From the NCBI RefSeq assembly GCF_004363805.1, contig NZ_SNZP01000012.1, forward strand, positions 62,001 to 126,000: a stretch of DNA of 64,000 bases, in the 5' to 3' direction. Below the pieces are notes generated by a model that saw only the letters and a list, made by a program, of their open reading frames with translations, was not told the DNA's origin and searched no databases. This document shows, piece by piece, positions 1 through 64,000 of the stretch. Source of the DNA: Paludibacterium purpuratum (GTDB lineage: Bacteria; Pseudomonadota; Gammaproteobacteria; Burkholderiales; Chromobacteriaceae). Within the stretch, counting starts at the first letter, position 1; every line of letters starts with the position of its first letter. Both the position numbers and the translations under genes were made by a program.

Positions 1-39
1 CAAATAATCGATACTGCGGCCGAAACGATCGCTAAGCAT
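1..39 (-). CDS. moaA: Probable MoaA (GTP 3',8-cyclase), N-terminal fragment cut by the window edge
   Basis: Only the first 13 codons lie in the window, starting at an ATG whose complement is at 37-39 and reading leftward. They give MLSDRFGRSIDYL, which fits the usual start of MoaA (M-L-x-D-R-F/Y-G-R-x-I-x-Y-L), the radical-SAM enzyme of molybdenum cofactor synthesis. The radical-SAM cysteines would lie outside the window. The gene is divergent from mscL. No strong ribosome binding site is visible. The identification rests on a very short match from memory and is tentative; the molybdoenzyme at 25.9-28.2 kb would need the cofactor. Confidence 0.5.
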   Translation of the reverse strand, partial: MLSDRFGRSIDYL

Positions 40-143
40 GGTAGGCGCTTCAGTAGTGTGCATTGTCATATTTTAGATGATTGGCATTTTCAGTTGTACA
101 CCGCTGCGGCACAATGACGAATAATTAAACCAAAGGTCCGTCG

Positions 144-605
144 ATGAAACTATTAGAAGAATTCAAGGCTTTCGCTATCAGAGGTAATGTAATCGATCTG
201 GCGGTCGGCGTGGTGATCGGCGGCGCATTCGGCACCATCGTCAAGTCGCTGGTCGACGATGTGATCATGCCACCCATCGGCCTATTGATCGGCAATGTCG
301 ACTTCACCAATCTGTTTTTCGTGCTCAAGCCGGGTATCAAGCAGGCCGGCCCTTACGTTTCGCTGGCGGCGGCCAAACAGGCCGGCGCCGTGACCCTCAA
401 TATCGGCTTGTTCGTCAATGCCATGGTGAGCTTCACCATCGTGGCTTTTTCCATCTTCATGCTGCTCAAGCTGGTCAACCGAATGCAACGCGAGCAGACG
501 ACCGAACAGCCTGCAACGCAGACAACCAAAATCTGCACGCATTGCAAGTCGGAAGTGCACATCGAGGCCACCCGCTGCGCCCACTGCACCTCGGCATTGG
601 ATTAA
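144..605 (+). CDS. mscL: Large-conductance mechanosensitive channel MscL with C-terminal zinc ribbon
   Basis: This inner-membrane channel opens under extreme membrane tension to release solutes on hypo-osmotic shock. The 153-residue protein starts with the typical amphipathic helix and first membrane segment (residues about 1-45, with the MscL signature around R13-G30) and has a second membrane segment at about 86-112. It is longer than the usual roughly 136 residues. The extra tail carries two CxxC pairs, C131/C134 and C145/C148, spaced like a zinc ribbon and replacing the usual charged helix bundle. The start is ATG 144 with AGG about 8 nt upstream. It appears to be a single-gene unit. The family call is firm; metal binding by the tail is inferred from the cysteine spacing. 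Confidence 0.95.
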   Translation: MKLLEEFKAFAIRGNVIDLAVGVVIGGAFGTIVKSLVDDVIMPPIGLLIGNVDFTNLFFVLKPGIKQAGPYVSLAAAKQAGAVTLNIGLFVNAMVSFTIVAFSIFMLLKLVNRMQREQTTEQPATQTTKICTHCKSEVHIEATRCAHCTSALD

Positions 606-641
606 TTCAGTCGACCAGAGAGTCGATCAAGGAGATCTAGT

Positions 642-2081
642 ATGAATGCTTCGCTTTTTCCCCGTTCGGAATGGTTTTTGCGCCAACTCTGGTCCGCGGC
701 ACAGGGCGCGCCCGATTGTTGCGATGCCGTCGACTTTTCCGGTTCGGGAGACCTGCCGTCGGTGTACGCGGTCAGCGACCTCGCTGCCGGTAGCGTTGCC
801 GCCGCCATGCTGGCTTTGTCCGAATGGCGCGCGCCGTCTCATGGCAGCCTGGGTCGGGTCGAAGTCGATCGTCGCTTGGCGTCGATGTGGTTCGCCAGCT
901 CGTTGCGCCCAATGGGCTGGGCGCTGCCGCCTGTTTGGGATGCCATCGCCGGCGATTATCGCGCCAGCGACGGCTGGATCCGCCTGCATACCAACGCCCC
1001 GCATCACCGCCAGGCGGCCCTGGCGGTGCTTGGCGTGCCGGCGGAGCGCGATGCGGTGGCAAACGCCGTGGCCACTTGGTCGGCCGAGGCGCTCGAGCGG
1101 GCGGTGGTGGCGGCCAATGGCTGTGCCGCCGTCATGCGCAGCCACCAGGCCTGGCACGAACACCCGCACGGCCACACCCTTGACCAGGCGCCGCTGTTGG
1201 CGTGCCGGCAATTTGCCAACTCGCTGTCGAGTCGGGCTCAGTGCGACGACAAGCGTCCGCTAACAGGCATCCGCGTACTCGACCTGACGCGCATCATCGC
1301 CGGGCCGGTGGCGACCCGCTTCCTGGCGGCGGCCGGCGCCGACGTGCTGCGTATCGACCCGCCTAACTGGCACGAGCCGGGCGCAGAAGAAGAGCTGACA
1401 TGGGGTAAACGCACTGCGCGGTTGGATTTGAAAACACCGGCGGGTCTGGCGACGTTGACCGATTTGATGGCCGAGGCCGATGTCCTGGTGCACGGCTATC
1501 GCAGCGATGCACTTGACGGACTCGGCCTGGGCGAAGCCCGGCGCCGCGCAGTCAATCCCGGGTTAGTCGAAGTGGCGCTCGATGCCTACGGCTGGGACGG
1601 CCCCTGGGCCACGCGACGCGGCTTCGACAGCCTGGTGCAGATGAGTTGCGGCATCGCCGAGGCCGGCATGCGTTTGATGGAACGCGAGCGTCCCACCCCC
1701 TTGCCGGTGCAGGCATTGGATCATGCCGCCGGTTATCTGCTGGCCTGCGCCGCGCTACGCGGCTTGAGCGAACGTAGGCAAAGCGGGCAGGGCTGGCAGG
1801 CGCGCACCTCGCTCGCCAGCGTGGCCGAGCTGTTAAAAGCCGCCGGACCCTGCGATCCGACCCTACCTGGCTTCGGCGCCGAGACCGAGGTGGACTTGGC
1901 CGAGGGTATCGAACACACGGGGTGGGGTCCGGCACGTCGCTTGCGGCCACCCGCGGCGCTGACGGGGGTGGATTGGTACGGAGCGCTTCCGGCTCGGCCG
2001 CTGGGGAGCGACCAGCCCTATTGGCTTTCTCAAACAACCGCGCCGGCAAGCAATGTCTGCAGCCAGTCGATAAATAACTGA
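642..2081 (+). CDS. CaiB/BaiF (family III) CoA-transferase
   Basis: This 479-residue protein belongs to the CaiB/BaiF CoA-transferases, which move CoA between carboxylic acids. The recognisable CoA-transferase fold begins near residue 207 (GIRVLDLTRIIAGP) and continues through a segment with RRGFDS, where the family places its catalytic Asp. The first 200 residues are a more diverged N-terminal domain, so this may be a two-domain form in which only the second half is canonical. The start is ATG 642 with a good AAGGAG upstream. The 3' end overlaps the convergent LysR gene by 52 bp. The substrate cannot be told from sequence. Confidence 0.85.
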   Translation: MNASLFPRSEWFLRQLWSAAQGAPDCCDAVDFSGSGDLPSVYAVSDLAAGSVAAAMLALSEWRAPSHGSLGRVEVDRRLASMWFASSLRPMGWALPPVWDAIAGDYRASDGWIRLHTNAPHHRQAALAVLGVPAERDAVANAVATWSAEALERAVVAANGCAAVMRSHQAWHEHPHGHTLDQAPLLACRQFANSLSSRAQCDDKRPLTGIRVLDLTRIIAGPVATRFLAAAGADVLRIDPPNWHEPGAEEELTWGKRTARLDLKTPAGLATLTDLMAEADVLVHGYRSDALDGLGLGEARRRAVNPGLVEVALDAYGWDGPWATRRGFDSLVQMSCGIAEAGMRLMERERPTPLPVQALDHAAGYLLACAALRGLSERRQSGQGWQARTSLASVAELLKAAGPCDPTLPGFGAETEVDLAEGIEHTGWGPARRLRPPAALTGVDWYGALPARPLGSDQPYWLSQTTAPASNVCSQSINN

Positions 2082-2929
2082 ACCCGGCGCGGCACATGGC
2101 GCCGGTGCGGGTAGACCGCCCACACCGGCATCGGTGCGGCTCGCCACTCGGGCATGACTTCCACCAGGCGACCGCCGGCGATCAGGTCTGCGACATCGTG
2201 TTGCGGCACCTGGATCAGACCCATGCCCGCCAAGGCGCAGGCGACATAAGTCTCGGCGTTGTCGACCGTCACGCGGCCGCGCACCGCGAGGCCTTGTTCG
2301 TGGCCATCCTGCAGCCAGCTCCATGCGGCGACTTGGCCCGCCGCCGAGACGGCATAGTTGACGGCCCAATGGTCGACCAGGTCGTCCGGATGCGTCGGTA
2401 TGCCGTGCCGGGCCAGATAATCGGGGCTGGCGCAGTTGATCAGCGGCATCTCGCCAAGCGGACGCGCCACCAGCGAACTATCGCTGAGCGACCCGACACG
2501 CAACACGCAGTCCACGCCTTCTCGCACCAGATCCACTTGCCGGTCGCTACTGCCTAGCTCCAGCGTCAATCCGGGATGTAACGCCAGAAAATGCGGCAGC
2601 GACGGCGCCAACACTCGGCGCGCAAAGCGGCTAGGCATGTCCACCTTCAGGCGCCCGGCCAACGGTGCGGCACCCCCGGCGAAATACCCTTGCAACTCAT
2701 CGAGTTCGAATAGCAATTGACGGCAGCGCTCCAGCGCGGCCTCGCCATCGCGCGATAACTGCACCCTGCGCGTGGTGCGATGAAATAGCCGGGTCGTCCA
2801 CTCGGCTTCCAATTGCTGAATGGCCGCGGAGACCGTGGCTCGAGGCAGCGTCAGCCCCTCGGCCGCGCGCGTAAAGTTGCCGGTTTCCGCTACGCGCACG
2901 AAAACGCGCATGGCATCGAGACGATCCAT
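2030..2929 (-). CDS. LysR-family transcriptional regulator
   Basis: A 299-residue LysR-type regulator. Residues 1-60 form the winged helix-turn-helix (FVRVAETGNFTRAAEGL, then ATVSAAIQQLE), followed by the effector-binding domain (about 90-295). The protein resembles the large subgroup that represses or activates neighbouring oxidoreductase or efflux genes. It is convergent with, and overlaps, the CoA-transferase gene, and divergent from the TMEM175-type channel gene across 139 bp, so that gene is the natural candidate target. The start is ATG 2929, preceded by GGTGGA. The regulated function is unknown. Confidence 0.92.
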   Translation of the reverse strand: MDRLDAMRVFVRVAETGNFTRAAEGLTLPRATVSAAIQQLEAEWTTRLFHRTTRRVQLSRDGEAALERCRQLLFELDELQGYFAGGAAPLAGRLKVDMPSRFARRVLAPSLPHFLALHPGLTLELGSSDRQVDLVREGVDCVLRVGSLSDSSLVARPLGEMPLINCASPDYLARHGIPTHPDDLVDHWAVNYAVSAAGQVAAWSWLQDGHEQGLAVRGRVTVDNAETYVACALAGMGLIQVPQHDVADLIAGGRLVEVMPEWRAAPMPVWAVYPHRRHVPRRVQLFIDWLQTLLAGAVV

Positions 2930-3068
2930 TGTGATCCACCCTTTATGCAGACTGCCTGTTTCGTAGTTTGAGATTATTTATGTACATTATGAATAGCTCA
3001 AAAGAGTATTGTTCCCGCCCGTCGTCAATATTCGGCGTGAACCGACTCATTACACGGGGAGATAGGGT

Positions 3069-3671
3069 ATGGGACGCGGCCGTCTCGAGGCATTCAGCGA
3101 TGGCGTGTTGGCCATCATTATTACGATCATGGTGCTGGAGTTGAAGACGCCCGCCCAACATAGCCTGGCGGCGCTGCATGCCTTGTGGCCGACCTTCGTC
3201 GGCTATGCGTTGAGCTTTGTTTACGTCGGTATTTACTGGAACAACCATCATCATCTGGTTCATGCTTTGCGCCGGATAAACGGCCAAATCATGTGGGCCA
3301 ATCTGCACTTGTTGTTCTGGCTTTCGCTGTTTCCCTTCATGACCGCCTGGGCCGGGCAAAGCGGCTTCGCCGCCGGGCCGATGGCGCTGTATGGCGCGGT
3401 GCTGTTTTTGGCCGGCATGGCGTACCAGCTGCTGCAGCGCTGCATTCTCGCCAGCGAGGGCTGCGATTCGGTGCTGGCGCGCGCGGTCGGCCGCGACGGC
3501 AAGGGCGTCGTTTCGCAAATACTCTACCTGCTGGGTATCTGTCTCGCCTGGTACTGGCCCTGGGCCAGCGGCCTGCTATACAGCGTGGTGGCGCTGATCT
3601 GGCTGGTGCCGGATCGGCGCATCGCACGGGCACTGGCCAGGGCGGATCTCTCCGATCAGGCCGGCAAGTAA
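3069..3671 (+). CDS. TMEM175-family (DUF1211) potassium channel-like membrane protein
   Basis: This 200-residue integral membrane protein carries the TMEM175 hallmark R-x3-FSD-G (F9-S10-D11) at the start of the first membrane helix, followed by IIITIMVLELK. Bacterial members have six membrane helices and assemble as tetrameric, weakly K-selective leak channels. Hydrophobic stretches consistent with this run from about 10 to 185. The start is ATG 3069 after GGGAGATAGG. The gene is divergent from the LysR regulator. Its stop codon abuts that of the following minus-strand gene with no spacing (3669-3671 against 3672-3674). Confidence 0.88.
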   Translation: MGRGRLEAFSDGVLAIIITIMVLELKTPAQHSLAALHALWPTFVGYALSFVYVGIYWNNHHHLVHALRRINGQIMWANLHLLFWLSLFPFMTAWAGQSGFAAGPMALYGAVLFLAGMAYQLLQRCILASEGCDSVLARAVGRDGKGVVSQILYLLGICLAWYWPWASGLLYSVVALIWLVPDRRIARALARADLSDQAGK

Positions 3672-4190
3672 TCAAGCCAACGCTTCTGCCGCGGTGGCTA
3701 GCCGGACGCGGTGTTCGACCGCTCGCAATGCGATGATGTGCAGCATTTGGCTGACCGTGGTGCAGCAGTCAGGCAGGATCGAAATCCGGTAGGGCGTCGC
3801 TTCGGTCGAGATCGCCGTATGCGTCACGCAGTTTTGCGTCATCATGCCGCAGACCAGCAGCTCTTCGATGCCCTGTTGTTGCAATACTTCGGCCAGCTCG
3901 GTTCTCAGGAAACTATCGGCGTGATGCTTGACGATCACCGGCGCATCCGGCACCGCCGCCAGTACGCGCGGGTGGATGGCCACGCCTTCGCTATCCGCAT
4001 TGAAGAATGACGAGGGACCTTCCGCCACGTGCTGAACCAGAATGATCGGCATGCCTTGCCGTTTGGCTTGTTCCATCGCCTGCAGCACGCGATCGAGGGT
4101 TGCGTCGGCATCGTGCAGCGGGAAAGCGCCGCCGGGGAAGTAGTCGTTTTGCAAGTCGATGACCAGTAAGGCGCTGTGACGATGATTCAT
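3672..4190 (-). CDS. Isochorismatase-fold cysteine hydrolase
   Basis: A 172-residue member of the isochorismatase/nicotinamidase superfamily with the Asp-Lys-Cys triad visible at D12 (VIDLQNDYF), K88 (VIVKHHADSF) and C121 (MMTQNCVTHTA). These enzymes cleave amides or related bonds in the cytoplasm; the substrate is not evident. The gene is divergent from the GlxA-type regulator at 4309, which very likely controls it: paired PfpI-AraC regulator and isochorismatase genes are a common arrangement. The start is ATG 4190 with GAGG about 9 nt upstream. Confidence 0.9.
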   Translation of the reverse strand: MNHRHSALLVIDLQNDYFPGGAFPLHDADATLDRVLQAMEQAKRQGMPIILVQHVAEGPSSFFNADSEGVAIHPRVLAAVPDAPVIVKHHADSFLRTELAEVLQQQGIEELLVCGMMTQNCVTHTAISTEATPYRISILPDCCTTVSQMLHIIALRAVEHRVRLATAAEALA

Positions 4191-4219
4191 GATTGTTGCC
4201 TCGTTGTTTGCGTTGAAGA

Positions 4220-4263
4220 TGGCTCATTATCGCTAGCGGTCATTTGGCTCGATAGTGGCTCGA
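4220..4263. promoter_or_regulatory. Direct repeats upstream of the GlxA-type regulator, candidate AraC-type operator
   Basis: Two exact TGGCTCGA copies lie at 4245-4252 and 4256-4263, an 11-bp period, and a partial copy TGGCTCA lies at 4220-4226. The block sits in the divergent intergenic region between the hydrolase and its probable regulator and is followed by TACAAT at 4278-4283, a plausible -10 for the regulator. One helical turn of spacing would place both repeats on the same DNA face. A regulatory role is inferred. Confidence 0.35.
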
Positions 4264-4308
4264 ATGACAATTAACGATACAATCGGGCCATTCATTCAGG
4301 AGACGGCC

Positions 4309-5304
4309 ATGACGCTTCGTGTCGCGGTATTGGCATTCGATCGCATCAGCCCCTTCCATTTATCGGTGCCATGCGTGGTATTCGGCGAAGCTCGGCCGGA
4401 GCTGGCCGATATCGTGTTCCACGTCTGTGCCGAGCACCCCGGCATGCTGACAAGCTCGGTCGGCGTCGGCCTATCGGTGGCGCATGGCCTTGATGTGCTC
4501 AGTGCCGCCGATATGGTGATCGTGCCAAGCTGGGCGGATCTCGACAATCCGCCATCACCCGCGTTGAGCCAGGCTTTGCGGGCGGCGCATGCGCGCGGCG
4601 CCCGTCTAGTCGGATTGTGTCTCGGCGCCTATGCGCTGGCCTGGACGGGGCTGCTCGATGGTCGACGTGCCACCACCCACTGGGCCTATGCCGACGACTT
4701 CGCCACGCGCTTCCCGCGGGTCGGGTTATCGCCCGATGTGTTGTACCTCGATGAAGGCGATATCGTCACTTCGGCGGGCACCGCGGCTGGACTGGATTGC
4801 TGCCTGCACCTGCTGCGCCAACACATCGGTATGGCGCGCGCCAATCAAGTGGCGCGCCGGTTGGTGGTGGCGCCGCAACGGCAGGGCGGGCAGGCGCAAT
4901 TCATCGAACAACCGCTGCCGCAGCCGGGCGGCGATGCGCGGCTGGGCGGTTTGATCGATTGGGTGCGTGCCCACCTCGATCAACCGCACTCGCTCGACAG
5001 TCTGGCCGAACGCGCGTTGATGGGGCGACGTACCTTGACGCGCCGATTTCATCGGTTAACCGGCATGACGGTGGGCGAGTGGCTGCTCTCGGAACGCCTG
5101 TCGCAAGCGCAACATCTGCTAGAGTCCAGCGATCGCACCGTCGAGGCGGTTGCGGCATTGGTCGGTTTCGCGACGGGGGCTTCTTTACGGCAGCACTTCC
5201 GTCAACGCTTCGGCGTATCGCCGCAGCAGTGGCGCCAGACCTTTCGCGTCTGCGACGACTCGGGCGCGGCTCAGCAGCCGCCGCAACGGCTTGTTTGGGA
5301 CTAG
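4309..5304 (+). CDS. GlxA-family transcriptional regulator (DJ-1/PfpI domain plus AraC HTH)
   Basis: A 331-residue regulator. Residues about 1-180 form a DJ-1/PfpI amidotransferase-like sensor domain with the nucleophile-elbow cysteine in LVGLCLGAYALA. Residues about 220-320 hold the two AraC-type helix-turn-helices (LDSLAERALMGRRTLTRRF and TVEAVAALVGFATGASLRQHF). The start is ATG 4309, with AGGAGA about 6 nt upstream; an in-frame ATG at 4255 has no such site. It probably senses a small molecule and controls the divergent hydrolase at 3672-4190. TGGCTCGA direct repeats lie upstream. Confidence 0.92.
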   Translation: MTLRVAVLAFDRISPFHLSVPCVVFGEARPELADIVFHVCAEHPGMLTSSVGVGLSVAHGLDVLSAADMVIVPSWADLDNPPSPALSQALRAAHARGARLVGLCLGAYALAWTGLLDGRRATTHWAYADDFATRFPRVGLSPDVLYLDEGDIVTSAGTAAGLDCCLHLLRQHIGMARANQVARRLVVAPQRQGGQAQFIEQPLPQPGGDARLGGLIDWVRAHLDQPHSLDSLAERALMGRRTLTRRFHRLTGMTVGEWLLSERLSQAQHLLESSDRTVEAVAALVGFATGASLRQHFRQRFGVSPQQWRQTFRVCDDSGAAQQPPQRLVWD

Positions 5305-5337
5305 AATGGCAATATATTTCGTCGAGAGTGAGCGAAC

Positions 5338-5661
5338 ATGCAGGGCTTTCAACTGACTTTTTTTAGTCCGGACGACCGCTTGGTGCACGGCCAGCCGCTG
5401 GCGCAGTGGCTGCTGGAGCAGGTGCGCCGTATCGGAATACGCGGCGCGACGCTGATTGCGGCCGAAGAAGGTTTCGGCCGCAACGGACGCATCCATGCCA
5501 GCCATTTTTTCGAGCTATCCGGTCGGCCGCAGGAAGTGACCATGGCGCTGTCGCAACAAGAAGTCGACAAGGTCTTCGCCACTTTGGCGGAGCACGGCAT
5601 CGATGTGTTCTATGTGCTGACGCCGATAGAATGCGGCATGTCGTCGCAGCGCACGGCGTGA
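5338..5661 (+). CDS. DUF190 family protein
   Basis: A 107-residue DUF190 protein. The family signature is clear (G-x2-L-x-F-F-x-x-D-D-R at the start, then ATLIAAEEGFGRNGRIH and a C-terminal DVFYVLTPIE). Members are small, alpha/beta ferredoxin-like and PII-like in fold, and are often found near CrcB fluoride channels; no crcB is present here. The start is ATG 5338. The stop codon TGA (5659-5661) overlaps a GTG start for the next gene, so the two are probably translated together. The biochemical role is unknown. Confidence 0.88.
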   Translation: MQGFQLTFFSPDDRLVHGQPLAQWLLEQVRRIGIRGATLIAAEEGFGRNGRIHASHFFELSGRPQEVTMALSQQEVDKVFATLAEHGIDVFYVLTPIECGMSSQRTA

Positions 5662-5978
5662 CCGACATGCACTTGGCCCATTACGTGAAAGCGATTGTCG
5701 AGGATGGCATCGAACACAGCTGGCAGCAGGTCGAACGTTGGCAAGATCAGGGGTTCGAGGTCGAGCGCGCGGTCGCCGAATATCGCTTTGCCGATGGCGC
5801 GACCATTCGTCGTACGGTAGAACGCGATCAGTTTCCCAGTGAATTGGCCTGCGCCGAGTGTTGGATCAGTTACGAGGTGCTGACGCACGGCGCCGCTCAA
5901 GTGGCGCCGGCGCACAAAACCTTCGGCAATACCTGTCGCGAAGCGTTTTGGCTGCGTTACCACTTGGCCGACGGCTAA
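5658..5978 (+). CDS. Uncharacterised protein translationally coupled to DUF190
   Basis: I do not recognise this 106-residue soluble protein. It is predicted from a GTG start at 5658 that shares GTGA with the DUF190 stop; a second possible start is ATG 5667. It is acidic and rich in charged and aromatic residues, with a C-terminal ACAECWISYEV containing two closely spaced cysteines and another Cys in FGNTCREAFW. No membrane segment or signal peptide is visible. The reading frame shows normal coding bias, has no competing frame of similar quality, and is convergent with nrdG. Coupling suggests it acts with the DUF190 protein. Confidence 0.65.
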   Translation: MTDMHLAHYVKAIVEDGIEHSWQQVERWQDQGFEVERAVAEYRFADGATIRRTVERDQFPSELACAECWISYEVLTHGAAQVAPAHKTFGNTCREAFWLRYHLADG

Positions 5979-6000
5979 TGCGTCGAATCCGAATCTTCAA

Positions 6001-6462
6001 CTATCTTGCGGCGCACTCATGTCGCAGGCGTATCAACCGCTGATTCGCCGATCCGCGCCAGGGCAGCGTGGTCGGCAGGTCTTGGCGGTAGCGTCCATCG
6101 ATCAACACATCCACCCACGCCAATAGCGGCAGGTCGCGCACTTCGGCATGTTCATAGCCGGTCCACAGCCAAATATCCTTGTCCGGATAGCGTGCTTTGA
6201 AGCGCTGGCATAAATCGAGGATGGCGGGGCGGTTGTGCGGGTGCAGCGGGTCGCCGCCACTCAGGCTCAGGCCGTCGTGGCGGGCGCACAGATCGAGAAC
6301 CCGGTCGCGTACCGTCTCGCTGAATGGTTGACCTGCCTTGCGATCCCAGGTCGAGCGGTTATAGCACCCGGGGCAGGCATGCTGGCAGCCGGTCACGAAT
6401 AACGTGAGCCGGATGCCTTCACCGTTGACTAGGTCATCGGTGTAGTAGCGGTCATAGTTCAT
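6001..6462 (-). CDS. nrdG: Anaerobic ribonucleotide reductase activase (radical SAM)
   Basis: This 153-residue radical-SAM activase generates the glycyl radical on NrdD using S-adenosylmethionine and a [4Fe-4S] cluster. The cluster motif CxxxCxxC is visible at C26, C30 and C33 (TGCQHACPGCYN), followed by a GGDPL segment for SAM binding. The start codon ATG (6460-6462) overlaps the TGA stop of nrdD as ATGA, so the two are co-translated. An upstream in-frame start at 6558 would lie deep in nrdD and is rejected. Confidence 0.95.
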   Translation of the reverse strand: MNYDRYYTDDLVNGEGIRLTLFVTGCQHACPGCYNRSTWDRKAGQPFSETVRDRVLDLCARHDGLSLSGGDPLHPHNRPAILDLCQRFKARYPDKDIWLWTGYEHAEVRDLPLLAWVDVLIDGRYRQDLPTTLPWRGSANQRLIRLRHECAAR

Positions 6463-8597
6463 GCCTCTTGCTGTGCCAGGTGTTTGACGCGGCGCATGAC
6501 CTCTTTCTGTTTGCCGGCATTGAACGGACGGGCATTCGGGCTCCCCAGGTAACCGCACACGCGCCGGGTGACCGACAGCGAAGCGCTATCGCGATTGCCG
6601 CATTGCGGGCAAGTAAAGCCCTCGGCCGTCGCCTGCGCCTCGCCCATGAAACCGCAGGCCCCGCAAGAGTCGACCGGCGTGTTGGTGCCGAAATAGGGCA
6701 CATGCTCGATGGCCTGATCCCAGATTCGCTCCAATGCCTTGAGGTTGTGCTGCATATTCGGCAGTTCGACATAGCTGATGTGGCCGCCGCTCGCGAGCTC
6801 GGCGTAGCCGCTTTCGAAGGCGATCTTCTCGAATGGATTGACCTTGCGCTGCACATCCAGATGGAAGGAGTTGGTGTAATAGCCCTTGTCGGTAATTTCC
6901 GGCAGGGTGCCGAAGCGCGCCTGATCGAGCTTGCAGAAGCGGTGGCACAGCGATTCGCTCGGCGTCGAATAGAGCGAGAAGCCGAAACCGGTCTGTTCGC
7001 GCCAGTTCTTGGTCGCTTGGCTCATGTGCCGCACGATGCCATGCAGAAAATCCTGCGCCTCCGAGTTGTCGGCGGGATGTCCGCCAAATAGCAGCACGCC
7101 GACCTCATGCAGCCCGATATAACCGAGCGAAATCGAAGCGCGACCGTTACGGAACAGGCTCATGATCTCCTCGTCCGGCGCGAGGCGAATACCGAAGGCG
7201 CCCTCGGTATACAGAATGGGGGCGATGTTGGCTTTGACGCCCTCCAGCCGGGTGATGCGCGTCATGAGTGCGCGCAGGCACAGCGCCAAACGTTCGTCGA
7301 GCAGGCTCATGAAGCGCGCTCGGTCGCCCTGGGCCTCCAGAGCGATGCGCGGCAGGTTAAGGCTGACCACCCCCAGATTGTTGCGACCATCCAATACTTC
7401 CCGCCCTTGCTCGTCGTGCCAGACCGACAGGAAGCTACGGCAGCCCATTGGCGACACGGGGATGCTCGAGCCGGTGATTTGGCGGTTGAGTTTAGCCGAA
7501 ATGATATCCGGGTACATGCGTTTGGACGCGCATTCGAGCGCCAACTGCTTCAGGTCGTAATTCGGATCTTGCGGACGCAGGTTGATGCCTTCGTCCAGGA
7601 ACATGACAAGCTTCGGGAAGACCGGCGTGACGCCTTCTTTGCCCAGCCCACGAATACGAACCTTGAGAATGGCCGACTGGATGGCGCGGGCCTGCCAACC
7701 GGTGCCCATGCCAAACGAGAAGGTGACGAACGGTTGCTGGCCGTTGGAGCTAAACAGCGTGTTGATCTCGTACTCGCAAGCCTGGATACCGTCATAGGTT
7801 TCCTTTTCCGTGCGCTCGCGGGCATAACGTTCCGGTTCCGGAATGCGGTATTGTCGGGCGATCTCCAGGTTCTTCTCGTAGCTCTTCTCGACGTAAGGCT
7901 CCAGCGTTTGATCGATATTCGGAATCGTCGTGCCGCCGTATTGGTGGCTGGCGACTTGGGCGATGATCTGTGCCGTCACGGCGCAGGCCACGCCGATCGA
8001 TTTCGGACTTTCGATTTTGGCATTGCCCAGGCGGAAGCCGTTTTGCAGCATGCCTTGCAGGTCGACCAGGCAGCAGTTGGTAAACGGCAGGAACGGCGAA
8101 TAGTCCAGGTCGTGGTAGTGGATATCGCCTTGCTGGTGTGCGGTGAGAATGTCCTTGGGCAGGAAGGTGCTGGCGAATTGACGCGAGACGATGCCGGCCA
8201 TCAGATCGCGCATCACCGGGAAGACATTGGCGTCCTTGTTGGCATTTTCGGTGGTGGCGTCGAGGTCGGTCTTGTGTACCAGCCCCATCAACTTGGCATG
8301 CAGCGCCGAACCCTGGGCGCGTATCGTATCGCGCTCATGACGATATTCGATATAGACCCGGGCGACATCGGGATAGTGATGCATCAGCGCATCTTCGACG
8401 CTTTGTTGCAGGGTCGGGATGTCGATCAGGTGGCCCGGCTCGGCGCGGCAGGCCTGCTCGATCTCGTCGGCAATGCGGCCAGCTAGCTCGCGCGGCGCAG
8501 GGTAGCCCGCCGCCTTGGCTGCGCGCAGGCAGGCATCGGCAATTTTACTGGCATCGTAGGGAACAATCGCGCCATCGCGCTTTTTGACCTGAAGCAT
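6459..8597 (-). CDS. nrdD: Anaerobic (class III) ribonucleoside-triphosphate reductase
   Basis: A 712-residue enzyme that reduces ribonucleoside triphosphates to deoxyribonucleotides without oxygen. Residues about 3-93 form the ATP-cone allosteric domain (KRDGAIVPYDASKI). The catalytic barrel follows. A zinc site is formed by C645, C648, C663 and C666, and the radical glycine lies in RRVCGYLG (G682). The start is ATG 8597. It forms an operon with nrdG and is transcribed away from ribE. The intergenic region contains a good NrdR-box match, which suggests repression by NrdR. The gene implies growth or survival without oxygen. Confidence 0.97.
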   Translation of the reverse strand: MLQVKKRDGAIVPYDASKIADACLRAAKAAGYPAPRELAGRIADEIEQACRAEPGHLIDIPTLQQSVEDALMHHYPDVARVYIEYRHERDTIRAQGSALHAKLMGLVHKTDLDATTENANKDANVFPVMRDLMAGIVSRQFASTFLPKDILTAHQQGDIHYHDLDYSPFLPFTNCCLVDLQGMLQNGFRLGNAKIESPKSIGVACAVTAQIIAQVASHQYGGTTIPNIDQTLEPYVEKSYEKNLEIARQYRIPEPERYARERTEKETYDGIQACEYEINTLFSSNGQQPFVTFSFGMGTGWQARAIQSAILKVRIRGLGKEGVTPVFPKLVMFLDEGINLRPQDPNYDLKQLALECASKRMYPDIISAKLNRQITGSSIPVSPMGCRSFLSVWHDEQGREVLDGRNNLGVVSLNLPRIALEAQGDRARFMSLLDERLALCLRALMTRITRLEGVKANIAPILYTEGAFGIRLAPDEEIMSLFRNGRASISLGYIGLHEVGVLLFGGHPADNSEAQDFLHGIVRHMSQATKNWREQTGFGFSLYSTPSESLCHRFCKLDQARFGTLPEITDKGYYTNSFHLDVQRKVNPFEKIAFESGYAELASGGHISYVELPNMQHNLKALERIWDQAIEHVPYFGTNTPVDSCGACGFMGEAQATAEGFTCPQCGNRDSASLSVTRRVCGYLGSPNARPFNAGKQKEVMRRVKHLAQQEA

Positions 8598-8694
8598 GGA
8601 CAGATTCTCTCGTTCACTGAAGTCTTGTGGGGGTTAACCCCGGGGTGCAGGCGGTACTGTAGGACAAATCCATTCTCGACGGGTGACAAAATTT

Positions 8695-8736
8695 GCAAAA
8701 TGTAGAGTCCCCATTTGAGTTCCATCAAGATATTGT
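8695..8736. promoter_or_regulatory. Candidate tandem NrdR boxes upstream of nrdD
   Basis: TCAAGATATTGT at 8725-8736 matches the NrdR-box consensus ACWATATATWGT at 10 of 12 positions. A weaker second copy, GCAAAATGTAGA at 8695-8706, matches at 8 of 12. They start 30 bp apart, close to the roughly three-turn spacing usual for paired NrdR boxes. The location about 100-140 bp upstream of the nrdD start fits repression of the reductase operon. Consensus and spacing are quoted from memory; the second box is marginal. Confidence 0.5.
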
Positions 8737-8871
8737 GTTTTTTTGCCCTGCGATCCCCCTGGCTCGTTTAATGAAAAGGAAGATGTGCCGCCGGTCGGCG
8801 TGCGTTTTCGGTATGATGTCAGCCTAGATTGCCCGTCCAGTTTGACGGCGCGTAGCGATAGGAAAAGACAA

Positions 8872-9486
8872 ATGTTCACCGGGATTGTGCAGGGCATGGG
8901 CGAACTGGTTGCCCTGGAAGAAAAACAGGATTTTCGCCGTCATGTGATCCGCATGCCGGCAGACATGTTGAACGACTTGGCACTGGGCGCCTCGGTGGCG
9001 CATAACGGTTGCTGCCTGACCGTCTCGGCGATCGATGCCAACCAGGTTGCTTTCGATTTGATGCAGGAAACATTGCGAGTCACCAATCTGGGCGCCTTGC
9101 GCCTTGGCGACCGCATCAACCTCGAACGCGCGGCGCGCTTTGGCGACGAGATCGGCGGACACGCCATGTCCGGCCACATCTACTGCCAAGCGACCGTCAC
9201 CGAAGTCATTCGCACGCCGGATAACCGCACCTTGTGGTTCGAGCTGCCGGCCAACGCCATGAAATATGTGCTGACCAAGGGCTATATCGGCGTGGACGGC
9301 GCCAGCCTGACCATCGGCGCCGTGCGCGAACGACAGTTCTGCGTTCATTTGATTCCGGAAACCCTGCAGCGCACCACGTTGGGCGCGCGCACAGTCGGAG
9401 AGCGCGTGAATATCGAAATCGACCCCCAGACCCAGGCGATCGTCGACACGGTCGAGCGGGTGCTCGCGGCTCAGCAATCAGCCTAA
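8872..9486 (+). CDS. ribE: Riboflavin synthase alpha chain
   Basis: A 204-residue riboflavin synthase that dismutates two 6,7-dimethyl-8-ribityllumazine molecules to riboflavin. It shows the two tandem lumazine-binding barrels (about 1-97 starting [10 protein letters not shown], and about 98-195 starting [11 protein letters not shown]), with the typical NGCCLTV and DGASLTIG motifs. The start is ATG 8872; the longer frame from 8743 lacks homology. A TATGAT -10 lies at 8812-8817. The gene leads the ribE-ribBA-ribH-nusB run. No FMN riboswitch is visible in front of it. Confidence 0.96.
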
Positions 9487-9510
9487 GATACCAAATAAAA
9501 GGATACAAAC

Positions 9511-10620
9511 ATGGCAATCTCTCGGGTAGAGGATATCGTGGCCGACATCAAGGCCGGCAAGATGGTGATTCTGGTCGATGCCGAAGATCGCGAGAACGAG
9601 GGCGACCTGGTGATGGCGGCCGAATTCGCCACGCCGGAGGCCATCAATTTCATGGCCAAATTCGGTCGCGGCCTGATTTGTCTGACACTCAGCGCAGAAC
9701 GCTGTCACCAGTTGAACCTGCCGCTGATGGTCAGCCGTAACGGCACACCGCACGGCACTAACTTCACAGTATCCATCGAAGCGGCCAGCGGCGTGACCAC
9801 CGGCATTTCCGCCGCCGATCGCGCCCGTACCGTGCTGGCGGCCGTGGCGCCGAACGCGCGACCCGAGGATCTGGTTCAGCCTGGACACATCTTCCCGCTG
9901 ATGGCGCAGCCGGGCGGCGTATTGGTGCGCGCCGGGCACACCGAGGCAGGCTGCGACCTGGCGCAACTTGCCGGGCTGACGCCGGCATCGGTGATCTGCG
10001 AAATCATGAACGACGACGGCACCATGGCGCGCCTGCCCGAACTCATGACCTTTGCCGCAGAGCACGACATCCGCATCGGCACCATCGCCGACCTGATTCA
10101 CTACCGCAGCCGCACCGAGAGCGTGGTCGAGCGCGTCGGCCAACGTTCGATCGATACCCCGTTCGGCAGCTTCGATCTGCATGTCTTCCGCGACGTCCTG
10201 ACGCGCGCCACTCACCTGGCATTGGTCAAGGGTACGCCGGTCTGCGCCCACGAAACGCCGGTGCGCGTCCACGAGCCGTTGTCGGTGATGGATATGCTCG
10301 ACCCGATTGCCCGGCCGCACTCCTGGACCGTGCCCAATGCCCTGGAGTACATCGAAGAGCAGGGTTGCGGCGTGGTGATTCTGTTGCATCGCGCCGAAAG
10401 CGGAGAGGATCTGCTGGCGCGCGCGTTGCCGCCGTCCGAGCCCGTGCCGCAGACATGGGATAATAAGACCTTCGGCATCGGCGCACAGATTCTCAAGACG
10501 ATCGGCGTCGGCAAGATGCGCCTGATGTCCTCTCCGCGCGATTTGCCCAGCATGGCCGGCTTCGACCTGGAAGTCACCGGGTTCTGCCAGCCGCAACACG
10601 GCATCGCCGAAATGGATTAA
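9511..10620 (+). CDS. ribBA: 3,4-dihydroxy-2-butanone-4-phosphate synthase with degenerate GTP cyclohydrolase II domain
   Basis: A 369-residue protein. Residues about 1-203 are a complete DHBP synthase ([11 protein letters not shown] acidic loop, [11 protein letters not shown]), which makes the four-carbon precursor of riboflavin. The C-terminal half aligns with GTP cyclohydrolase II, but the zinc-binding and catalytic block (SEC-x-TGD...RCDCG) is replaced by [11 protein letters not shown], and the RQEGRGIGL loop is also absent. The second activity is therefore very unlikely, and a separate ribA should exist elsewhere. The start ATG 9511 follows AAAGGA. It lies 24 nt after ribE in the same operon. 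Confidence 0.93.
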
Positions 10621-10656
10621 AATGAACAGTTCTGCGCACAAAACAAGAGGTTGAAC

Positions 10657-11121
10657 ATGCTGGAAAGCATCCATCGCATCGCCCCGGATTTGACCGGCAA
10701 AGGCCTGAAGATCGGCATTGCCATGAGCCGTTTTAACGAAAACGTCTGCTGCGGGCTGCGCGATGCCTGTCTGCACGAACTGGCTCGCCTGGGCGTCGTC
10801 GCCTCGGATATCACGCTCGCCACCGTGCCGGGCGCGCTGGAAATTCCATTGACGCTGCAGACCATGGCCAAAAGCGGCCGTTTCGACGCACTCGTGGCAC
10901 TCGGCGCCGTGATTCGCGGCGAGACCTACCATTTCGAGTTGGTGTCCAACGAGTCCGGTAGCGGTCTGACCCGCATCGGTTTGGATGGCGACATCCCGGT
11001 GGCCAATGCGGTGCTGACGACCGAGAACGACGAGCAGGCCGAAGTCCGCATGGAAGAAAAGGGCCGCGACGCCGCGCGCGTGGCGGTTGAAATGGCTCGG
11101 CTACAGCAGGCGCTGCGCTGA
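10657..11121 (+). CDS. ribH: 6,7-dimethyl-8-ribityllumazine synthase
   Basis: A 154-residue lumazine synthase that condenses the DHBP from RibB with the ribityl-uracil intermediate. Characteristic motifs are [11 protein letters not shown] at the N-terminus, [13 protein letters not shown], and [14 protein letters not shown]. The start is ATG 10657, six bases after AAGAGG; an in-frame TTG six bases upstream is less likely. It is the third gene of the riboflavin run, 36 nt after ribBA. A hairpin with a U-rich tail follows before nusB. Confidence 0.96.
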
Positions 11122-11140
11122 GTTCGAAGCGAATAAACAG

Positions 11141-11175
11141 GCCGCCGGCGCGTCACGCTGGCGGCTTCGTTCTTT
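11141..11175 (+). terminator. Hairpin between ribH and nusB, possible attenuating terminator
   Basis: GCCGCCGGCG (11141-11150) and CGCTGGCGGC (11156-11165) form a 10-bp stem with one mismatch around a CGTCA loop, followed by the U-rich TTCGTTCTTT. The Shine-Dalgarno AAGGA of nusB follows at once, so this could reduce read-through into nusB rather than end transcription fully. Confidence 0.5.
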
Positions 11176-11191
11176 ACAAGGAATTGCATCG

Positions 11192-11626
11192 ATGAAAACT
11201 GCCCGCCGCCGTGCGCGCGAATTTGTGGTTCAGGGTCTGTATGAATGGACGATGAACCCCGACCGTTCCGCCACCACAATTGAAAAGCATCTGCGCGAAA
11301 ACGAGTACTTCGCAAAGGCGGACGAGACGCTGTTCCGCACCTTGCTGTACGGTGTACTGAAGGACGCCGCGCAATTGTCGGCCATGGTGGCCCGCTACTA
11401 CGAGCGCTCGCCCGACGACGTCAACCCGATCGAACGCGCCGTTCTGCTGATGGCGGCGCTGGAGCTGACCCAGCACTTGGAAACGCCGTATCCGGTGATC
11501 ATCAACGAGGCCATCGAAATCACTAAAACCTTCGGCGGCACCGACGGACACAAATTCGTCAACGGTGTACTGGACAAGCTGGCTGCCCAAGTCCGCGAAG
11601 AGGAAGTGGCGCGCCGCCCGCAGTAA
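11192..11626 (+). CDS. nusB: Transcription antitermination factor NusB
   Basis: A 144-residue NusB, an all-helical RNA-binding factor that with NusE (S10) supports rRNA antitermination. Motifs are ARRRAREFVVQGLYEW at the N-terminus, NPIERAVLLMAALEL, and the C-terminal GGTDGHKFVNGVLDKLA. The start is ATG 11192 with AAGGA upstream; the longer frame from 11087 overlaps ribH and has no homology. The ribH-nusB order is the classical arrangement. A strong terminator follows the stop codon. Confidence 0.95.
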   Translation: MKTARRRAREFVVQGLYEWTMNPDRSATTIEKHLRENEYFAKADETLFRTLLYGVLKDAAQLSAMVARYYERSPDDVNPIERAVLLMAALELTQHLETPYPVIINEAIEITKTFGGTDGHKFVNGVLDKLAAQVREEEVARRPQ

Positions 11627-11646
11627 TCCCGGTTCGTTACCCACTG

Positions 11647-11676
11647 CACCCGTCCGTTTTTCGGGCGGGTGTTTTT
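11647..11676 (+). terminator. Rho-independent terminator after nusB
   Basis: A 10-bp stem (11647-11656 CACCCGTCCG with 11662-11671 CGGGCGGGTG, one imperfect pair) closes a T-rich loop and is followed by TTTTT at 11672-11676. It begins 21 nt after the nusB stop and ends 12 nt before thiL. thiL is therefore expressed by partial read-through or from its own promoter. Confidence 0.8.
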
Positions 11677-11688
11677 ACATCTGGCATC

Positions 11689-12651
11689 ATGAACGAATTC
11701 GAATTGATCCGACGCTACTTCGCCGAGGCGGAAGCCGCCGAGCAGACGGTGCTCGGCATCGGCGATGACGCGGCCATCGTGCGGCCGAGCCCTGGCTGCG
11801 ACTTGCATGTTTCAGTGGATACGCTGGTCAGCGGACGGCACTTCTTCGCCGACGTCGATCCAGCGGCGCTTGGCCACAAAACGCTGGCCGTCAATCTGTC
11901 AGACATGGCCGCCATGGGCGCCCGACCGCGCTGGGCATTGCTGGCGCTGACGCTGCCGCATGTCGATGCCGACTGGCTAAAGGCCTTCGCCGACGGCTTA
12001 TTTGCCCTGGCGCGCACTCATGGCGTGGCATTGATCGGCGGCGATACCACCCGCGGTCCGCTGACGCTCTCGATCACCGTCATGGGCGAGACGGCGCGCG
12101 GCGCGGCACTATGCCGTCACACGGCACGCCCCGGCGACGACGTCTGGGTCAGCGGCCAACTGGGCTTGGCGGCATTGGCGCTGCGACATCTCCAGCCCGA
12201 CTCGCCGGCCCTGCCAACCGATGTTTTGACGCAATGCCGGCAACAGTTGGAAAGACCTCAGCCGCGTGTGGCATTGGGGCAGGCTCTGCTGCCACTGGCA
12301 CACGCATGCATCGACGTTTCGGATGGTTTGCTGGCCGACCTCGGCCATATCCTGCAGCGTTCGCAACTTGGCGCCGAGCTCTGGCTCGATGCGCTGCCGA
12401 CACACCCATGGCTGGCCGAACGCCGGGCGCAGATGGTCGAGCTATTGGTGGCGGGTGGCGACGACTACGAGCTGTGCTTCACCGCGCCGGTGGCGGCGCG
12501 GGACGCCATTACGGCGCTATCGAACATCTGCCCGGTGACGCGCATCGGCCGCACAACGAACGAGGCGGGGCCAGCCGATCTGCTGGATGCCGCCGGCAAT
12601 AAAATCCAAGTAGGGAGAAGCGGATTTGACCACTTTCAAAATCAAGCCTGA
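11689..12651 (+). CDS. thiL: Thiamine-monophosphate kinase
   Basis: A 320-residue ThiL, which phosphorylates thiamine monophosphate to the active diphosphate using ATP. The PurM-like fold is recognisable from GIGDDAAIV (Mg/ATP-binding acidic patch), VDTLVSGRHF, LAVNLSDMAAMGA, LIGGDTTRGPL and CIDVSDGLLADLGH. The length is normal. The start is ATG 11689, just after a terminator hairpin. It overlaps pgpA by 26 nt, the common thiL-pgpA arrangement. Confidence 0.95.
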   Translation: MNEFELIRRYFAEAEAAEQTVLGIGDDAAIVRPSPGCDLHVSVDTLVSGRHFFADVDPAALGHKTLAVNLSDMAAMGARPRWALLALTLPHVDADWLKAFADGLFALARTHGVALIGGDTTRGPLTLSITVMGETARGAALCRHTARPGDDVWVSGQLGLAALALRHLQPDSPALPTDVLTQCRQQLERPQPRVALGQALLPLAHACIDVSDGLLADLGHILQRSQLGAELWLDALPTHPWLAERRAQMVELLVAGGDDYELCFTAPVAARDAITALSNICPVTRIGRTTNEAGPADLLDAAGNKIQVGRSGFDHFQNQA

Positions 12652-13126
12652 CCTGAAGTTCATCACCAGTCATCCTGCGTACTTCATTGCCTTCGGCTTC
12701 GGCAGCGGATTGGCCCCCTGGGCCCCCGGCACCTTCGGCACGCTGGCGGCCTTTCCTTGCTATTGGCTGTTGCGCCTCGCGGGCATCGACGGATTAAAGC
12801 TGGCATTGCTGTGTCTGCCGCTTTTTCTGCTTGGCGTTTACGTCAGCGAGAAAGCCGATCAAGCCCTGGGGGTGCACGATCACGGCGGCGCCAATTTCGA
12901 CGAAGTGGTGGCGATGCTACTGATCCTGGCGGTGACGCCATCGAGCTGGCTGGCCTGGGGGGTCGCTTTCGCGCTGTTCCGCCTATTCGACATTCTCAAG
13001 CCCTGGCCGATCCGTTGGTTCGACGAACACGTGCACGGCGGTTTTGGCGTGATGCTGGATGATGTGGTTGCTGCCGTGCCCTGTATGTTATTGATTATCC
13101 TACTGCAGCATTTTCACCTGCTTTAA
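12626..13126 (+). CDS. pgpA: Phosphatidylglycerophosphatase A
   Basis: A 166-residue inner-membrane phosphatase that converts phosphatidylglycerophosphate to phosphatidylglycerol. GFGSGLAPWAPGTFGTLAA near the N-terminus is diagnostic, as is FDEVVAMLL, with four hydrophobic segments. The start is a TTG at 12626 inside thiL, preceded by AGGGAG; no better in-frame ATG exists before the conserved GFGSG block. Overlap with thiL suggests translational coupling. Confidence 0.93.
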   Translation: MTTFKIKPDLKFITSHPAYFIAFGFGSGLAPWAPGTFGTLAAFPCYWLLRLAGIDGLKLALLCLPLFLLGVYVSEKADQALGVHDHGGANFDEVVAMLLILAVTPSSWLAWGVAFALFRLFDILKPWPIRWFDEHVHGGFGVMLDDVVAAVPCMLLIILLQHFHLL

Positions 13127-13240
13127 AATATGGAAAGTGACAAAAAAATCGGCTTGAATTAAAACGGATAGATGCAACGCGTCCCGCTCGGCATGGCAGG
13201 CGGGAATCGACCCCGACACGGAAGCTCCCAAGAGGCTGTC

Positions 13241-15010
13241 GTGAAAAAAACAGACTACAGCAGCATTCCAGATTGGACGCTTCACTTTGGCAACGCCGGC
13301 GATGCCTGGGTAACGGTATCGAACGACGGGCAGGTACAGCAGCTCAACGAGCAAGTGGCCGAGGTGCTGGGCATGTCGCCGGCCGAGCTGACCGGCAAGC
13401 GTCTCTCCGCCATCCTCAAGCGCGCCGACGCGATGGTGCCGCGCGGCAACGCGATTGTCCGCGGCACCTTGTTCGCGCTACACAACGGTCGGCGAGCCGA
13501 CGCGCTGATCGCAGTGGAAGAAGTGCCATGCCCTTTGCCTGATTGGCAAGGCCGACTGCTGCGGCTGACCGATGTCACCGAGCTCATCGAAGCCGAGAAC
13601 AACCGTATCCGCAAGCTGGACCGCCTGACTGCGCTGGCGGACATCATGACCCTGGCCGAGTCGGATCGACAGCGCTGGCTGGACGAGGCGATGGAGCTGG
13701 GCGCCCGTACGCTCGGGTTGGAACTGGGGCTGACCAGCCACATCCACGACGGTGTTTTTGTCCTGCTGGCGCACAACGCCCCCGGCATCTTGGAGTACGG
13801 CCAGACTTGGCCGCTCGACGAGACTTACTGCAGCATCACGGTCGAATCCAGCGACGTGCTGGCCTTGTCGCCATTCTTGTCGTCCGAGTGGGCCAAGCAC
13901 CCCTGTTACAGCCACTTCGGTTATCAGTCCTATATCGGCGCACCGTTGTGGGTGCACGGCAAGCTATACGGCACCGTCTCGTTCTGTTCGAAGGTGTTGC
14001 GGCCGGACAGCTTCGACCACCACGACAAAGTATTCGTCAAACTCTTGGCACGCTGGGTCGGCGGTGTGATCGAGCGCATGAATGTCGAGGGGCGGCTGCG
14101 CGAATCGCACGACGAATTGGAAGAGCAGGTCGAACTGTTGGCCATGGCCGAAAAAGTGGCTCGTCTCGGCCATTGGCGCCTGGACATGCAGCTGCGAACG
14201 GTACTGCTATCCGATGAGGCTCAAAGTTTCCTGGGCTTGCCGTCGCGCTCCGACTGGGGGTTGGGCGAATTCGAGGCACTGATTGCCGCCGACGACCGCG
14301 ACGCATGGCGCGATCAACTCAATGCCTGCGTGCACGACGGGAGTCAGATCGGGCTCGAACTGCGCATGATCACCGCGGATGGCTACACCCGCTGGCTATC
14401 GCTGCGCGGGATGCGACTTGAACAGCACGAGCAGCACCAATTGTTCGGCGTCATGCTCGATATTACCGACAGCAAGCAGGCACAGGAGACCATCCTCTTC
14501 CAGGCAAGTCACGATTCGCTGACCGGCCTGATCAACCGTGTGCTGCTGTTCGACCGTCTTGGACATGAAATTCGCCGCTGCCAGCGCATCGACGGTCAAT
14601 TTGCCGTGCTGTTCATCGATCTCGACTATTTCAAACAGATCAACGACCGCTATGGGCATGAGGCCGGCGATCGGGTGCTGGTCCAGGTCGGCAAGCGCTT
14701 GGCATCGGCGCTGCGCAAATCGGACACGGTCGGCCGCTTCGGCGGCGACGAGTTCATCGCCATCATTCCGGGCCTCAATAACCGCGATACCGCGGCCTCG
14801 CTATTGCGAAAAATCCTGCGCCGTCTGGAAGCGCCGATTCTCTTTGGCCGAGACGAGCTGTTCATCTCCGCCAGCATCGGCATCAGCTTCTATCCAAGTG
14901 ATGCCACCTTGCCGCAAGACCTGGTGCGGAAAGCCGACAATGACATGTACCAGGTCAAGGAGGCACGCCGCAGTCTGCCCAATCCGCTACGCGACGCCAA
15001 CCGACGCTAA
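13241..15010 (+). CDS. Diguanylate cyclase, PAS-GAF-PAS-GGDEF
   Basis: A roughly 589-residue cytoplasmic sensor that should make cyclic di-GMP from GTP. Domains in order are PAS (about 10-115), GAF (about 135-290), a PAS fold (about 310-420) and GGDEF (about 435-585). The active-site GGDEF is intact at residues 501-505, with an RxxD inhibitory site (RKSD) five residues before it, so product feedback is expected. No membrane segments are seen. I chose GTG 13241 because AGAGG lies 5 nt upstream; an in-frame ATG at 13172 would add 23 residues without homology. The 3' end overlaps the convergent gene by 4 nt. Confidence 0.92.
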   Translation: MKKTDYSSIPDWTLHFGNAGDAWVTVSNDGQVQQLNEQVAEVLGMSPAELTGKRLSAILKRADAMVPRGNAIVRGTLFALHNGRRADALIAVEEVPCPLPDWQGRLLRLTDVTELIEAENNRIRKLDRLTALADIMTLAESDRQRWLDEAMELGARTLGLELGLTSHIHDGVFVLLAHNAPGILEYGQTWPLDETYCSITVESSDVLALSPFLSSEWAKHPCYSHFGYQSYIGAPLWVHGKLYGTVSFCSKVLRPDSFDHHDKVFVKLLARWVGGVIERMNVEGRLRESHDELEEQVELLAMAEKVARLGHWRLDMQLRTVLLSDEAQSFLGLPSRSDWGLGEFEALIAADDRDAWRDQLNACVHDGSQIGLELRMITADGYTRWLSLRGMRLEQHEQHQLFGVMLDITDSKQAQETILFQASHDSLTGLINRVLLFDRLGHEIRRCQRIDGQFAVLFIDLDYFKQINDRYGHEAGDRVLVQVGKRLASALRKSDTVGRFGGDEFIAIIPGLNNRDTAASLLRKILRRLEAPILFGRDELFISASIGISFYPSDATLPQDLVRKADNDMYQVKEARRSLPNPLRDANRR

Positions 15011-16245
15011 GCCGAACCCAGGTAGCGCTGAATCAGCGCATCCACCGCCGGCCCTGCCATCTCTCGCCACTGCCGGCGCAACGCCATAGGTAGCGGCGAG
15101 GCCTCGGCGGTCGCCGTGCCGAGCAAAGCGGGCAAATCCTGATCGAGGCCATACCTGCCCGAGGACGCCAGTCGTAACAGCGCATCGAGCTGATGCCAGA
15201 ACGTGGCGCCTTGTGTGTGGAACTGTGGGTAGGCTGCGGCGTCTCCCGCTTCGTAGCGCCGTTGCCAATCGAGCAGGCCAGCCTCCAGCGGTCGGGCGGC
15301 ATCGATAAACCGGCGATGCAAGGCTTGCACCTCGCGCGGGTGGCTCCCCAGTCGCATCATTGCTCGCAGGGCATAGAACTGGGCCAAGCTTTCGCCATAC
15401 CAAGCGGGATGCGAGGCCTGATAATCCAGCGCCGCCAATTGGTGGAACTGTTCGTGGGCCAGCATCATCAGGCTGACAGTGCTGCCGCGGGCATCGCCGG
15501 GCCGATAGCAAGAAATGAAGCTGCGATCGCCCGACGCGTCGGATATCTTGCCAACCGTTCGATCCATGCCCAGCCAGACGACTAGCAAGCGCTCCTGGCT
15601 CTTGACCCGCATGACCTCGGCCAGCCAGGCGATCGCCCGGCGTTGCAGGGCGATCAACCCCATGCGCCACACCGTTGCAGGACTATCCGCGACATGCGTC
15701 ACTCGTACTCGTTGTACGCCCACCGTCGTACCCGCGGCATTGCCGATGGCGAAAAAGGCCGGCGCCGCGCCGCTATCCGGTAGGGGCCATGCACCCTCCA
15801 CCGGCTCGCCGCCCCCAAGAACCGATGCATTCACCGCCAGGTGTGCCTGACCGTCGTCAGGAGGGCGCAGCAGCGACGTCGCCGCCGACAGGAGCCACCA
15901 CGACCGATCCGGGAAATACAGGCTACGATGTCGTGCGGGGTCTTCGCGGCCGAACTGCGCCACATCGAAACGAATCTGCCAGTCGACACGCCGGCAACCG
16001 GCCGGCTTCAACCATCTCGCCTCTTGCTCAAGCAGCGCGTGTTCGTCGCAATGCGGCCGGACAATCTGAGGTGCCAGCCCCTGCGCGGCGCCTTGTGCGT
16101 GCAACCACATTTCACCGTCCCGACCTTGCGGCAAAATCAGGCTCGCCTCGGCCAGTTGAGGCGTGTCCGGTTTAATTTCCAATCGGTAGAGCGAAGAGCA
16201 GGGGGCGGTTGCAGACGGGGCGCACAGGGCAATGGCGGGGCGCAT
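15007..16245 (-). CDS. Putative gluzincin metallopeptidase (M1/M61-like), uncharacterised
   Basis: A 412-residue protein I cannot assign to a named enzyme. It contains HEQFH at residues 264-268, a perfect HEXXH zinc site, and the downstream WYGESLAQFYA supplies a third ligand, E285, 16 residues later. This is the gluzincin pattern seen in M1 and M61 peptidases. The first 200 residues look like a beta-rich domain, as in M61 enzymes. No signal peptide or membrane segment is visible, so a cytoplasmic location is predicted unless the start is wrong. The start is ATG 16245 with a weak ribosome site. It overlaps the cyclase gene end by 4 nt. Confidence 0.6.
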   Translation of the reverse strand: MRPAIALCAPSATAPCSSLYRLEIKPDTPQLAEASLILPQGRDGEMWLHAQGAAQGLAPQIVRPHCDEHALLEQEARWLKPAGCRRVDWQIRFDVAQFGREDPARHRSLYFPDRSWWLLSAATSLLRPPDDGQAHLAVNASVLGGGEPVEGAWPLPDSGAAPAFFAIGNAAGTTVGVQRVRVTHVADSPATVWRMGLIALQRRAIAWLAEVMRVKSQERLLVVWLGMDRTVGKISDASGDRSFISCYRPGDARGSTVSLMMLAHEQFHQLAALDYQASHPAWYGESLAQFYALRAMMRLGSHPREVQALHRRFIDAARPLEAGLLDWQRRYEAGDAAAYPQFHTQGATFWHQLDALLRLASSGRYGLDQDLPALLGTATAEASPLPMALRRQWREMAGPAVDALIQRYLGSA

Positions 16246-16281
16246 AAGGCAGGCTTTCTAAAAAGGGTATTGGACAACGCC

Positions 16282-16317
16282 AGCTCCGATGCGGTTGCCT
16301 GTCGTCGCATCGGAGCT
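16282..16317 (-). terminator. Strong hairpin after the DUF1615 gene
   Basis: AGCTCCGATGC (16282-16292) and GCATCGGAGCT (16307-16317) form a perfect 11-bp stem with a 14-nt loop. It lies 37 nt past the stop codon of the leftward-reading DUF1615 gene. No immediate T-run follows; CCCTTTTT comes about 20 nt later, at 16258-16265. Termination is plausible but not textbook. Confidence 0.5.
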
Positions 16318-16353
16318 CTCCGAAAACCCCTTGTGCCACCTCAAGAAGAGGGC

Positions 16354-17598
16354 TTACTCCGCCTTAAACCCACCTCGAGCCATACATTGACGATAACGGC
16401 CGTTTACGCGTGTAGCAAACCATTCGGTAGTCAGTTTGTGGGTGAATTTGGGGCTGATCAGCACAATCTGCGGCATCGTCTCTCGCGCCACTCGACGGCC
16501 TGCCTGACGGTCGGCTGCGGCGAATACGCGCTGATACAGCGTCGTCTGTTCGAAGCTGGACAGCTTTTCCTGCTTCAAATCCCGCAGAATGTCGGCGCTA
16601 CTCATTTGCAGGCGCCCGCTTTGCGTCATCAGTGCTTGCTGCGTCTCGCTGGCCTGGCCGGAGAACACCCGGTTCATCTTGTTGCTGTAGAGCATCAAAT
16701 CGCCGTCGAGCGATAGTTTGCGGCCAGTCAGCCGGGCTACCGCGGCCTGAAAGGCGGCGTTGCGGCTACTGTAGCGCCCGGCGTTGTAATCGGCGAAACG
16801 ATAAATCATCTGATCATAGGGCGCGGCGTACTGGAGCAAGATGGCGGTGCCGAAATAGACGCTGCCGCGCAGGCTAAACACCTCGTCGCGCAGATTGGTG
16901 TAACTGTACGGATAAGGCCATGCCTTGATTTGCGTTTGAGCGAACGCCACGCTGACTTGCATCGGCCCGCCGTCGCGGATCGGATTCTTGGACAGCATCA
17001 GATCCTGACCGTAGGGCAACTCACGCACCATATCCTCGTAAAGCTGATTCATCTGGCGTTTGGTGCGCAGCGCGTTAACCCGTTCCTTGTAGCTGCGCCC
17101 ATCCGGCGACTTTTTGAGCATGGCCGCGTCGATGACGAACTGCGGAATCATGTATTTCTTGCGATGTTCGTCAATCTGCTGCCAGACAATCGCCGAAAGA
17201 TTCGGCACCTCCGGATCGGGATTGAAGCCGGACTCTTGTTCCGCCACCGCCAACACCGCACAGAAATACTGCGGTGCGTAGGGAATCTTCAACTGTGAAA
17301 ACGAGGCGAGAATGTTGTCCGCCCAGGCCTTACGCGCCGAAATGCCGCGCGGCAGCAAAGTGTCGAGCAGAGCACGTCCGGCTTGCGGATTGCTGTAATT
17401 CGGTTGGCTCGGCACCGGAGTCGGCTTGACGGGCGAGGGCATAGGTGTCGGCGGCGCAGGGGGTTCGGGCGGGGTTTCCGGCGCAGGCTCCGCGACAGGC
17501 GCCGAGGCGGCGGGGACGATAGGTGCGGGTATCGGCGCTGTGGCGCAGGCGGCCAGCATCAAAGGAAGAACCAGGGGGGAAAGGCTTCGACGCGACAT
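16354..17598 (-). CDS. DUF1615 family outer-membrane-type lipoprotein
   Basis: A 414-residue DUF1615 protein. The N-terminus is a lipoprotein signal with lipobox LAAC (about residues 15-18), followed by a proline/alanine-rich linker (about 19-65). The C-terminal domain (about 75-405) contains YFCAVLAVAEQESGFNPDPEV, which has the Glu-x-Ser-x-Phe look of lysozyme-like transglycosylase folds. Family function is unproven; peptidoglycan cleavage is a guess from that motif. I chose ATG 17598 because it starts the signal peptide; the open frame from 17913 adds an unrelated extension that would cover the next gene's promoter. Confidence 0.85.
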   Translation of the reverse strand: MSRRSLSPLVLPLMLAACATAPIPAPIVPAASAPVAEPAPETPPEPPAPPTPMPSPVKPTPVPSQPNYSNPQAGRALLDTLLPRGISARKAWADNILASFSQLKIPYAPQYFCAVLAVAEQESGFNPDPEVPNLSAIVWQQIDEHRKKYMIPQFVIDAAMLKKSPDGRSYKERVNALRTKRQMNQLYEDMVRELPYGQDLMLSKNPIRDGGPMQVSVAFAQTQIKAWPYPYSYTNLRDEVFSLRGSVYFGTAILLQYAAPYDQMIYRFADYNAGRYSSRNAAFQAAVARLTGRKLSLDGDLMLYSNKMNRVFSGQASETQQALMTQSGRLQMSSADILRDLKQEKLSSFEQTTLYQRVFAAADRQAGRRVARETMPQIVLISPKFTHKLTTEWFATRVNGRYRQCMARGGFKAE

Positions 17599-17764
17599 GA
17601 TGATCCGGTTGGGCACAAAAGGCCATTTTACGTCGAAGCGCGTGGCAATGCAGCGCCAGAGCCAGCTGCAATTGAGAAAAAACAAGTGCCGCCCTGGTAA
17701 TGACGGATGCATTAAGGCATCATTTAGCCGCGTTAATGTACTGTAAATTTGTGTAAAGAACCTA

Positions 17765-17793
17765 TTGACGTGTGAAAATTTCCCACGTATAGT
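17765..17793 (+). promoter_or_regulatory. Sigma70-type promoter with embedded 21-bp palindrome (copy 1)
   Basis: TTGACG (17765-17770) and TATAGT (17788-17793) are separated by exactly 17 bp. The palindrome at 17768-17788 (arms ACGTGtGAAA and TTTCcCACGT around one central base) fills the spacer and overlaps both elements. Bound protein would block polymerase. A nearly identical element precedes the paralogous hydrolase at 24.9 kb (24 of 25 bases from the -35 onward). The regulator is unknown. Confidence 0.75.
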
Positions 17794-17829
17794 CTCGATA
17801 ACATACACCAATTCTTGGTCAGAATTCAG

Positions 17830-18762
17830 ATGAAGAGCGCAGAAGTTACTTCGGAAACCGTCGACAGCCTGTTGCAGGCCGAAGACCACATCCACTTGGA
17901 GGGCGGTCGCCACGCCGTGCTATTACTGCACGGGCTGTCCGGCTCCGCCACCGAAGTGATGTATGTTGCCAAGCAACTGAATCGCCGCGGTTTCACCGTG
18001 CGTATCCCGATTCTGCCTGGCCATCAGACTTCGGTGCACGACTTGGCCAATACCGCCTGGCACGACTGGTACGCAACGGCGGAAGCGCATTTCGAGCAGC
18101 TCTCGGCAAATTATGCACGCGTCTCGGTCTCCGGCCTGTGCATGGGCTCGGTACTCTCGCTGTATCTGGCCTCGCAGAAACGAGAACGCGTCACCTCGGT
18201 CATCGCCATGTCAACGACACTGGCCTACGACGGTTACTCGGTTCCTTGGTACAGTTTCTTATTGCCGCTAGTCCTGTACACCCCGCTCAAACACTTCTGG
18301 TCGTACAAGGAAGGCGGCAATTACGGTGTCAAGAACCCGGCCATTCGCAAGCGCGTAGCCAATTCCATGGGGAAAAAGTCGACGGCCTTCTACGACCGGA
18401 CGCCCGCTACCAGCGTGTTGGAGATGCGCCGCCTGATCCGTGCCACCAAGAAACAGTTGGCGCAGGTCGTCGCACCGGCATTGATCCTGCACGCGCAGGA
18501 AGATGAAGTGGCCAGCGTGAGTAACGCCGACTACCTGGAGCGGCATCTTGGCTCGCTCTATACCCGCAAGATCATCCTCGACGACTGTTATCACTTGATT
18601 ACCGTCGACAACCAGCGTGCCCAGGTCGCCGACGAAGCCGTCAAATTCCTGTCCCAGCAAGACGAACGCGCCCGCTGCGAATCGCTGATCTCGCGCGCGC
18701 GCGACGCCATTACGCTCGACACTCAACTCGCGACCCGCCGCGGCTACACTCTGGCCGCCTAA
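17830..18762 (+). CDS. Alpha/beta hydrolase with Cys nucleophile (paralog 1)
   Basis: A 310-residue esterase/thioesterase-like alpha/beta hydrolase. HAVLLLHGLSGS is the oxyanion-hole strand. The nucleophile elbow is G-L-C-M-G with Cys104 in place of the usual Ser. The acid is in LILHAQEDEVASV and the base in DDCYHLITVD. No signal peptide is present, so a cytoplasmic role on acyl-CoA, acyl-ACP or similar esters is possible; the substrate is unknown. The start is ATG 17830, about 37 nt after the -10; an upstream in-frame TTG is less likely. A close paralog, with the same operator, lies at 24915-25865, beyond the stressosome locus. Confidence 0.85.
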   Translation: MKSAEVTSETVDSLLQAEDHIHLEGGRHAVLLLHGLSGSATEVMYVAKQLNRRGFTVRIPILPGHQTSVHDLANTAWHDWYATAEAHFEQLSANYARVSVSGLCMGSVLSLYLASQKRERVTSVIAMSTTLAYDGYSVPWYSFLLPLVLYTPLKHFWSYKEGGNYGVKNPAIRKRVANSMGKKSTAFYDRTPATSVLEMRRLIRATKKQLAQVVAPALILHAQEDEVASVSNADYLERHLGSLYTRKIILDDCYHLITVDNQRAQVADEAVKFLSQQDERARCESLISRARDAITLDTQLATRRGYTLAA

Positions 18763-18776
18763 GCCTCACACCCATA

Positions 18777-18802
18777 GCCGGACCGCCTCTCAGGCGTCCG
18801 GC
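18777..18802 (+). terminator. GC-rich hairpin after the first hydrolase
   Basis: GCCGGAC-C-GCC pairs with GGC-GTCCGGC (10 pairs with one bulged C, loop TCTCA), 15 nt after the stop codon of the hydrolase and 100 nt before rsbR. There is no T-run, so this may be a Rho-assisted or partial terminator separating the hydrolase from the stressosome operon. Confidence 0.4.
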
Positions 18803-18901
18803 CCCCACTGCCACAAAGTCATTCCCTGACCTTTGGTACAGGATAGCGCCATCGCCGTTTAACCTATTTTTACAGCCACAACCTAAGCTGGGAGCCCATC
18901 G

Positions 18902-19831
18902 ATGGCAACGCCCCCGATCGCCCTACAATTAAGCGTGCAGGAGATTGAGCAACGCAAGCGGCTGGTCGGATGGGATGCCGACGACGTGCAGCACATAGCA
19001 CGCATCAATGCGCTATTTATCCAGAATGTCGCCGACTTCAGCGCGGCTTTTTTTGATTTTTTGCGCTCAATCGACGAACACTGCCCGTTATTTCGCCAAC
19101 CCGCCTTATTGCAAGAAGCGATCCGCATGAAGGAGGCGCATTTGTTGGCGATGGCGGGCGGGGACTATGGGCAACGTTATGTCGAAGAGCGCGTGGCGCT
19201 CGGCTTACTGTATAGCCAGGTGGGCATCGACGTTCGGGTATTCATGGGCGCATTCCACCACCTACAGCGGACGATCGGCAGCGCCATCATGGCGCATTTC
19301 CCGGATGACCCCCAGGGCGCATTTCTCTGCGTCAATGCGCTGCAGAAAATTGGCGACTTCGACCTTGGGCTAATCGTGGATGTATTGATCGGCGAACGCG
19401 AGCGCACGATCAGCAAGCAGCAGGAGGCGATTCGCGAGCTGTCGACACCGGTCTTGCAAGTGCGGGATCGCCTGCTGATTCTGCCGATAATCGGCGTGAT
19501 CGACACCTTGCGCGCCAAGCAACTGACCGATGGCTTGCTGCTGGCCATCCGCGCCAACCGGGCCAAAATCGTGGTCATGGATGTCACCGGCGTCGCGGCG
19601 GTGGACTCGAAGGTCGCCAATCATTTGTTGCAAACGGTGGCGGCGGCAAGATTGATGGGCGCACGCGTGATTGTCACCGGGTTGAGTTCCGATGTCGCAC
19701 AAGCCATGGTCGCCCTCGGCGTCGACCTGGGATCGCTCACCACGCTAGGTGACTTGCAAGGCGGCGTCGAAGCCGCCGAGCGGCTGCTCGGGTTTCAGCT
19801 CGTGCCGCTCAAAGATGTACCACCAATCTAG
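18902..19831 (+). CDS. rsbR: RsbR-type stressosome scaffold/sensor (globin-like domain plus STAS)
   Basis: A 309-residue RsbR homolog. Residues about 10-165 form a globin-coupled-sensor-like domain and about 185-300 a STAS domain. The two phosphorylatable positions of RsbR (Thr171 and Thr205 in Bacillus) align with T202 (in IDTLRAK) and S236 (in VDSKVA), 34 residues apart as expected. At the globin F8 position, Tyr104 (GLLYSQVGI) replaces the haem-ligating His of haem-binding sensors, so haem binding is doubtful or Tyr-mediated. It should co-assemble with RsbS and sequester RsbT. It is first in a gapless operon; the start is ATG 18902. Confidence 0.9.
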   Translation: MATPPIALQLSVQEIEQRKRLVGWDADDVQHIARINALFIQNVADFSAAFFDFLRSIDEHCPLFRQPALLQEAIRMKEAHLLAMAGGDYGQRYVEERVALGLLYSQVGIDVRVFMGAFHHLQRTIGSAIMAHFPDDPQGAFLCVNALQKIGDFDLGLIVDVLIGERERTISKQQEAIRELSTPVLQVRDRLLILPIIGVIDTLRAKQLTDGLLLAIRANRAKIVVMDVTGVAAVDSKVANHLLQTVAAARLMGARVIVTGLSSDVAQAMVALGVDLGSLTTLGDLQGGVEAAERLLGFQLVPLKDVPPI

Positions 19832-19840
19832 GAACGCCAG

Positions 19841-20212
19841 GTGCAAATCCCGATCTTGAAGCAAGGCCACGTACTGGTGGTCTGCATACATGCTGCCCTG
19901 ACAGACCGCGATCTTCTGCAGTTACGCGATGAACTGGCACTGGAAATCGGGCAACGCCGCTCTCACGGGGTGGTGATCGACGTTTCCGCGCTCGATGTGC
20001 TCGACTCCTTTGCCAGCAGAACGCTACGGGGCATCGCGCAGACCACTTGGCTGCGCGGCGCGAAAACGATTGTGGTCGGCATTCAAGCTGAAGTGGCATT
20101 TGCCATGGTTCAGTTGGGCTTGGTCATGGAAGGCGTCGAGACCGCGCTCGATCTGGAGGAAGGCCTGGCGCTGCTCGCAACCAGCGAGGGGGCGAGCGGT
20201 GGGCGCGATTGA
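19841..20212 (+). CDS. rsbS: RsbS-type stressosome STAS protein
   Basis: A 123-residue single STAS-domain protein. The phosphorylation site is S56 in VLDSFASR, matching Ser59 of Bacillus RsbS. RsbT phosphorylates this residue on stress and is then released. The start is GTG 19841, nine nt after the rsbR stop, with AGGA upstream. It overlaps rsbT by 14 nt. Confidence 0.92.
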   Translation: MQIPILKQGHVLVVCIHAALTDRDLLQLRDELALEIGQRRSHGVVIDVSALDVLDSFASRTLRGIAQTTWLRGAKTIVVGIQAEVAFAMVQLGLVMEGVETALDLEEGLALLATSEGASGGRD

Positions 20213-20612
20213 TGCCGAGGAAAGTATCGCCATTCAGCATGACGTGGATGTGGTGACGGCTCGCCAACGCGGGCGCGAAATCGCCGCGCGGATTGGCTTT
20301 TCCGGCAGCGACCTGACTTTGATCGCCACCGCCGTTTCCGAGATCGCACGCAATATCGTGGTCTATGCGCAGGTTGGCGAATTGTTGTTTAGCGCGGTAG
20401 AGGAAGCCGGGCGACAAGGGATCGTCATCGTCGCGCGCGACCAAGGCCCGGGCATTGCCGACGTGTCGCTCGCCATGCAAGACGGATATTCGACCGGTAA
20501 AAGCCTTGGCCTCGGGTTGCCGGGGGCGCGGCGCATGATGGACGACTTCGAAATCGATTCCACCCCGGGCGTGGGCACCATCGTCACCATGCGCAAATGG
20601 GTTCGGCAATGA
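20199..20612 (+). CDS. rsbT: RsbT-type serine/threonine kinase (switch protein)
   Basis: A 137-residue GHKL-fold kinase. The N-box EIARNIVVYA and the G-box DQGPGIAD with GLGLPGARRM are intact. It should phosphorylate RsbR and RsbS and, when freed, activate a downstream partner. In Bacillus that is the phosphatase RsbU; no RsbU is present here, and the hybrid kinase downstream is the likely target. The start is GTG 20199 inside rsbS, with GAGGGG 7 nt upstream. Its stop overlaps the next start as ATGA. Confidence 0.92.
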   Translation: MGAIDAEESIAIQHDVDVVTARQRGREIAARIGFSGSDLTLIATAVSEIARNIVVYAQVGELLFSAVEEAGRQGIVIVARDQGPGIADVSLAMQDGYSTGKSLGLGLPGARRMMDDFEIDSTPGVGTIVTMRKWVRQ

Positions 20613-21220
20613 GTGCGCCGGCAAGCCTGGAGGTGCTCGACTGTGGCGTGGCGTTCAGCGCTTTGGATGGCGCGGCGGATTGTGGCGATCACTACCTCCT
20701 AGCGCCTTTTACGCAAGGCATGCTCATCGCCGCCGTGGATGGGTTGGGACACGGGCCGGAGGCCAGCCTGGCCGCCCAGATCGCGGTCGCCACCTTGGCG
20801 CGACACGCCGGCTCCCCCTTGGCGGCGCAAATCGCCTATTGCCACGAGGCATTGAGAAAAACCCGCGGCGTCGCCATGAGCGCCGCCAATCTGGATACCC
20901 AGGCAGGCCTGTTGGAATGGATCGGCGTAGGCAATGTCGACGGCGTAGTGCTACGCGCCAGGAAGGAAACCGGTAGTGCTTCCTTGCTGCCGCGCGGGGG
21001 TGTCGTCGGCTATCGCCTGCCGCCGCTGCGAGTCTGCCGGCTTGAAGTATTTCCCGGCGACGTGCTGATTTTCACCACCGACGGCGTGGCCAGCAGCTTT
21101 CAGCAAGACCTGAGCCGCGACGAAGCGGCGCAAACCCTGGCCGATCGCATTCTAGCCCGACACGGCAAGCAAACCGACGATGCGCTGGTGCTGGTCACAC
21201 GCTACAGGGGGGCGCCATGA
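20609..21220 (+). CDS. rsbX: RsbX-type PP2C phosphatase
   Basis: A 203-residue SpoIIE/PP2C-like phosphatase with the metal-binding AAVDGLGHG (about residues 44-52) and TDGVASSF. RsbX resets the stressosome by removing phosphate from RsbR and RsbS. The start is ATG 20609, overlapping the rsbT stop as ATGA; an ATG 12 nt earlier lies inside rsbT. The end overlaps the histidine kinase start in the same way. Confidence 0.9.
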   Translation: MSAPASLEVLDCGVAFSALDGAADCGDHYLLAPFTQGMLIAAVDGLGHGPEASLAAQIAVATLARHAGSPLAAQIAYCHEALRKTRGVAMSAANLDTQAGLLEWIGVGNVDGVVLRARKETGSASLLPRGGVVGYRLPPLRVCRLEVFPGDVLIFTTDGVASSFQQDLSRDEAAQTLADRILARHGKQTDDALVLVTRYRGAP

Positions 21221-23835
21221 GCGAAGTCTTCCTGGAGGTTTCGCGCCGCTATATTGCCGCGATGGCGCAGCACGCGGAGTCGCCAAGCGAAGCCACGCTA
21301 GCCGAAGCCTATGAAATCGGCCGCCTGGCCCTGGGCGCGGAAGTCAATGTGCTCGACATGGCGATCATGCACCATCAAGCCTTGTGCAGCGCACTGTCCC
21401 AGGAGCGAGCGACCGGCATTCCCGCCCAGGTGGCCCGCAGCGCCGGCGAGTTTTTCGTCGAAAGCCTGTCCGCCTTTGAAATCATGGTGCGAGGCTATCG
21501 CGAGAGCAATCGCCACCTCATTGCAGCCAACCAAGCACTGCATCTCAGCGAAGAACGGCTCTCGGCGGAAAAACTCCAATTGGCGGCAGCGCGCGATCAG
21601 GCGGAGTCCGCCACCCGCAGCAAGAGCCAATTTCTGGCCAATATGAGCCATGAAGTACGCACACCGATGAATGCCATTCTAGGGTTTGCCTATCTGCTCG
21701 AGCAGAACGCCTTGGATGCGGACTCCGCGGAATGGGTAAAAAAAATCCGTACCGCCGGCCAGGCGCTACAAATCATCATCAACGACATCCTCGATCTATC
21801 CAAAATCGAGGCCGGGCAACTGGAGATCGAGTCGGCGCCGTTTCGCCTGGCCGATGTGCTCGACAACCTGGCAAGCATCATGGGCGGCTATGCGGGCGAC
21901 AAAGATATCGAAATGGTGGTCACCCCGCCGCCTGCCGGCCTCGACAACCTGCAAGGCGATGCCCTGCGCATTCAGCAGGTCCTGATCAATCTGACCGGAA
22001 ATGCGATCAAATTCACCGAGCATGGCTTAGTGGCGATCTCCGTGTCGGTGCTGGCGCAAGATGCGCATCACGTCACCTTGCGCTTCTCGGTGAAAGATAC
22101 CGGCATGGGCATTCCCATCGAGAAACAGGCGCAAATATTTTCCGCTTTTACCCAAGCGGACGCCTCGACGACGCGCCGTTTCGGCGGAACGGGCCTTGGG
22201 TTGACCATCAGCCGGCATCTAGTCACCAAAATGGGCGGGGAAATCGGCGTAAACAGCACGCCAGGGGAGGGGAGCGAGTTCTGGTTCACGATACCACTGG
22301 CATGGCAGCCGATTGAGCATTTGGCTGCGCCGCAAATGGCGCGTCTCGACATTTTGGTGGTCGACGATAGCGAAATCGCACGCGAAAGCTTGCTGGCAAC
22401 GGCCAAGTCGTTGGGCTGGCAAGCCACTGCGGTCGCGTCCGGCGAAATGGCCATCGAACACCTGCTGTCAAAGCATGAAGCCCATGACGTATTGCTCATC
22501 GACTGGAAAATGCCGGACATGGATGGGTTGGCCACCGTGCAATATCTTCGGCAAGCCATGGGCGGGCGAGCACCGCCGATTGTCATGATGGCGACCGCCT
22601 ATTCCCGCCAAGCCCTGCTTCAACACCCGGAAGCCCAGTTGGCCGATGCGGTGCTGAGCAAACCGGTGACCGGTTCTTGCCTTTATAACGCAGTGGCCAA
22701 GGCCCAGGGCAATCGTCGCCGCGACAGCGGCACGCCGCTCGCGAAGAGGCATTTCGGCCGACGCTGCCCAGGCGTACGCATCCTGGTGGTCGACGATAGC
22801 GACATCAATCGCGAGGTGGCTCAACGGATATTGGCCGCCGAAGGCGCCGAGGTGAGTTTGGCCATCAACGGGCAAGAGGCAATCGACTGGCTTTGCACCC
22901 AGCCGAACACGGTGGACATCGTGCTGATGGATGTGCAGATGCCCAAGATGGACGGCTATGAAGCCACTAAACGTATTCGACTGATGCCGGAGCTGGCGCT
23001 TTTGCCGGTGGTGGCATTGACCGCCGGCGCCTTCAAGAGTCAGCAAGATGCCGCCGCCAAGGCGGGAATGAATGCCTTCGTCGCCAAACCCTTCGATGTC
23101 GATGAGCTGGTCGAGGCCATTCAAACGCTGACCGGTTGCCAACCCGAATCGATCGAGTCGGCGACCGCGGCCGCGGCCGCCGACACTCGGGTCGAGGCGC
23201 CGCTCAACCCGCTGGCACAAAAGTGGCCGGGCATCGATCTAGAAAAAGGCCTGGGTATTTGGCGCGATATCGCGGTTTTTCACCACTTCCTGCTTAAATT
23301 CGCCACGGACTATGCCAACAGTCCCCAGCAATTAGCCCTTCATTATAAAAATAAGGATCTCGCCGCCGCCCAGGCATTGATCCACAAAATGAAAGGCGCC
23401 GCCGGCAACTTGGCTTTAACCGGCATCGCGCGCATTGCCGGCGAACTAGAAATAGCCATGACGCGTTATCCCGAAAAAAAACCCAACTTCACACCGCTGC
23501 AGCGCGCGTTCGATGTGGCGTTGGCGAGTATTGCGCTGCTGGCATCGAAGCTCCCCATCCCCGACCTGCAACAATCCGCGCCGCCGGATCGCGAAAGCGT
23601 CATGCCGCAGCTGACGCAATTACTGGCGTATTGTGCCGCGGACGATTACGACGCTGCGCGCACGACCTTATCCGCCCTCGTTGGGCTGTTGCCGGAAAGC
23701 CGCTACGCGGAAATTCAATCGAGTATCGACGAGTTCGATTTCCGCACGGCAACGACGCGAGTACAACGCTTGGTAGAGGAATTCGATGTCCTCAAGGATG
23801 GAAATCATGAGCACCGGCCCGATTCTGTTGGTTGA
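21217..23835 (+). CDS. Hybrid histidine kinase with RsbU-like N-terminal domain, two receivers and HPt
   Basis: An 872-residue cytoplasmic phosphorelay kinase. Residues about 1-95 resemble the helical N-terminal domain by which RsbU binds RsbT (inference from pattern). Then come a coiled segment, the dimerisation domain with H145 (NMSHEVRTPMN), the ATPase domain (about 255-365), receiver 1 with D429, receiver 2 with D572 (VLMDVQMPKMDG) and a C-terminal HPt domain with H723 (ALIHKMKGAAGN). There are no membrane segments, so the input is probably RsbT released from the stressosome. The start ATG 21217 overlaps rsbX as ATGA; the end overlaps the HD-GYP gene by 29 nt. Confidence 0.93.
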   Translation: MSEVFLEVSRRYIAAMAQHAESPSEATLAEAYEIGRLALGAEVNVLDMAIMHHQALCSALSQERATGIPAQVARSAGEFFVESLSAFEIMVRGYRESNRHLIAANQALHLSEERLSAEKLQLAAARDQAESATRSKSQFLANMSHEVRTPMNAILGFAYLLEQNALDADSAEWVKKIRTAGQALQIIINDILDLSKIEAGQLEIESAPFRLADVLDNLASIMGGYAGDKDIEMVVTPPPAGLDNLQGDALRIQQVLINLTGNAIKFTEHGLVAISVSVLAQDAHHVTLRFSVKDTGMGIPIEKQAQIFSAFTQADASTTRRFGGTGLGLTISRHLVTKMGGEIGVNSTPGEGSEFWFTIPLAWQPIEHLAAPQMARLDILVVDDSEIARESLLATAKSLGWQATAVASGEMAIEHLLSKHEAHDVLLIDWKMPDMDGLATVQYLRQAMGGRAPPIVMMATAYSRQALLQHPEAQLADAVLSKPVTGSCLYNAVAKAQGNRRRDSGTPLAKRHFGRRCPGVRILVVDDSDINREVAQRILAAEGAEVSLAINGQEAIDWLCTQPNTVDIVLMDVQMPKMDGYEATKRIRLMPELALLPVVALTAGAFKSQQDAAAKAGMNAFVAKPFDVDELVEAIQTLTGCQPESIESATAAAAADTRVEAPLNPLAQKWPGIDLEKGLGIWRDIAVFHHFLLKFATDYANSPQQLALHYKNKDLAAAQALIHKMKGAAGNLALTGIARIAGELEIAMTRYPEKKPNFTPLQRAFDVALASIALLASKLPIPDLQQSAPPDRESVMPQLTQLLAYCAADDYDAARTTLSALVGLLPESRYAEIQSSIDEFDFRTATTRVQRLVEEFDVLKDGNHEHRPDSVG

Positions 23836-24784
23836 CGATGAGCCCAGCAATTTGGCGGCATTGCATCAAGTACTGAGTCCGACATACCGATTGGTCTATG
23901 CGCGCACCGCGGCGGAGGCGCTGGCGCAGGCAATCCAACATCAACCGCTACTGATCCTGCTGGATATCCGCTTACCCGATATGGACGGGTATACCGTTTG
24001 CCGTCAGCTCAAAGCCAACCCCTCGACCGAGGCGATTCCAGTGATTTTCGTCACCGCCTTGGCCGACATCGGCGATGAGGCCGCCGGCTTCGATGCCGGT
24101 GCGGTCGATTACATCATCAAACCGATCATGCCGGCGATTGTGCAAGCACGCGTGCGCACCCATCTCTCTTTGGTGCGCGCCACGACCTTGGAGCGCAGTT
24201 ATCGCGACGCCATCAGCATGCTGGGCGAGGCGGGGCATTATAACGATACCGATACCGGCGATCATATTTGGCGCATGGCCGCCTATGCGCGCGCCTTGGC
24301 CGAAGCCTGCGGCTGGGACGCGGCAGCGTGTGGGTTGATCGAGCTTGCCTCGCCGATGCACGACATGGGCAAGATCGGCATTCCCAACGCGATTTTGCGT
24401 AAGCCCGGGCCGCTGACCCCTGAGGAATGGGAGGTCATGAAAACCCATGCCCAAATGGGCCACGACATCCTGATCCGCAGCCCGGCGCCGGTCTTTCAGA
24501 TGGCGGCCGAAATCGCGCTTTGTCACCATGAACGCTGGGATGGTGGCGGCTATCCCGGGGGCTTGGTCGGCGAGGCCATCCCGACATCGGCACGCATTGT
24601 GGCCTTGGCCGATGTATTCGATGCGCTGAGCATGAAGCGGCCCTATAAAGCAGCTTGGCCGCTGGAGCAGACCATGCAGATGATTCAGCAGGGCGATCCC
24701 GGACATTTCGACCCGAACATGGTCGCCACCTTTGTGTCGATATTGCCGAAAATACTGGAAATCAAAGCCATGTGGCAGTCATGA
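23807..24784 (+). CDS. REC-HD-GYP response regulator, cyclic di-GMP phosphodiesterase
   Basis: A 325-residue response regulator. The receiver domain (about 1-125) has phospho-acceptor D53. The HD-GYP domain (about 150-325) has H185-D186 (MHDMGKIG) and HHERWDGGGYPGGL (H240, H241, GYP at 248-250), so the metal site and the signature are intact and hydrolysis of cyclic di-GMP is expected. It is the likely output of the preceding phosphorelay. I chose ATG 23807, with AAGGA 8 nt upstream, over the in-frame ATGs at 23786 and 23798. It overlaps the kinase gene by 29 nt. Confidence 0.93.
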   Translation: MSTGPILLVDDEPSNLAALHQVLSPTYRLVYARTAAEALAQAIQHQPLLILLDIRLPDMDGYTVCRQLKANPSTEAIPVIFVTALADIGDEAAGFDAGAVDYIIKPIMPAIVQARVRTHLSLVRATTLERSYRDAISMLGEAGHYNDTDTGDHIWRMAAYARALAEACGWDAAACGLIELASPMHDMGKIGIPNAILRKPGPLTPEEWEVMKTHAQMGHDILIRSPAPVFQMAAEIALCHHERWDGGGYPGGLVGEAIPTSARIVALADVFDALSMKRPYKAAWPLEQTMQMIQQGDPGHFDPNMVATFVSILPKILEIKAMWQS

Positions 24785-24854
24785 ACCGGAATAGTCGTTC
24801 GACATACATCCATTGATGTAAGTCAAACTTGATGCACCGTCGATGCCGTCTCGA

Positions 24855-24883
24855 TTGACGTGTGAAATTTTCCCACGTACCAT
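24855..24883 (+). promoter_or_regulatory. Promoter with embedded 21-bp palindrome (copy 2)
   Basis: TTGACG (24855-24860), a 17-bp spacer and TACCAT (24878-24883) repeat the arrangement at 17765-17793. The palindrome is at 24858-24878 and differs from copy 1 at one central base. It lies 31 nt upstream of the second hydrolase start. The weaker -10 suggests lower basal expression than copy 1. Shared control of the two paralogs is inferred. Confidence 0.7.
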
Positions 24884-24914
24884 CGCGCCATCATCTTCCA
24901 AAGATACGCGCGCC

Positions 24915-25865
24915 ATGGACACTCGCCAGCCTCTGCATATCGATACCGAGCAACTGGGCACAACCGTCGATTTTATTCAGTTGGATGGCGGGCCGCATGC
25001 CGTACTACTGCTGCACGGCCTGGCCGGATCGGCCTTCGAGGTCATGCACGTCGCCAAATCGCTGAACCAGCAAGGTTACACCGTGCGCATTCCGATTCTG
25101 CCCGGCCATCGGCGCACCGTGGCGGACTTGGCCGCGACAACCTGGCATGACTGGTACGCCGCAGCGGAAAAGCATTTTGAGACGCTAAGCGCCAGCCATC
25201 AGCGGGTTTCCGTATCCGGACTCTGCATGGGCTCGCTGCTGTCCTTGCAACTCGCGGCACGCAAGCGGCATCGCGTGGCTTCGGTTGTGGCCATGTCGAC
25301 CACGTTGGCGTATGACGGCTCGTCGATTCCCTGGTATAGCTTTTTGCTGCCGCTGGTGCTTTACACGCCGCTGAAGCACCTCTGGTCCTACAAGGAAGGC
25401 GGCAATTTCGGCATCAAGCACAAGGGCATGCGCAAGCGCATGTCTGCCAAGATGGGCGAAAAATCGCGCGTAGCCTACAACCGGACGCCGGCCGACAGTA
25501 TTCGCGAAATGCGTGGTTTGATGCGCTCGACGCGGAATTGTCTTGGTCAGATCACCGCGCCGACCTTGATCCTGCATGCCCGCGAAGACAATGTCGCCAG
25601 CCCCCGCAACGCCGACTATCTGGAAAGACATCTCGGTTCGACTCATATCGAGAAAATCATCCTCGACGATTGCTATCATGTCATTACGGTCGACAAGCAG
25701 AAAAGCTTGGTCGCCTGCGAAGCGGGGCGGTTTATCGCCGAGCGTGCTCAAGCCGCGACAAGCCCATCCATCGAGGTCGCTCTGCCTATCGGCGTTCCCA
25801 AACCTGCCGAACACAGCATTCCCGGTTTCTTTCCCGCTGTCGCGCCGCGCATGCGCATGGCCTGA
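24915..25865 (+). CDS. Alpha/beta hydrolase with Cys nucleophile (paralog 2)
   Basis: A 316-residue paralog of the hydrolase at 17830-18762, similar over nearly its full length. HAVLLLHGLAGS forms the oxyanion strand, and the nucleophile elbow is again G-L-C-M-G with Cys104. The acid is in LILHAREDNVASP and the base in DDCYHVITVD. The two share a distinctive block, IPWYSFLLPLVLYTPLKH (one residue differs in copy 1). There is no signal peptide. The C-terminal 40 residues are unrelated to copy 1. The start is ATG 24915. It is convergent with the molybdoenzyme gene 12 nt away. Confidence 0.85.
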   Translation: MDTRQPLHIDTEQLGTTVDFIQLDGGPHAVLLLHGLAGSAFEVMHVAKSLNQQGYTVRIPILPGHRRTVADLAATTWHDWYAAAEKHFETLSASHQRVSVSGLCMGSLLSLQLAARKRHRVASVVAMSTTLAYDGSSIPWYSFLLPLVLYTPLKHLWSYKEGGNFGIKHKGMRKRMSAKMGEKSRVAYNRTPADSIREMRGLMRSTRNCLGQITAPTLILHAREDNVASPRNADYLERHLGSTHIEKIILDDCYHVITVDKQKSLVACEAGRFIAERAQAATSPSIEVALPIGVPKPAEHSIPGFFPAVAPRMRMA

Positions 25866-25877
25866 AGGGGCAGGTCG

Positions 25878-28184
25878 CTAGTCGAGATGCGGCAACATGC
25901 GCACCGGAATCGACTTGGCCGTGGGCGTATTACTTTCGTCGCCGACGCTATCGAGCGGCACCAACGGGTTAGCCTCGGGAAAGTAGGCGGCCAGGCAGCC
26001 AAGCGGTATATCGTACTCGACCAACAATAGACCGTTGAGACGACGTTCGATGCCGTCATCCCATATCGTGGATAAATCGACTCGATCTCCCGGACGGCAT
26101 CCCAGCCGATCGATATCCCGCCGATTGGCGAACACAACGTCACGCTGGCCATATACCCCGCGGTAGCGATCGTCTAGCGCATAGATCGTCGTGTTGTACT
26201 GATCGTGCGAGCGAGTGGTCATCAGCACCATCGCCTGGTCGCCATATTGCCGGCGTGCACGGTGAATCGGCGTATCCAAGTCGAGTGGATGAACCACAAA
26301 CTGCGCCTTACCCGAGGCGGTCTTCCAAACCCGATCGCGCGAAGCCACCCCCAAATGAAAACCGCCCGGCGCCGCCACACGCCGGTTGTAGTCGGTAAAC
26401 GCTTCGAAGACCTGAGCGATGTGATTGCGAATCAAACTGTTATCGGTAGCGAGCGCGCGCCAATCGACTAGGCGGTTCCCCACGACAGCCTCGGCCAGCC
26501 GCGCGATGATCGCCACCTCCGACAGCAACTGGTCGGAGGCGGGCGGCTTGAAGCCGCGCGACAAGTGCACCATGCTCATCGAATCCTCCACCGTGACGCT
26601 CTGCTCGATGCCTTCTTGCAGGTCGATCTCGCTACGGCCGAGCGTCGGCAACAGCAGTGCCTGTTGTCCGTGCACCAAGTGGCTGCGGTTGAGCTTGGTC
26701 GCGACCTGCACCGTCAATGCGCAACGACGCATGGCCTCGAAAGTGCGTGGGGTATCCGGCGCGGCCATGACAAAGTTACCGCCCAACCCGAAGAACACCT
26801 TGACGCTACCCGCCAGCATCGCCTGAATGGTGGCGACCACATCCAAGCCGTGCTCGCGCGGCGGCTCGAACCCGTACACCGCGGCGAGACGATCCAGAAA
26901 AGCCGCCGTCGGGCGCTCCTCGATCCCGACGGTGCGATTTCCCTGCACATTGGAGTGGCCGCGCACCGGACACAGCCCGGCGCCTGGCCGGCCGATCTGG
27001 CCGCGCAGCATCATCAGGTTCGACAGCAGCTGAATGGTCGGTACCGAGCGCCGATGCTGAGTGATGCCCATACCCCATGTGGCAATGACCGAGCGGGCCC
27101 GCACGAACAGCTGCGTCAACCGTTCGATCTCCTCGCGCGGCACGCCGGACTCCTCGATCAACAGCGACCAACTTTCTTGGCGCAGATCGGCCAGGAATTC
27201 ATCGATGCCGACGGTGTGCGTCTCGATAAACGCCACATCCAATACCCGTTCGCCGCCGGTGGCACACGCGGCGTCATCCAGCTCCACCACGCGTTTGGCC
27301 ATGGCTTTGATCAAGGCGAAGTCGCCACCCAGACTCGGACGAATAAAGAGAGAACACAGCTCGGTACTACCACCGGCCAGCACCTCGGCGGCATGCTGCG
27401 GGCTGGAAAAGCGCTCCAGCCCCCGTTCGCGCAAGGGATTGATCGAAACGATCGTGGCGCCGCGCCGAGCGGCGTCGCGCAATTCGCCCAGCATACGCGG
27501 GTGATTAGTGCCGGGATTTTGACCGAAGATCAGAATGGCATCGGCAAGTTCGAAATCCTCCAGCGTTACCGTACCCTTGCCAATGCCAACCGTTCCGGGA
27601 AGCCCGCGGCTAGTGGCTTCGTGGCACATATTCGAGCAATCGGGAAAGTTGTTGGTGCCGTAAAGGCGCGCGAACAGTTGAAACAGATAGGCCGCCTCGT
27701 TGCTGGTACGGCCGGAAGCATAAAAAGAGGCTTGATTAGGACTGTCCAGCGCATGCAGTTGCTCGGCGATCAAGGCGAATGCTTGGTCCCACTCGATGGG
27801 ACGATAGGTGTCGCTGGTCGGATCGTAGCGTAGGGGGACGGCGAGGCGGCCATGTTGCTCCAGCTCGAGATCGGACTGCCGCATCAATTCGGTCACGGTA
27901 TGGCGGGCGAAGAAATTAGCCGTAACCAATTTGCTGGTGATCTCCGCCGCCACCGCCTTGACGCCGTTCTCGCAGAATTCTAGCCGATTGGTGTGTCGAC
28001 GTTCAGGCCAGGCGCAGCCAGGGCAATCGAATCCATGGGGTTGATTTTGCTTGAGAAATGCCTTGAGGTTGCCGAGCACAACTTTTTCTTGGCGCAAGCT
28101 GGCGGCAGAAAATTTGATCGCATCCCAGCCGCCGGCGGGGCGAGGATAGGGCGCAATACGCCCTGGTTTATCGTGTTCGCTCAC
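25878..28184 (-). CDS. FdhF/YdeP-family molybdopterin oxidoreductase
   Basis: A 768-residue relative of E. coli YdeP, of the formate-dehydrogenase-like molybdoenzymes. An N-terminal Fe-S motif is visible at C54, C57 and C71 (GFDCPGCAWP, CENG). Cofactor-binding blocks include FYASGRTSNEAAY, FPDCSNMCHEATSRGLPG, GTNHPRMLGELR, GHSNVQGNRTVGI and RSHDQYNTTIY. There is no Tat signal, so it is cytoplasmic. YdeP is linked to acid resistance in E. coli, but its substrate is unknown. The start is GTG 28184. It needs a bis-MGD cofactor, consistent with the probable moaA at the left edge. Confidence 0.93.
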   Translation of the reverse strand: MSEHDKPGRIAPYPRPAGGWDAIKFSAASLRQEKVVLGNLKAFLKQNQPHGFDCPGCAWPERRHTNRLEFCENGVKAVAAEITSKLVTANFFARHTVTELMRQSDLELEQHGRLAVPLRYDPTSDTYRPIEWDQAFALIAEQLHALDSPNQASFYASGRTSNEAAYLFQLFARLYGTNNFPDCSNMCHEATSRGLPGTVGIGKGTVTLEDFELADAILIFGQNPGTNHPRMLGELRDAARRGATIVSINPLRERGLERFSSPQHAAEVLAGGSTELCSLFIRPSLGGDFALIKAMAKRVVELDDAACATGGERVLDVAFIETHTVGIDEFLADLRQESWSLLIEESGVPREEIERLTQLFVRARSVIATWGMGITQHRRSVPTIQLLSNLMMLRGQIGRPGAGLCPVRGHSNVQGNRTVGIEERPTAAFLDRLAAVYGFEPPREHGLDVVATIQAMLAGSVKVFFGLGGNFVMAAPDTPRTFEAMRRCALTVQVATKLNRSHLVHGQQALLLPTLGRSEIDLQEGIEQSVTVEDSMSMVHLSRGFKPPASDQLLSEVAIIARLAEAVVGNRLVDWRALATDNSLIRNHIAQVFEAFTDYNRRVAAPGGFHLGVASRDRVWKTASGKAQFVVHPLDLDTPIHRARRQYGDQAMVLMTTRSHDQYNTTIYALDDRYRGVYGQRDVVFANRRDIDRLGCRPGDRVDLSTIWDDGIERRLNGLLLVEYDIPLGCLAAYFPEANPLVPLDSVGDESNTPTAKSIPVRMLPHLD

Positions 28185-28214
28185 GCAGCGGCTCCATCAT
28201 GCTTATTAGATATT

Positions 28215-28231
28215 GATATAGGGAATATATC
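28215..28231. promoter_or_regulatory. Palindrome upstream of the toxin-antitoxin pair, candidate operator
   Basis: GATATA-GGGAA-TATATC is a 17-bp inverted repeat with perfect 6-bp arms in AT-rich DNA between the molybdoenzyme start and the antitoxin start (93 nt upstream of the latter). RHH antitoxins such as FitA bind inverted repeats in their own promoter. Assignment to this system rather than to the divergent gene is inference. Confidence 0.4.
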
Positions 28232-28323
28232 GTCGAAACAGCCGTCTGCCTAGTTGAAAAAGATTCTCAACACCATCCAAAGGGGGGATGGACCCTTGAT
28301 GCTTGCATTGAAGGATAGGCAAT

Positions 28324-28536
28324 ATGGCAACTAACTTGGTGGTTAGGAATGTGGATGAAGAGGTGGCTGCCGCCTTAAAGTTACAGGCCGCTGAGCATGG
28401 ACGCAGTATGGAGGCAGAGCATCGTGCCATCTTGAAGGAAGTGCTGGCACGGCCAAAGCGAAGATCCTTTTCGGAGGTTTTGGCACAGATGCCCAATGTT
28501 GGCGAAGACGCCGATTTTGAACGAAGCCGGAGTTGA
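28324..28536 (+). CDS. FitA-like ribbon-helix-helix antitoxin
   Basis: A 70-residue antitoxin. The N-terminal strand and two helices (ATNLVVRNVDEEVAAALKLQAAEHGRSMEAEHRAIL in outline) match FitA/StbC-type RHH DNA-binding domains. The C-terminal part (about 45-70) should wrap the toxin. ATG 28324 is preceded by AAGGA. Its TGA overlaps the toxin start. The antitoxin should neutralise the PIN toxin and repress the operon. The GC content is lower than in the flanking genes, which fits acquisition by transfer. Confidence 0.88.
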   Translation: MATNLVVRNVDEEVAAALKLQAAEHGRSMEAEHRAILKEVLARPKRRSFSEVLAQMPNVGEDADFERSRS

Positions 28537-28949
28537 CCTTGTATCTCGTGGACACAAATGTCATCAGCGAAGCGCGCAAAGGGGTGAAAGCTAATTTCGG
28601 CGTACGGAAATTCTGGCAGACCGCCCGCGAGGAAGACATCTATTTGTCGGCCATCTCGATTGGCGAACTGCGAAGAGGAATCGAAAATCTGAAATATCGC
28701 GGCGATTTACTTCAGGCCACAAAACTCGAAGCCTGGCTCTTGATAGTATGTGGAGAGTACGCGAAACGCATTCTGGATTTTGACGCGGATTGCGCTCAAG
28801 TGTGGGGAAAACTGATGTCGCCGCACAATCATAACGCGGTAGATAAGCAAATCGCGGCGACTGCGCTTATTCACGATCTTACCGTAGTGACGCGCAATAT
28901 TGACGACTTTCAAGGAACAGGCGTTCTACTGACCAACCCCTTTGAGTAA
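28533..28949 (+). CDS. PIN-domain toxin, FitB/VapC type
   Basis: A 138-residue PIN-domain ribonuclease. The acidic residues are visible at D7 (YLVDTNVISE), E45 (SIGELRRGIE), D104 (AVDKQIAATAL) and D124, and the NVISE-type motif is typical of FitB. Such toxins cut structured RNAs such as tRNA. The start is TTG 28533, overlapping the antitoxin stop as TTGA. An ATG start is not available before the catalytic Asp. The last 24 nt overlap the convergent small gene. Confidence 0.9.
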   Translation: MTLYLVDTNVISEARKGVKANFGVRKFWQTAREEDIYLSAISIGELRRGIENLKYRGDLLQATKLEAWLLIVCGEYAKRILDFDADCAQVWGKLMSPHNHNAVDKQIAATALIHDLTVVTRNIDDFQGTGVLLTNPFE

Positions 28950-29141
28950 GCTGCCGCAAGTCTGTGCTCGGAGGACTCTAACCGTGGACAAAATAAAAGG
29001 CGGAAGTATAAAAACTTCCGCCTTCTTGTGCTTGCTGTAGCCTTGCCGCTGTCGTTTCTTTCGATCGGCGAAGGCACTGCAGCGCTGGAACTGCTGGGCA
29101 AACTTGGCAACCGGGTTGGTGCGTTGCTGTTTTTTACTCAT
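28926..29141 (-). CDS. Small basic protein (DUF7230-like), C-terminus running through a terminator hairpin
   Basis: A 71-residue protein. The first 42 residues (MSKKQQRTNPVAKFAQQFQR, then SAFADRKKRQRQGYSKHKK) look like the short, lysine/arginine-rich DUF7230 family that I recall from gammaproteobacteria and betaproteobacteria. The start ATG 29141 has AGGA 6 nt upstream. Homologs, as I recall them, end soon after the KHK motif. Here the frame continues through a perfect hairpin (28999-29022), giving an odd hydrophobic tail and a 24-nt overlap with the toxin gene. A lost stop codon is possible. Function is unknown; the basic composition suggests RNA or ribosome binding. Confidence 0.55.
   Translation of the reverse strand: MSKKQQRTNPVAKFAQQFQRCSAFADRKKRQRQGYSKHKKAEVFILPPFILSTVRVLRAQTCGSLLKGVGQ
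28999..29022 (-). terminator. Perfect hairpin with T-rich flank
   Basis: AGGCGGAAGT and ACTTCCGCCT form a 10-bp perfect stem. Read leftward it is followed by TTTATTTTG, the pattern of a Rho-independent terminator for the small minus-strand gene, but it lies inside that gene's open frame. Read rightward it has no good T-run. It may also limit read-through from fitAB. Confidence 0.65.
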
Positions 29142-29373
29142 GGCACATCCTGTGGGTGGAAAACGATCCGCATCCTATGTCAGTTGATCGATCCTGTCCA
29201 GAGCAGCCCAAAGGATGGCGGGACGGCAGAAGCCATCGGAAGCACCGAGATGGAGGCGCATACCGTATTTGACATAATATGCATTATACGAACCAAATAA
29301 CCATCGCTGCCGGCCACGACTTCTTGTCATATTCACCCGCTATCCTGCCTGTACTAAAGGCACGCTGTCATTA

Positions 29374-29402
29374 TTGACAACGTCATTTTGTGAAAATATA
29401 AT
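29374..29402 (+). promoter_or_regulatory. Full-consensus sigma70 promoter
   Basis: TTGACA (29374-29379), a 17-bp spacer and TATAAT (29397-29402) match the sigma70 consensus at all 12 positions. Transcription should start near 29409 and lead straight into the FAD-protein gene at 29433. Such a perfect promoter is rare in GC-rich chromosomes and implies strong expression or a repressor. Confidence 0.85.
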
Positions 29403-29432
29403 TCACCGCCATTTAATGCCAAAGGGGTAAAA

Positions 29433-30878
29433 TTGTTTGACCTTGCCATTGTCGGGTTTGGGGCGACTGGAGTCAGCCTGCTCAAACAAATTCAGGATGA
29501 AGTTTACGCATCGGGAGCAAAAACCCCGCGGATTGCTCTGTTTAGTCCCTGTGCAGACTTTGCCCGTGGGCAAGCGTTCGGCGATGCCGACGCCGTCCAC
29601 AAAGTCAATACGCCTCCCAGCATGCTCTCCATTTCCAACAGCGAGCCAGCCGGCTTCGCACACTGGATGAATGCCAAGGGCAATGCCAACGAGCTCTACC
29701 CCAACCGATTGATGTATTCCGATTTTTTGCAAGAGACTTATCGGGACATCATCAGCTCGGGATGGTTGGAAATCGAAGAGTTTCGCGAAACCGTTCAAGC
29801 CGTCAAGGCTGATACGCTGGGCTACCAAGTACACTGCGAGAGCGGCCAAACCGTTAGCGCGCACAAGGTCATGCTCTGTCTAGGATCTCTGCACGGCACC
29901 CCCTTCAAGCAACTGTCGGCGTTGCCGGGCTTCATCGATCACCACAGCGAATTTGCCAAGGCCAAGGGTGAACCGGTTTTGGTGGCAGGCTCGGGGCTGA
30001 CGGCTGTCGATGCATTCCGCTCCTTGAATCATGAAAAGAACAACGAGATCCATCTTTTCTCGAGACAAGGTTTTGCCCCCACCTGTTTGACCAAGGAAAA
30101 CCGTTACACACCGAAAGTTTTGAACTGGGGCACATTACTGAAAGAACAGCATGGCTCCGTGCGATTGCAGCACTTTTTGGAAACGCTCAAACAAGAGTGC
30201 GAGCTATTGTCGGACGGTGGGGAGCGAGTACCGGCAATGCAGATTTTGCGAGGGCTCGGCCCAGCACGATACTTCGAATACCTGATGGAGAGATCCCAGG
30301 CAGCGGATCTGCCTTATCAAGATATTCTGGTCTCCACCAGACCGTACATGCATAAACTCTGGCGCTCGATGCCGATTGCAGACCGCATTTCCTTCAATAT
30401 CAATTATGGCGCTGGTTGGGCGGCTTGGCGGCATCCCATTCCTTACGAGGTCATCGCAGAATTGGCCGAAGCTGCCAGAGAGCAGCGTCTGCACATCCAT
30501 CGTGGTCACAAACCGCCGTATTGGGAAAATGGGCAGTTCGTCTTGGAGAGCACTTCCGGAAAAACTATCCGTGCCCGGTATTTGGTCGATGGCACAGGGG
30601 GCAGTAATCGGCTGGATGCGATCGACTCGCCTTTATTGCGCAATCTAAATGCACAAAAGCTCATTGAAGCCCACCCCTGCGGAGGCATCGATATTCATCC
30701 GCTGACCTTCCAATGCCAGGTGGATGGCAAGCCTGTGCCAGGACTATATAGTTTGGGGCCTTTGAACAAGGGTAGTTTATTCTCGACAAATGCATTTTGG
30801 TTCAATGCACGCTGCGCAGGACACTGGGCAAGGCAATGGGCCATTGAAATGACCAAAAAAAACTCCGTAGGTATTTAA
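29433..30878 (+). CDS. FAD/NAD(P)-binding oxidoreductase-like protein
   Basis: A 481-residue flavoprotein of the FAD-NAD(P)-binding type (YdhS-like). The N-terminal dinucleotide fold is AIVGFGATG (G8, G10, G13). A second Rossmann motif is VLVAGSGLTAVDAF. Near the C-terminus, VDGTGG and a final GPLNKGSLFSTNAFW complete the FAD site. There is no signal peptide. The start is TTG 29433, with AGGGG about 6 nt upstream; no in-frame ATG lies before the conserved glycine motif. It is followed after one base by an AEC transporter gene, so it probably modifies a small molecule that the transporter carries. The substrate is unknown. Confidence 0.85.
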   Translation: MFDLAIVGFGATGVSLLKQIQDEVYASGAKTPRIALFSPCADFARGQAFGDADAVHKVNTPPSMLSISNSEPAGFAHWMNAKGNANELYPNRLMYSDFLQETYRDIISSGWLEIEEFRETVQAVKADTLGYQVHCESGQTVSAHKVMLCLGSLHGTPFKQLSALPGFIDHHSEFAKAKGEPVLVAGSGLTAVDAFRSLNHEKNNEIHLFSRQGFAPTCLTKENRYTPKVLNWGTLLKEQHGSVRLQHFLETLKQECELLSDGGERVPAMQILRGLGPARYFEYLMERSQAADLPYQDILVSTRPYMHKLWRSMPIADRISFNINYGAGWAAWRHPIPYEVIAELAEAAREQRLHIHRGHKPPYWENGQFVLESTSGKTIRARYLVDGTGGSNRLDAIDSPLLRNLNAQKLIEAHPCGGIDIHPLTFQCQVDGKPVPGLYSLGPLNKGSLFSTNAFWFNARCAGHWARQWAIEMTKKNSVGI

Positions 30879-30879
30879 C

Positions 30880-31758
30880 ATGTCCGTTTCACTTTTTACT
30901 CCCCTTTTATACCTCTTGGTTGGGCTTGGGCTGGGCCGAGCGCCTTTTGAGATCAAGGGTCGCGCTTCGGCTCTGTTGACAAAATGGGTCATTCCGTCGG
31001 TCATTATCTACAACATTGCCACGCACCGATCCGGCGTCTTTGCCATCATGCTCGGCATGATGGTCATGATGGGGCTGATGTTACTTCTGAGCCGGATATT
31101 TACGCGTGACCCCGTGCAAAATCTGTGCTTCTGCTACCTGAACATCGGCTGGCTCGGCCTCCCCATCGCCAGCACCTTGTTTGGCGATGGCGCAGCGATG
31201 GTCATCATCGCCGCTTATGTAGGCAGCTCTCTATTCGGCAACTCGGTGGGCGTCGGCCTCATGGCCCATGGCCAAGATCTGAGGACCCGACTGCGCCAAA
31301 CCATCCAAGCGCCACCGGTATGGGCGTTGTTGCTAGGCCTCGCCTGCATCCCCTTCGGCACGGAGATCGAGCACTACGCGAAGCCGGCATACGACTTCCT
31401 GAAGTTCCTGATGGGCTTTCTCGGCATGGCGATACTCGGCATCTGGTTATCCGCGACACCGCTGCAATCGTCCGATTTCAAAAAAGCATTGCGGCCATTT
31501 GCGGCACGGCTATTGACCGTGTCCTTACTGACCAGTTTGTTCATCTGGATCTGTCAGCGCACAGGCATCACGCTGGTCACCGAAAACAAACCGGCACTCT
31601 ATCTGATCGGTCTTTTGCCCCCGGCCGCCAATATCATCGTACTTGAGACGCATTACTTGAAGAGCGGCCGCTCCGCCAGCATGATCGCCTGCGGCACATG
31701 CCTCAGCATTATGGCGATTGGGGTTTACGTAGGGGTGGTGTTGTGGCTGCATAGCTGA
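30880..31758 (+). CDS. AEC-family (auxin efflux carrier-like) transporter
   Basis: A 292-residue inner-membrane protein with about eight to ten hydrophobic helices, recognisable as AEC/PIN-like from YLLVGLGLGR, TKWVIPSVIIYNIA, LNIGWLGLPIASTLFGD and the C-terminal LIGLLPPAANIIVLE. Bacterial members export or import organic anions such as malate or malonate. The start is ATG 30880, one base after the FAD-protein stop, so the two form an operon. The substrate is unknown. Confidence 0.88.
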   Translation: MSVSLFTPLLYLLVGLGLGRAPFEIKGRASALLTKWVIPSVIIYNIATHRSGVFAIMLGMMVMMGLMLLLSRIFTRDPVQNLCFCYLNIGWLGLPIASTLFGDGAAMVIIAAYVGSSLFGNSVGVGLMAHGQDLRTRLRQTIQAPPVWALLLGLACIPFGTEIEHYAKPAYDFLKFLMGFLGMAILGIWLSATPLQSSDFKKALRPFAARLLTVSLLTSLFIWICQRTGITLVTENKPALYLIGLLPPAANIIVLETHYLKSGRSASMIACGTCLSIMAIGVYVGVVLWLHS

Positions 31759-31845
31759 GTCTGCCGCACTAAGAAGGGCTTCAAGGACTTATCGGCAAGC
31801 TGTTTCTGTCAACATGTCCTCGCGTCGCCACTGCTGGCCGTCAGC

Positions 31846-32913
31846 TCAAGCGGCCAGCGTTCTACGATAAAGATCGAGCATGCCGGGAACCACCGACGCT
31901 GCCGTGCATTGCTCGGCCACGACAGCGCGCCGCGCCGCGGCATGGTTCGCCAGCGAGGCGAAGCTGTCGTAAAGCCCTCGCACGGCGTCGACCAATTGGC
32001 GCTGGTCGCCGGGATCGACGAAACGGCACAGCAGCCCCTCGGCCACCAAGTCCGGCGCGCCGCTGACCCGTGTCACGATAGCCGGCATGCCGCACCAGAG
32101 CGCCTCAAGGAACGCATACGGCAGTCCTTCGAAAAAGCTGGGCGTCAAGGCGATGTCGTAATTGTGCTGATCCAAGCAGAAGGGATTGGGATAGGCACCC
32201 ATGAGGCGGACATGCTCGCGCTCGCCGCAACTGACCACCAGATCGCGCAATACCGGCATCAACGGGCCGTCTCCCCACAAATCGAGCGTCAGCGGACCGC
32301 ATTCCCGGCGTATCGCAGCGAGCGATTCGATCAGGAAGGTCCAGCCCTTCTCGGTCGACAGCCGCCCCCAACCCACCAGTCTGCGGGCTGGTTCGCGCCG
32401 CTGCCACAAAGGCGTTTCAACCGGGAAAGCACATAAAGGCGGCAGTTGCTTGGATTGCCCGTCAAAGCCGAACCAGCGTCGCAGGTTTTCCGCCGCGCGC
32501 GAACTGAAGCAGTGAATCCCAGCAAAATGCGGCAACGCTGCCGCCATCGCCGGGCCATAAACCGATGTCCAATGGCAGCGATCGCTACCGTCGCTAGGCT
32601 CGGTGCCGATCAACGGCGGCCGGTCGGTCAACGCCGCGAAACGGAACGCGGTCTGTTCCAACGGGATGGCGTGCACCAGGTCGGGTTTCAGATGGCGGAT
32701 ATGCACCCGCAGGGCATCGAGCGTATCCGCGCCCTCTTCCGCCGCCACGCAGCGCTCGCCCAGTGCCTCACGCCAGCGCGCGTGCACCGGCGGCGCGACG
32801 ACAAACACCGAGGCATCGATGCCCGCCTCGACCAATCCTTGGCACACGGCGGCGATGAAGGTCTCGCAACCGCCCACGTGATGCAGCCACTCGGCCAATA
32901 GCAATACTTTCAT
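31846..32913 (-). CDS. Glycosyltransferase family 4 enzyme
   Basis: A 355-residue GT-B glycosyltransferase. The N-terminus KVLLLAEWLHHVGGCE holds the acceptor-side glycine loop. In the C-terminal domain, EGLPYAFLEALWCGMPAIV is the nucleotide-sugar-binding E-x7-E motif. The start is ATG 32913, overlapping the upstream gene's stop as ATGA; the open frame from 33396 is read-through in another gene. It is last of the seven overlapping genes of this cluster. Sugar donor and acceptor are unknown. Confidence 0.9.
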   Translation of the reverse strand: MKVLLLAEWLHHVGGCETFIAAVCQGLVEAGIDASVFVVAPPVHARWREALGERCVAAEEGADTLDALRVHIRHLKPDLVHAIPLEQTAFRFAALTDRPPLIGTEPSDGSDRCHWTSVYGPAMAAALPHFAGIHCFSSRAAENLRRWFGFDGQSKQLPPLCAFPVETPLWQRREPARRLVGWGRLSTEKGWTFLIESLAAIRRECGPLTLDLWGDGPLMPVLRDLVVSCGEREHVRLMGAYPNPFCLDQHNYDIALTPSFFEGLPYAFLEALWCGMPAIVTRVSGAPDLVAEGLLCRFVDPGDQRQLVDAVRGLYDSFASLANHAAARRAVVAEQCTAASVVPGMLDLYRRTLAA

Positions 32914-33851
32914 GAATAACGCTGCCTCAGATCGCGCAAAACCGGGTTGAATGGCCGATGATCCGGCATGTCCGCGCTGAGCGGGATTTGACGCCGGGCC
33001 AGCTCCCACAGAAAGGCATCCAGCCGTTCTCTGTCGGGGCGAAAATCCAGGCAGGTGTGCAAGTGGGCCAGATCGCCGTCCCATTCCCAGCAAACCCCCT
33101 TGTTGGAAAACACGCCCCGCCCCAATGCCGCCGCCGGCACGCCGAGCGCCATGGCCTCCAGTAATGTCGTGGAATTGCACGCCAACACCAGACGCGCCTG
33201 AACGATCCATTCCGCCACGGTGCCGTCGCGCCGCAGATCGGCCCGGCGTGTGCGATATGCGCTCGGGTCGCCCGGATGAGGTCGAACCACGATCGCCAGT
33301 TCGGGAAAGGCGCTTTCGACCACGTCGATCAACGCCTGCATGTCCTGAAAGGGCGAGGCACGGACAATGACGGTATCGCGGGGCATCTGCAGGCAAAGCA
33401 GCAAAAAACCGCCGCGCCGGGGTACGGCGCCGGCCGGCAATGCCCGATGGCGGTAGGCCGCCAAGGTGTCGTCCAGGCGACGACGGTCGGTCGGCGGCAG
33501 TTGCGCCGCCGTGATCCGCGCCACGCTGCTTTGGTCCGCCACCCCCTGCGCATCGAGATACAGGTAATCTTTTTGCGGCAGCCAGGCATTTTCGGCGAAC
33601 CAGGTCGGCGCCAGGCGCGGCGCCACCCGGTAGCGTTCATTGAGCGTCGCCATGGGTTCGTCGGTGGTCTCCGAGCCATACTGCAGCACGATATCTGGTG
33701 CGAAAGCCATCAGGTTTTCGTGGTAATCATCCGCGCGCAGGTCGAACGTCCGCATTAGGCTGAAGTCCAACGTGTCCGCCAGCGCCTGCTCCAGGCGCGC
33801 AGCCTGAAAATCGTAACCGACGCATGCCACCCGGCACTCAGTTCTGCGCAC
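32910..33851 (-). CDS. KpsS/capsule-polysaccharide-type glycosyltransferase-like protein
   Basis: A 313-residue protein resembling the C-terminal fold of capsule polysaccharide proteins (KpsS/KpsC-like). The evidence is VVRPHPGDPSAY and ARLVLACNSTTLLEAMALGVPAAALG, which is the HP...STT-x-x-E-A-x-x-x-G-x-P pattern. It may transfer a sugar such as Kdo or act on a polysaccharide end. The start is GTG 33851, overlapping the previous gene by 14 nt; a GTG at 33830 is an alternative. Coupled by ATGA to the next gene. Confidence 0.72.
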   Translation of the reverse strand: MRRTECRVACVGYDFQAARLEQALADTLDFSLMRTFDLRADDYHENLMAFAPDIVLQYGSETTDEPMATLNERYRVAPRLAPTWFAENAWLPQKDYLYLDAQGVADQSSVARITAAQLPPTDRRRLDDTLAAYRHRALPAGAVPRRGGFLLLCLQMPRDTVIVRASPFQDMQALIDVVESAFPELAIVVRPHPGDPSAYRTRRADLRRDGTVAEWIVQARLVLACNSTTLLEAMALGVPAAALGRGVFSNKGVCWEWDGDLAHLHTCLDFRPDRERLDAFLWELARRQIPLSADMPDHRPFNPVLRDLRQRYS

Positions 33852-34602
33852 CGGAATAGCCCCCGAGGAAATAATTCAAGGTGACGCGCTCGGAGCACTC
33901 GAAGCGGATGCCCATTTCCCAGGCTTCCCGGCAAAACAAATAGTCTTCCGAGAATTGGTAGATCATCTCGCGCGGCGTGACCTGCTCGCGAAAGCGCACC
34001 CGATCGAACACGCTGCGCCGCATCAGCCATTCGCTCGAATCGATGTGGCACAGATCGCCATGTGCATCGGGAATCCGGTCGCGGATCACCGCGCTGCCGT
34101 CGGTGAAAAAGCCCTCCTCGGCCAACATGAGAAAGACTTCTCGCGCAATTTCAGGGCGATGATTGAGCACCCACGGATAGCTGCTGAGCGGCGCTTCGCG
34201 CCCATCCTGGTGGCGCATGCGCCGCCAGCAGTAGGCGATATCGGATTCGGGGTGCGCCTGAAGCAGCGCGGTCAGCGTGCTCACATGTTCGGGCTCGAAG
34301 GTATTGTCATCGTCCAAATGCGCCACCAACGGGGCTTGACTGAGTTCGATACCCAAATTGCGCAGGCGGCCGGTGCGCACCGGCTGGTACCGGGTCTGGA
34401 TCGGGCGATTGTCGTTGACGAATCGCGCACCGAACTGACGGCAAATTTCGTCGGTCGACGCGGCAATGGCCGGCGGCAAATGGTCGCCGACCACCACATG
34501 CTCGATTTCTCCCTGATATTGCTGCGCCGACACCGAAGCCAGGCAGCGTTGAAGTAATGGCAGTCGACCTACGGTCGGTGTGATGACAGCGACAGATTCC
34601 AC
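33838..34602 (-). CDS. Glycosyltransferase family 2 enzyme
   Basis: A 254-residue GT-A glycosyltransferase. The N-terminal nucleotide-binding strand is VAVITPTVGRLPLLQRCLASV, and the metal-binding acidic motif is HLDDDN (D97-D99). The start is GTG 34602, preceded by an excellent GGAGGG. It overlaps the upstream HAD gene by 34 nt and the next gene by 14 nt. No membrane segment is present, so it acts at the cytoplasmic face on a nucleotide sugar. Specificity is unknown. Confidence 0.9.
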   Translation of the reverse strand: MESVAVITPTVGRLPLLQRCLASVSAQQYQGEIEHVVVGDHLPPAIAASTDEICRQFGARFVNDNRPIQTRYQPVRTGRLRNLGIELSQAPLVAHLDDDNTFEPEHVSTLTALLQAHPESDIAYCWRRMRHQDGREAPLSSYPWVLNHRPEIAREVFLMLAEEGFFTDGSAVIRDRIPDAHGDLCHIDSSEWLMRRSVFDRVRFREQVTPREMIYQFSEDYLFCREAWEMGIRFECSERVTLNYFLGGYSGAQN

Positions 34603-35228
34603 GTTCCCTCCAGTGATGTCTCAAGCAGCGATTCGAAATTGGTCAAAACACGGGCCGCCAGCGGCACCAGTGCCGTGTTGCGCGGATTGTGCATCAAGGC
34701 GAAGCGCGCTCCGATGCTGGCGGCCGCCTCGGCGTCGCCTTGCTGATCGCCCAAAAACCAGCAGCAGGCCTTGGCAAAGCTGCCGCGATACGGTGCCAAG
34801 GCCGCCACCTTGTCCAGGTTGCTCGCCGCCGGCGCACCCATGACATGCTCAAAATAACGATCGAGGCCATGCCACTTCAAACCGGCCCGCACGGCCGACT
34901 CGGGCGAAGCGGAAACCACCCATTTGCGCAGATGGGGCGTCGAGGCCAGCCAGCGCTCGGCACCGGCCATGGGTTGCGACCGGGCATACCGGCTTTGCGC
35001 ATGCAACTTGCGGAAGAAAGCCGTCGCGTGAGCCAACTGATCGGCCGGCATCCCGTGATGGCGCAACCGTGTTTCCGTAGGTTGCCCCATCAAGGACTCG
35101 ACCTCATGCGACGCCGCGGACAAGCCCCAGTGGGACAAGGTCTCCAGGGTCATGCCGACTAAATCGCCCATCGAATCCATCAGTGTGCCGTCAAAGTCCA
35201 GCAAAGCAATGGCGTGATTGAAGTTCAT
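34569..35228 (-). CDS. HAD-superfamily phosphatase
   Basis: A 219-residue haloacid-dehalogenase-fold hydrolase. Motif I is LLDFDGTLMDS (D11, D13), motif II includes VVSASPES, and motif IV is FLGDQQGDAEAA. It resembles phosphoglycolate-phosphatase-like enzymes. Within a glycan cluster it may dephosphorylate a sugar phosphate. The start is ATG 35228, 3 nt after the upstream stop. Confidence 0.9.
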   Translation of the reverse strand: MNFNHAIALLDFDGTLMDSMGDLVGMTLETLSHWGLSAASHEVESLMGQPTETRLRHHGMPADQLAHATAFFRKLHAQSRYARSQPMAGAERWLASTPHLRKWVVSASPESAVRAGLKWHGLDRYFEHVMGAPAASNLDKVAALAPYRGSFAKACCWFLGDQQGDAEAAASIGARFALMHNPRNTALVPLAARVLTNFESLLETSLEGTWNLSLSSHRP

Positions 35229-35231
35229 GTT

Positions 35232-36011
35232 TCATCCTGGGAAATCGAGCATGGCCAGCGCGCTGTCCGTGCCCCACAACACCTCCACGGCGGAGGGATA
35301 AGCGTCGCCGACATCCGGTTGCCGGCGCCACGCGTGCATCGCTGCGGGACGCCGAGAGCGAGAGTAGGCGGTGACTTTCGCTAGATCGTTTTCGACCACC
35401 TGCGAGGCATAGCCCAGCAAACCGGTCGCTTTGGCGTCCAGCGCCGACGCGACATCGATGCATCGGCACCGGGCATTCGGCAAACGACTCGCGGCGAAGC
35501 GATCCAATGCCTGGTTGGAGAAATCCCCCGCATAGGGCAGGTCTTCGTAATACAAGGCGTTCGGGCAGGCACGCCGACACGCCTCGCGGACCATGACATG
35601 CTCGATATGCCCGCCGATGCCCATTGGCGCCAGCACCAGGTCGAAGCCCGCCGCAGCTTGCGCGACCGCCACGCAGGCCAATTCGAACAAGGCATCCTCC
35701 TCGGGCTCGCGTAGAACGAAGATCGACGCGATGGAGGGATAGCCCCGCAGCAAGGTCTCGGCGAAATCGAGCCGCCGCAACGCGATGTCATGGCGTGCAC
35801 AGAACACCTCGTCCTCCCGACAGCGCGCGGCGGTAATGGCATCGGCGCCGTGTAACTCGGGGGCGTAAGGCGCATGACAACTGCGCACAAACAACGTTAA
35901 TTGGTGCTTTTGCCAGCCGCGTAAGGTCGATCCCTTAGCCAGCAAACCGCCTAGAGAGAAGGCGGTATCATCGGAATGCGGCGACAAAATCAAGACACGC
36001 CGCGTCGTCAT
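35232..36011 (-). CDS. PIG-L/LmbE-family deacetylase
   Basis: A 259-residue PIG-L family protein. The zinc motif reads PHSDDT (H12, D14, D15), where the common form is HPDDE, and the second motif is GGHIEHVMV (G-H-x-x-H). These enzymes remove acetyl from N-acetylglucosamine in glycolipids or small thiols. The Glu-to-Thr change at the end of motif I removes a residue near the active site and may lower or shift activity. The start is ATG 36011, ATGA-coupled to the preceding gene. Confidence 0.85.
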   Translation of the reverse strand: MTTRRVLILSPHSDDTAFSLGGLLAKGSTLRGWQKHQLTLFVRSCHAPYAPELHGADAITAARCREDEVFCARHDIALRRLDFAETLLRGYPSIASIFVLREPEEDALFELACVAVAQAAAGFDLVLAPMGIGGHIEHVMVREACRRACPNALYYEDLPYAGDFSNQALDRFAASRLPNARCRCIDVASALDAKATGLLGYASQVVENDLAKVTAYSRSRRPAAMHAWRRQPDVGDAYPSAVEVLWGTDSALAMLDFPG

Positions 36012-36946
36012 TGCGCGCCCTCGGGCAGCGCAACGGCCAGTTGAAGCAAACTGCCGACCCATTCTTCCAACACCCAGGGACTCACCAGTTCGGCCATGGC
36101 CTGGCGCCGGGCGAACAAATCGTCGCGCCGGCGCCGCACCGCCGCCAACGCGGCCACCATCTCGCCCTCGCCTTCCGCAATCCGGACAAAATCCGGCGCG
36201 GTGTCGGCAAGCGCCGGCGCCCAGCCCACCGCGGAGGAAATCACCGGTACCCCGGATGCCAACGCTTCGAACAGCACCATGGGCTGCCCTTCGGAAGCGC
36301 TGGTCACCAGTAGCACATCCATCTGCCGATACAGTGCCGGGCAGGCTTCGATCGGAACCGCGCGGCGATCGTGATGCCGCACCGCGAACCCCAACGCCGC
36401 CACTTGCTCCGCAATCGGTGCCAGATCCTCCCCCACCAGGCTCACCTCGAACTCGGACCGGTCCGGCGCCGCTTGCGCCAAGACCGCCAGTAGGATCGGC
36501 AACCGTTTGATCGGGTCATTTCGACCGATCCAGCCGACCGTGAAGCGTGGCGGCAACGTCTGGCGCGGGCTGAACGCTTTCAGCGCGCCGATCGGGCTCG
36601 CCAACAAACGGCATCGGCCGAGATCGACGTCATCGCGCATCAGCAAGGCACCAATCGCCGGATGACACAGCCACAAGGCACCGGCCTCGCGAACCCCGCG
36701 ACGCCCCCCTGCCCGGCTATACAAACCGGGGTCGTCGAAAAAGTCGTGGATACAAACCACCGTCCGCGCCGGATCGGGCGTGTGGTGGGCTTCTGCGGTG
36801 CGCAGGGCGATCCAACGGTCGGCGGCTATCTGCGGCGAGGAGGAAATCGTGACACGCACCGTATCGCTACTGGCGGCGGCAAAATGGCGTTTGAGGTCCT
36901 CGAACAGCCAGCCATAGTCTTCGGCATAGACGTTGATGTTCAGCAT
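36008..36946 (-). CDS. Glycosyltransferase family 4-like enzyme
   Basis: A 312-residue GT-B glycosyltransferase. FTVGWIGRNDPIKRLPILL begins the donor domain, and EGQPMVLFEALASGVPVISS supplies the E-x7-E motif. The start is ATG 36946, overlapping the upstream gene by 7 nt; the open frame from 37063 is out-of-gene extension. Its acceptor is unknown. Confidence 0.88.
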   Translation of the reverse strand: MLNINVYAEDYGWLFEDLKRHFAAASSDTVRVTISSSPQIAADRWIALRTAEAHHTPDPARTVVCIHDFFDDPGLYSRAGGRRGVREAGALWLCHPAIGALLMRDDVDLGRCRLLASPIGALKAFSPRQTLPPRFTVGWIGRNDPIKRLPILLAVLAQAAPDRSEFEVSLVGEDLAPIAEQVAALGFAVRHHDRRAVPIEACPALYRQMDVLLVTSASEGQPMVLFEALASGVPVISSAVGWAPALADTAPDFVRIAEGEGEMVAALAAVRRRRDDLFARRQAMAELVSPWVLEEWVGSLLQLAVALPEGAQ

Positions 36947-37884
36947 TCGCAGCCATCCGGCTGAGCCTCGACATAAAAACCATCGACGGCGGCCCCCCAT
37001 CCCGCGCGATCGTCGTCGGGCAAACGATGCGCGTCGATGTGATGCATGCCGCCGTGGCGCCAACTGTCCCCGCCTGCGACCAACACCGGGCTCTCCGGCA
37101 GCTCCCGCTCGCGGTATCGCTCTGGGTTCAGTTCGAGAATCTCGAAGGCCCGCACCGCCGTGCCGTATTGCGGATAGCAGTCCTGCGCCCAGCGCAGCAG
37201 TCGCCCCTCATCGTTAAGCAACCGCCCGGCCGGTCGAGAACCCCTGACATCCGCCGTGCGGAGCAGTCCGGCTGGGTGGGGCCGCCAACCGCCGTCGAGT
37301 TGCGCGGAGGTAAACAGCGTCAAGTCATCGTGTTTCTCGAAGCTCGGGCAGGCAAACAAATACCAGTTACCCTGCCAGAAAAGCGGGGAAGGATCCGCCA
37401 ATGCGCCAGGCACCAGCACCCCCTCGTCATGCCAACGATGCGGAAAGGACGCTGCCCGGTAGAGGTGAACGCCGCCCGCATCGGTGGACTCCGGTGTCAT
37501 CCATATCTCGCCGCCGTGCTCGAAAACGTGGGGGTACGAGAGATGCCAAGGCTCGCGCAACACAATGCCGTCGTATGTCCAGTGCCGAAGGTCCGCGCTT
37601 TGCGCATGGCCGATCTCGCCTTTGTCGGCGTTCCGGTTCCAAATCTCGAAAAACAGGTGCCAACTCTGGTTAAGACGAATCAGGAAAGGGTCGGCGACGA
37701 AATCCGCCGCCACATCGGTGATATCGGCTTTGGTCAAGATAGGCGAGTCGGGCACCCGTAGCGCCAAGGGCGAGGCGCCAAAAGCCAAACCGATGGACCA
37801 GATCTGCCCACTCATCGGGGCGATGCATCCGCCAGAGACCGTCGGCCGGCAGTGGGACAGCGGCCGTCCATACGCATCAAGCAT
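36940..37884 (-). CDS. GINT1-N/GH43-like five-bladed propeller protein
   Basis: A 314-residue protein with the pattern DFVADPFLI...HLFFEIWN...GEIGHAQS...HLSYPHVFE..GEIWMTPES, repeated blades as in GH43-like propellers. It resembles the N-terminal domain of glucosamine inositolphosphorylceramide transferase (GINT1), found in bacterial glycan clusters. The catalytic role of this domain is not settled. It leads the glycan operon. The start is ATG 37884; ATG 37815 (MSGQIWSIGL) is a possible alternative since the homology begins about there. Confidence 0.72.
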   Translation of the reverse strand: MLDAYGRPLSHCRPTVSGGCIAPMSGQIWSIGLAFGASPLALRVPDSPILTKADITDVAADFVADPFLIRLNQSWHLFFEIWNRNADKGEIGHAQSADLRHWTYDGIVLREPWHLSYPHVFEHGGEIWMTPESTDAGGVHLYRAASFPHRWHDEGVLVPGALADPSPLFWQGNWYLFACPSFEKHDDLTLFTSAQLDGGWRPHPAGLLRTADVRGSRPAGRLLNDEGRLLRWAQDCYPQYGTAVRAFEILELNPERYRERELPESPVLVAGGDSWRHGGMHHIDAHRLPDDDRAGWGAAVDGFYVEAQPDGCEC

Positions 37885-38116
37885 TCCATGGGCACAGTCC
37901 TTTCGCGCAACACCTTCAAAACAAATGACTGCCGATTATTTTCTAATATGCTAATTGCATGCTAGCACGCAATAAATGTTATTGGAATAACGTATTTGCT
38001 TTGATTGATTACACTGAATAACAGTGCCGAGAACCTGGCGGGAGCGCGCTTTGACTTCGTTTCAACATCAATCTATATCTTCGATCACCAACAGGGCCAT
38101 CGGGGGGCTCAAGACC

Positions 38117-38938
38117 ATGGGGCAATTCCGGCTTGGCGTCGTGGTCACGGCGAGCGCGCTGGCATCGGTTTTCGGCACCACGGCGGCTTTGGCGCAAACC
38201 ACGGTCACCATTTTGACCGACGATGCCTACCCGCCGTATTCCTACATGGATAAGCAACAGGCCATAGGCATCTATCCCGATATTCTTCGAGCGGCCGCGA
38301 AGCACATCGCCGGTTACCGGATCGAGCTCAAGCCGACCCCTTGGCGCCGGGCGATGGCACAACTCCAGGCCGGCACCGAATTGGCTGCCGCACCGCCCTA
38401 CTATCGCCCCTTGGAACGCCCTTACATCGGCTCCTACTCGGCACCGATGCTCGATGAACACGTCGTGGTGTTTTGCGGCAAACAGATCTTCTCCGATACG
38501 CCACGTCAGCGCTGGCCGGACGACTTCCTTGGGCTATTGTTCGGCAATAATTTCGGTTTCCTGCTGGGGGGCGACAACTTCTGGCGCGCGGCACGGAGCG
38601 GAAAGATCCATATCGAAGAGGCGCCGGGCAGTCGCGCGAATCTATTGAAGCTGGTCGACAAACGCATCGATTGTTATCTGAACGACCAATTGGCGGTGCG
38701 GATCGAGCTGGGCCGCATGCAGAGCCTGGGACTATTAAGCGCAGCACAACGCCAACAAATCCAGGAAGGGCCGACCGTCTCCACGGAGCAAAGTTATGTC
38801 GGCTTTACCAATCGAGACAACGGCAAGTTTCCATTCAAGGACGATTTCATCAAAAAGCTCAATGCTGCCCTGACGACGCTGCATCAATCCGGCGAAATCA
38901 CCCGCATTGTCGGGCGCTACCTCAACGGTAAAAATTAA
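38117..38938 (+). CDS. Periplasmic substrate-binding protein (SBP_bac_3 type)
   Basis: A 273-residue protein with a clear Sec signal peptide (about 1-25, ending ALA before QTT). The fold is that of amino-acid-type binding proteins: VTILTDDAYPPYSY, then GIYPDILRAA, and a C-terminal FIKKLNAALTTLHQSGEI. No permease or ATPase gene is next to it, so it is an orphan that may serve a distant transporter or sensor. I chose ATG 38117 at the start of the signal peptide rather than upstream GTG or TTG codons. The upstream 230 bp is AT-rich and contains CACTG-AATAA-CAGTG at 38012-38026. Confidence 0.85.
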   Translation: MGQFRLGVVVTASALASVFGTTAALAQTTVTILTDDAYPPYSYMDKQQAIGIYPDILRAAAKHIAGYRIELKPTPWRRAMAQLQAGTELAAAPPYYRPLERPYIGSYSAPMLDEHVVVFCGKQIFSDTPRQRWPDDFLGLLFGNNFGFLLGGDNFWRAARSGKIHIEEAPGSRANLLKLVDKRIDCYLNDQLAVRIELGRMQSLGLLSAAQRQQIQEGPTVSTEQSYVGFTNRDNGKFPFKDDFIKKLNAALTTLHQSGEITRIVGRYLNGKN

Positions 38939-38939
38939 A

Positions 38940-38967
38940 GCCGCGCTTGCCATGCAACAAGCGCGGC
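38940..38967 (-). terminator. Rho-independent terminator for the halovibrin-like gene
   Basis: GCCGCGCTTG (38940-38949) and CAAGCGCGGC (38958-38967) form a perfect 10-bp stem. Read leftward it is followed by TTTAATTTTT, so it terminates the minus-strand gene ending at 39007. It begins right after the stop codon of the convergent binding protein, so the hairpin may also protect that mRNA end. Confidence 0.8.
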
Positions 38968-39006
38968 CCTGCCAAGCATCGAATCGCGCCAGGTCAGACG
39001 AACGGA

Positions 39007-39882
39007 CTACCCAGGGCATTGCCCGCTTGGGTATTGCTGATCGGACGGGTTATAGGAAAAGGTGAAACTCGAGCGGACATCCAGCCGAATGACCGGCAGA
39101 AAGATTCCCGCCACTTGGCAAAGATCCATCTGATCGTACTTGGCGTTTGCCAAGCCTGGATTGGTGCGTTCGGAATCGTAAAAAAAGGCTTCCAGGGGCA
39201 GGCGGCTCGGCTGCCCCTGCGGCCATGACGCCGCAATCAATTCATCCCATTTTGACCAATGCCCAATAGACCCAGAATCCACGGTCGCTTTCAAAGACTG
39301 TAAAAATAGATTGGGATTAATCACGGAAAAAGTGCAATTCCGACTCGTACTACTTTGATAGGCGGCAACCCATTGTGCCGAAGTGCTGATGCCCGCATTT
39401 GGACAGGAGGCATAATCCGGCCCTGGGACCCCCGACGAGCCCCCGCAACGGTAATTTGCCGTAGAGCCAGAGGTGCCCGCATCTCGCGGATAAATGCAGT
39501 TATAGCGAATGTCGTAAAAATTATCGACAACAAAGCTTGTTGGCTTAAAGATAAATCCATTCGCATGATACAACGTATTACTCCCCTGCCATCGTTCCGG
39601 ATGCATGTCGGCGCGCCAATAGGAGAACGACACGGCATTGTTGCTAGGCGGAGGATCCCATGCGTGATAGTTGCCATGTTCGGTGGTGCGCATGATGATC
39701 CCCGAGCAGTAGTGCGCCGGCACTCGGACGCCGTCACTATCGGTGCAATCGTCCACGATGGTGTTGAACCGGGTGTTGAGCTGGGCAGCCACTTCGCTGC
39801 CCGTGGGCCCAGCCCAAGCCGCCATGCTGCCACCGACCAACCATTGCGCCAGGCAAAACACCAACAGAAATAGAGTTCTCAT
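39007..39882 (-). CDS. Halovibrin (HvnA)-like secreted protein
   Basis: A 291-residue secreted protein with a Sec signal peptide (about 1-24, cut near AWA-GP). The mature part resembles halovibrin HvnA, the family named for Vibrio fischeri ADP-ribosyl/NAD-active secreted enzymes: an early LNTRFNTIVDDC, CSGIIMRTTEHGNYHAWDPPPS, VSFSYWRADMHPER, and SWPQGQPSRLPLEAFFYDS. Several paired cysteines fit an extracellular disulfide protein. The start is ATG 39882, with AGGAGT 5 nt upstream. It lies next to the Ig-like gene array and may be secreted with it. The family match is from memory. Confidence 0.65.
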   Translation of the reverse strand: MRTLFLLVFCLAQWLVGGSMAAWAGPTGSEVAAQLNTRFNTIVDDCTDSDGVRVPAHYCSGIIMRTTEHGNYHAWDPPPSNNAVSFSYWRADMHPERWQGSNTLYHANGFIFKPTSFVVDNFYDIRYNCIYPRDAGTSGSTANYRCGGSSGVPGPDYASCPNAGISTSAQWVAAYQSSTSRNCTFSVINPNLFLQSLKATVDSGSIGHWSKWDELIAASWPQGQPSRLPLEAFFYDSERTNPGLANAKYDQMDLCQVAGIFLPVIRLDVRSSFTFSYNPSDQQYPSGQCPG

Positions 39883-39965
39883 CGCTTACTCCTTGGTGAA
39901 GCGGCCTCCAAAGTGCGATACGAATGCCAAATGGCACGTCCGCATCGCACCTTGGATCGCCAAGC

Positions 39966-42110
39966 CTATTTCTTCTTCGACACCAGTTGGAACACGTGGG
40001 CATCGGATAGCTGCGAACCGCGTACCGTGGCGGTTACCCTGAAATTGCCAACATTGGCGCCGACAAAGATACCCGGACATGGCGCAAGGCCGTCGGCACC
40101 AACGTTCGCCTCGGCTTCCATATCGCTCGTGCCGGCTATGCCGTGCAAAAAACGGGTGCCGGTTGCCGTTGCATTCGAGTCAATATCGCCATCTGCGTCG
40201 ACTTTGTCGTTGATCCGGAAATTCACCGTGCCATGTTCTACCGGATTGCCCGAGATATCCGTCACCCTGACTCGTGTCCAGCCATCATCGAACGTCTCGC
40301 CCAACACACCTTCCAAATTGGGGAAAGGCCTGCGGAATTCGACATGGGCAGGCTGGGATGCCTCGTGAACGCTGATGTTTTTGCGCGTTGAGCAAGACGG
40401 CAAGCCCGTATTGGAGATGTTAAGTCGGAATAATCCGGGGACATCGTTGATGTTCATATCTGGAACAACGGCCTTACCCTCGTCATCGGTGGAGATAAGT
40501 ATGCTTGGGCCCATATTTTGCACGAAGCGTCCGCCCGCACCGTTCGAAGTAATAATGTGGAACTGCACGTGCGCATTGGGCATGAGCGCCCCGCGCTCGT
40601 CCTTGGCCACCACCCACCAGCGATTGCGAACGGTTTCAGCGCGCGAGGCGCTCACCTGCTCGTTGATCGGCTCGAACGAGTTGATCACCTTGACTGTCAG
40701 ATCCAGCGTCGCACGCACTGTGGGGAAATCGTCCCACGTGGCCACCAATTGATATTCGCCGCCGGTTTGGCCGGCATACAGCTCCGGCGTACTGGTCATG
40801 CCATCCCGGTCGGTGGGCGGGCACTGCACGATCTGTAGCGAACCGCTAAAATACGGCACAGGGGCTTCGCTGTCCTCCGGATCGACATCGGACCCGTCTC
40901 GGTTTTTGATTGCCACCGTGACGGTGGCACCGATGACGGGATCGCCTATACCGGTATACAGCAGGAATTCCACCGGGCCGCACGCGTCGTCGACAGTGGC
41001 TGTGATCGGATCGGTTTCCGGATCCAATGTCGAGCCCTGGGGCGGGCGCCCTTCCTTGATGTGGACAGATAGCGGCTGACTCAAACCCTCGTCGCCATCG
41101 CAGGTCAATCCAATGGCGATATTACCGACGCGCGGACCGGCAATGATCGTCCCTGCGGGCAAGGTCACGATGCCGTCGCGATCGCACTGCGCAGAGAAAC
41201 TGGGCTCTCCCGTGTTGAAGTGGGTGCCGGTGGTATCCGCCGGATCGAGCGTAAACACCGCCAAGGCGTTAGGCAGCACCGGCGTTCCCGGGCCATCTTC
41301 CCGCAATTGGAAACGCAGGGCGGGGAAAGGCCTGTTAGTCGCCACATCGGCCACCGGACCATCCATCAGCGTCGCCGTAAAACCATATCGGTACTGTAGG
41401 GAGATACCGGTCACCACACAGGCACAGCCATTGCAAATTTTGTCGGCGCCGCCGTTGGGCCAGGCCGCCGACGGGCCAAAAGTCAGGTTGTAGGTTCCCG
41501 GGTTGACATGTCCTTGTTGAGCGCCATCTTGTCCAATCGCAAAGGGGTGTTGAATCCATTGCACATTGGGGGCGCTACTGCTGGTCACGTCCAGGAAATC
41601 CTGGGAGTAAGTATTCGAGCCGTTGCCAAATGTCACACGGTACTGGTGCGTGTTATTGGCTCCCGGGCTACTCAGGCAGTTGTAGCCGCTATTGAAGGGG
41701 TTACGAATGCTGTAGAAGGAAAGCACCATCTGCCCACCCCGTTGCACGACGATATCGCGCTGCATCATACTGCCGAGCGCGGTGTTTGCCGCTGTATTGG
41801 CCATGCCGGGCTGGGTTCCGGCCAAGACAACCATACCGTAGGTCTGGCCGGTGATCGCGGCGGGCAACTGCGACTGGTACTGCGTCATTAAGGCGTAGTC
41901 GCGGTCTTCGATGCGCAAGTAACCGCTAACCAGCTCCCACTCGGTCGGCATGAACCGACTGGGACTGGTAATGGAGCTGCACTGATTGTGGTCCGGCGCC
42001 CCAATTTCATCATGCACTAGCAAGCCATTGCGCAGTAAATTCCTTGGCTGTAGTGTGCCTCGCTCGGTAGAATCGGCATATCCGATGACCTCATTGTCCA
42101 AGTCCAACAT
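39966..42110 (-). CDS. Large Ig-like repeat protein with N-terminal jelly-roll domain
   Basis: A 714-residue protein of unknown function. Residues about 1-245 look like a beta-sandwich carbohydrate-binding-like domain with several cysteines (ICNGCACVVTG). The rest is a chain of Ig-like or invasin-type repeats of about 100 residues, with motifs such as DPADTTGTHFNTGE and NRWWVVAKDERGALMPNAHVQF. The latter also occurs in the proteins at 49.5-54.9 kb. There is no signal peptide, although ATG 42110 has a good GAGGAG upstream. An adhesin-like or matrix role is inferred; the export route is unclear. Confidence 0.65.
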   Translation of the reverse strand: MLDLDNEVIGYADSTERGTLQPRNLLRNGLLVHDEIGAPDHNQCSSITSPSRFMPTEWELVSGYLRIEDRDYALMTQYQSQLPAAITGQTYGMVVLAGTQPGMANTAANTALGSMMQRDIVVQRGGQMVLSFYSIRNPFNSGYNCLSSPGANNTHQYRVTFGNGSNTYSQDFLDVTSSSAPNVQWIQHPFAIGQDGAQQGHVNPGTYNLTFGPSAAWPNGGADKICNGCACVVTGISLQYRYGFTATLMDGPVADVATNRPFPALRFQLREDGPGTPVLPNALAVFTLDPADTTGTHFNTGEPSFSAQCDRDGIVTLPAGTIIAGPRVGNIAIGLTCDGDEGLSQPLSVHIKEGRPPQGSTLDPETDPITATVDDACGPVEFLLYTGIGDPVIGATVTVAIKNRDGSDVDPEDSEAPVPYFSGSLQIVQCPPTDRDGMTSTPELYAGQTGGEYQLVATWDDFPTVRATLDLTVKVINSFEPINEQVSASRAETVRNRWWVVAKDERGALMPNAHVQFHIITSNGAGGRFVQNMGPSILISTDDEGKAVVPDMNINDVPGLFRLNISNTGLPSCSTRKNISVHEASQPAHVEFRRPFPNLEGVLGETFDDGWTRVRVTDISGNPVEHGTVNFRINDKVDADGDIDSNATATGTRFLHGIAGTSDMEAEANVGADGLAPCPGIFVGANVGNFRVTATVRGSQLSDAHVFQLVSKKK

Positions 42111-42136
42111 ACTGTTTCTCCTCTTCGCTCAACCCA

Positions 42137-42156
42137 CACCAGCAGGATTGCTGGTG
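42137..42156. terminator. Hairpin between array genes
   Basis: CACCAGCA-GGAT-TGCTGGTG is a perfect 8-bp stem 43 nt after the stop of the leftward-reading gene at 42199-43284 and 27 nt before the next gene. No T-run follows, so full termination is doubtful; it may stabilise or separate transcripts. Confidence 0.4.
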
Positions 42157-42198
42157 GAACCACAGAACGGCGCGCATTCCCCTACCCCGCTTGCTTCT

Positions 42199-43284
42199 TC
42201 ATCGATGGGGAAGCCACGTAAGTGCATAGGCTTTGGCTATTTCGGGATGGCCTTCCATCATCAGCCTCAACGAGCCGGTATCGGGAACGACCACATTCGT
42301 ATCGACCGCGTACAAGGGCACCGAGTAGGGAAAGAGAGGGGTGTCTGCAGGATGTAAAATTATCGACCGGCTCTGATTGGCCGCATCCTGCAGATAGAAA
42401 GTATCCGGGAAGCCTTCATCCACCACCGCCCTGACGGGAATATAGGGCCAAGCGCTATCGCCGCTCCCGATCAAACGAATCGTGTCCGTAAGGCACGTGC
42501 CGCGGGTGATGGTGAACGGCGGTTTGTTCTCAAACGCGAACGTGTCCGCAGCGGGCGCCAGGGCCAGATCGAGGCGAGCCGGCGAACATTGCGAATTAGT
42601 CGTGCGGCAGGTCGCCACGATGGCAAACATGCCGGGGCGTTTACCCGGCACCAGCCGGGCCGCAGGCGTAATGCCGTCGGTGTAAGTGGTCAATGTCACC
42701 CGCGCCGAGGCGTTGGACTCGAAAGTGGTATCGGTGTCGCCTTGAATTTCCAGGTCGATCAGCGCTTGGTCGATGGCGGTGCCAGACGCATTCGATGCCT
42801 TGATGCGCACGGCTTTAGGGAAAAACTCGTCATCGACAAAGCCGGTTTGTTGGTCGCCTTCGATCACCGTCAGGTGATCGACATTCGGTAAGGGGTTTCC
42901 TTGCACGACGAGCGGCGCACTCGGCGTATTTTCCGCAGCGCTATTTCTCGCCAGAACGGAAAAATTGCCTGCAATGGGGCCCGCCCGCACCTGCACGGCC
43001 GCCAGACCGCCGTTGTCGGTCACGACCGAAACGGAGCGCCGCCATGTTTGGCTGCCGGTTGCATCCTGCGGGTTGCGTACCTGGGGCGCATTGGGATTGT
43101 CCGAATCCACGACAAAGGAAATGGTCTGCCCATCGACGCCTGGGTATGGCGTGACGGCCTCGACCAGCCGGGCGGTCAGTAGGTGCGAAAACGTCTCGCC
43201 GGGCGCCGCGGTCATCGGCCAAGGCAATGTATTGCGCACAAACGACAAGCTATAAAGCGTACTGCGTGGCTTTGCATTAGACAT
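42199..43284 (-). CDS. Ig-like repeat protein of the array (361 aa)
   Basis: I do not recognise this protein beyond its repeats. It has Ig-like beta-sandwich modules; a diagnostic segment is LTVIEGDQQTGFVDDEFFPKAV, closely matched in the next gene (LTITQGDRQTGFKDDQSFSAAV). Both also end with WPYIPV-x-A-V-x-E/T-G-F/Y-P-x-T-F. No signal peptide is seen. I chose ATG 43284, six to seven nt after GAGGGA, rather than the ATG at 43290, which is too close. It is a paralog of 43361-44437. Confidence 0.65.
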   Translation of the reverse strand: MSNAKPRSTLYSLSFVRNTLPWPMTAAPGETFSHLLTARLVEAVTPYPGVDGQTISFVVDSDNPNAPQVRNPQDATGSQTWRRSVSVVTDNGGLAAVQVRAGPIAGNFSVLARNSAAENTPSAPLVVQGNPLPNVDHLTVIEGDQQTGFVDDEFFPKAVRIKASNASGTAIDQALIDLEIQGDTDTTFESNASARVTLTTYTDGITPAARLVPGKRPGMFAIVATCRTTNSQCSPARLDLALAPAADTFAFENKPPFTITRGTCLTDTIRLIGSGDSAWPYIPVRAVVDEGFPDTFYLQDAANQSRSIILHPADTPLFPYSVPLYAVDTNVVVPDTGSLRLMMEGHPEIAKAYALTWLPHR

Positions 43285-43360
43285 CGTCATTCCCTCGGGT
43301 AGGATTGATCAGAGCGGCGAATTCAGATGGATACGGATAGGCGCCGCCAGGTCTACAGGA

Positions 43361-44437
43361 TCAATGTCGCGACGTGACGAATTGCAGCCGATAGCTTTTC
43401 CAAGCGTCCACATGCCCGTGGATGGAAAGCCTCAGCGCCCCGTCGGGCGACTCGGGAGCAAGTTGATCCACCGCCGTCACCGGGATCCGGTATTGCCCCG
43501 GGGACGCTTCCTCGGGGTAGACCAATATACTGGGGTGCTTATCGGTCGGCGTGCCGAAAAAGAACGTACTGGGATAACCTGTTTCGATCACGGCATCCAC
43601 GGGAATGTAGGGCCAGGAACCCCCATTGTTGTCCTGTAAGCAGAACGGTTCCGACCATATGCTGCCATGGGGGATAGGCACGGGTTCGCTAACCGCGCAA
43701 AAGTGGAAATCCCCCACTGGCGGCGCCAGGGCCAGGTCGAACTGAACGGGTGGGCATTGCGGGCTATCCGGGCAGCTCGCGCTGATGGAAAGCCGGCCGG
43801 GACGGCTGCCTGGAATCAGCGGCAGCGCGATGGTTCGGCCATTGACGGTCGTCAGGACGCGGATCTCCGCCGTGTCGCTATCTTCGAATTTCGTGCCGGT
43901 GTTGCCGCCGATGGTGAAGAGAACCGATGCATTCTCCACACCTTGTCCGGCCCAGTTTTTCGCTTGCACCTGCACAGCCGCCGAGAAGCTCTGATCGTCC
44001 TTGAACCCCGTCTGCCGGTCGCCTTGCGTGATGGTCAAGGTGGAAACCTGGGGCGGAGGCGTGACCGCCCCCGAGACACGTAGCGCTTGGTAGACCGGCG
44101 TGTTATACGCCAGGGCATGCTGCACCTTGAGCTGAAAAGCCCCGACATCGCTGCCCGCGCGCGCATCCACCGAGGCATTGCCCCTAGCGTCCGTCGTGAC
44201 GGCGGCGAACACGTCCCATGCCTCCTCCCCGCCATGTCGCCGGATCTTCGGCCGATCAAGGCTACCCGAGGACATGACGACGAAGGTAATGGATTCGCCT
44301 TCGACCGGAGCGCTGTTATTCCTATACATCAGGTGCGCTTCGACAGGCCTGGCAAAGAGCGCCAGGGGCTCGGCATCCATCGGCTCGCCGCCGACGACGG
44401 AGATCGAATAGGGCTGGTCGCCTTGTTGCGGTTTCAT
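43361..44437 (-). CDS. Ig-like repeat protein of the array (358 aa)
   Basis: A paralog of the preceding entry, of the same length and domain order: an N-terminal beta-rich part (about 1-120), then a GDRQTGFKDDQSF Ig-like module with ENASVLFTIGGNTGTKFED, and a C-terminal module with WPYIPVDAVIETGYPSTFFF. No signal peptide. ATG 44437 has GGGAG 8 nt upstream; the frame from 44473 runs into the intergenic hairpin. Function is unknown, and the tandem pair points to local duplication. Confidence 0.65.
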   Translation of the reverse strand: MKPQQGDQPYSISVVGGEPMDAEPLALFARPVEAHLMYRNNSAPVEGESITFVVMSSGSLDRPKIRRHGGEEAWDVFAAVTTDARGNASVDARAGSDVGAFQLKVQHALAYNTPVYQALRVSGAVTPPPQVSTLTITQGDRQTGFKDDQSFSAAVQVQAKNWAGQGVENASVLFTIGGNTGTKFEDSDTAEIRVLTTVNGRTIALPLIPGSRPGRLSISASCPDSPQCPPVQFDLALAPPVGDFHFCAVSEPVPIPHGSIWSEPFCLQDNNGGSWPYIPVDAVIETGYPSTFFFGTPTDKHPSILVYPEEASPGQYRIPVTAVDQLAPESPDGALRLSIHGHVDAWKSYRLQFVTSRH

Positions 44438-44452
44438 GGTGTCTGCTCCCGT

Positions 44453-44490
44453 GTAGCCCCCCACCGCCCGCAAGCGGCGGGGGGGGCTAC
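44453..44490. terminator. Very GC-rich intergenic hairpin
   Basis: GTAGCCCCCC pairs with GGGGGGCTAC, and an inner CCGC pairs with GCGG, giving about 14 pairs with one internal mismatch. It lies between the leftward-reading propeller/Ig gene (stop at 44524) and the next gene's ribosome site. No T-run. It may be a Rho-dependent or attenuating structure. Confidence 0.45.
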
Positions 44491-44523
44491 TGTGAGGACT
44501 TCAGTGGCGGTGGCCGACCGGAC

Positions 44524-46680
44524 TCAACGCGTTACCCCTGGCAGGACCCTCACCGTGCCGGACAGAGGCGTACCGTTGACGATAAAGGACACATTTTGTT
44601 CCGCCGCGCGTTGACTGAGCTGGTAGATGCAGTACTTCGCTTTCGCCTGATCGTTCAGCAGCACCGCTTCCCCCTCCCCGTTGGTGACCAACGTAATGCT
44701 GTACTGGTTATCCTTGTCTTCACCGCTGGGAGGTACAGTCACAAACGCGAAATTGCCATTATCGTCATCCATGAAGCATTGCACCGCGACGCCTTCGCAA
44801 ACCTCGTCGCCAGCTCCCGTTACCTTGATGGCGAACGAGTCGGAGTTGAAGTCGTTACCACTGGGCATCTGCCAATGATCCGGGTCGGCCAACGCGTGGG
44901 CGGGCGTCGGAGTTACAGTCAAGGTGAATGAAACCGGTCCGGCGCTCGGGTTTGTTTCCAATGCCGCCGTCAGTGTGACGGCTGCGCCGGGCGCAGCCGT
45001 GCGGGAGGCATACACATCCACCTGCGCCGTGGCATCGGGGGCGCTCACACCCTCCGTCAAGGTTTGTTGCGTACCGTCATCGTGGAAGCCCGCCGGTCCG
45101 GTGAGGGTGAATTGGATTTTGTCCGGGTAGCTCGGATCCGGATTGCCGTCCTTCATCAGTCGGATGGTCGGGGTGCCGATGCCAAACTGCTTGCCGGCCC
45201 ACGCGAAGAACTTGTTGTTGCCCTTGTAGATCTCTATGATCGGGAGCAGGCTATCCGGGTCGCCGATGGTACCCTGGTACACCGCGCTGTCGACGACTCT
45301 GCCGGCGTAGAGCAACTGAATTTGGAAGCGGTCGTAGTCCATGCCATTGCTGCCTGCCTGCAGGGTCGACACAGTAAACTGGCCTTGGGCATCGGTGACT
45401 GCCGCCAAGTGGGTTTGCCCTATGCCATCGCCATCGGTAAATAGCGCGACGCCCTGTTTGCCATTAGGGACAATGATGTTGAGATCGAAGGTCTTGCCCT
45501 CATCGGCCTGGCTACTATCACCCTTCAGGACAGATACGGTAAATTCGGGGAACATACTCCCAGGCAGTTGTACCCCGCTCGGCGGCTCGGCGCTGGCTGT
45601 ATAGCCGCTGACATCCGGATCCACCGGGCTGCTGCTTGGCTGGGCCTGAAGCAGCTTTTTTGACCCGGACTTCTGGTCGACGACAATGACTTGATCCAGG
45701 TTGCCCCCCGACACATAGCCCATCAAGTAAAGATCCGCATCTTGTGCTGCGCTCGTTTCGGTGATGCCCTGGCCGTTCGGCGGCAGGCGGTAGAGCCTGC
45801 CGGTCCTTCTGCCTGCGACGGACAGCCAGATATAATCTGCCCGGTCGCGCTGCATGCCGTAGATCCCTATATCGTCCGAATCGGGTAGACGCTGCACGGA
45901 CTCAATTTGGCGGGGCGACTTGCCCAGGTCGATAGAAAAAAGCGTCCCGGTTTGAGTTGAACCGACAAACAAAATATCCTGTGCGTTATTGAAAAGCGCC
46001 GAACGAAACCCCTGGTGACCAATGATATTCGGGGCGAGGGGAATAGTGGTGAGTTGCCCAATGTTTGGATTCTCGGTCTTGACCTGATACACGCAATTGT
46101 TACCTGGCGAAGGAATCCACAACGTTTTGTCCGACGCTCGACGCACCAGCGCAACCGAGCCCGCGCTATCGGGCAAATCCGCAAGCTTGGTGGCGGCGTT
46201 GCCGTCCGCTTTGACAGAACTGACTTTGCCCGCGGAACCGGATTGCGAAAGGAACCAGATGCATTGCGCGTCCGAATCCCAAAGCATACTGAGCGGGAAC
46301 GAGAAGAGGTCTGGCCCCAGAACACTGCCCACATTGTCGCCGTCGGGATCGCACCAATACAGACGACTGCTGCCTTTGGGGTTCTGGCCATTGTCGGCCA
46401 GCCAGATTTTCTCGACCTCAGATTTATCATCCAGTTGCAGCTCGATGTACCTCAGCCGCGCCTCACTATTCGTGCCTCCCCAGGGCGGCAGGGTGATGTC
46501 AATCGTTTCGATATCGGTGGCGGCGCCCCCCGCCGGCAACTTGTATACCTTGGCTTTGAAAGCGTTGGTACCAGTGTCCTTGACGGGGCCCTCGTCGACG
46601 ACATAGATGTCACCATTCGGTGCGGCAACGATACCCCCGGGGGAAGCCCCTGTGGGGAGTGCGAGCGGTACGATGTCCAT
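44524..46680 (-). CDS. NHL/Vgb-like beta-propeller plus Ig-like repeat protein
   Basis: A 718-residue protein. Residues about 1-330 form a six-bladed-type propeller (GIVAAPNGDIYVVDEG, LWLADNGQ-like blades, DKTLWIPSPGNN, DYIWLSVAGRRTGRLYRL), like NHL or virginiamycin-B-lyase-type proteins. Residues about 370-718 are beta-rich Ig-like modules. There is no signal peptide. ATG 46680 follows AGGAA. It combines the propeller theme (also at 61.9 kb) with the Ig theme of the array. A binding rather than enzymatic role is likely. Confidence 0.65.
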   Translation of the reverse strand: MDIVPLALPTGASPGGIVAAPNGDIYVVDEGPVKDTGTNAFKAKVYKLPAGGAATDIETIDITLPPWGGTNSEARLRYIELQLDDKSEVEKIWLADNGQNPKGSSRLYWCDPDGDNVGSVLGPDLFSFPLSMLWDSDAQCIWFLSQSGSAGKVSSVKADGNAATKLADLPDSAGSVALVRRASDKTLWIPSPGNNCVYQVKTENPNIGQLTTIPLAPNIIGHQGFRSALFNNAQDILFVGSTQTGTLFSIDLGKSPRQIESVQRLPDSDDIGIYGMQRDRADYIWLSVAGRRTGRLYRLPPNGQGITETSAAQDADLYLMGYVSGGNLDQVIVVDQKSGSKKLLQAQPSSSPVDPDVSGYTASAEPPSGVQLPGSMFPEFTVSVLKGDSSQADEGKTFDLNIIVPNGKQGVALFTDGDGIGQTHLAAVTDAQGQFTVSTLQAGSNGMDYDRFQIQLLYAGRVVDSAVYQGTIGDPDSLLPIIEIYKGNNKFFAWAGKQFGIGTPTIRLMKDGNPDPSYPDKIQFTLTGPAGFHDDGTQQTLTEGVSAPDATAQVDVYASRTAAPGAAVTLTAALETNPSAGPVSFTLTVTPTPAHALADPDHWQMPSGNDFNSDSFAIKVTGAGDEVCEGVAVQCFMDDDNGNFAFVTVPPSGEDKDNQYSITLVTNGEGEAVLLNDQAKAKYCIYQLSQRAAEQNVSFIVNGTPLSGTVRVLPGVTR

Positions 46681-46753
46681 TGCGGTATTCCTTTGTCGAA
46701 TTGGAATGCCGGCTGCACGAACATGTCGCGCAGCCGTTGCCTAGAGCCTCCCG

Positions 46754-49366
46754 TTACCACAGATAGCGAACGCCGAAATCGATGCCGAACGGCTGTTCGA
46801 TGCGCGGACCTTTGGCATACTCGGCGGCGAGATGCCATTGGGTCCGTTCGTTGAGTTGTGCGTTGAAGCCGGCGCCGATGATGGCCCGGCTACCATTCAA
46901 GTTGGTAGAGAACGAAGTGCTGTTGGTCTGCGTTTCGCTGCCCGCCCCCATTTCGGTGGCGATGGCGAGCTTGACATAAGGCGAGATCGTGCCCTTGGCG
47001 CGGCTCAGGTCGTAGGTCGAGCCCAACGTCACACCCAGTTGCGTTTGCACCGACTTGGTGCTGTCTTGCAGCACCGTCATGCCGTTGCTGAGCGAGTAAT
47101 CGCTCGCCTTGCCGTGGAACACCGCCAGCTGGGCGAAGGGTTGCAGATACGCGGCGCCGGACAGCGAGAGCTTGTGGCCGACTTCGGCCGTGGCGCCAAG
47201 GCCGTAATTGGTATGCGAGCCATCGGCCGTGCCGCCGCCGTTCATCGACACGTGCACATCGTTCGAGAAGCGGTTGGCGCGCAGGGTCAAATCCAGGTAA
47301 CTGCCATTATCGGTCAGCAAGGTGGCATAGCCGCCGAGCGTCAGACTGTCCACGGCACCGGATGAGCCGGCACCGAACGACAGGGAGGAGTGGCCATACC
47401 CCGCCAAGGCCCCGACGAACCAAACGCCCGCCTGGGTATCGATGCGCCGGTCCGCCCCGATCATCAAACCGCTCTGATTCTGGCTGTAGGAGGCGCCGGC
47501 CGAGGGGTCGATGTTATAGCGGCGGCCGTAGGTCTGTACCCAGGCGCCATCCATCCGGCTCGGATCGTTTTTCAGATCGCCCATGCGCTGGGCCAGGGTC
47601 GCGGCTTCGCCGTACCAGACCGTGGGTGCGACGTGGGCGAACGCCAAGGCATCCTTGGTCGAGTTCGACAGGTCGCCGTCGTCCTTCGGATCGTGCACCA
47701 GCTCCCAGTCGCTGCCGTTTTGCACCATATGATAGGTATACGTGCCGACGTCCACCTTATCGTTCTCGAGCGTAAACGCCCCGGTCGCCCCGCCCGGCCC
47801 TTGCACGACCACGATGTGATCCACACCGTTGGCCGGGTCGCGGCCGTCGCCGGGTACGCTCAGGGTGTAATTGCCGGAGAGAGAGCCGGTGACGACCAGC
47901 TTGTCGCTATTGCCGGTCTGAAAATCGACGTTCTCTGTGAATTGGCCGGAACCGGAAAGATTGGCGACCGTCAGGGTATGGTTCTGACCTGCCGACTGGC
48001 TGAGTGCGACCACGCCGCCCGCCATGTCCAAGTTGCCGATGCCGGACGAGCCCGTCATGGTGAACGCGCCGCCGTTGTCGACCGTGAGCGTGGAAACATT
48101 GGTTGCCACGCCGGTGATCGAACCGCCGGCATTCAGCGTGACGTTCATCTGGCCGCCGGCGCTGTTGTCGAGATTACCGGTCAGGCTGGACCCAGCGACC
48201 GTCATGGTGGTGTTCGCGCCACCCAGCGCTTGCAGGATGTCGCCGTTGCCGCCCTGGAGCTGCGTGCCGTTCGAAATGTCGATTGTCAGGGTTTGGCCGC
48301 TGCCGTCGCTGTCGGCGACGATTGCCGCGCCCGTTCCTCCGACTACCCGCGCCCCGTCGAGGGTGACCGTCCCGATATTGCCGTTGCTCGTGTTGTTACC
48401 ATAAGCGTAGATACCGTTCTGCGTGCCTTGCAGCAGACTGTTGCCGGACACGGTCAAACTGGCCGCGCCATGCCCGTTTGGGGCCGTACCATCGAGATAG
48501 ACCGCGATGCCGTTGTTGCCCTGACCGACGATAGTCGCGTTCTGATCGACCTGCAGGCTCGCGCCGGCTGCGCCGTACAGACCGAAACTACCGATGTCGA
48601 TCGACCCGGGATGAGCCGTTGCGTGTGCACCGCCGCCCACCACCTGCCCGCCATGAATCGCGATCGTCGCGCCGTTCTGTCCCTGCACGCCGGACTGATC
48701 GCCGATAATGTTGGCGCCGGTGGCAGTAAACGTGCCCGCGTCGACCGACGCCGCGGCACCAGCGGCGTGCAACGTCGAGCCCGTCAAGGTCACCGTGCTG
48801 GTGCCGAATAGGCGAATCCCATTGCTGTTCGAATTAATGACTGTCTTGTTCGTGCCGACGAGAGTCGATGCATTTTGCAACAACACGGCGGCAACCACGC
48901 TGCTATCGGTGTTATCGATCTCGACATTGTCGAGATTGATGTCCGCGCCCCCCGTCGTGACGATATACCCTGTGACGTGAGCCGCGGTGGCCCCGCCGAC
49001 GCCTGCATTGAGCGTACCGTTATTCACCTTTACCTGACCCAGCACGGTACCGCCGCCTTTGACGGTCAAAGTGCCCGCGGCGACAACGCCCGCAGCGCTG
49101 TTCGAGGTCGAGGTCGAGTTGCCGACGGTGCCGCCGTTTTCGACCGTCAAAGTGCCACTGGCGCCCACGTTGAATCCCGACGTATTGGCGCCCGTCACCG
49201 ACTGATCGTCGGTGACGTCGGCCGATCCGTTCGAAGGCACGGTGATGGTCGACGCCCAAACACCGGTGGCGCTCAAGGCCAGCGCAATGCTGACGCTCAT
49301 CGGCGCAAGGCGCGTACGTAGCGCACTCGGAAAACGGGTACACGATTTGATGTTTTTTTGGCTCAC
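46754..49366 (-). CDS. Classical (type Va) autotransporter with pertactin-like passenger
   Basis: An 870-residue autotransporter. An extended Sec signal peptide (about 1-39, ending GVWA) is followed by a passenger (about 40-590) made of short glycine/asparagine/threonine-rich beta-helix repeats such as GTLTVENGGTV. A C-terminal beta-barrel (about 600-870) ends in the aromatic FGVRYLW required for outer-membrane insertion. AAEYAKGPRIEQPFGIDFG is typical of the barrel end. The start is GTG 49366 with AGGAGT 8 nt upstream. The passenger is probably an adhesin, though a target cannot be given. A palindrome lies upstream at 49403-49418. Confidence 0.92.
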   Translation of the reverse strand: MSQKNIKSCTRFPSALRTRLAPMSVSIALALSATGVWASTITVPSNGSADVTDDQSVTGANTSGFNVGASGTLTVENGGTVGNSTSTSNSAAGVVAAGTLTVKGGGTVLGQVKVNNGTLNAGVGGATAAHVTGYIVTTGGADINLDNVEIDNTDSSVVAAVLLQNASTLVGTNKTVINSNSNGIRLFGTSTVTLTGSTLHAAGAAASVDAGTFTATGANIIGDQSGVQGQNGATIAIHGGQVVGGGAHATAHPGSIDIGSFGLYGAAGASLQVDQNATIVGQGNNGIAVYLDGTAPNGHGAASLTVSGNSLLQGTQNGIYAYGNNTSNGNIGTVTLDGARVVGGTGAAIVADSDGSGQTLTIDISNGTQLQGGNGDILQALGGANTTMTVAGSSLTGNLDNSAGGQMNVTLNAGGSITGVATNVSTLTVDNGGAFTMTGSSGIGNLDMAGGVVALSQSAGQNHTLTVANLSGSGQFTENVDFQTGNSDKLVVTGSLSGNYTLSVPGDGRDPANGVDHIVVVQGPGGATGAFTLENDKVDVGTYTYHMVQNGSDWELVHDPKDDGDLSNSTKDALAFAHVAPTVWYGEAATLAQRMGDLKNDPSRMDGAWVQTYGRRYNIDPSAGASYSQNQSGLMIGADRRIDTQAGVWFVGALAGYGHSSLSFGAGSSGAVDSLTLGGYATLLTDNGSYLDLTLRANRFSNDVHVSMNGGGTADGSHTNYGLGATAEVGHKLSLSGAAYLQPFAQLAVFHGKASDYSLSNGMTVLQDSTKSVQTQLGVTLGSTYDLSRAKGTISPYVKLAIATEMGAGSETQTNSTSFSTNLNGSRAIIGAGFNAQLNERTQWHLAAEYAKGPRIEQPFGIDFGVRYLW

Positions 49367-49402
49367 GGCGACTGACTCCTACACAAAAAAACGTTGATTT
49401 TA

Positions 49403-49418
49403 TTGATAAAATTATCAA
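49403..49418. promoter_or_regulatory. AT-rich palindrome upstream of the autotransporter
   Basis: TTGATAA-AA-TTATCAA is an inverted repeat with perfect 7-bp arms, 37 nt before the autotransporter start. It resembles FNR or CRP-family half sites, but TTGAT and ATCAA are six bases apart, not four. A regulator site is plausible; its identity is unknown. Confidence 0.4.
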
Positions 49419-49472
49419 ACCGAATATCAGACAAATCCTACAACCCACCGCTCGCGCGGCGGCTTGTACCGG

Positions 49473-52151
49473 TTACTCCAATTGATAGCGCTGCTCGGCG
49501 GTCACGCTGGCGCCGACCATGGACACCCCGATCTTGAACGTCCCGAGACGCTGGCTGCCCAGCCGGATCGCCGGCACGGGCACATAGCCGTCATAACCGA
49601 TGCTGCCGATGGGGCTCTGCTCGACGAAGTGCGTGCCGGTTTGGTCGGTGTCGTCGAGGGTAAAGCTGACCAGGCCGCTCAACATCGGGAAACCATCGTC
49701 CGCCATGGCGCGCACTCGCCCTGCTCCACCGGCCACCACGACATCGCCCATCGAGCAGGCAGGCCACCCGCGGGGCGCGTCCACGCATGCCAGGCCGCGC
49801 GCGGTTTGTCGCGGGCGCACCTCGATGACCAACCGGGCCGCGGCGCGCAGGCCGCGCGTGAAACTGTCGACATTAATATTGAAGCTGCGCGGACCGCCGT
49901 TGACATGTAACGCCGGCACCCACACGCGCCCGGTGTCCGCATCGGAGAGCGCAAAACCAAAGCTTGAGCCGTCATCGAAATGCGCCTCGGGATCGTCGAT
50001 GGTGAAGTCGACTCGCTGCTGCCCTGCCGGCCGGCCTTCGCTATCCAGGGCGAGGAAAAACCACCAGTCGTGCGCGTAGGTCGCAGCGACGACGGATTCG
50101 TTGCGCGTGACGGGGTCGAGATGATGGACCGCCGTGACGATCAACGGCAGTGTGCGCGGCGCGGCGCCGTCGCTTTCGAACAAGATCCGGTACTCCCCGG
50201 ATTGATTGCCGGCCTGGATGTTCAAGGGGTGGCCGATACCGTTGCTGCCGGTCGTGATCAACTGCAGCGATGTCAAGGTGCCGTTGTTGCTGAAGCGGGG
50301 AACGCTGCTATCGTTGCCGGCGACTGTCTGCCCGTTCTTCTGAATACGGGCGGTCAGGGGAACCGCGGGTAGCGGACGGTGCGTGGCATCGCCCAGTACC
50401 GAAACGCTGATCTGCTCGCCGGGAAAGAGGTAGAGGTCGGGCATCGAGATCGATTCGGGGTTGATGCGTATCGTCCGTTGGTCGAAAGCCGCCGCCTGGA
50501 CGGTCAACTGCCATGAACCGGCTTCATGACTATCGACGATGGCCTTGAGCTGTGCGCCGCCCATTTGCCGACCGGCGTGCAGCCGCCCTGACGGCAGAGC
50601 GATTTGGCCCTGGTCGCCCGCGACGGTTTCCGGGTACTGATGACTACCGTCCGAAAACAGGACGTCGGCATCTTGGCTGACCGTGGCGAAAGTCACGGTC
50701 TCGCCGCGCGGTAGCACCACGTCATTGCGCTTGGCGACAAACGTCATAGCCGGGAAATCGCCCTCGACCGGGGCTGTGAGTTGCGCTTCGGGCGGAGATT
50801 GCAAGGTCACCTGATAGCGATCTACCGCTTGGACAGTTAGATGCCATGTACCTGCCTCATTGCCGGCAATGCTGGCTTTGAGCTGTGCGCCGCCCGCTTG
50901 TCGACCGGCCTGCAACCGACCTTGCGGCAGATTGGCATGGCCTTGGTCGTCCGCGACGGTTTCCGTGTACTGATGGCTACCGTCCGAAAACAGGACGTCG
51001 GCCCCTTGGTTGACCGTGGAGAAGCTGACATTCGCGCCGCGCGGCAGCACCACGTCGTTCTGCTTGGCGACAAAGCTCATCGCCGGGAAAGCGCCATCGA
51101 CTGGGGCGCTGAGTTGCGCCTCGGGCGGAGATTGCAATGTCACCTGATACCGATCTGGCGGGCTCGGCCGTTTAACCGCCATGGGCCAGGTGCCGTTGTG
51201 AACGGTGACCCACGAGCCGCCCACCACGTATTGCAAGCTCAGCCCTTGCATGCCGGTGCGATCGCGGGTCACAAGCATGCCATCCGGAAGTGACACATGA
51301 CCGTTTGGCCCCATCTGCATGGCATAACTCTCCGCGGGACGGGTTCCTCCCGGCCTATCTACCCTGAAATAGGCTAAGCCCGCGATCGGAACGGCAAGGC
51401 GGACGGGATAGCCTTGCGGCAGCGGGGAGCCATTCGCGTACGTGACGGTGAACTGCATGCGCGGAAAGCTCGAGTTGATATCCGCCACCAATTGTTGCGG
51501 GGAGTCGAGGTGCCCGTAGACCTCCTCACTCGGTGAGGCGTCGCGCCACGCCAGTGTCGGCATGACAATGCAGGTATTCGGTAAGCTGACGTTATCCCGA
51601 CTGTTACGAAACACGACGACATAGCGACCGGTCTGAGAGACGCTGAATTGGAGTTCATGCGCCTGCCAGCGCTGTTCGGTATCGGCAAACATCTGCTGGG
51701 CGACAGGGATATGGCCGTTGAAATCTTGATGGGGCTCAACGCCAGGACCGTAGACACTGACGGTCATCTTCCCTCCGATAACCACACCTGACGGTTTTGC
51801 CCCGTAGTAGCTCAACGTCAGCGTGCCGGTGCGCTGAAGCTCGAAACCGAGGCCAAATTCGGCAGCCTCATTGATCGGCCCTCCGTTCCACTGTCCCAGA
51901 ACACCCCAGGCGCCGAGAAAATTAGGCATATTCCCGTTAATGGGCACAATCTCGGTATTGCCGATGCCCCAGCCGGCCAGCGAGCGGTCAAACGAAGTCA
52001 AACTCCACAGGCCTCGGCGATAGGTCCCGCTCGCTGGAATATTGGCGAGCGAGGTACCCGGGCCGATTTGGAGATTGTTCGCCAAACCCGTTTCTAGCAG
52101 CAGGTGATCGTTCGAGATGAGATTGATCCCATTCTCAGCGCGTTCGAGCAT
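49473..52151 (-). CDS. Large jelly-roll plus Ig-like repeat protein (paralog A, 892 aa)
   Basis: A 892-residue protein of unknown function. Residues about 1-215 are a beta-sandwich domain (LTLSYYGAKPSGV, TVSVYGPGVEP, GRYVVVFRNSRDNV) shared with paralogs B and C. A second module follows, then two tandem repeats of about 111 residues (starting DRYQVTLQSPPEAQL), and C-terminal modules with HDWWFFLALDSEGRPAGQQR and TDQTGTHFVEQS. No signal peptide is present. ATG 52151 has GGGAGG 6 nt upstream. It closely matches paralog B over its whole length. A surface or secreted binding role is inferred from the repeats. Confidence 0.68.
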   Translation of the reverse strand: MLERAENGINLISNDHLLLETGLANNLQIGPGTSLANIPASGTYRRGLWSLTSFDRSLAGWGIGNTEIVPINGNMPNFLGAWGVLGQWNGGPINEAAEFGLGFELQRTGTLTLSYYGAKPSGVVIGGKMTVSVYGPGVEPHQDFNGHIPVAQQMFADTEQRWQAHELQFSVSQTGRYVVVFRNSRDNVSLPNTCIVMPTLAWRDASPSEEVYGHLDSPQQLVADINSSFPRMQFTVTYANGSPLPQGYPVRLAVPIAGLAYFRVDRPGGTRPAESYAMQMGPNGHVSLPDGMLVTRDRTGMQGLSLQYVVGGSWVTVHNGTWPMAVKRPSPPDRYQVTLQSPPEAQLSAPVDGAFPAMSFVAKQNDVVLPRGANVSFSTVNQGADVLFSDGSHQYTETVADDQGHANLPQGRLQAGRQAGGAQLKASIAGNEAGTWHLTVQAVDRYQVTLQSPPEAQLTAPVEGDFPAMTFVAKRNDVVLPRGETVTFATVSQDADVLFSDGSHQYPETVAGDQGQIALPSGRLHAGRQMGGAQLKAIVDSHEAGSWQLTVQAAAFDQRTIRINPESISMPDLYLFPGEQISVSVLGDATHRPLPAVPLTARIQKNGQTVAGNDSSVPRFSNNGTLTSLQLITTGSNGIGHPLNIQAGNQSGEYRILFESDGAAPRTLPLIVTAVHHLDPVTRNESVVAATYAHDWWFFLALDSEGRPAGQQRVDFTIDDPEAHFDDGSSFGFALSDADTGRVWVPALHVNGGPRSFNINVDSFTRGLRAAARLVIEVRPRQTARGLACVDAPRGWPACSMGDVVVAGGAGRVRAMADDGFPMLSGLVSFTLDDTDQTGTHFVEQSPIGSIGYDGYVPVPAIRLGSQRLGTFKIGVSMVGASVTAEQRYQLE
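50487..51155 (-). repeat. Two tandem ~111-residue repeats inside paralog A
   Basis: Repeat 1 (51155-50823) and repeat 2 (50822-50487) both run from DRYQVTLQSPPEAQL to a final LTVQA, sharing FPAM-x-FVAK, VLPRG, ADVLFSDGSHQY, ETVA and GGAQLKA. The high identity points to recent internal duplication or gene conversion. Confidence 0.8.
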
Positions 52152-52200
52152 TTCGAGCCTCCCTCAAGGCATCTGCGACGCCATCCGAATCGGTGCGGAC
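52152..52200 (-). repeat. Conserved 49-nt leader, copy A
   Basis: The 49 nt immediately before the start of paralog A. Hand alignment gives 41 of 49 identities with copy B and 36 of 49 with copy C. It contains the ribosome site and a CCGCACC-x-x-x-TTCGGA-type segment (minus-strand sense). Conservation outside the coding frame suggests a shared regulatory or duplication origin. Confidence 0.65.
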
Positions 52201-52217
52201 GACAATGTTTCTTGGCA

Positions 52218-52251
52218 GAGCAACCCGCCACTTGCGCGCGGCGGGTTGCTC
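52218..52251. terminator. Perfect 12-bp hairpin between paralogs A and B
   Basis: GAGCAACCCGCC (52218-52229) and GGCGGGTTGCTC (52240-52251) form a perfect stem with a 10-nt loop, four nt after the stop codon of paralog B (leftward-reading). There is no T-run. A decayed version is visible after paralog A near 49441-49467, showing that the hairpin was duplicated with the gene. Confidence 0.6.
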
Positions 52252-52254
52252 CGC

Positions 52255-54918
52255 TTACCCCAATTGATAGCGCTGCTCGGCGGTCACCCCGGCGCCACCC
52301 ATGGACGCCAGGATCTTGAAGCTTCCGCGCCCCTGATTGCCCAGCCGGATCGCCGGTATGGGCACCTTGCCGTCATAGCCGATGCTGGCGGTGGGGTTCG
52401 ACTCGACGAATTGCGTGCCGGTGTGGTCGGTGTCCTCGAGGGTAAAGCTGACCTGGCCGCTCAACATCGGGAAATCATCAGCGGCCATGGCGCGCACTCG
52501 CCCCGCCCCGCCGGCCTCGATGACCTCGCCCATCCTGTCGACCGGCCAGTGGTCGGGCGCCTCCAGGAAGGCCAGGCTGTGCGCGGTTTGTCGTGGGCGC
52601 ACCTCGATGGTCAACCGGGCCGCGGCGCGCAGGCCGCGCGAGTAGGAGTCGACCGTGATGTTGAAGCTGCGCGGCCCGCCGTTGACATGTAACGTCGGCA
52701 CCCACACGCGCCCGGTGTCCGCGGCGGAGTACGCAGAGGCAAAGGACGAGCCGTCCTCGAATTGCGCCGAGGGATCGTCGATGGTGAAGTCGACCTGCTG
52801 CTGCCCGGCCGGCCGGCCTTGGCTATCCAGGGCGGTGAAATACCACCACTGATTCGCGACGGTCTCGGCGACGGCGGATTCGTTGCGCGTGGTGGGCTCG
52901 AGATGATCGACCGCCGTGACGATCAGCGGCAGGGAACGCTCGGTTGCGTTATCGCTTTCGAACAAAATACTGTATTCCCCGGATTGGTTGCCGGCCTGGA
53001 TGTTCAAGGTATGGCCGATACCGGTGACGGCGTCGGCGGTAATAAACTGCGTCACGGTGAACGTACCGTTGTTGTTGAAGCGGGGAACGCTGCCATCGCT
53101 GGCTGAAACCGTCGTTCCGTTTTTCTGGATATGGGCGGTTAGGATGGCCCCTTGTATCGGACGATGCATCTCTGCATCCAGTACCGAGAGACTGATCTCC
53201 TGGCCGTGGAACAGATGCAGGTCGGGCATCGAGATCGATTCGGGGTTGATGCGTATCGTTCGTTGGCCTGAAGTCGCCGCCCGGACGGTCAACTGCCATG
53301 CGCCGGCATCATGGTTGTCGATAATGGCCTTGAGCCGTGCGCCGCCCACTTGCCCGCCGGCGTGTAGCCGCCCTGGCGGCAGATTGACATGGCCCTGGTC
53401 GTCCGCGACGGTTTCCGCGTACTCGTGGCTACCGTCCGAAAACTGGACGTCGGCGTCTTGGCTGACCGTGGCGAAAGTCACGGTCTCGCCGCGCGGTAGC
53501 GCCACGTCGTTGCGCTTGGCGATAAACGTCATGGCCGGGAAATCGCCCGCGACTTGGGCGTTGAGTTGCGCCTCGGGCGGAGATTGCAAGGTCACCTGAT
53601 AGCGATCCGCCGCCTGGGCTTGAACGGTCAGATGCCATGAGCCGGCCTCTTGGCCACCGATGTTGGCTTTGAGCTCGGCTCCACCCGCTTGCCGACCGGC
53701 GTGCAGCCGGCCTAGCGGCAGATTGACATGGCCTTGATTGTCCGCGACGGGTTCCGTGGACTCGTGGTTACCGTTCGAAAACAGGACATCGGCGCCTTGG
53801 TTTACCGTAGTGAATGTCACGGCAGTACCGCTCGGCAGCGCCGCATTGTTGTTCGTGGCGACAAAGGTCATCGCCGGGAAATCGCGGTCGACCAGAGCAC
53901 TAAGTTGTGTCTCGGACGGGGACTGCAATGCCACCTGATAGCGTGGCTGCCGGACCTCGAAGGGCCAGGGGCTACCATTGACCTCTAACCACACATCGCT
54001 GGCCGGGTTTCGGTATCGCATGATCAACGAGTCCGTGCCGCCGAGGTTGCCGGCGCGCAGTTTGCCCTGGTCGAGAACCACATGGCCGGCCGTGTCCTGC
54101 ACACTCGTGTCGTAATCTCCTATGCCATTGTCGAAAGTGGCTAAGCCATGCGACCGAATGGCAAAGTGAATGGGAGCGCCTTGCTGCAGCGGCACTCCCC
54201 CTGCACGCGTAAGCGTGAACTGTATGCGAGGAAAGCCGGTGTTCGCATCCGCCACCAACTGTTGCGGAGAGTCAAGGTGGCCGGAGACGTCGTCACTTGG
54301 CTGAACATCGGGCCACGACAGCGTCGGCATGACAATGCAGACATTCGGTACGTCAACGTTTTGCCGGTCGTTGACAAATACGATGGCATAGCGACCCGGT
54401 TGAGAGACGTAGAACTCGAACGCATGCTCCGTCCATCGCTGCGCGCTATCGACAAACTCTGGCCGGGCGATGGGGGTATGGCCGGTAAAATCTTGATGAG
54501 GATCAACGCCCGGACCGTAGACACTAACGATCATTCGCCCGCCGCTCGCGACCCCACTCGGTTTTGCTCCGTAGTAGCTAAACGTCAGCCTGCCGGTGTA
54601 CTGGAGTTCGAATCCGACGCCAAATTCGGCCGCCTGGTTGATTGCTGTGCCGTTCCATGTCCCCAGAACGCCCCATGCGGCGAGAAAATTAGGCATAGCC
54701 CCGTGCGTGGGCACGCCCTCGACATTGTCGATGCCCCAGCCGGCCAGCGATCGATCCAAAGAAGCCAAACTCCACAGGCCTCTGCGATAGGTCCAACTCA
54801 CGGGAATATTGGCTGGTGGACTGCCCGGGCCGATTTGGAGATTGCTCGCCAAACCCGATGGTAGCAACAGGCGATCGTTCGGGATGATATTGATCCCTTT
54901 TACAGCGCGTTCGACCAT
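52255..54918 (-). CDS. Large jelly-roll plus Ig-like repeat protein (paralog B, 887 aa)
   Basis: A 887-residue paralog of the protein at 49473-52151, with the same domain order: N-terminal beta-sandwich (about 1-215), middle module, two tandem repeats of about 111 residues, then modules with NQWWYFTALDSQGRPAGQQQ and TDHTGTQFVESN. The C-terminus ends AEQRYQLG, against AEQRYQLE in paralog A. No signal peptide. ATG 54918 is preceded by GGGAGAG. It is separated from paralog A by 103 nt containing a hairpin and the shared leader. Confidence 0.68.
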   Translation of the reverse strand: MVERAVKGINIIPNDRLLLPSGLASNLQIGPGSPPANIPVSWTYRRGLWSLASLDRSLAGWGIDNVEGVPTHGAMPNFLAAWGVLGTWNGTAINQAAEFGVGFELQYTGRLTFSYYGAKPSGVASGGRMIVSVYGPGVDPHQDFTGHTPIARPEFVDSAQRWTEHAFEFYVSQPGRYAIVFVNDRQNVDVPNVCIVMPTLSWPDVQPSDDVSGHLDSPQQLVADANTGFPRIQFTLTRAGGVPLQQGAPIHFAIRSHGLATFDNGIGDYDTSVQDTAGHVVLDQGKLRAGNLGGTDSLIMRYRNPASDVWLEVNGSPWPFEVRQPRYQVALQSPSETQLSALVDRDFPAMTFVATNNNAALPSGTAVTFTTVNQGADVLFSNGNHESTEPVADNQGHVNLPLGRLHAGRQAGGAELKANIGGQEAGSWHLTVQAQAADRYQVTLQSPPEAQLNAQVAGDFPAMTFIAKRNDVALPRGETVTFATVSQDADVQFSDGSHEYAETVADDQGHVNLPPGRLHAGGQVGGARLKAIIDNHDAGAWQLTVRAATSGQRTIRINPESISMPDLHLFHGQEISLSVLDAEMHRPIQGAILTAHIQKNGTTVSASDGSVPRFNNNGTFTVTQFITADAVTGIGHTLNIQAGNQSGEYSILFESDNATERSLPLIVTAVDHLEPTTRNESAVAETVANQWWYFTALDSQGRPAGQQQVDFTIDDPSAQFEDGSSFASAYSAADTGRVWVPTLHVNGGPRSFNITVDSYSRGLRAAARLTIEVRPRQTAHSLAFLEAPDHWPVDRMGEVIEAGGAGRVRAMAADDFPMLSGQVSFTLEDTDHTGTQFVESNPTASIGYDGKVPIPAIRLGNQGRGSFKILASMGGAGVTAEQRYQLG
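53275..53943 (-). repeat. Two tandem ~111-residue repeats inside paralog B
   Basis: Repeat 1 (53943-53608) begins RYQVALQSPSETQL and repeat 2 (53607-53275) begins DRYQVTLQSPPEAQL. Both share FPAMTF, ADV-x-FS-x-G, VNLP-x-GRLHAG and end LTV-x-A. Repeat 2 of paralog B is closest to repeat 2 of paralog A, so the internal duplication predates the gene duplication. Confidence 0.8.
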
Positions 54919-54967
54919 TTTGACTCTCCCTCAGGGCATCCGCGACGCCGTCCGAACCTGTGCGGAC
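54919..54967 (-). repeat. Conserved 49-nt leader, copy B
   Basis: The 49 nt immediately before paralog B: 41 of 49 identical to copy A and 38 of 49 to copy C by hand alignment. It includes the ribosome site GGGAGAG. Confidence 0.65.
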
Positions 54968-55008
54968 GATGTACTCAGCCCGCGAACGTTCAAAACCTCA
55001 GCACTCGA

Positions 55009-55626
55009 TTAGGGGGAACTCCACGCCAGAGTAGGCATGACAATGCAGGTGTTCGGTACGGGGACGTTATCCCGACTGTTGAGAAACACGAGGACATAGC
55101 GGCCCGGCTGAGAGACGTTAAATTCGAACGTGTGCTCCAGCCAGCGCTGCTCGCGATCGGCGAACGTCCGCTGAGCAATGGGGGTGTGGCCGTTGAAATC
55201 TTGATAGGGATCAACACCCGGGCCATAGGCACTAACGGTCATCTGCCCGCCGCTCGCGACCCCGCCCGGTTTTGCCCCGTAGAAGCTCAGCGTCAGCTTG
55301 CCGGTGTACTGAGGTACGAACCCGACGCCAAATTCGGCCGCCTGGTTGATCGGTCCACCATTCCATGCCCCCAGAACACCCCAGGCGGCGAGAAAATTAG
55401 GCATATTCCCGTAAGTGGGCACGCTCTCGGCATTGTCGATGCCCCAGCCGGACAACGATCGGTCGAAAGAGGCCACACTCCACAAGCCTCTGCGATAGGT
55501 CCAGCTCATGGGGATATTGGCGGGCGGGCTACCCGGGCCGATTTGGAGATTGTCCGCCAAACCCATTTCTAGCAGCAGGTGATTGTTCGGGATGAGATTG
55601 ATCCCTTTTTCACTGTGTTCGTGCAT
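55009..55626 (-). CDS. Stand-alone N-terminal domain paralog (paralog C, 205 aa)
   Basis: A 205-residue protein matching only the first beta-sandwich domain of paralogs A and B (KGINLIPNNHLLLEMGLADN through NTCIVMPTLAW), then ending at once with SSP and a stop. All hydrophobic-core motifs of the domain are kept and the frame is clean, so it may be a functional single-domain protein. It may equally be the 5' remnant of a third full-length copy whose 3' part was lost. ATG 55626 follows GGAGAG. No signal peptide. Confidence 0.65.
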   Translation of the reverse strand: MHEHSEKGINLIPNNHLLLEMGLADNLQIGPGSPPANIPMSWTYRRGLWSVASFDRSLSGWGIDNAESVPTYGNMPNFLAAWGVLGAWNGGPINQAAEFGVGFVPQYTGKLTLSFYGAKPGGVASGGQMTVSAYGPGVDPYQDFNGHTPIAQRTFADREQRWLEHTFEFNVSQPGRYVLVFLNSRDNVPVPNTCIVMPTLAWSSP

Positions 55627-55675
55627 GTTGACTCTCCCTAAGGGTGCCTGTGTCGCCGTCCGAATCGGTGCGGGC
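55627..55675 (-). repeat. Conserved 49-nt leader, copy C
   Basis: The 49 nt before paralog C: 36 of 49 identical to copy A and 38 of 49 to copy B by hand alignment. The outer part (minus-strand GCACCGATTCGGACGGCG) is the best kept. Confidence 0.6.
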
Positions 55676-55686
55676 ACGGCTAGCAA

Positions 55687-56090
55687 TCAGTCTCACCCCA
55701 ACCAAATACTTAGAAGTAAAAATATGCCAAATGGATATAATTAGGCGATTTTATGCCGCACAAACATTGATGGCAGCACGACTATTGCCCATCCGCATTT
55801 GTGACAACTTGTTGTTTTTTATGAAGAACGGATTGATAAGCAGATAAAAATCAAGCTATGACATGAATAATCGTTTGTCAAACCGATATTTTATATACAT
55901 ATATTATGATGGTGACGTCGGCGCCACGTGACATACCGCGAGCCGGCGGAGGACGGCGCCAGTAGGTGTGCACGCATGCTAACTACGTACGAACACCTAT
56001 CCCTCTCCGCCAGAAGTATGTCCTATGATTTTCTCATCTGTATGGTATAGATTTATCGCATGGCATAACCCAAACGCCTTGAGGGTCGAT
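55687..56090 (+). promoter_or_regulatory. AT-rich intergenic region with structured leader before the RND operon
   Basis: No gene is seen in these 404 nt. The first 240 nt are AT-rich and include TTGTCA (55875-55880) and several TATA-like hexamers up to 55909, a probable promoter zone. A nested inverted repeat follows: outer arms GGCGGAG (55945-55951) and CTCCGCC (56005-56011), inner arms TAGGTGT (55963-55969) and ACACCTA (55993-55999). The RNA could fold into a 67-nt stem structure 79 nt before the first efflux gene. Regulation is inferred. Confidence 0.5.
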
Positions 56091-57638
56091 ATGAAAAATA
56101 GATCCGAACCTCCATCTTTACCGCGCAGCACGCCGTGTGTTCTACCATGCGTCTTGGCTGCGGCACTGGGCCTTTCCGCCTGTGCTGTCGGCCCGGATTA
56201 TCAACGCCCCGCCGTTAGGCTGGAGAACCAGTGGCAGCACGGCAACGCACCCGGCGATGAGCGACAATTGTCCGATTGGTGGCAACAATTCGACGATCCA
56301 CGTCTGACACAACTATTGCAGCAAGGGCGCGACAACAACCCGACGCTCGCCAGCGCGGCGGTACGCATTGCCCAGGCACAGGCCCAGCTCGGCATTGCCA
56401 AGAGCGGAGAATTGCCGGCCGTACAACTTTCCTTGAGCCGCAACTACAGCAAACCCGATTTGGCCAATCAGCTGCAAGGCAAAACCGGTGGCGGCAGCAC
56501 ACAGCAGATCAGCCTACAGGCCGCGTGGGAACCGGACTTGTGGGGCGCGGTGCGCCGAGGTGGCGAAAGCGCACAAGCCAGTTGGCTCTCGACCATCGCG
56601 GCTTATCAGGCGGCCATGGCGGCACTCGAAGCCAACATCGCCACGCTGTACTTCAATGTGCGCACATTGGAACAGCGACTCTTGGTCGCCAGCAATAATC
56701 TCAAGCAACAAGCGGAAAACCTGCGCATCGCCAACGCCCGTTTCCGCGCCGGCGCGTCCAGCGAGCAAGACCTGCGCCAGGCTCAAGTACTCTTCGAGCA
56801 AACCAACGCCAACATTCCGACGCTGCGCGCCGCGCTACAGCAGAGTCAACATGCCCTCTCGGTGCTGTTAGGACAGCCGCCCGACTATTACCGGCTGCAG
56901 TACGCCGATGCCGTGCCCATGCCCTCCGTGCCGGCCAGCGTACCCGCCGGCATCCCGCGCGATCTTCTGCAACGCCGGCCTGACGTGCTGCAGGCCGAAT
57001 ACGCCGCCATCGCACAGTCGGCGCGCATCGGCCAGGCCAAGGCGGCGTTGTTTCCTAGCTTTTCGCTCGGCGGCAGCTTCGGCTATCAATCCTCCGACAG
57101 CGGCGGCAATCACCTGAGCGATCTATTCAAGTGGCACAACCCGGTAACCAGTGCCAGCGCCGGCTTTCTGCTGCCGATCTTCAACCATGGCCTGCTGGTC
57201 AATCAGGTGCGGGTCGAGGATGCCGCCTTCCAACAGGCGGTCCTCAATTACCAGAACCAAGTACTGACAGCCCAACAACAAGTTGAAGATGCCCTGTCGG
57301 CAATCGACGGTCATCGCGCCGCTCGGCTGAACCTGACAACGGCGAGCAATGCCGCCAGGCGCAGCACCCTATTGGCGCTGGAACGCTATAAGGCTGGCGA
57401 AACGGACTTCACCACCGTGACATCGGCTTATCAGTCGCAACTACAGGTAGAGGACGGCTTAGCCCAAGCAGAGGGCAACCTGCTGCAATCGTTCGTCGAG
57501 GCCTACCGGGCGCTCGGCGGCGGTTGGGACGGCAAGCTGACCGCCGAGCTCTCCGAGGACATCACGCGACAAATGCGCGCGCGCACCGACTGGGGTGATG
57601 CGCTTGAACTGCCGCACAGCCAGGGATCCGCACCATGA
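56091..57638 (+). CDS. RND efflux outer-membrane lipoprotein (NodT family)
   Basis: A 515-residue TolC-like outer-membrane factor. The signal peptide has a lipobox LSAC, so the mature protein is lipid-anchored. Characteristic motifs are CAVGPDYQRPAV, WWQQFDDPRLTQLL, and a C-terminal ALGGGWDG. Two outer-membrane-efflux repeats cover about 60-270 and 280-480. It should form the exit duct for the pump encoded downstream. I chose ATG 56091, with GAGGG 5 nt upstream; the frame from 56025 adds residues before the signal peptide. It overlaps the adaptor gene as ATGA. Confidence 0.93.
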   Translation: MKNRSEPPSLPRSTPCVLPCVLAAALGLSACAVGPDYQRPAVRLENQWQHGNAPGDERQLSDWWQQFDDPRLTQLLQQGRDNNPTLASAAVRIAQAQAQLGIAKSGELPAVQLSLSRNYSKPDLANQLQGKTGGGSTQQISLQAAWEPDLWGAVRRGGESAQASWLSTIAAYQAAMAALEANIATLYFNVRTLEQRLLVASNNLKQQAENLRIANARFRAGASSEQDLRQAQVLFEQTNANIPTLRAALQQSQHALSVLLGQPPDYYRLQYADAVPMPSVPASVPAGIPRDLLQRRPDVLQAEYAAIAQSARIGQAKAALFPSFSLGGSFGYQSSDSGGNHLSDLFKWHNPVTSASAGFLLPIFNHGLLVNQVRVEDAAFQQAVLNYQNQVLTAQQQVEDALSAIDGHRAARLNLTTASNAARRSTLLALERYKAGETDFTTVTSAYQSQLQVEDGLAQAEGNLLQSFVEAYRALGGGWDGKLTAELSEDITRQMRARTDWGDALELPHSQGSAP

Positions 57639-58729
57639 CACTCACACTTCGCGCCTTTCCCCTGATGATTTTGAGCACCCTGCTCGCCCTGGGATGCACG
57701 GGTAAGCCGCCCGCATCGACGCCGCCGTTGCCGCAAGTCGCCGTCGCACAGCCGCTGGCGCGCGACGTCGTCGACACCGTCGAATTGGACGGCACAGTGG
57801 CGCCGTCCGCCTCGGTCAATCTGGTGGCACGGGTCAGCGGTTATCTGCAATCGGCGCCGTTTGCCGAGGGCCAGGTGGTCAAACAGGGCCAATTACTCTT
57901 CGTGATCGAGCCAGAGCCTTATCTGCAAGCGGTCAAGCTCAACCAGGCCAAGCTTGAGCAGGCCCGCGCCGAGTACCAACGCCAGCAGACGCTGATCAAG
58001 GAAAATGCCACCGCGCAGTCGAGCGTAGAGTCGGCGTTATCCAACCAGCAGCAGGCCGAGGCCAACTTACGCCTCGCGCAGATCAACCTGGACTACACCT
58101 CGGTGCGTGCGCCGTTCGACGGCGTGATCGGCAAGCGCACTATCGACATCGGCAACTACGTCGGCGCGAGCCCGGGCGGCACGACGCTTGCGACGCTGCA
58201 ACGCCTGCGGCCGGTCTACGTCAACTTCGCCATCAACGAACGCGACCTATTGCAACTGCGTACGGCACAGGGCAGCCAATCCAAGGCCGGTGTCGGCAGC
58301 CTCAAAGTGCGCGTGGCGCTGCAAGGCGAAGCCGAGCCGTCGGCACAAGGGGTGCTGGATTTCATCGACAATAATCTGAGCGCCGCGACCGGCACATTGT
58401 CATTGCGCGCCACATTCGAAAATCGGGATCTGCATCTGATTCCCGGGCTGTACAGCAAGGTGTTGATCGACGTCGGCAAACCCCACCCCGGGCTACTGTT
58501 GCCGATCAACGCCGTGTTGTCCGACCAACTGGGCAGCTACGTCTACATCGTGGACAACGACACGAAGGTGGCGCGCCGCGACGTCAAGCTCGGCGTCCAA
58601 GTCGGACAACAGCGGGAAATCGCGCAAGGGCTGATGGCGAGCGACCGTGTCATCACGGAAGGGCTTAGTAGCGTCGGGCCCGGACAAAAGGTCAACGTCA
58701 AAACCGGCAACTTGCCTCCTGCGTCTTGA
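57635..58729 (+). CDS. RND efflux periplasmic adaptor (membrane fusion protein)
   Basis: A 364-residue HlyD/AcrA-type adaptor. A lipoprotein signal with lipobox LALGC is followed by the barrel-sandwich (about 55-90, VARVSGYLQSAPFAEGQVVKQGQLLFVIEPEPY), an alpha-hairpin (about 90-155), the second sandwich half (YTSVRAPFDGVIGKR) and a beta-barrel. It links the inner-membrane pump to the outer-membrane duct. ATG 57635 overlaps the upstream stop as ATGA. The pump gene follows after 27 nt. Confidence 0.94.
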   Translation: MTLTLRAFPLMILSTLLALGCTGKPPASTPPLPQVAVAQPLARDVVDTVELDGTVAPSASVNLVARVSGYLQSAPFAEGQVVKQGQLLFVIEPEPYLQAVKLNQAKLEQARAEYQRQQTLIKENATAQSSVESALSNQQQAEANLRLAQINLDYTSVRAPFDGVIGKRTIDIGNYVGASPGGTTLATLQRLRPVYVNFAINERDLLQLRTAQGSQSKAGVGSLKVRVALQGEAEPSAQGVLDFIDNNLSAATGTLSLRATFENRDLHLIPGLYSKVLIDVGKPHPGLLLPINAVLSDQLGSYVYIVDNDTKVARRDVKLGVQVGQQREIAQGLMASDRVITEGLSSVGPGQKVNVKTGNLPPAS

Positions 58730-58756
58730 ACGCACCTCGACGGAAAGCACAACAAG

Positions 58757-61700
58757 ATGATCGCCAAGTTCTTTATCGATCGGCCGGTGCTGGCCAACGT
58801 CATCGCCTGGATTATCGTATTGATCGGCGCCGTGGCGGTGTTCGGACTGCCCGTATCGCAATATCCGCAACTGACGCCGCCGACAGTCCAGGTCACCACT
58901 CGTTTCCCCGGTGCCAGCGCCTTGACCGTGCAACAACAGGTCGCGCAGACCATCGAGCAGCAGGTCAACGGCGTGGAAAACATGCTCTATATGCAGTCGA
59001 CCTCGTCAAACGACGGTCGCTACACCCTGACAGTCAGCTTCGCCGTCGGCACTGATGCCGATCAGGCTCAGGTGGCGGTACAAAACCGGGTCGCCGCCGC
59101 CGTGCCACTATTGCCCAACGCCGTACAGCAGCAAGGCGTGGTCACCAAGAAAAAATCCACCAACATCTTGCAGATCGTGACGCTGTCGTCCGAGCGCCCG
59201 GAAATGGACGCGTTGTTGCTCAGTAACTTTGCCAGTTTGAAACTCAAAGATCGCCTGGTTCGTTTGCCGGGTGTGGCCGACGTGTCGGTATTCGGCGTCG
59301 GTCAGTACAGCATGCGCGTCTGGCTCGACCCACAGCAGATGAAGCAGCGCGGCCTGACGCCGGCGAATGTCATCGCCCAGCTCAATAAGCAAAGTCAGCC
59401 GATCAGCGTCGGCCAGATCGGCGCGCCGCCGGCACCCGCGGGCCAGGCGCAGCAGTTGACGGTCAATCTCAGCGGCGCCCCCAACACCGCCGAAGAGTTT
59501 GGGTCGATCATTCTCAAAACCGACAGCAGCGGCGCCGTCACCCGGCTGCGCGACGTGGCGCGCATTGAGCTTGGCAGCCAGACCTATGGCCAAACCTTCA
59601 GTCTGGACGGCAGACCGGCCGCCGGCGTGGCGATCTATCAGTTGCCGGACGCCAATGCCCTGGCGACCTCGCTGGCGGTCAAAACCGAGACGGCACGCTT
59701 GGCTCGCGACTTCCCGCCCGGGCTGCACTACGATGTGCCGTTCGACACGACAGTGTTCGTCAAAACATCGATCGACGAGGTGTACCAAACCCTGTACGAG
59801 GCGGGGATCTTGGTACTCTTGGTGATCATCGTCTTTCTGCAGGACTGGCGTGCCACGCTGGTGCCGGCCACCACGGTGCCGATCACCGTCATCGGCGCCT
59901 TCGCCGCCATGGCTGCCTTGGGGTTCTCGATCAACCTGCTGACGCTATTCGCCCTGGTGCTGTGCATCGGCATCGTGGTCGACGATGCCATCGTGGTGGT
60001 GGAAGGCGTCGCCAAGTACGTCGAGGCGGGCAAGACGCCGCGCGAGGCCGCGATCACCGCCATGCAGGAACTGCTGGGGCCGATCATCGGCATCACCCTG
60101 GTGCTGATGTCGGTATTTTTGCCCGCCGCTTTCATCCCCGGCATTACTGGCCAGATGTACCGGCAGTTCGCGCTGGTCATCGCCGCCACCGCGCTGATCA
60201 GTGGCATCAACGCCATCACGCTCAAACCGACCCAGTCGGTCAAATATGTGCGCCCGCATGACCCTGCCAAGCAAAAAAACGCCTTCTACCGCGCCTTCGA
60301 TCGGCTCTACTTTCCGCTGGAGGCGCGCTACGCGCGTCTGATCGAACGCCTGATGGCCGCACGCAAGATCAGCGCACTGGTCGCATTGGCCTTGATCGTC
60401 TTGGCGATCGTCGGTCTGGCTCTGCTTCCGACCGGCTTCATCCCCACCGAGGATCAAGGCTATCTGCTGGTGGCGGTGCAGTTGCCGGATGCGGCGTCGA
60501 TTCAACGCACCGAAAAGGCGTTGGGAGAAGTCGATCGCATCGCCCGCGCGCTGCCCGGCGTCGAACATGTCATCACCATCGGCGGCATCTCGCCGCTGGA
60601 CGGCAATGCCTCGCTGGCCAATGCCGGCCTGGTGTACTTGACACTCAAGGATTGGGACGAACGCGCCAAGCAAAAAGGCCAGGATCTGCGCTCGCTATAT
60701 GCCGAACTCAACCGTCGGCTCGCCACCGTGCCGGAGATCCAGCCACTGGTATTGGTGCCGCCACCGATTCCCGGGCTTGGCATGTCGGGCGGCTTCCAGA
60801 TGCAGTTGGAGCTGACCGATGGCAGCGGCGACTTGAATAAGCTCGCCGCCGCCGCACAGCGCTTGATCGTCACCGCCAAGATGCGCCCGGAAATCCAAGC
60901 CGTGTTCACACCGCTGCGCACCCAGGTACCGCAATTGCAGTTGACCTTGAATCGGGCGCGCGCCGAAATGCTCGGCGTGGCGGTCAACGACGTCTACGAT
61001 GTGCTACAGAGCTATTTGGGCTCGGCCTATGTCGGGCAATTCTCCAAGTTCGGCCAAAACTACACCATCTACGTTCAAGCCGATCAGTCCTTCCGCTCGC
61101 GCGCCGATCAGATCGCGGCGCTAACCGTGCGCAACAAGAACGGGGATATGGTGCCGGTGGGGTCGTTTCTGACGGCGCAGCCGGTGACTGGTCCGGCACT
61201 GGTTTCGCAATACCAGATGTACCCGACCGCCACGCTCAACGGTATGGCCGCGCCGGGATACAGTTCAGGCCAAGCGCTCGCCGCCATGGAGGAGGCCGCG
61301 GCGGAAGTGCTGCCGCAAGGCATCGGCTACGAATGGACCGCGCTGTCCTACCAGGAAAAACTGGTCGGCAGCTCGGTGACGCTAGTGTTCGGCTTAGCGA
61401 TTTTGCTGGTTTACCTGGTTCTTGCCGGGCAATACGAAAACTGGTGGTTACCCATACCGGTCATCCTGGCGGTGCCGATGTCGTTGGTGGGCACGGTCAG
61501 CGTATTGTGGGCGGTTGGGCTAGCCAACAACATCTACGTACAAATCGGTTTGGTGCTGTTGATCGCCCTGTCGGCCAAAAATGCCATTCTGATCGTCGAG
61601 GTGGCGCAAGAGATACGCCATGAAGGGCACGACATCGTGCATGCCGCGCTAGAGGGATCGCGCCGACGTTTCCGCCCGATTCTGATGACTTCGTTCGCCT

Positions 61701-61888
61701 TCATCCTCGGCGTGGTGCCGCTGGTGCTGGCCAAAGGCGCCGGCGCCGCCGCACGCGTCTCGATCGGTCTGACAGTGTTTAGCGGCATGCTGGCTTCGAC
61801 CTTGCTGGCCGTCGCTTTCGTGCCGGTGTTGTACGTGGTGATCATGTCGTGGCGCGAGCGGCGTACCGCCGGCAAGCATGAAACCTAG
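58757..61888 (+). CDS. RND multidrug efflux pump, HAE1 (AcrB/MexB) type
   Basis: A 1043-residue inner-membrane proton antiporter. It starts MIAKFFIDRPVLANVIAWII, typical of AcrB. Proton-relay aspartates are D409 and D410 (GIVVDDAIVVVEGV), and the partner lysine lies in LIALSAKNAILIVEVA. Twelve membrane helices and two large periplasmic loops are present. Length and motifs are complete. It probably exports hydrophobic drugs or lipophilic metabolites; the substrate cannot be read from sequence. No TetR-type regulator is adjacent, which is unusual for such operons. Confidence 0.96.
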   Translation: MIAKFFIDRPVLANVIAWIIVLIGAVAVFGLPVSQYPQLTPPTVQVTTRFPGASALTVQQQVAQTIEQQVNGVENMLYMQSTSSNDGRYTLTVSFAVGTDADQAQVAVQNRVAAAVPLLPNAVQQQGVVTKKKSTNILQIVTLSSERPEMDALLLSNFASLKLKDRLVRLPGVADVSVFGVGQYSMRVWLDPQQMKQRGLTPANVIAQLNKQSQPISVGQIGAPPAPAGQAQQLTVNLSGAPNTAEEFGSIILKTDSSGAVTRLRDVARIELGSQTYGQTFSLDGRPAAGVAIYQLPDANALATSLAVKTETARLARDFPPGLHYDVPFDTTVFVKTSIDEVYQTLYEAGILVLLVIIVFLQDWRATLVPATTVPITVIGAFAAMAALGFSINLLTLFALVLCIGIVVDDAIVVVEGVAKYVEAGKTPREAAITAMQELLGPIIGITLVLMSVFLPAAFIPGITGQMYRQFALVIAATALISGINAITLKPTQSVKYVRPHDPAKQKNAFYRAFDRLYFPLEARYARLIERLMAARKISALVALALIVLAIVGLALLPTGFIPTEDQGYLLVAVQLPDAASIQRTEKALGEVDRIARALPGVEHVITIGGISPLDGNASLANAGLVYLTLKDWDERAKQKGQDLRSLYAELNRRLATVPEIQPLVLVPPPIPGLGMSGGFQMQLELTDGSGDLNKLAAAAQRLIVTAKMRPEIQAVFTPLRTQVPQLQLTLNRARAEMLGVAVNDVYDVLQSYLGSAYVGQFSKFGQNYTIYVQADQSFRSRADQIAALTVRNKNGDMVPVGSFLTAQPVTGPALVSQYQMYPTATLNGMAAPGYSSGQALAAMEEAAAEVLPQGIGYEWTALSYQEKLVGSSVTLVFGLAILLVYLVLAGQYENWWLPIPVILAVPMSLVGTVSVLWAVGLANNIYVQIGLVLLIALSAKNAILIVEVAQEIRHEGHDIVHAALEGSRRRFRPILMTSFAFILGVVPLVLAKGAGAAARVSIGLTVFSGMLASTLLAVAFVPVLYVVIMSWRERRTAGKHET

Positions 61889-61911
61889 TCATTACCGGGC
61901 ATGGAGGCAAA

Positions 61912-63048
61912 ATGTCGACACCATTTAACACCAAAGGCGGCAGCCAAGGCGATGCCTGGAAAATCGTTGCGCTAGGCGGCGGCACAGGAGCGAGCGAGAT
62001 CGTTTACAACCAAGCCACGCAGAAATTAATTCTGAGTTGCTTGGGGAAAAGCCATGTCACGATGGTGAGAGTCGCCCCTCCGGGCCCAGGCAGTCAAGAC
62101 CCGCAATATAACGTTTTAGGGCACTTTCAGTTCAGCTCCAGCTTTCATGGCAATTTGCTGAACCCTCATCCTATCGCACCGTATACCTCTACAAGATCTA
62201 TTGCCACAGTGATCCACGACAGTACACACAATGGCGATACCGCTTTAGTTGCGATAGGACTGTTTCAATATCTTGAAGGCACCGATTGGCGGTATTTATT
62301 TGTTTTTGACTGTAGCAATCAAAACCAGAGGTATTTATTCCCGGTCGATAAAAACTTAGGACCGGAAATCGATGTCGGCATCGCCATGATTTATGACTCT
62401 GCCGTGGAAACGTATAACGAATTGTTGCTCGCCAATTTTTCCAAAGTTCAATGCTACGAAATGTCCAATGGCGCAAGCTTTAGCGCAAACAACGAACCGG
62501 GCGATTACTTGGCCGCACCCGTTTTTTCTTTGGATGCCACCTCGGGCGCCGCAACGGATAAAGTCATCGTTTATGCCGCTCGCCATAAAGCGGGCGAAGA
62601 CTGGGACAACGAACACGACACGGTTTTCGCTTATAGCTACAACGAAGAGGAAAGGCTTCACTACATTGGAACCGTTACTGGCATCGACACTACCGCCGAG
62701 ATCGACGATATCGTCTTCAACCCCGAAGGCAGTAGAGCCTACCTATTTGGTCGCAATAAAATTCAGGTAGTGGATGTTAATACTCACCACTTTATCAGCA
62801 ATATTGCGGAAAACATTGACGGTGAGATTAGGGCGGGATGCGTTAGCAAAACCAAAGATTTGTTATACGTTGTTGTGGCTGGCGGCACAAAAATTGCGGT
62901 TTTCGACACCAACACCGAACAACAGGTTGCAGAATTTAAAATGCCCGAAGGAATGGATACCGAATCCGTCACCGTTGACGAACGCGAGTTGGTTTATGCG
63001 CCGTATGACGACTGGTTGATTATTTTCGACAACCGCGACCATCGCTAA
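61912..63048 (+). CDS. Uncharacterised beta-propeller-like protein downstream of the efflux pump
   Basis: A 378-residue soluble protein, unrecognised beyond repeated blade-like units typical of YVTN/WD-type propellers (DDIVFNPEGSRAYLFGRNKIQVVDVNTHHFI, KTKDLLYVVVAGGTKIAVFDTNT). No signal peptide, lipobox or membrane segment is seen. ATG 61912 has GGAGG upstream and lies only 23 nt after the pump stop, so it can be on the efflux transcript. Its base composition is clearly more AT-rich than the pump gene and its codon choice differs, suggesting separate acquisition. Two hairpins follow it. Confidence 0.7.
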   Translation: MSTPFNTKGGSQGDAWKIVALGGGTGASEIVYNQATQKLILSCLGKSHVTMVRVAPPGPGSQDPQYNVLGHFQFSSSFHGNLLNPHPIAPYTSTRSIATVIHDSTHNGDTALVAIGLFQYLEGTDWRYLFVFDCSNQNQRYLFPVDKNLGPEIDVGIAMIYDSAVETYNELLLANFSKVQCYEMSNGASFSANNEPGDYLAAPVFSLDATSGAATDKVIVYAARHKAGEDWDNEHDTVFAYSYNEEERLHYIGTVTGIDTTAEIDDIVFNPEGSRAYLFGRNKIQVVDVNTHHFISNIAENIDGEIRAGCVSKTKDLLYVVVAGGTKIAVFDTNTEQQVAEFKMPEGMDTESVTVDERELVYAPYDDWLIIFDNRDHR

Positions 63049-63070
63049 TATCAGACTTCAAATGGCGCAC

Positions 63071-63140
63071 GCCATCCGCGACTGGATGGCATAGCGCCCC
63101 GGACAGACGCCACCCGACCAAAAGCCAGGCGGCGTCTGTC
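63071..63140 (+). terminator. Two hairpins after the propeller gene
   Basis: GCCATCC-GCGACT-GGATGGC (63071-63090) has a perfect 7-bp stem. GACAGACGCC (63102-63111) and GGCGTCTGTC (63131-63140) form a perfect 10-bp stem with a 19-nt loop. Neither is followed by a T-run. They probably mark the end of the efflux/propeller transcript by a Rho-assisted route. Confidence 0.45.
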
Positions 63141-63211
63141 ATTTGGGGCGGCATCGTCGCGCGCGATTATTCCTAGACTGTGTAGCTCACTCCTCACACA
63201 AAGGACATATC

Positions 63212-64000
63212 GTGCCCCTATTGCGCCTAATCGGCATTACCCTTCTGACCGCGCTATGGCTACCTACCGCCCTGGCTGGCGCGCCTGAGCCAGGCAGCAC
63301 GCCAATCCGGCATGGCGACGGCAAACAACTTGCGCCGCCACGGCTTTGGCATACGCGGCCGCCGACCGCCGACCAAGCAAAATACTGGCTCCCCGACAGC
63401 AAGAGCATTGTCGGCCGTCCGAATCGCGCACGCATTCCGCGCGCGGCCACGCCCGAATGCAAGGACGTCAACCTGCTGGCCGGCTACCGCGGCGCCGCAC
63501 TGGCCAATTATTTGATGTCCTTGCCGGATGCCGAATGCGTATACGGTCTGTTCTCGTTATCGCCCACGCAAGCAAGCACCATCTATCAACCGACAAACCT
63601 GAATGCCGTGGCACGGCAGTTCTCTATCGAGGCGCAGCGTTACAATGCCAGCAGCTCGTCGCTGGTACTGCTAACACTCTATCTGCGCGCCGGTTACTAC
63701 CTGGCCGGACAAAACACCCTGCCCGCCCTTCCAACCGCGCCACAGCAAACGCTGCGACCCAGTCTACATAAGCTGATGCAGGGCTCGGCGCTGTTCGAGC
63801 CCAACGCACAAAACCCCACCACGGCAGCGGAGGCGGTTTTGCTGATTTCCAATATGCACGACGAGCTGAACTTTCTCGACGACATGCGTCAGCTGGTACG
63901 TCGCTACACCGCCACGCCGGGAAATCCCGACGCCGTGCGTGCGGTACGCGAATCGAGCGTGGCCCGCGCCATGACCTCGGTGCAAACGGTGTTCTACATG
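63212..64000 (+). CDS. Microbial collagenase (peptidase M9), N-terminal part, runs off the window
   Basis: The frame is open for 263 codons to the last base. It starts at GTG 63212, six nt after AAGGA. A Sec signal peptide (about 1-22, ending ALA-GA) is followed by the M9 N-terminal activator domain: CKDVNLLAGYRGAALANYL, LMSLPDAECVYGLFSLS, and YLRAGYYLAGQN are diagnostic. The catalytic HEYTH-type zinc site would lie beyond the window. The product should be a secreted collagenase, a virulence or nutrient-scavenging enzyme. The 163 nt before it hold the hairpins of the previous transcript and no obvious consensus promoter. Confidence 0.88.
   Translation, partial: MPLLRLIGITLLTALWLPTALAGAPEPGSTPIRHGDGKQLAPPRLWHTRPPTADQAKYWLPDSKSIVGRPNRARIPRAATPECKDVNLLAGYRGAALANYLMSLPDAECVYGLFSLSPTQASTIYQPTNLNAVARQFSIEAQRYNASSSSLVLLTLYLRAGYYLAGQNTLPALPTAPQQTLRPSLHKLMQGSALFEPNAQNPTTAAEAVLLISNMHDELNFLDDMRQLVRRYTATPGNPDAVRAVRESSVARAMTSVQTVFYM

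Follow-up and report, generated by a model that had tools for sequence, protein, structure and literature searches.

Seven signal-less proteins with adhesin-like features are encoded in a candidate nine-gene operon of Paludibacterium purpuratum

LapA, SiiE and BapA are large Ig-like adhesins that are secreted by type I systems and have no N-terminal Sec signal, and type I-secreted adhesins free of RTX repeats also exist. Type V adhesins, in turn, are recognized by an N-terminal Sec signal and a membrane barrel. A protein without a signal is regarded as cytoplasmic by default. Here we describe an array of nine genes within a 64,000-nucleotide stretch of the P. purpuratum genome (the window), seven of which encode proteins without a recognizable signal. 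These share the lack of an N-terminal Sec signal, and a predicted Ig-like character, with the type I-secreted adhesins, but are just 205–892 residues long and adjoin no recognized ABC exporter, and the RTX motif GGxGxDx[LIVF] had no match in any of the nine array proteins. Neither the Sec signal nor the membrane barrel of type V adhesins was found in the seven. They also differ from the Big_1 and intimin-invasin Ig-like proteins, as they have no signal peptide, no barrel or anchor and no Pfam match over cut-off.

The array consists of nine co-directional minus-strand genes (g1–g9) at positions 39007–55626, separated by gaps of 50–106 bp. Re-reading the window reproduced the coordinates, strand, gene count and gene order given in an earlier sequence-only reading. 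All nine frames are open, and each is preceded by a ribosome-binding site, which is well placed in the seven signal-less genes. A strong terminator-like hairpin (38937–38970, minus strand; 15 pairs, T-rich tail) marks the 3′ end of the array after g1, at the end of a convergent gene (38024–38938). As a class, terminator-like sites were not in excess (10 found, against a mean of 17.0 in shuffled sequences), though the other nine had only 5 or 6 pairs. The 5′ leader (55627–56024, minus strand) is common to a divergent operon that, from its translations, resembles an RND efflux operon with outer-membrane factor, HlyD-like and RND genes. About 50 nt of the leader before the first ATG reappear upstream of g7 and g8, as judged by eye and gap alignment. 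The leader also contains a promoter-like match at 55776–55748, of a class found 7 times against a mean of 7.0 in shuffled sequences. The gene layout and the terminator-like hairpin speak for an operon. The array lies within a variable interval, which spans 27.8 kb here and, in two congeners, some 6.6 kb and 2.9 kb. Glycosyltransferase genes lie close to the array.

N-terminal signals were called from Kyte-Doolittle hydropathy in 12-residue windows and by eye. On this basis, seven of the nine proteins (g2–g5 and g7–g9) showed no recognizable Sec or Tat signal. Their best 12-residue means within the first 60 residues were 0.44–1.43, in contrast to 2.42 for g1 and 2.02 for g6, in keeping with the difference reported earlier between the seven and their two partners. 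In-frame extension to the preceding stop added 4–21 residues to the preferred starts and, by eye, no hydrophobic segment. Within 130 nt upstream of the seven genes, read in three frames, two stretches exceeded 2; the one before g9 (2.27) runs into a stop, and the one before g2 (2.15) is out of frame with that gene. Upstream starts adding signal peptides, the case that the sequence-only reading had named against its own proposal, were thus found for none of the seven, and their lack of signal peptides was supported on these criteria.

Both partners belong to secreted-protein families. Gene g6 (46754–49366, minus strand; 870 aa) encodes a classical autotransporter with a signal-like N-terminus (PF03797, E = 1.4 × 10−47; PF03212, E = 2.8 × 10−22). 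Gene g1 (39007–39882, minus strand; 291 aa) encodes a halovibrin (HvnA)-type protein, assigned from its HvnA-domain homology and its hydrophobic, signal-like N-terminus; plasmid genes annotated as hvnA/hvnB match it with 31% identity over 96% of the length. The Pseudomonas aeruginosa halovibrin protein, as described in PMC3510237, differs in being 408 aa long with an added DUF2599 domain.

Three of the seven proteins share an N-terminal domain. It stands alone in g9 (55009–55626, minus strand; 205 aa; start ATG at 55626 with AGGGAG ahead of it), with 74–76% identity to its counterparts in g7 and g8. The g8 protein (52255–54918, minus strand; 887 aa) has this domain, jelly-roll-like at low confidence, followed by a predicted series of Ig-like domains, and g7 (49473–52151, minus strand; 892 aa) is its paralogue at 67% identity. 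Model-based fold comparison aligned g8 residues 205–325 with Ig-like domains of known structure, and gave low-confidence jelly-roll matches for residues 46–204. Most of the structural evidence covers residues 70–325, and a fold is claimed for that part only. One Ig-like domain in g8 is therefore fairly supported as a prediction, and a jelly-roll weakly; the folds proposed earlier for the whole array thus have partial model support in g8, while g4 appears Ig-like by sequence pattern only. Whole-length Foldseek matches of g8, mostly to complement and macroglobulin proteins, had TM-scores of ≤0.16 among the matches listed and were not accepted as relatives. The PHROGs family phrog_35373, of unknown function, matches 37–39 residues of the Ig repeat (g8, E = 3.5 × 10−6; g7, E = 3.7 × 10−4); no phage record was obtained from it or from the Ig-like part of g8.

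The g7 and g8 genes diverge under overall purifying selection: they are kept as proteins and change fast in places. Whole-gene dN/dS was 0.52 (bootstrap 0.43–0.63) and segment values ranged from 0.26 to 0.84, with intervals including 1 in two of six segments (residues 205–328, 0.67, 0.44–1.03; residues 701–887, 0.84, 0.55–1.31). Fast divergence in places is common among binding proteins. These two segments, and the fact that g9 consists of the N-terminal domain only, could also suggest secreted adhesins in a state of decay or truncation, with both signal and function gone. The whole-gene ratio and the nine open frames with their ribosome-binding sites make this very improbable. Moreover, g7, g8 and g9 start at the same residue of the common domain, all without a signal, which indicates that in this group the signal was already missing before the duplications rather than lost recently.

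The remaining four proteins are g2–g5. The g2 protein (39966–42110, minus strand; 714 aa) is distantly related to g7 and g8 in their later parts (24–25% identity over about 530 residues); its N-terminal part showed no significant likeness to g9 (E = 0.05–0.17). Its Big_1 match, the best among the seven (E = 0.00043), scored 20.8 bits against a gathering score of 34.9, below cut-off. Genes g3 (42199–43284, minus strand; 361 aa; ATG at 43284, with GAGGGA ahead, preferred over 43290) and g4 (43361–44437, minus strand; 358 aa; ATG at 44437, with GGGAG ahead, preferred over TTG at 44473) are signal-less paralogues with 35% identity. The signal-less g5 protein (44524–46680, minus strand; 718 aa) has candidate propeller and Ig-like parts, with propeller-type matches below cut-off (NHL, E = 0.059; Vgb(B), E = 0.025); its structure model, at a mean pLDDT of 35.6, was unusable for fold search. 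A second putative propeller gene at 61912–63048 was unrelated to g5 (BLASTP best E = 0.20).

The sequence-only reading had placed all seven in one family on the basis of shared modules. The modules exist, but each is limited to two proteins: TGTHF to g2 and g7, GD-x-QTGF-x-DD to g3 and g4, and the WW motif to g7 and g8. The last reads WW-x3-ALDS-x-GRPAGQQ; the form with two variable residues, as originally written, matched none of the nine proteins. Relationship was found within g2/g7/g8/g9 (g2 against g7/g8, E about 10−18) and within g3/g4 (E = 8 × 10−61). Between these groups, or from either to g5, hhalign with profiles of two or three rows found no relation (Prob 0.2–0.3 of 100, E = 0.23–0.27; g6, serving as the negative control, gave Prob 0.1 and E = 0.41). 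A single family is thus not shown, and by sequence comparison the seven appear to form three sets, with g5 alone.

Searches for relatives agreed with the proposal that these proteins are lineage-specific. Only the window's own genome was matched by the array proteins in samples of 61–399 genomes each. Scans of an 84,980-species genome collection with a few short peptide patterns, which would miss distant relatives and may omit the window's own genome, gave 34 and 75 hits without a confirmed relative among them; pattern scans of viral contigs likewise confirmed none. Plasmid and phage records held no relative of g2 or g8, and gave one Curtobacterium record for g3 (E = 0.01) and one Streptomyces record for g5 (E = 0.9). 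PADLOC had no match to the seven at E = 0.01. Among solved structures searched by sequence, nothing was found at E = 1 for g1 or g5. The two group alignments gave only weak rows, with a best E of 0.18 for one and 0.017, to a designed protein, for the other; these were not accepted as relatives.

With a signal-like N-terminus in none of the seven, they may be cytoplasmic proteins that are never exported; their Ig-like and jelly-roll domains would then serve inside the cell in scaffolds, in inclusions or in the binding of polysaccharides. No linked protein-export gene was recognized in the window (29 ORFs scanned against Pfam, neighbours read), and the nearby glycosyltransferase genes would suit such a role. 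Adhesin-like repeats, rapid divergence in places and operon partners with signal-like N-termini argue against it, and we consider it possible though rather unlikely. Both g3 and g4 retain a pair of cysteines at a distance of six or seven residues, and g2 has 11; these would fit disulfides formed outside the cytoplasm. The argument does not extend to g8 and g9, since each has one cysteine.

Contractile systems offer a further route, and the sequence-only reading had suggested the seven as their cargo. The genome does encode such systems: one extracellular contractile injection system (eCIS) and two T6SS sheath loci, both recognized as VipB over cut-off. T6SS substrates lack Sec signals, and the seven might be delivered into or onto other cells by one of these systems. 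However, the sheath genes are on contigs other than the array's, and no VgrG, PAAR, Hcp or known T6SS effector domain was found in the seven, making this unlikely; free T6SS cargo effectors need neither such a fusion nor a known effector domain.

The seven might instead be cargo or fibre parts of the eCIS, and some known eCIS cargo has no eCIS_core domain. The eCIS lies on another contig (C1, about 184–207 kb of 429 kb) from the array (C12, about 101–118 kb of 154 kb) and already has its own cargo in two linked eCIS_core genes. The array proteins resemble these in being signal-less, but are unlinked to the eCIS and contain no eCIS_core domain (PF13699, DUF4157). Their N-termini are also not strongly hydrophilic, with first-35-residue hydropathy sums of +13.5 to −18.3 against −48.5 and −46.4 in the two linked eCIS_core proteins. 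The Pdp1 signal, given as −36.9 in PMC11297309, is likewise outside the array range. According to PMC12923769, Ig folds, macroglobulin-like domains and propellers may be found in the fibres of an eCIS; even so, a link with this eCIS seems highly improbable.

We tentatively favour, at somewhat less than an even chance, a lineage-specific operon whose products are modular, adhesin-like binding proteins that act outside the cell after leaving it by a non-Sec route. This reading draws on the signal-like N-termini and secreted families of g1 and g6, the divergence pattern of g7 and g8, and the Ig-like match in g8. The Ig-like strings, preceded in g7 and g8 by the putative jelly-roll domain that constitutes g9, would attach to an extracellular polymer of a surface or matrix, and the seven would act in company with their operon partners, the autotransporter and the HvnA-type enzyme. 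They may leave by T6SS, by a type I-like exporter whose genes lie elsewhere in the genome, or by lysis. Against the adhesin reading, the Ig-like fold is common and also occurs inside cells, and g5 is unrelated by sequence. It is only faintly conceivable that the common N-terminal domain is an export or loading module of a hitherto unrecognized Sec-independent route, with g9 as carrier or plug, so that the operon would be a self-contained Ig-like delivery set.

If the seven proteins stay inside the cell, adhesin-like architecture alone would be no proof of surface location. If they are found outside, their exit route would be one not visible in their sequence. Were they exported, export information should be sought first in the domain that stands alone in g9 and heads g7 and g8.

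The array comprises nine minus-strand genes arranged head to tail between 55626 and 39007: g9 (55009-55626), g8 (52255-54918), g7 (49473-52151), the autotransporter gene g6 (46754-49366), g5 (44524-46680), g4 (43361-44437), g3 (42199-43284), g2 (39966-42110) and the HvnA-type g1 (39007-39882). HvnA-like genes also occur on five Vibrio parahaemolyticus plasmids of ~72-87 kb (records H9-H13), four of the five from shrimp according to the source field. Intergenic gaps were 50-106 bp with the first set of starts, and 73-106 bp with the g3 and g4 starts preferred on the basis of ribosome-binding sites. A terminator-like hairpin of 15 pairs with a T-rich tail (38970-38937) lies 3′ of g1. Terminator-like sites as a class were not in excess in the window (10 versus a shuffle mean of 17.0), though the remaining nine had only 5 or 6 pairs. 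The array is likely to be a single transcription unit.

The sequence-only reading had held that seven of these proteins, g2-g5 and g7-g9, lack a Sec signal, and had asked whether upstream alternative starts would supply one. Signals were assessed by hydropathy alone, as the best 12-residue Kyte-Doolittle mean within the first 60 residues. Values were 0.44-1.43 for the seven, 2.42 for g1 and 2.02 for g6. Extending the seven frames to the preceding stop added 4-21 residues to the preferred starts, and no hydrophobic segment was seen by eye in these in-frame extensions. When all three frames of the 130 nt upstream were considered, two stretches among the seven exceeded a hydropathy of 2, before g9 and g2; the first ends in a stop and the second is in a different frame from g2. 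By hydropathy, therefore, the signal-less N-termini were borne out for all seven, with no usable hydrophobic extension upstream. Proteins g7, g8 and g9 start at a common residue within their shared domain, and a leader of ~50 nt with an AGGGAG box recurs before each gene, so here the absence of a signal predates the duplications. This argument applies to g7-g9 and is unavailable for g2, g3, g4 and g5. The main rival to export of the seven is that they are retained in the cytoplasm.

The genome encodes an extracellular contractile injection system (eCIS) on contig C1 (L013:13263-14825, L014:1247-12542 and L037:81-2512, all outside the window). Its sheath matched PF17482 above the cut-off and PF04984 slightly below, and the locus also contains tube (PF19266), baseplate J (PF04865), tape measure (PF19268) and AAA ATPase genes, followed by two genes with the eCIS_core cargo domain (PF13699). 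The genome also gave two matches to the type VI sheath VipB. The array lies on contig C12 of the 34-contig draft, and from their positions within contigs the two loci must be at least ~200 kb apart. Hydropathy sums over the first 35 residues ran from +13.5 to -18.3 for the seven, versus -48.5 and -46.4 for the eCIS_core proteins; the Pdp1 signal is given as -36.9 (PMC11297309). In that study of eCIS toxins, the features that count most are how far a gene lies from the last core gene, the hydrophobicity and order of the N-terminus, and cloud domains, and a missing Sec signal carries no weight (PMC11297309). Signal-less N-termini alone are therefore no argument for eCIS export. The first eight residues of all seven lack an aromatic side chain, but the same holds for one of the two eCIS_core proteins, so this trait says little. 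Published work describes Ig folds and propellers as possible on eCIS fibres (PMC12923769) and a putative fibre with Ig-like folds in the Algoriphagus eCIS (PMC8894135). A fibre role for the seven is thus conceivable, though unsupported.

The seven had also been taken as one family on the strength of shared motifs. Across their length, g7 and g8 share 67% identity, and g9 corresponds to their N-terminal domain alone, with 74-76% identity. Protein g2 is 24-25% identical to g7/g8 across ~530 residues (E ~1e-18), while the likeness of its N-terminal part to g9 was not significant (E 0.05-0.17). Proteins g3 and g4 share 35% identity (E 8e-61). Profile comparison joined g3/g4 neither to g7-g9 nor to g5, and g5 to neither group (Prob 0.2-0.3 of 100, E 0.23-0.27; negative control g6, Prob 0.1, E 0.41), although profiles of two or three rows each are weak evidence of absence of family links. 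Single-sequence searches within the array set gave borderline links between g2 and g3 (E 0.001-0.002) and, among the nine sequences, between g5 and g4 (E 0.008). The motifs hold within groups; across the array they tell groups apart and do not define a single family.

Between g7 and g8, dS was 0.41 and dN 0.21, a ratio of 0.52 (codon bootstrap 0.43-0.63); g8 and g9 gave 0.41 and 0.157. Over six segments with boundaries drawn by us, the ratio ranged from 0.26 (0.14-0.46; residues 329-436) to 0.84 (0.55-1.31; residues 701-887). Two of the six intervals included 1, and positive selection was found in none of the segments. The g7/g8 pair is constrained as proteins, with fast divergence in places. 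Compared with the whole-gene dS of 0.41, values are low at residues 437-545 (0.21) and 701-887 (0.20), which suggests gene conversion in parts of the pair.

In genome searches, whose samples overlap and count the genome under study, that genome was the only one matched: by g8 among 61 of the family, g2 among 369 of the class and g3/g4 among 398 of the phylum (all E 1e-5), and by the N-terminal alignment among 399 of the order, g5 among 350 of the class and g7-g9 among 378 of the phylum (all E 0.001). Pattern scans of genome_contigs, a collection described as covering 84,980 species, confirmed no relatives. The genome-wide search proposed for the N-terminal domain, run as a profile at E 1, gave matches within the array only, at four places, all of them sequences already in that profile. 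Among the titles listed on Ig-like eCIS cargo or on type I secretion of signal-less Ig-like adhesins, none described such an operon, which does not prove it unpublished.

This interval is flanked by a molybdopterin oxidoreductase gene at 25878-28184 and, on its other side, by an RND operon at 56025-61888. The two are also neighbours in two congeners, G042 and G041, separated by ~6.6 and ~2.9 kb, respectively, versus 27.8 kb here. Those intervals held no array protein matches at E 1e-5, and only five short pieces at E 1 (best E 0.33). The array and nearby glycosyltransferase genes therefore occupy a variable spot. In the other three congeners searched, the RND outer-membrane gene lacks a close counterpart (32-36% identity at best). 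Array GC3 (0.61-0.79; the seven, 0.69-0.74) resembles that of eight backbone genes (0.68-0.80), so composition is no mark of recent arrival. Among the glycosyltransferase genes, 36943-37884 strongly matched GINT1_N (E 6.7e-51), a domain named for a glucosamine inositolphosphorylceramide transferase. In both congeners an ORF read as TetR-like lies divergently beside the RND operon (L031:17347-17976, L033:1544-2383), where the array leader (55627-56024) stands here. Between the RND operon and a collagenase-family gene, 61912-63048 encodes a 378-residue protein, propeller-like and signal-less by eye (GC3 0.545), with no Pfam match and none in the corresponding G042 stretch at E 1e-5. The product of the collagenase-family gene (63143-64000, continuing in L015:1-1104) matched the Peptidase_M9 N-terminal domain (E 3.2e-19), and its N-terminus resembles a signal.

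Set against cytoplasmic retention, the most economical account is that the array is an operon for adhesin-type binding proteins working outside the cell. The seven would leave by a non-Sec route and may act there alongside the autotransporter and the HvnA-type enzyme, with binding, location and export all inferred.
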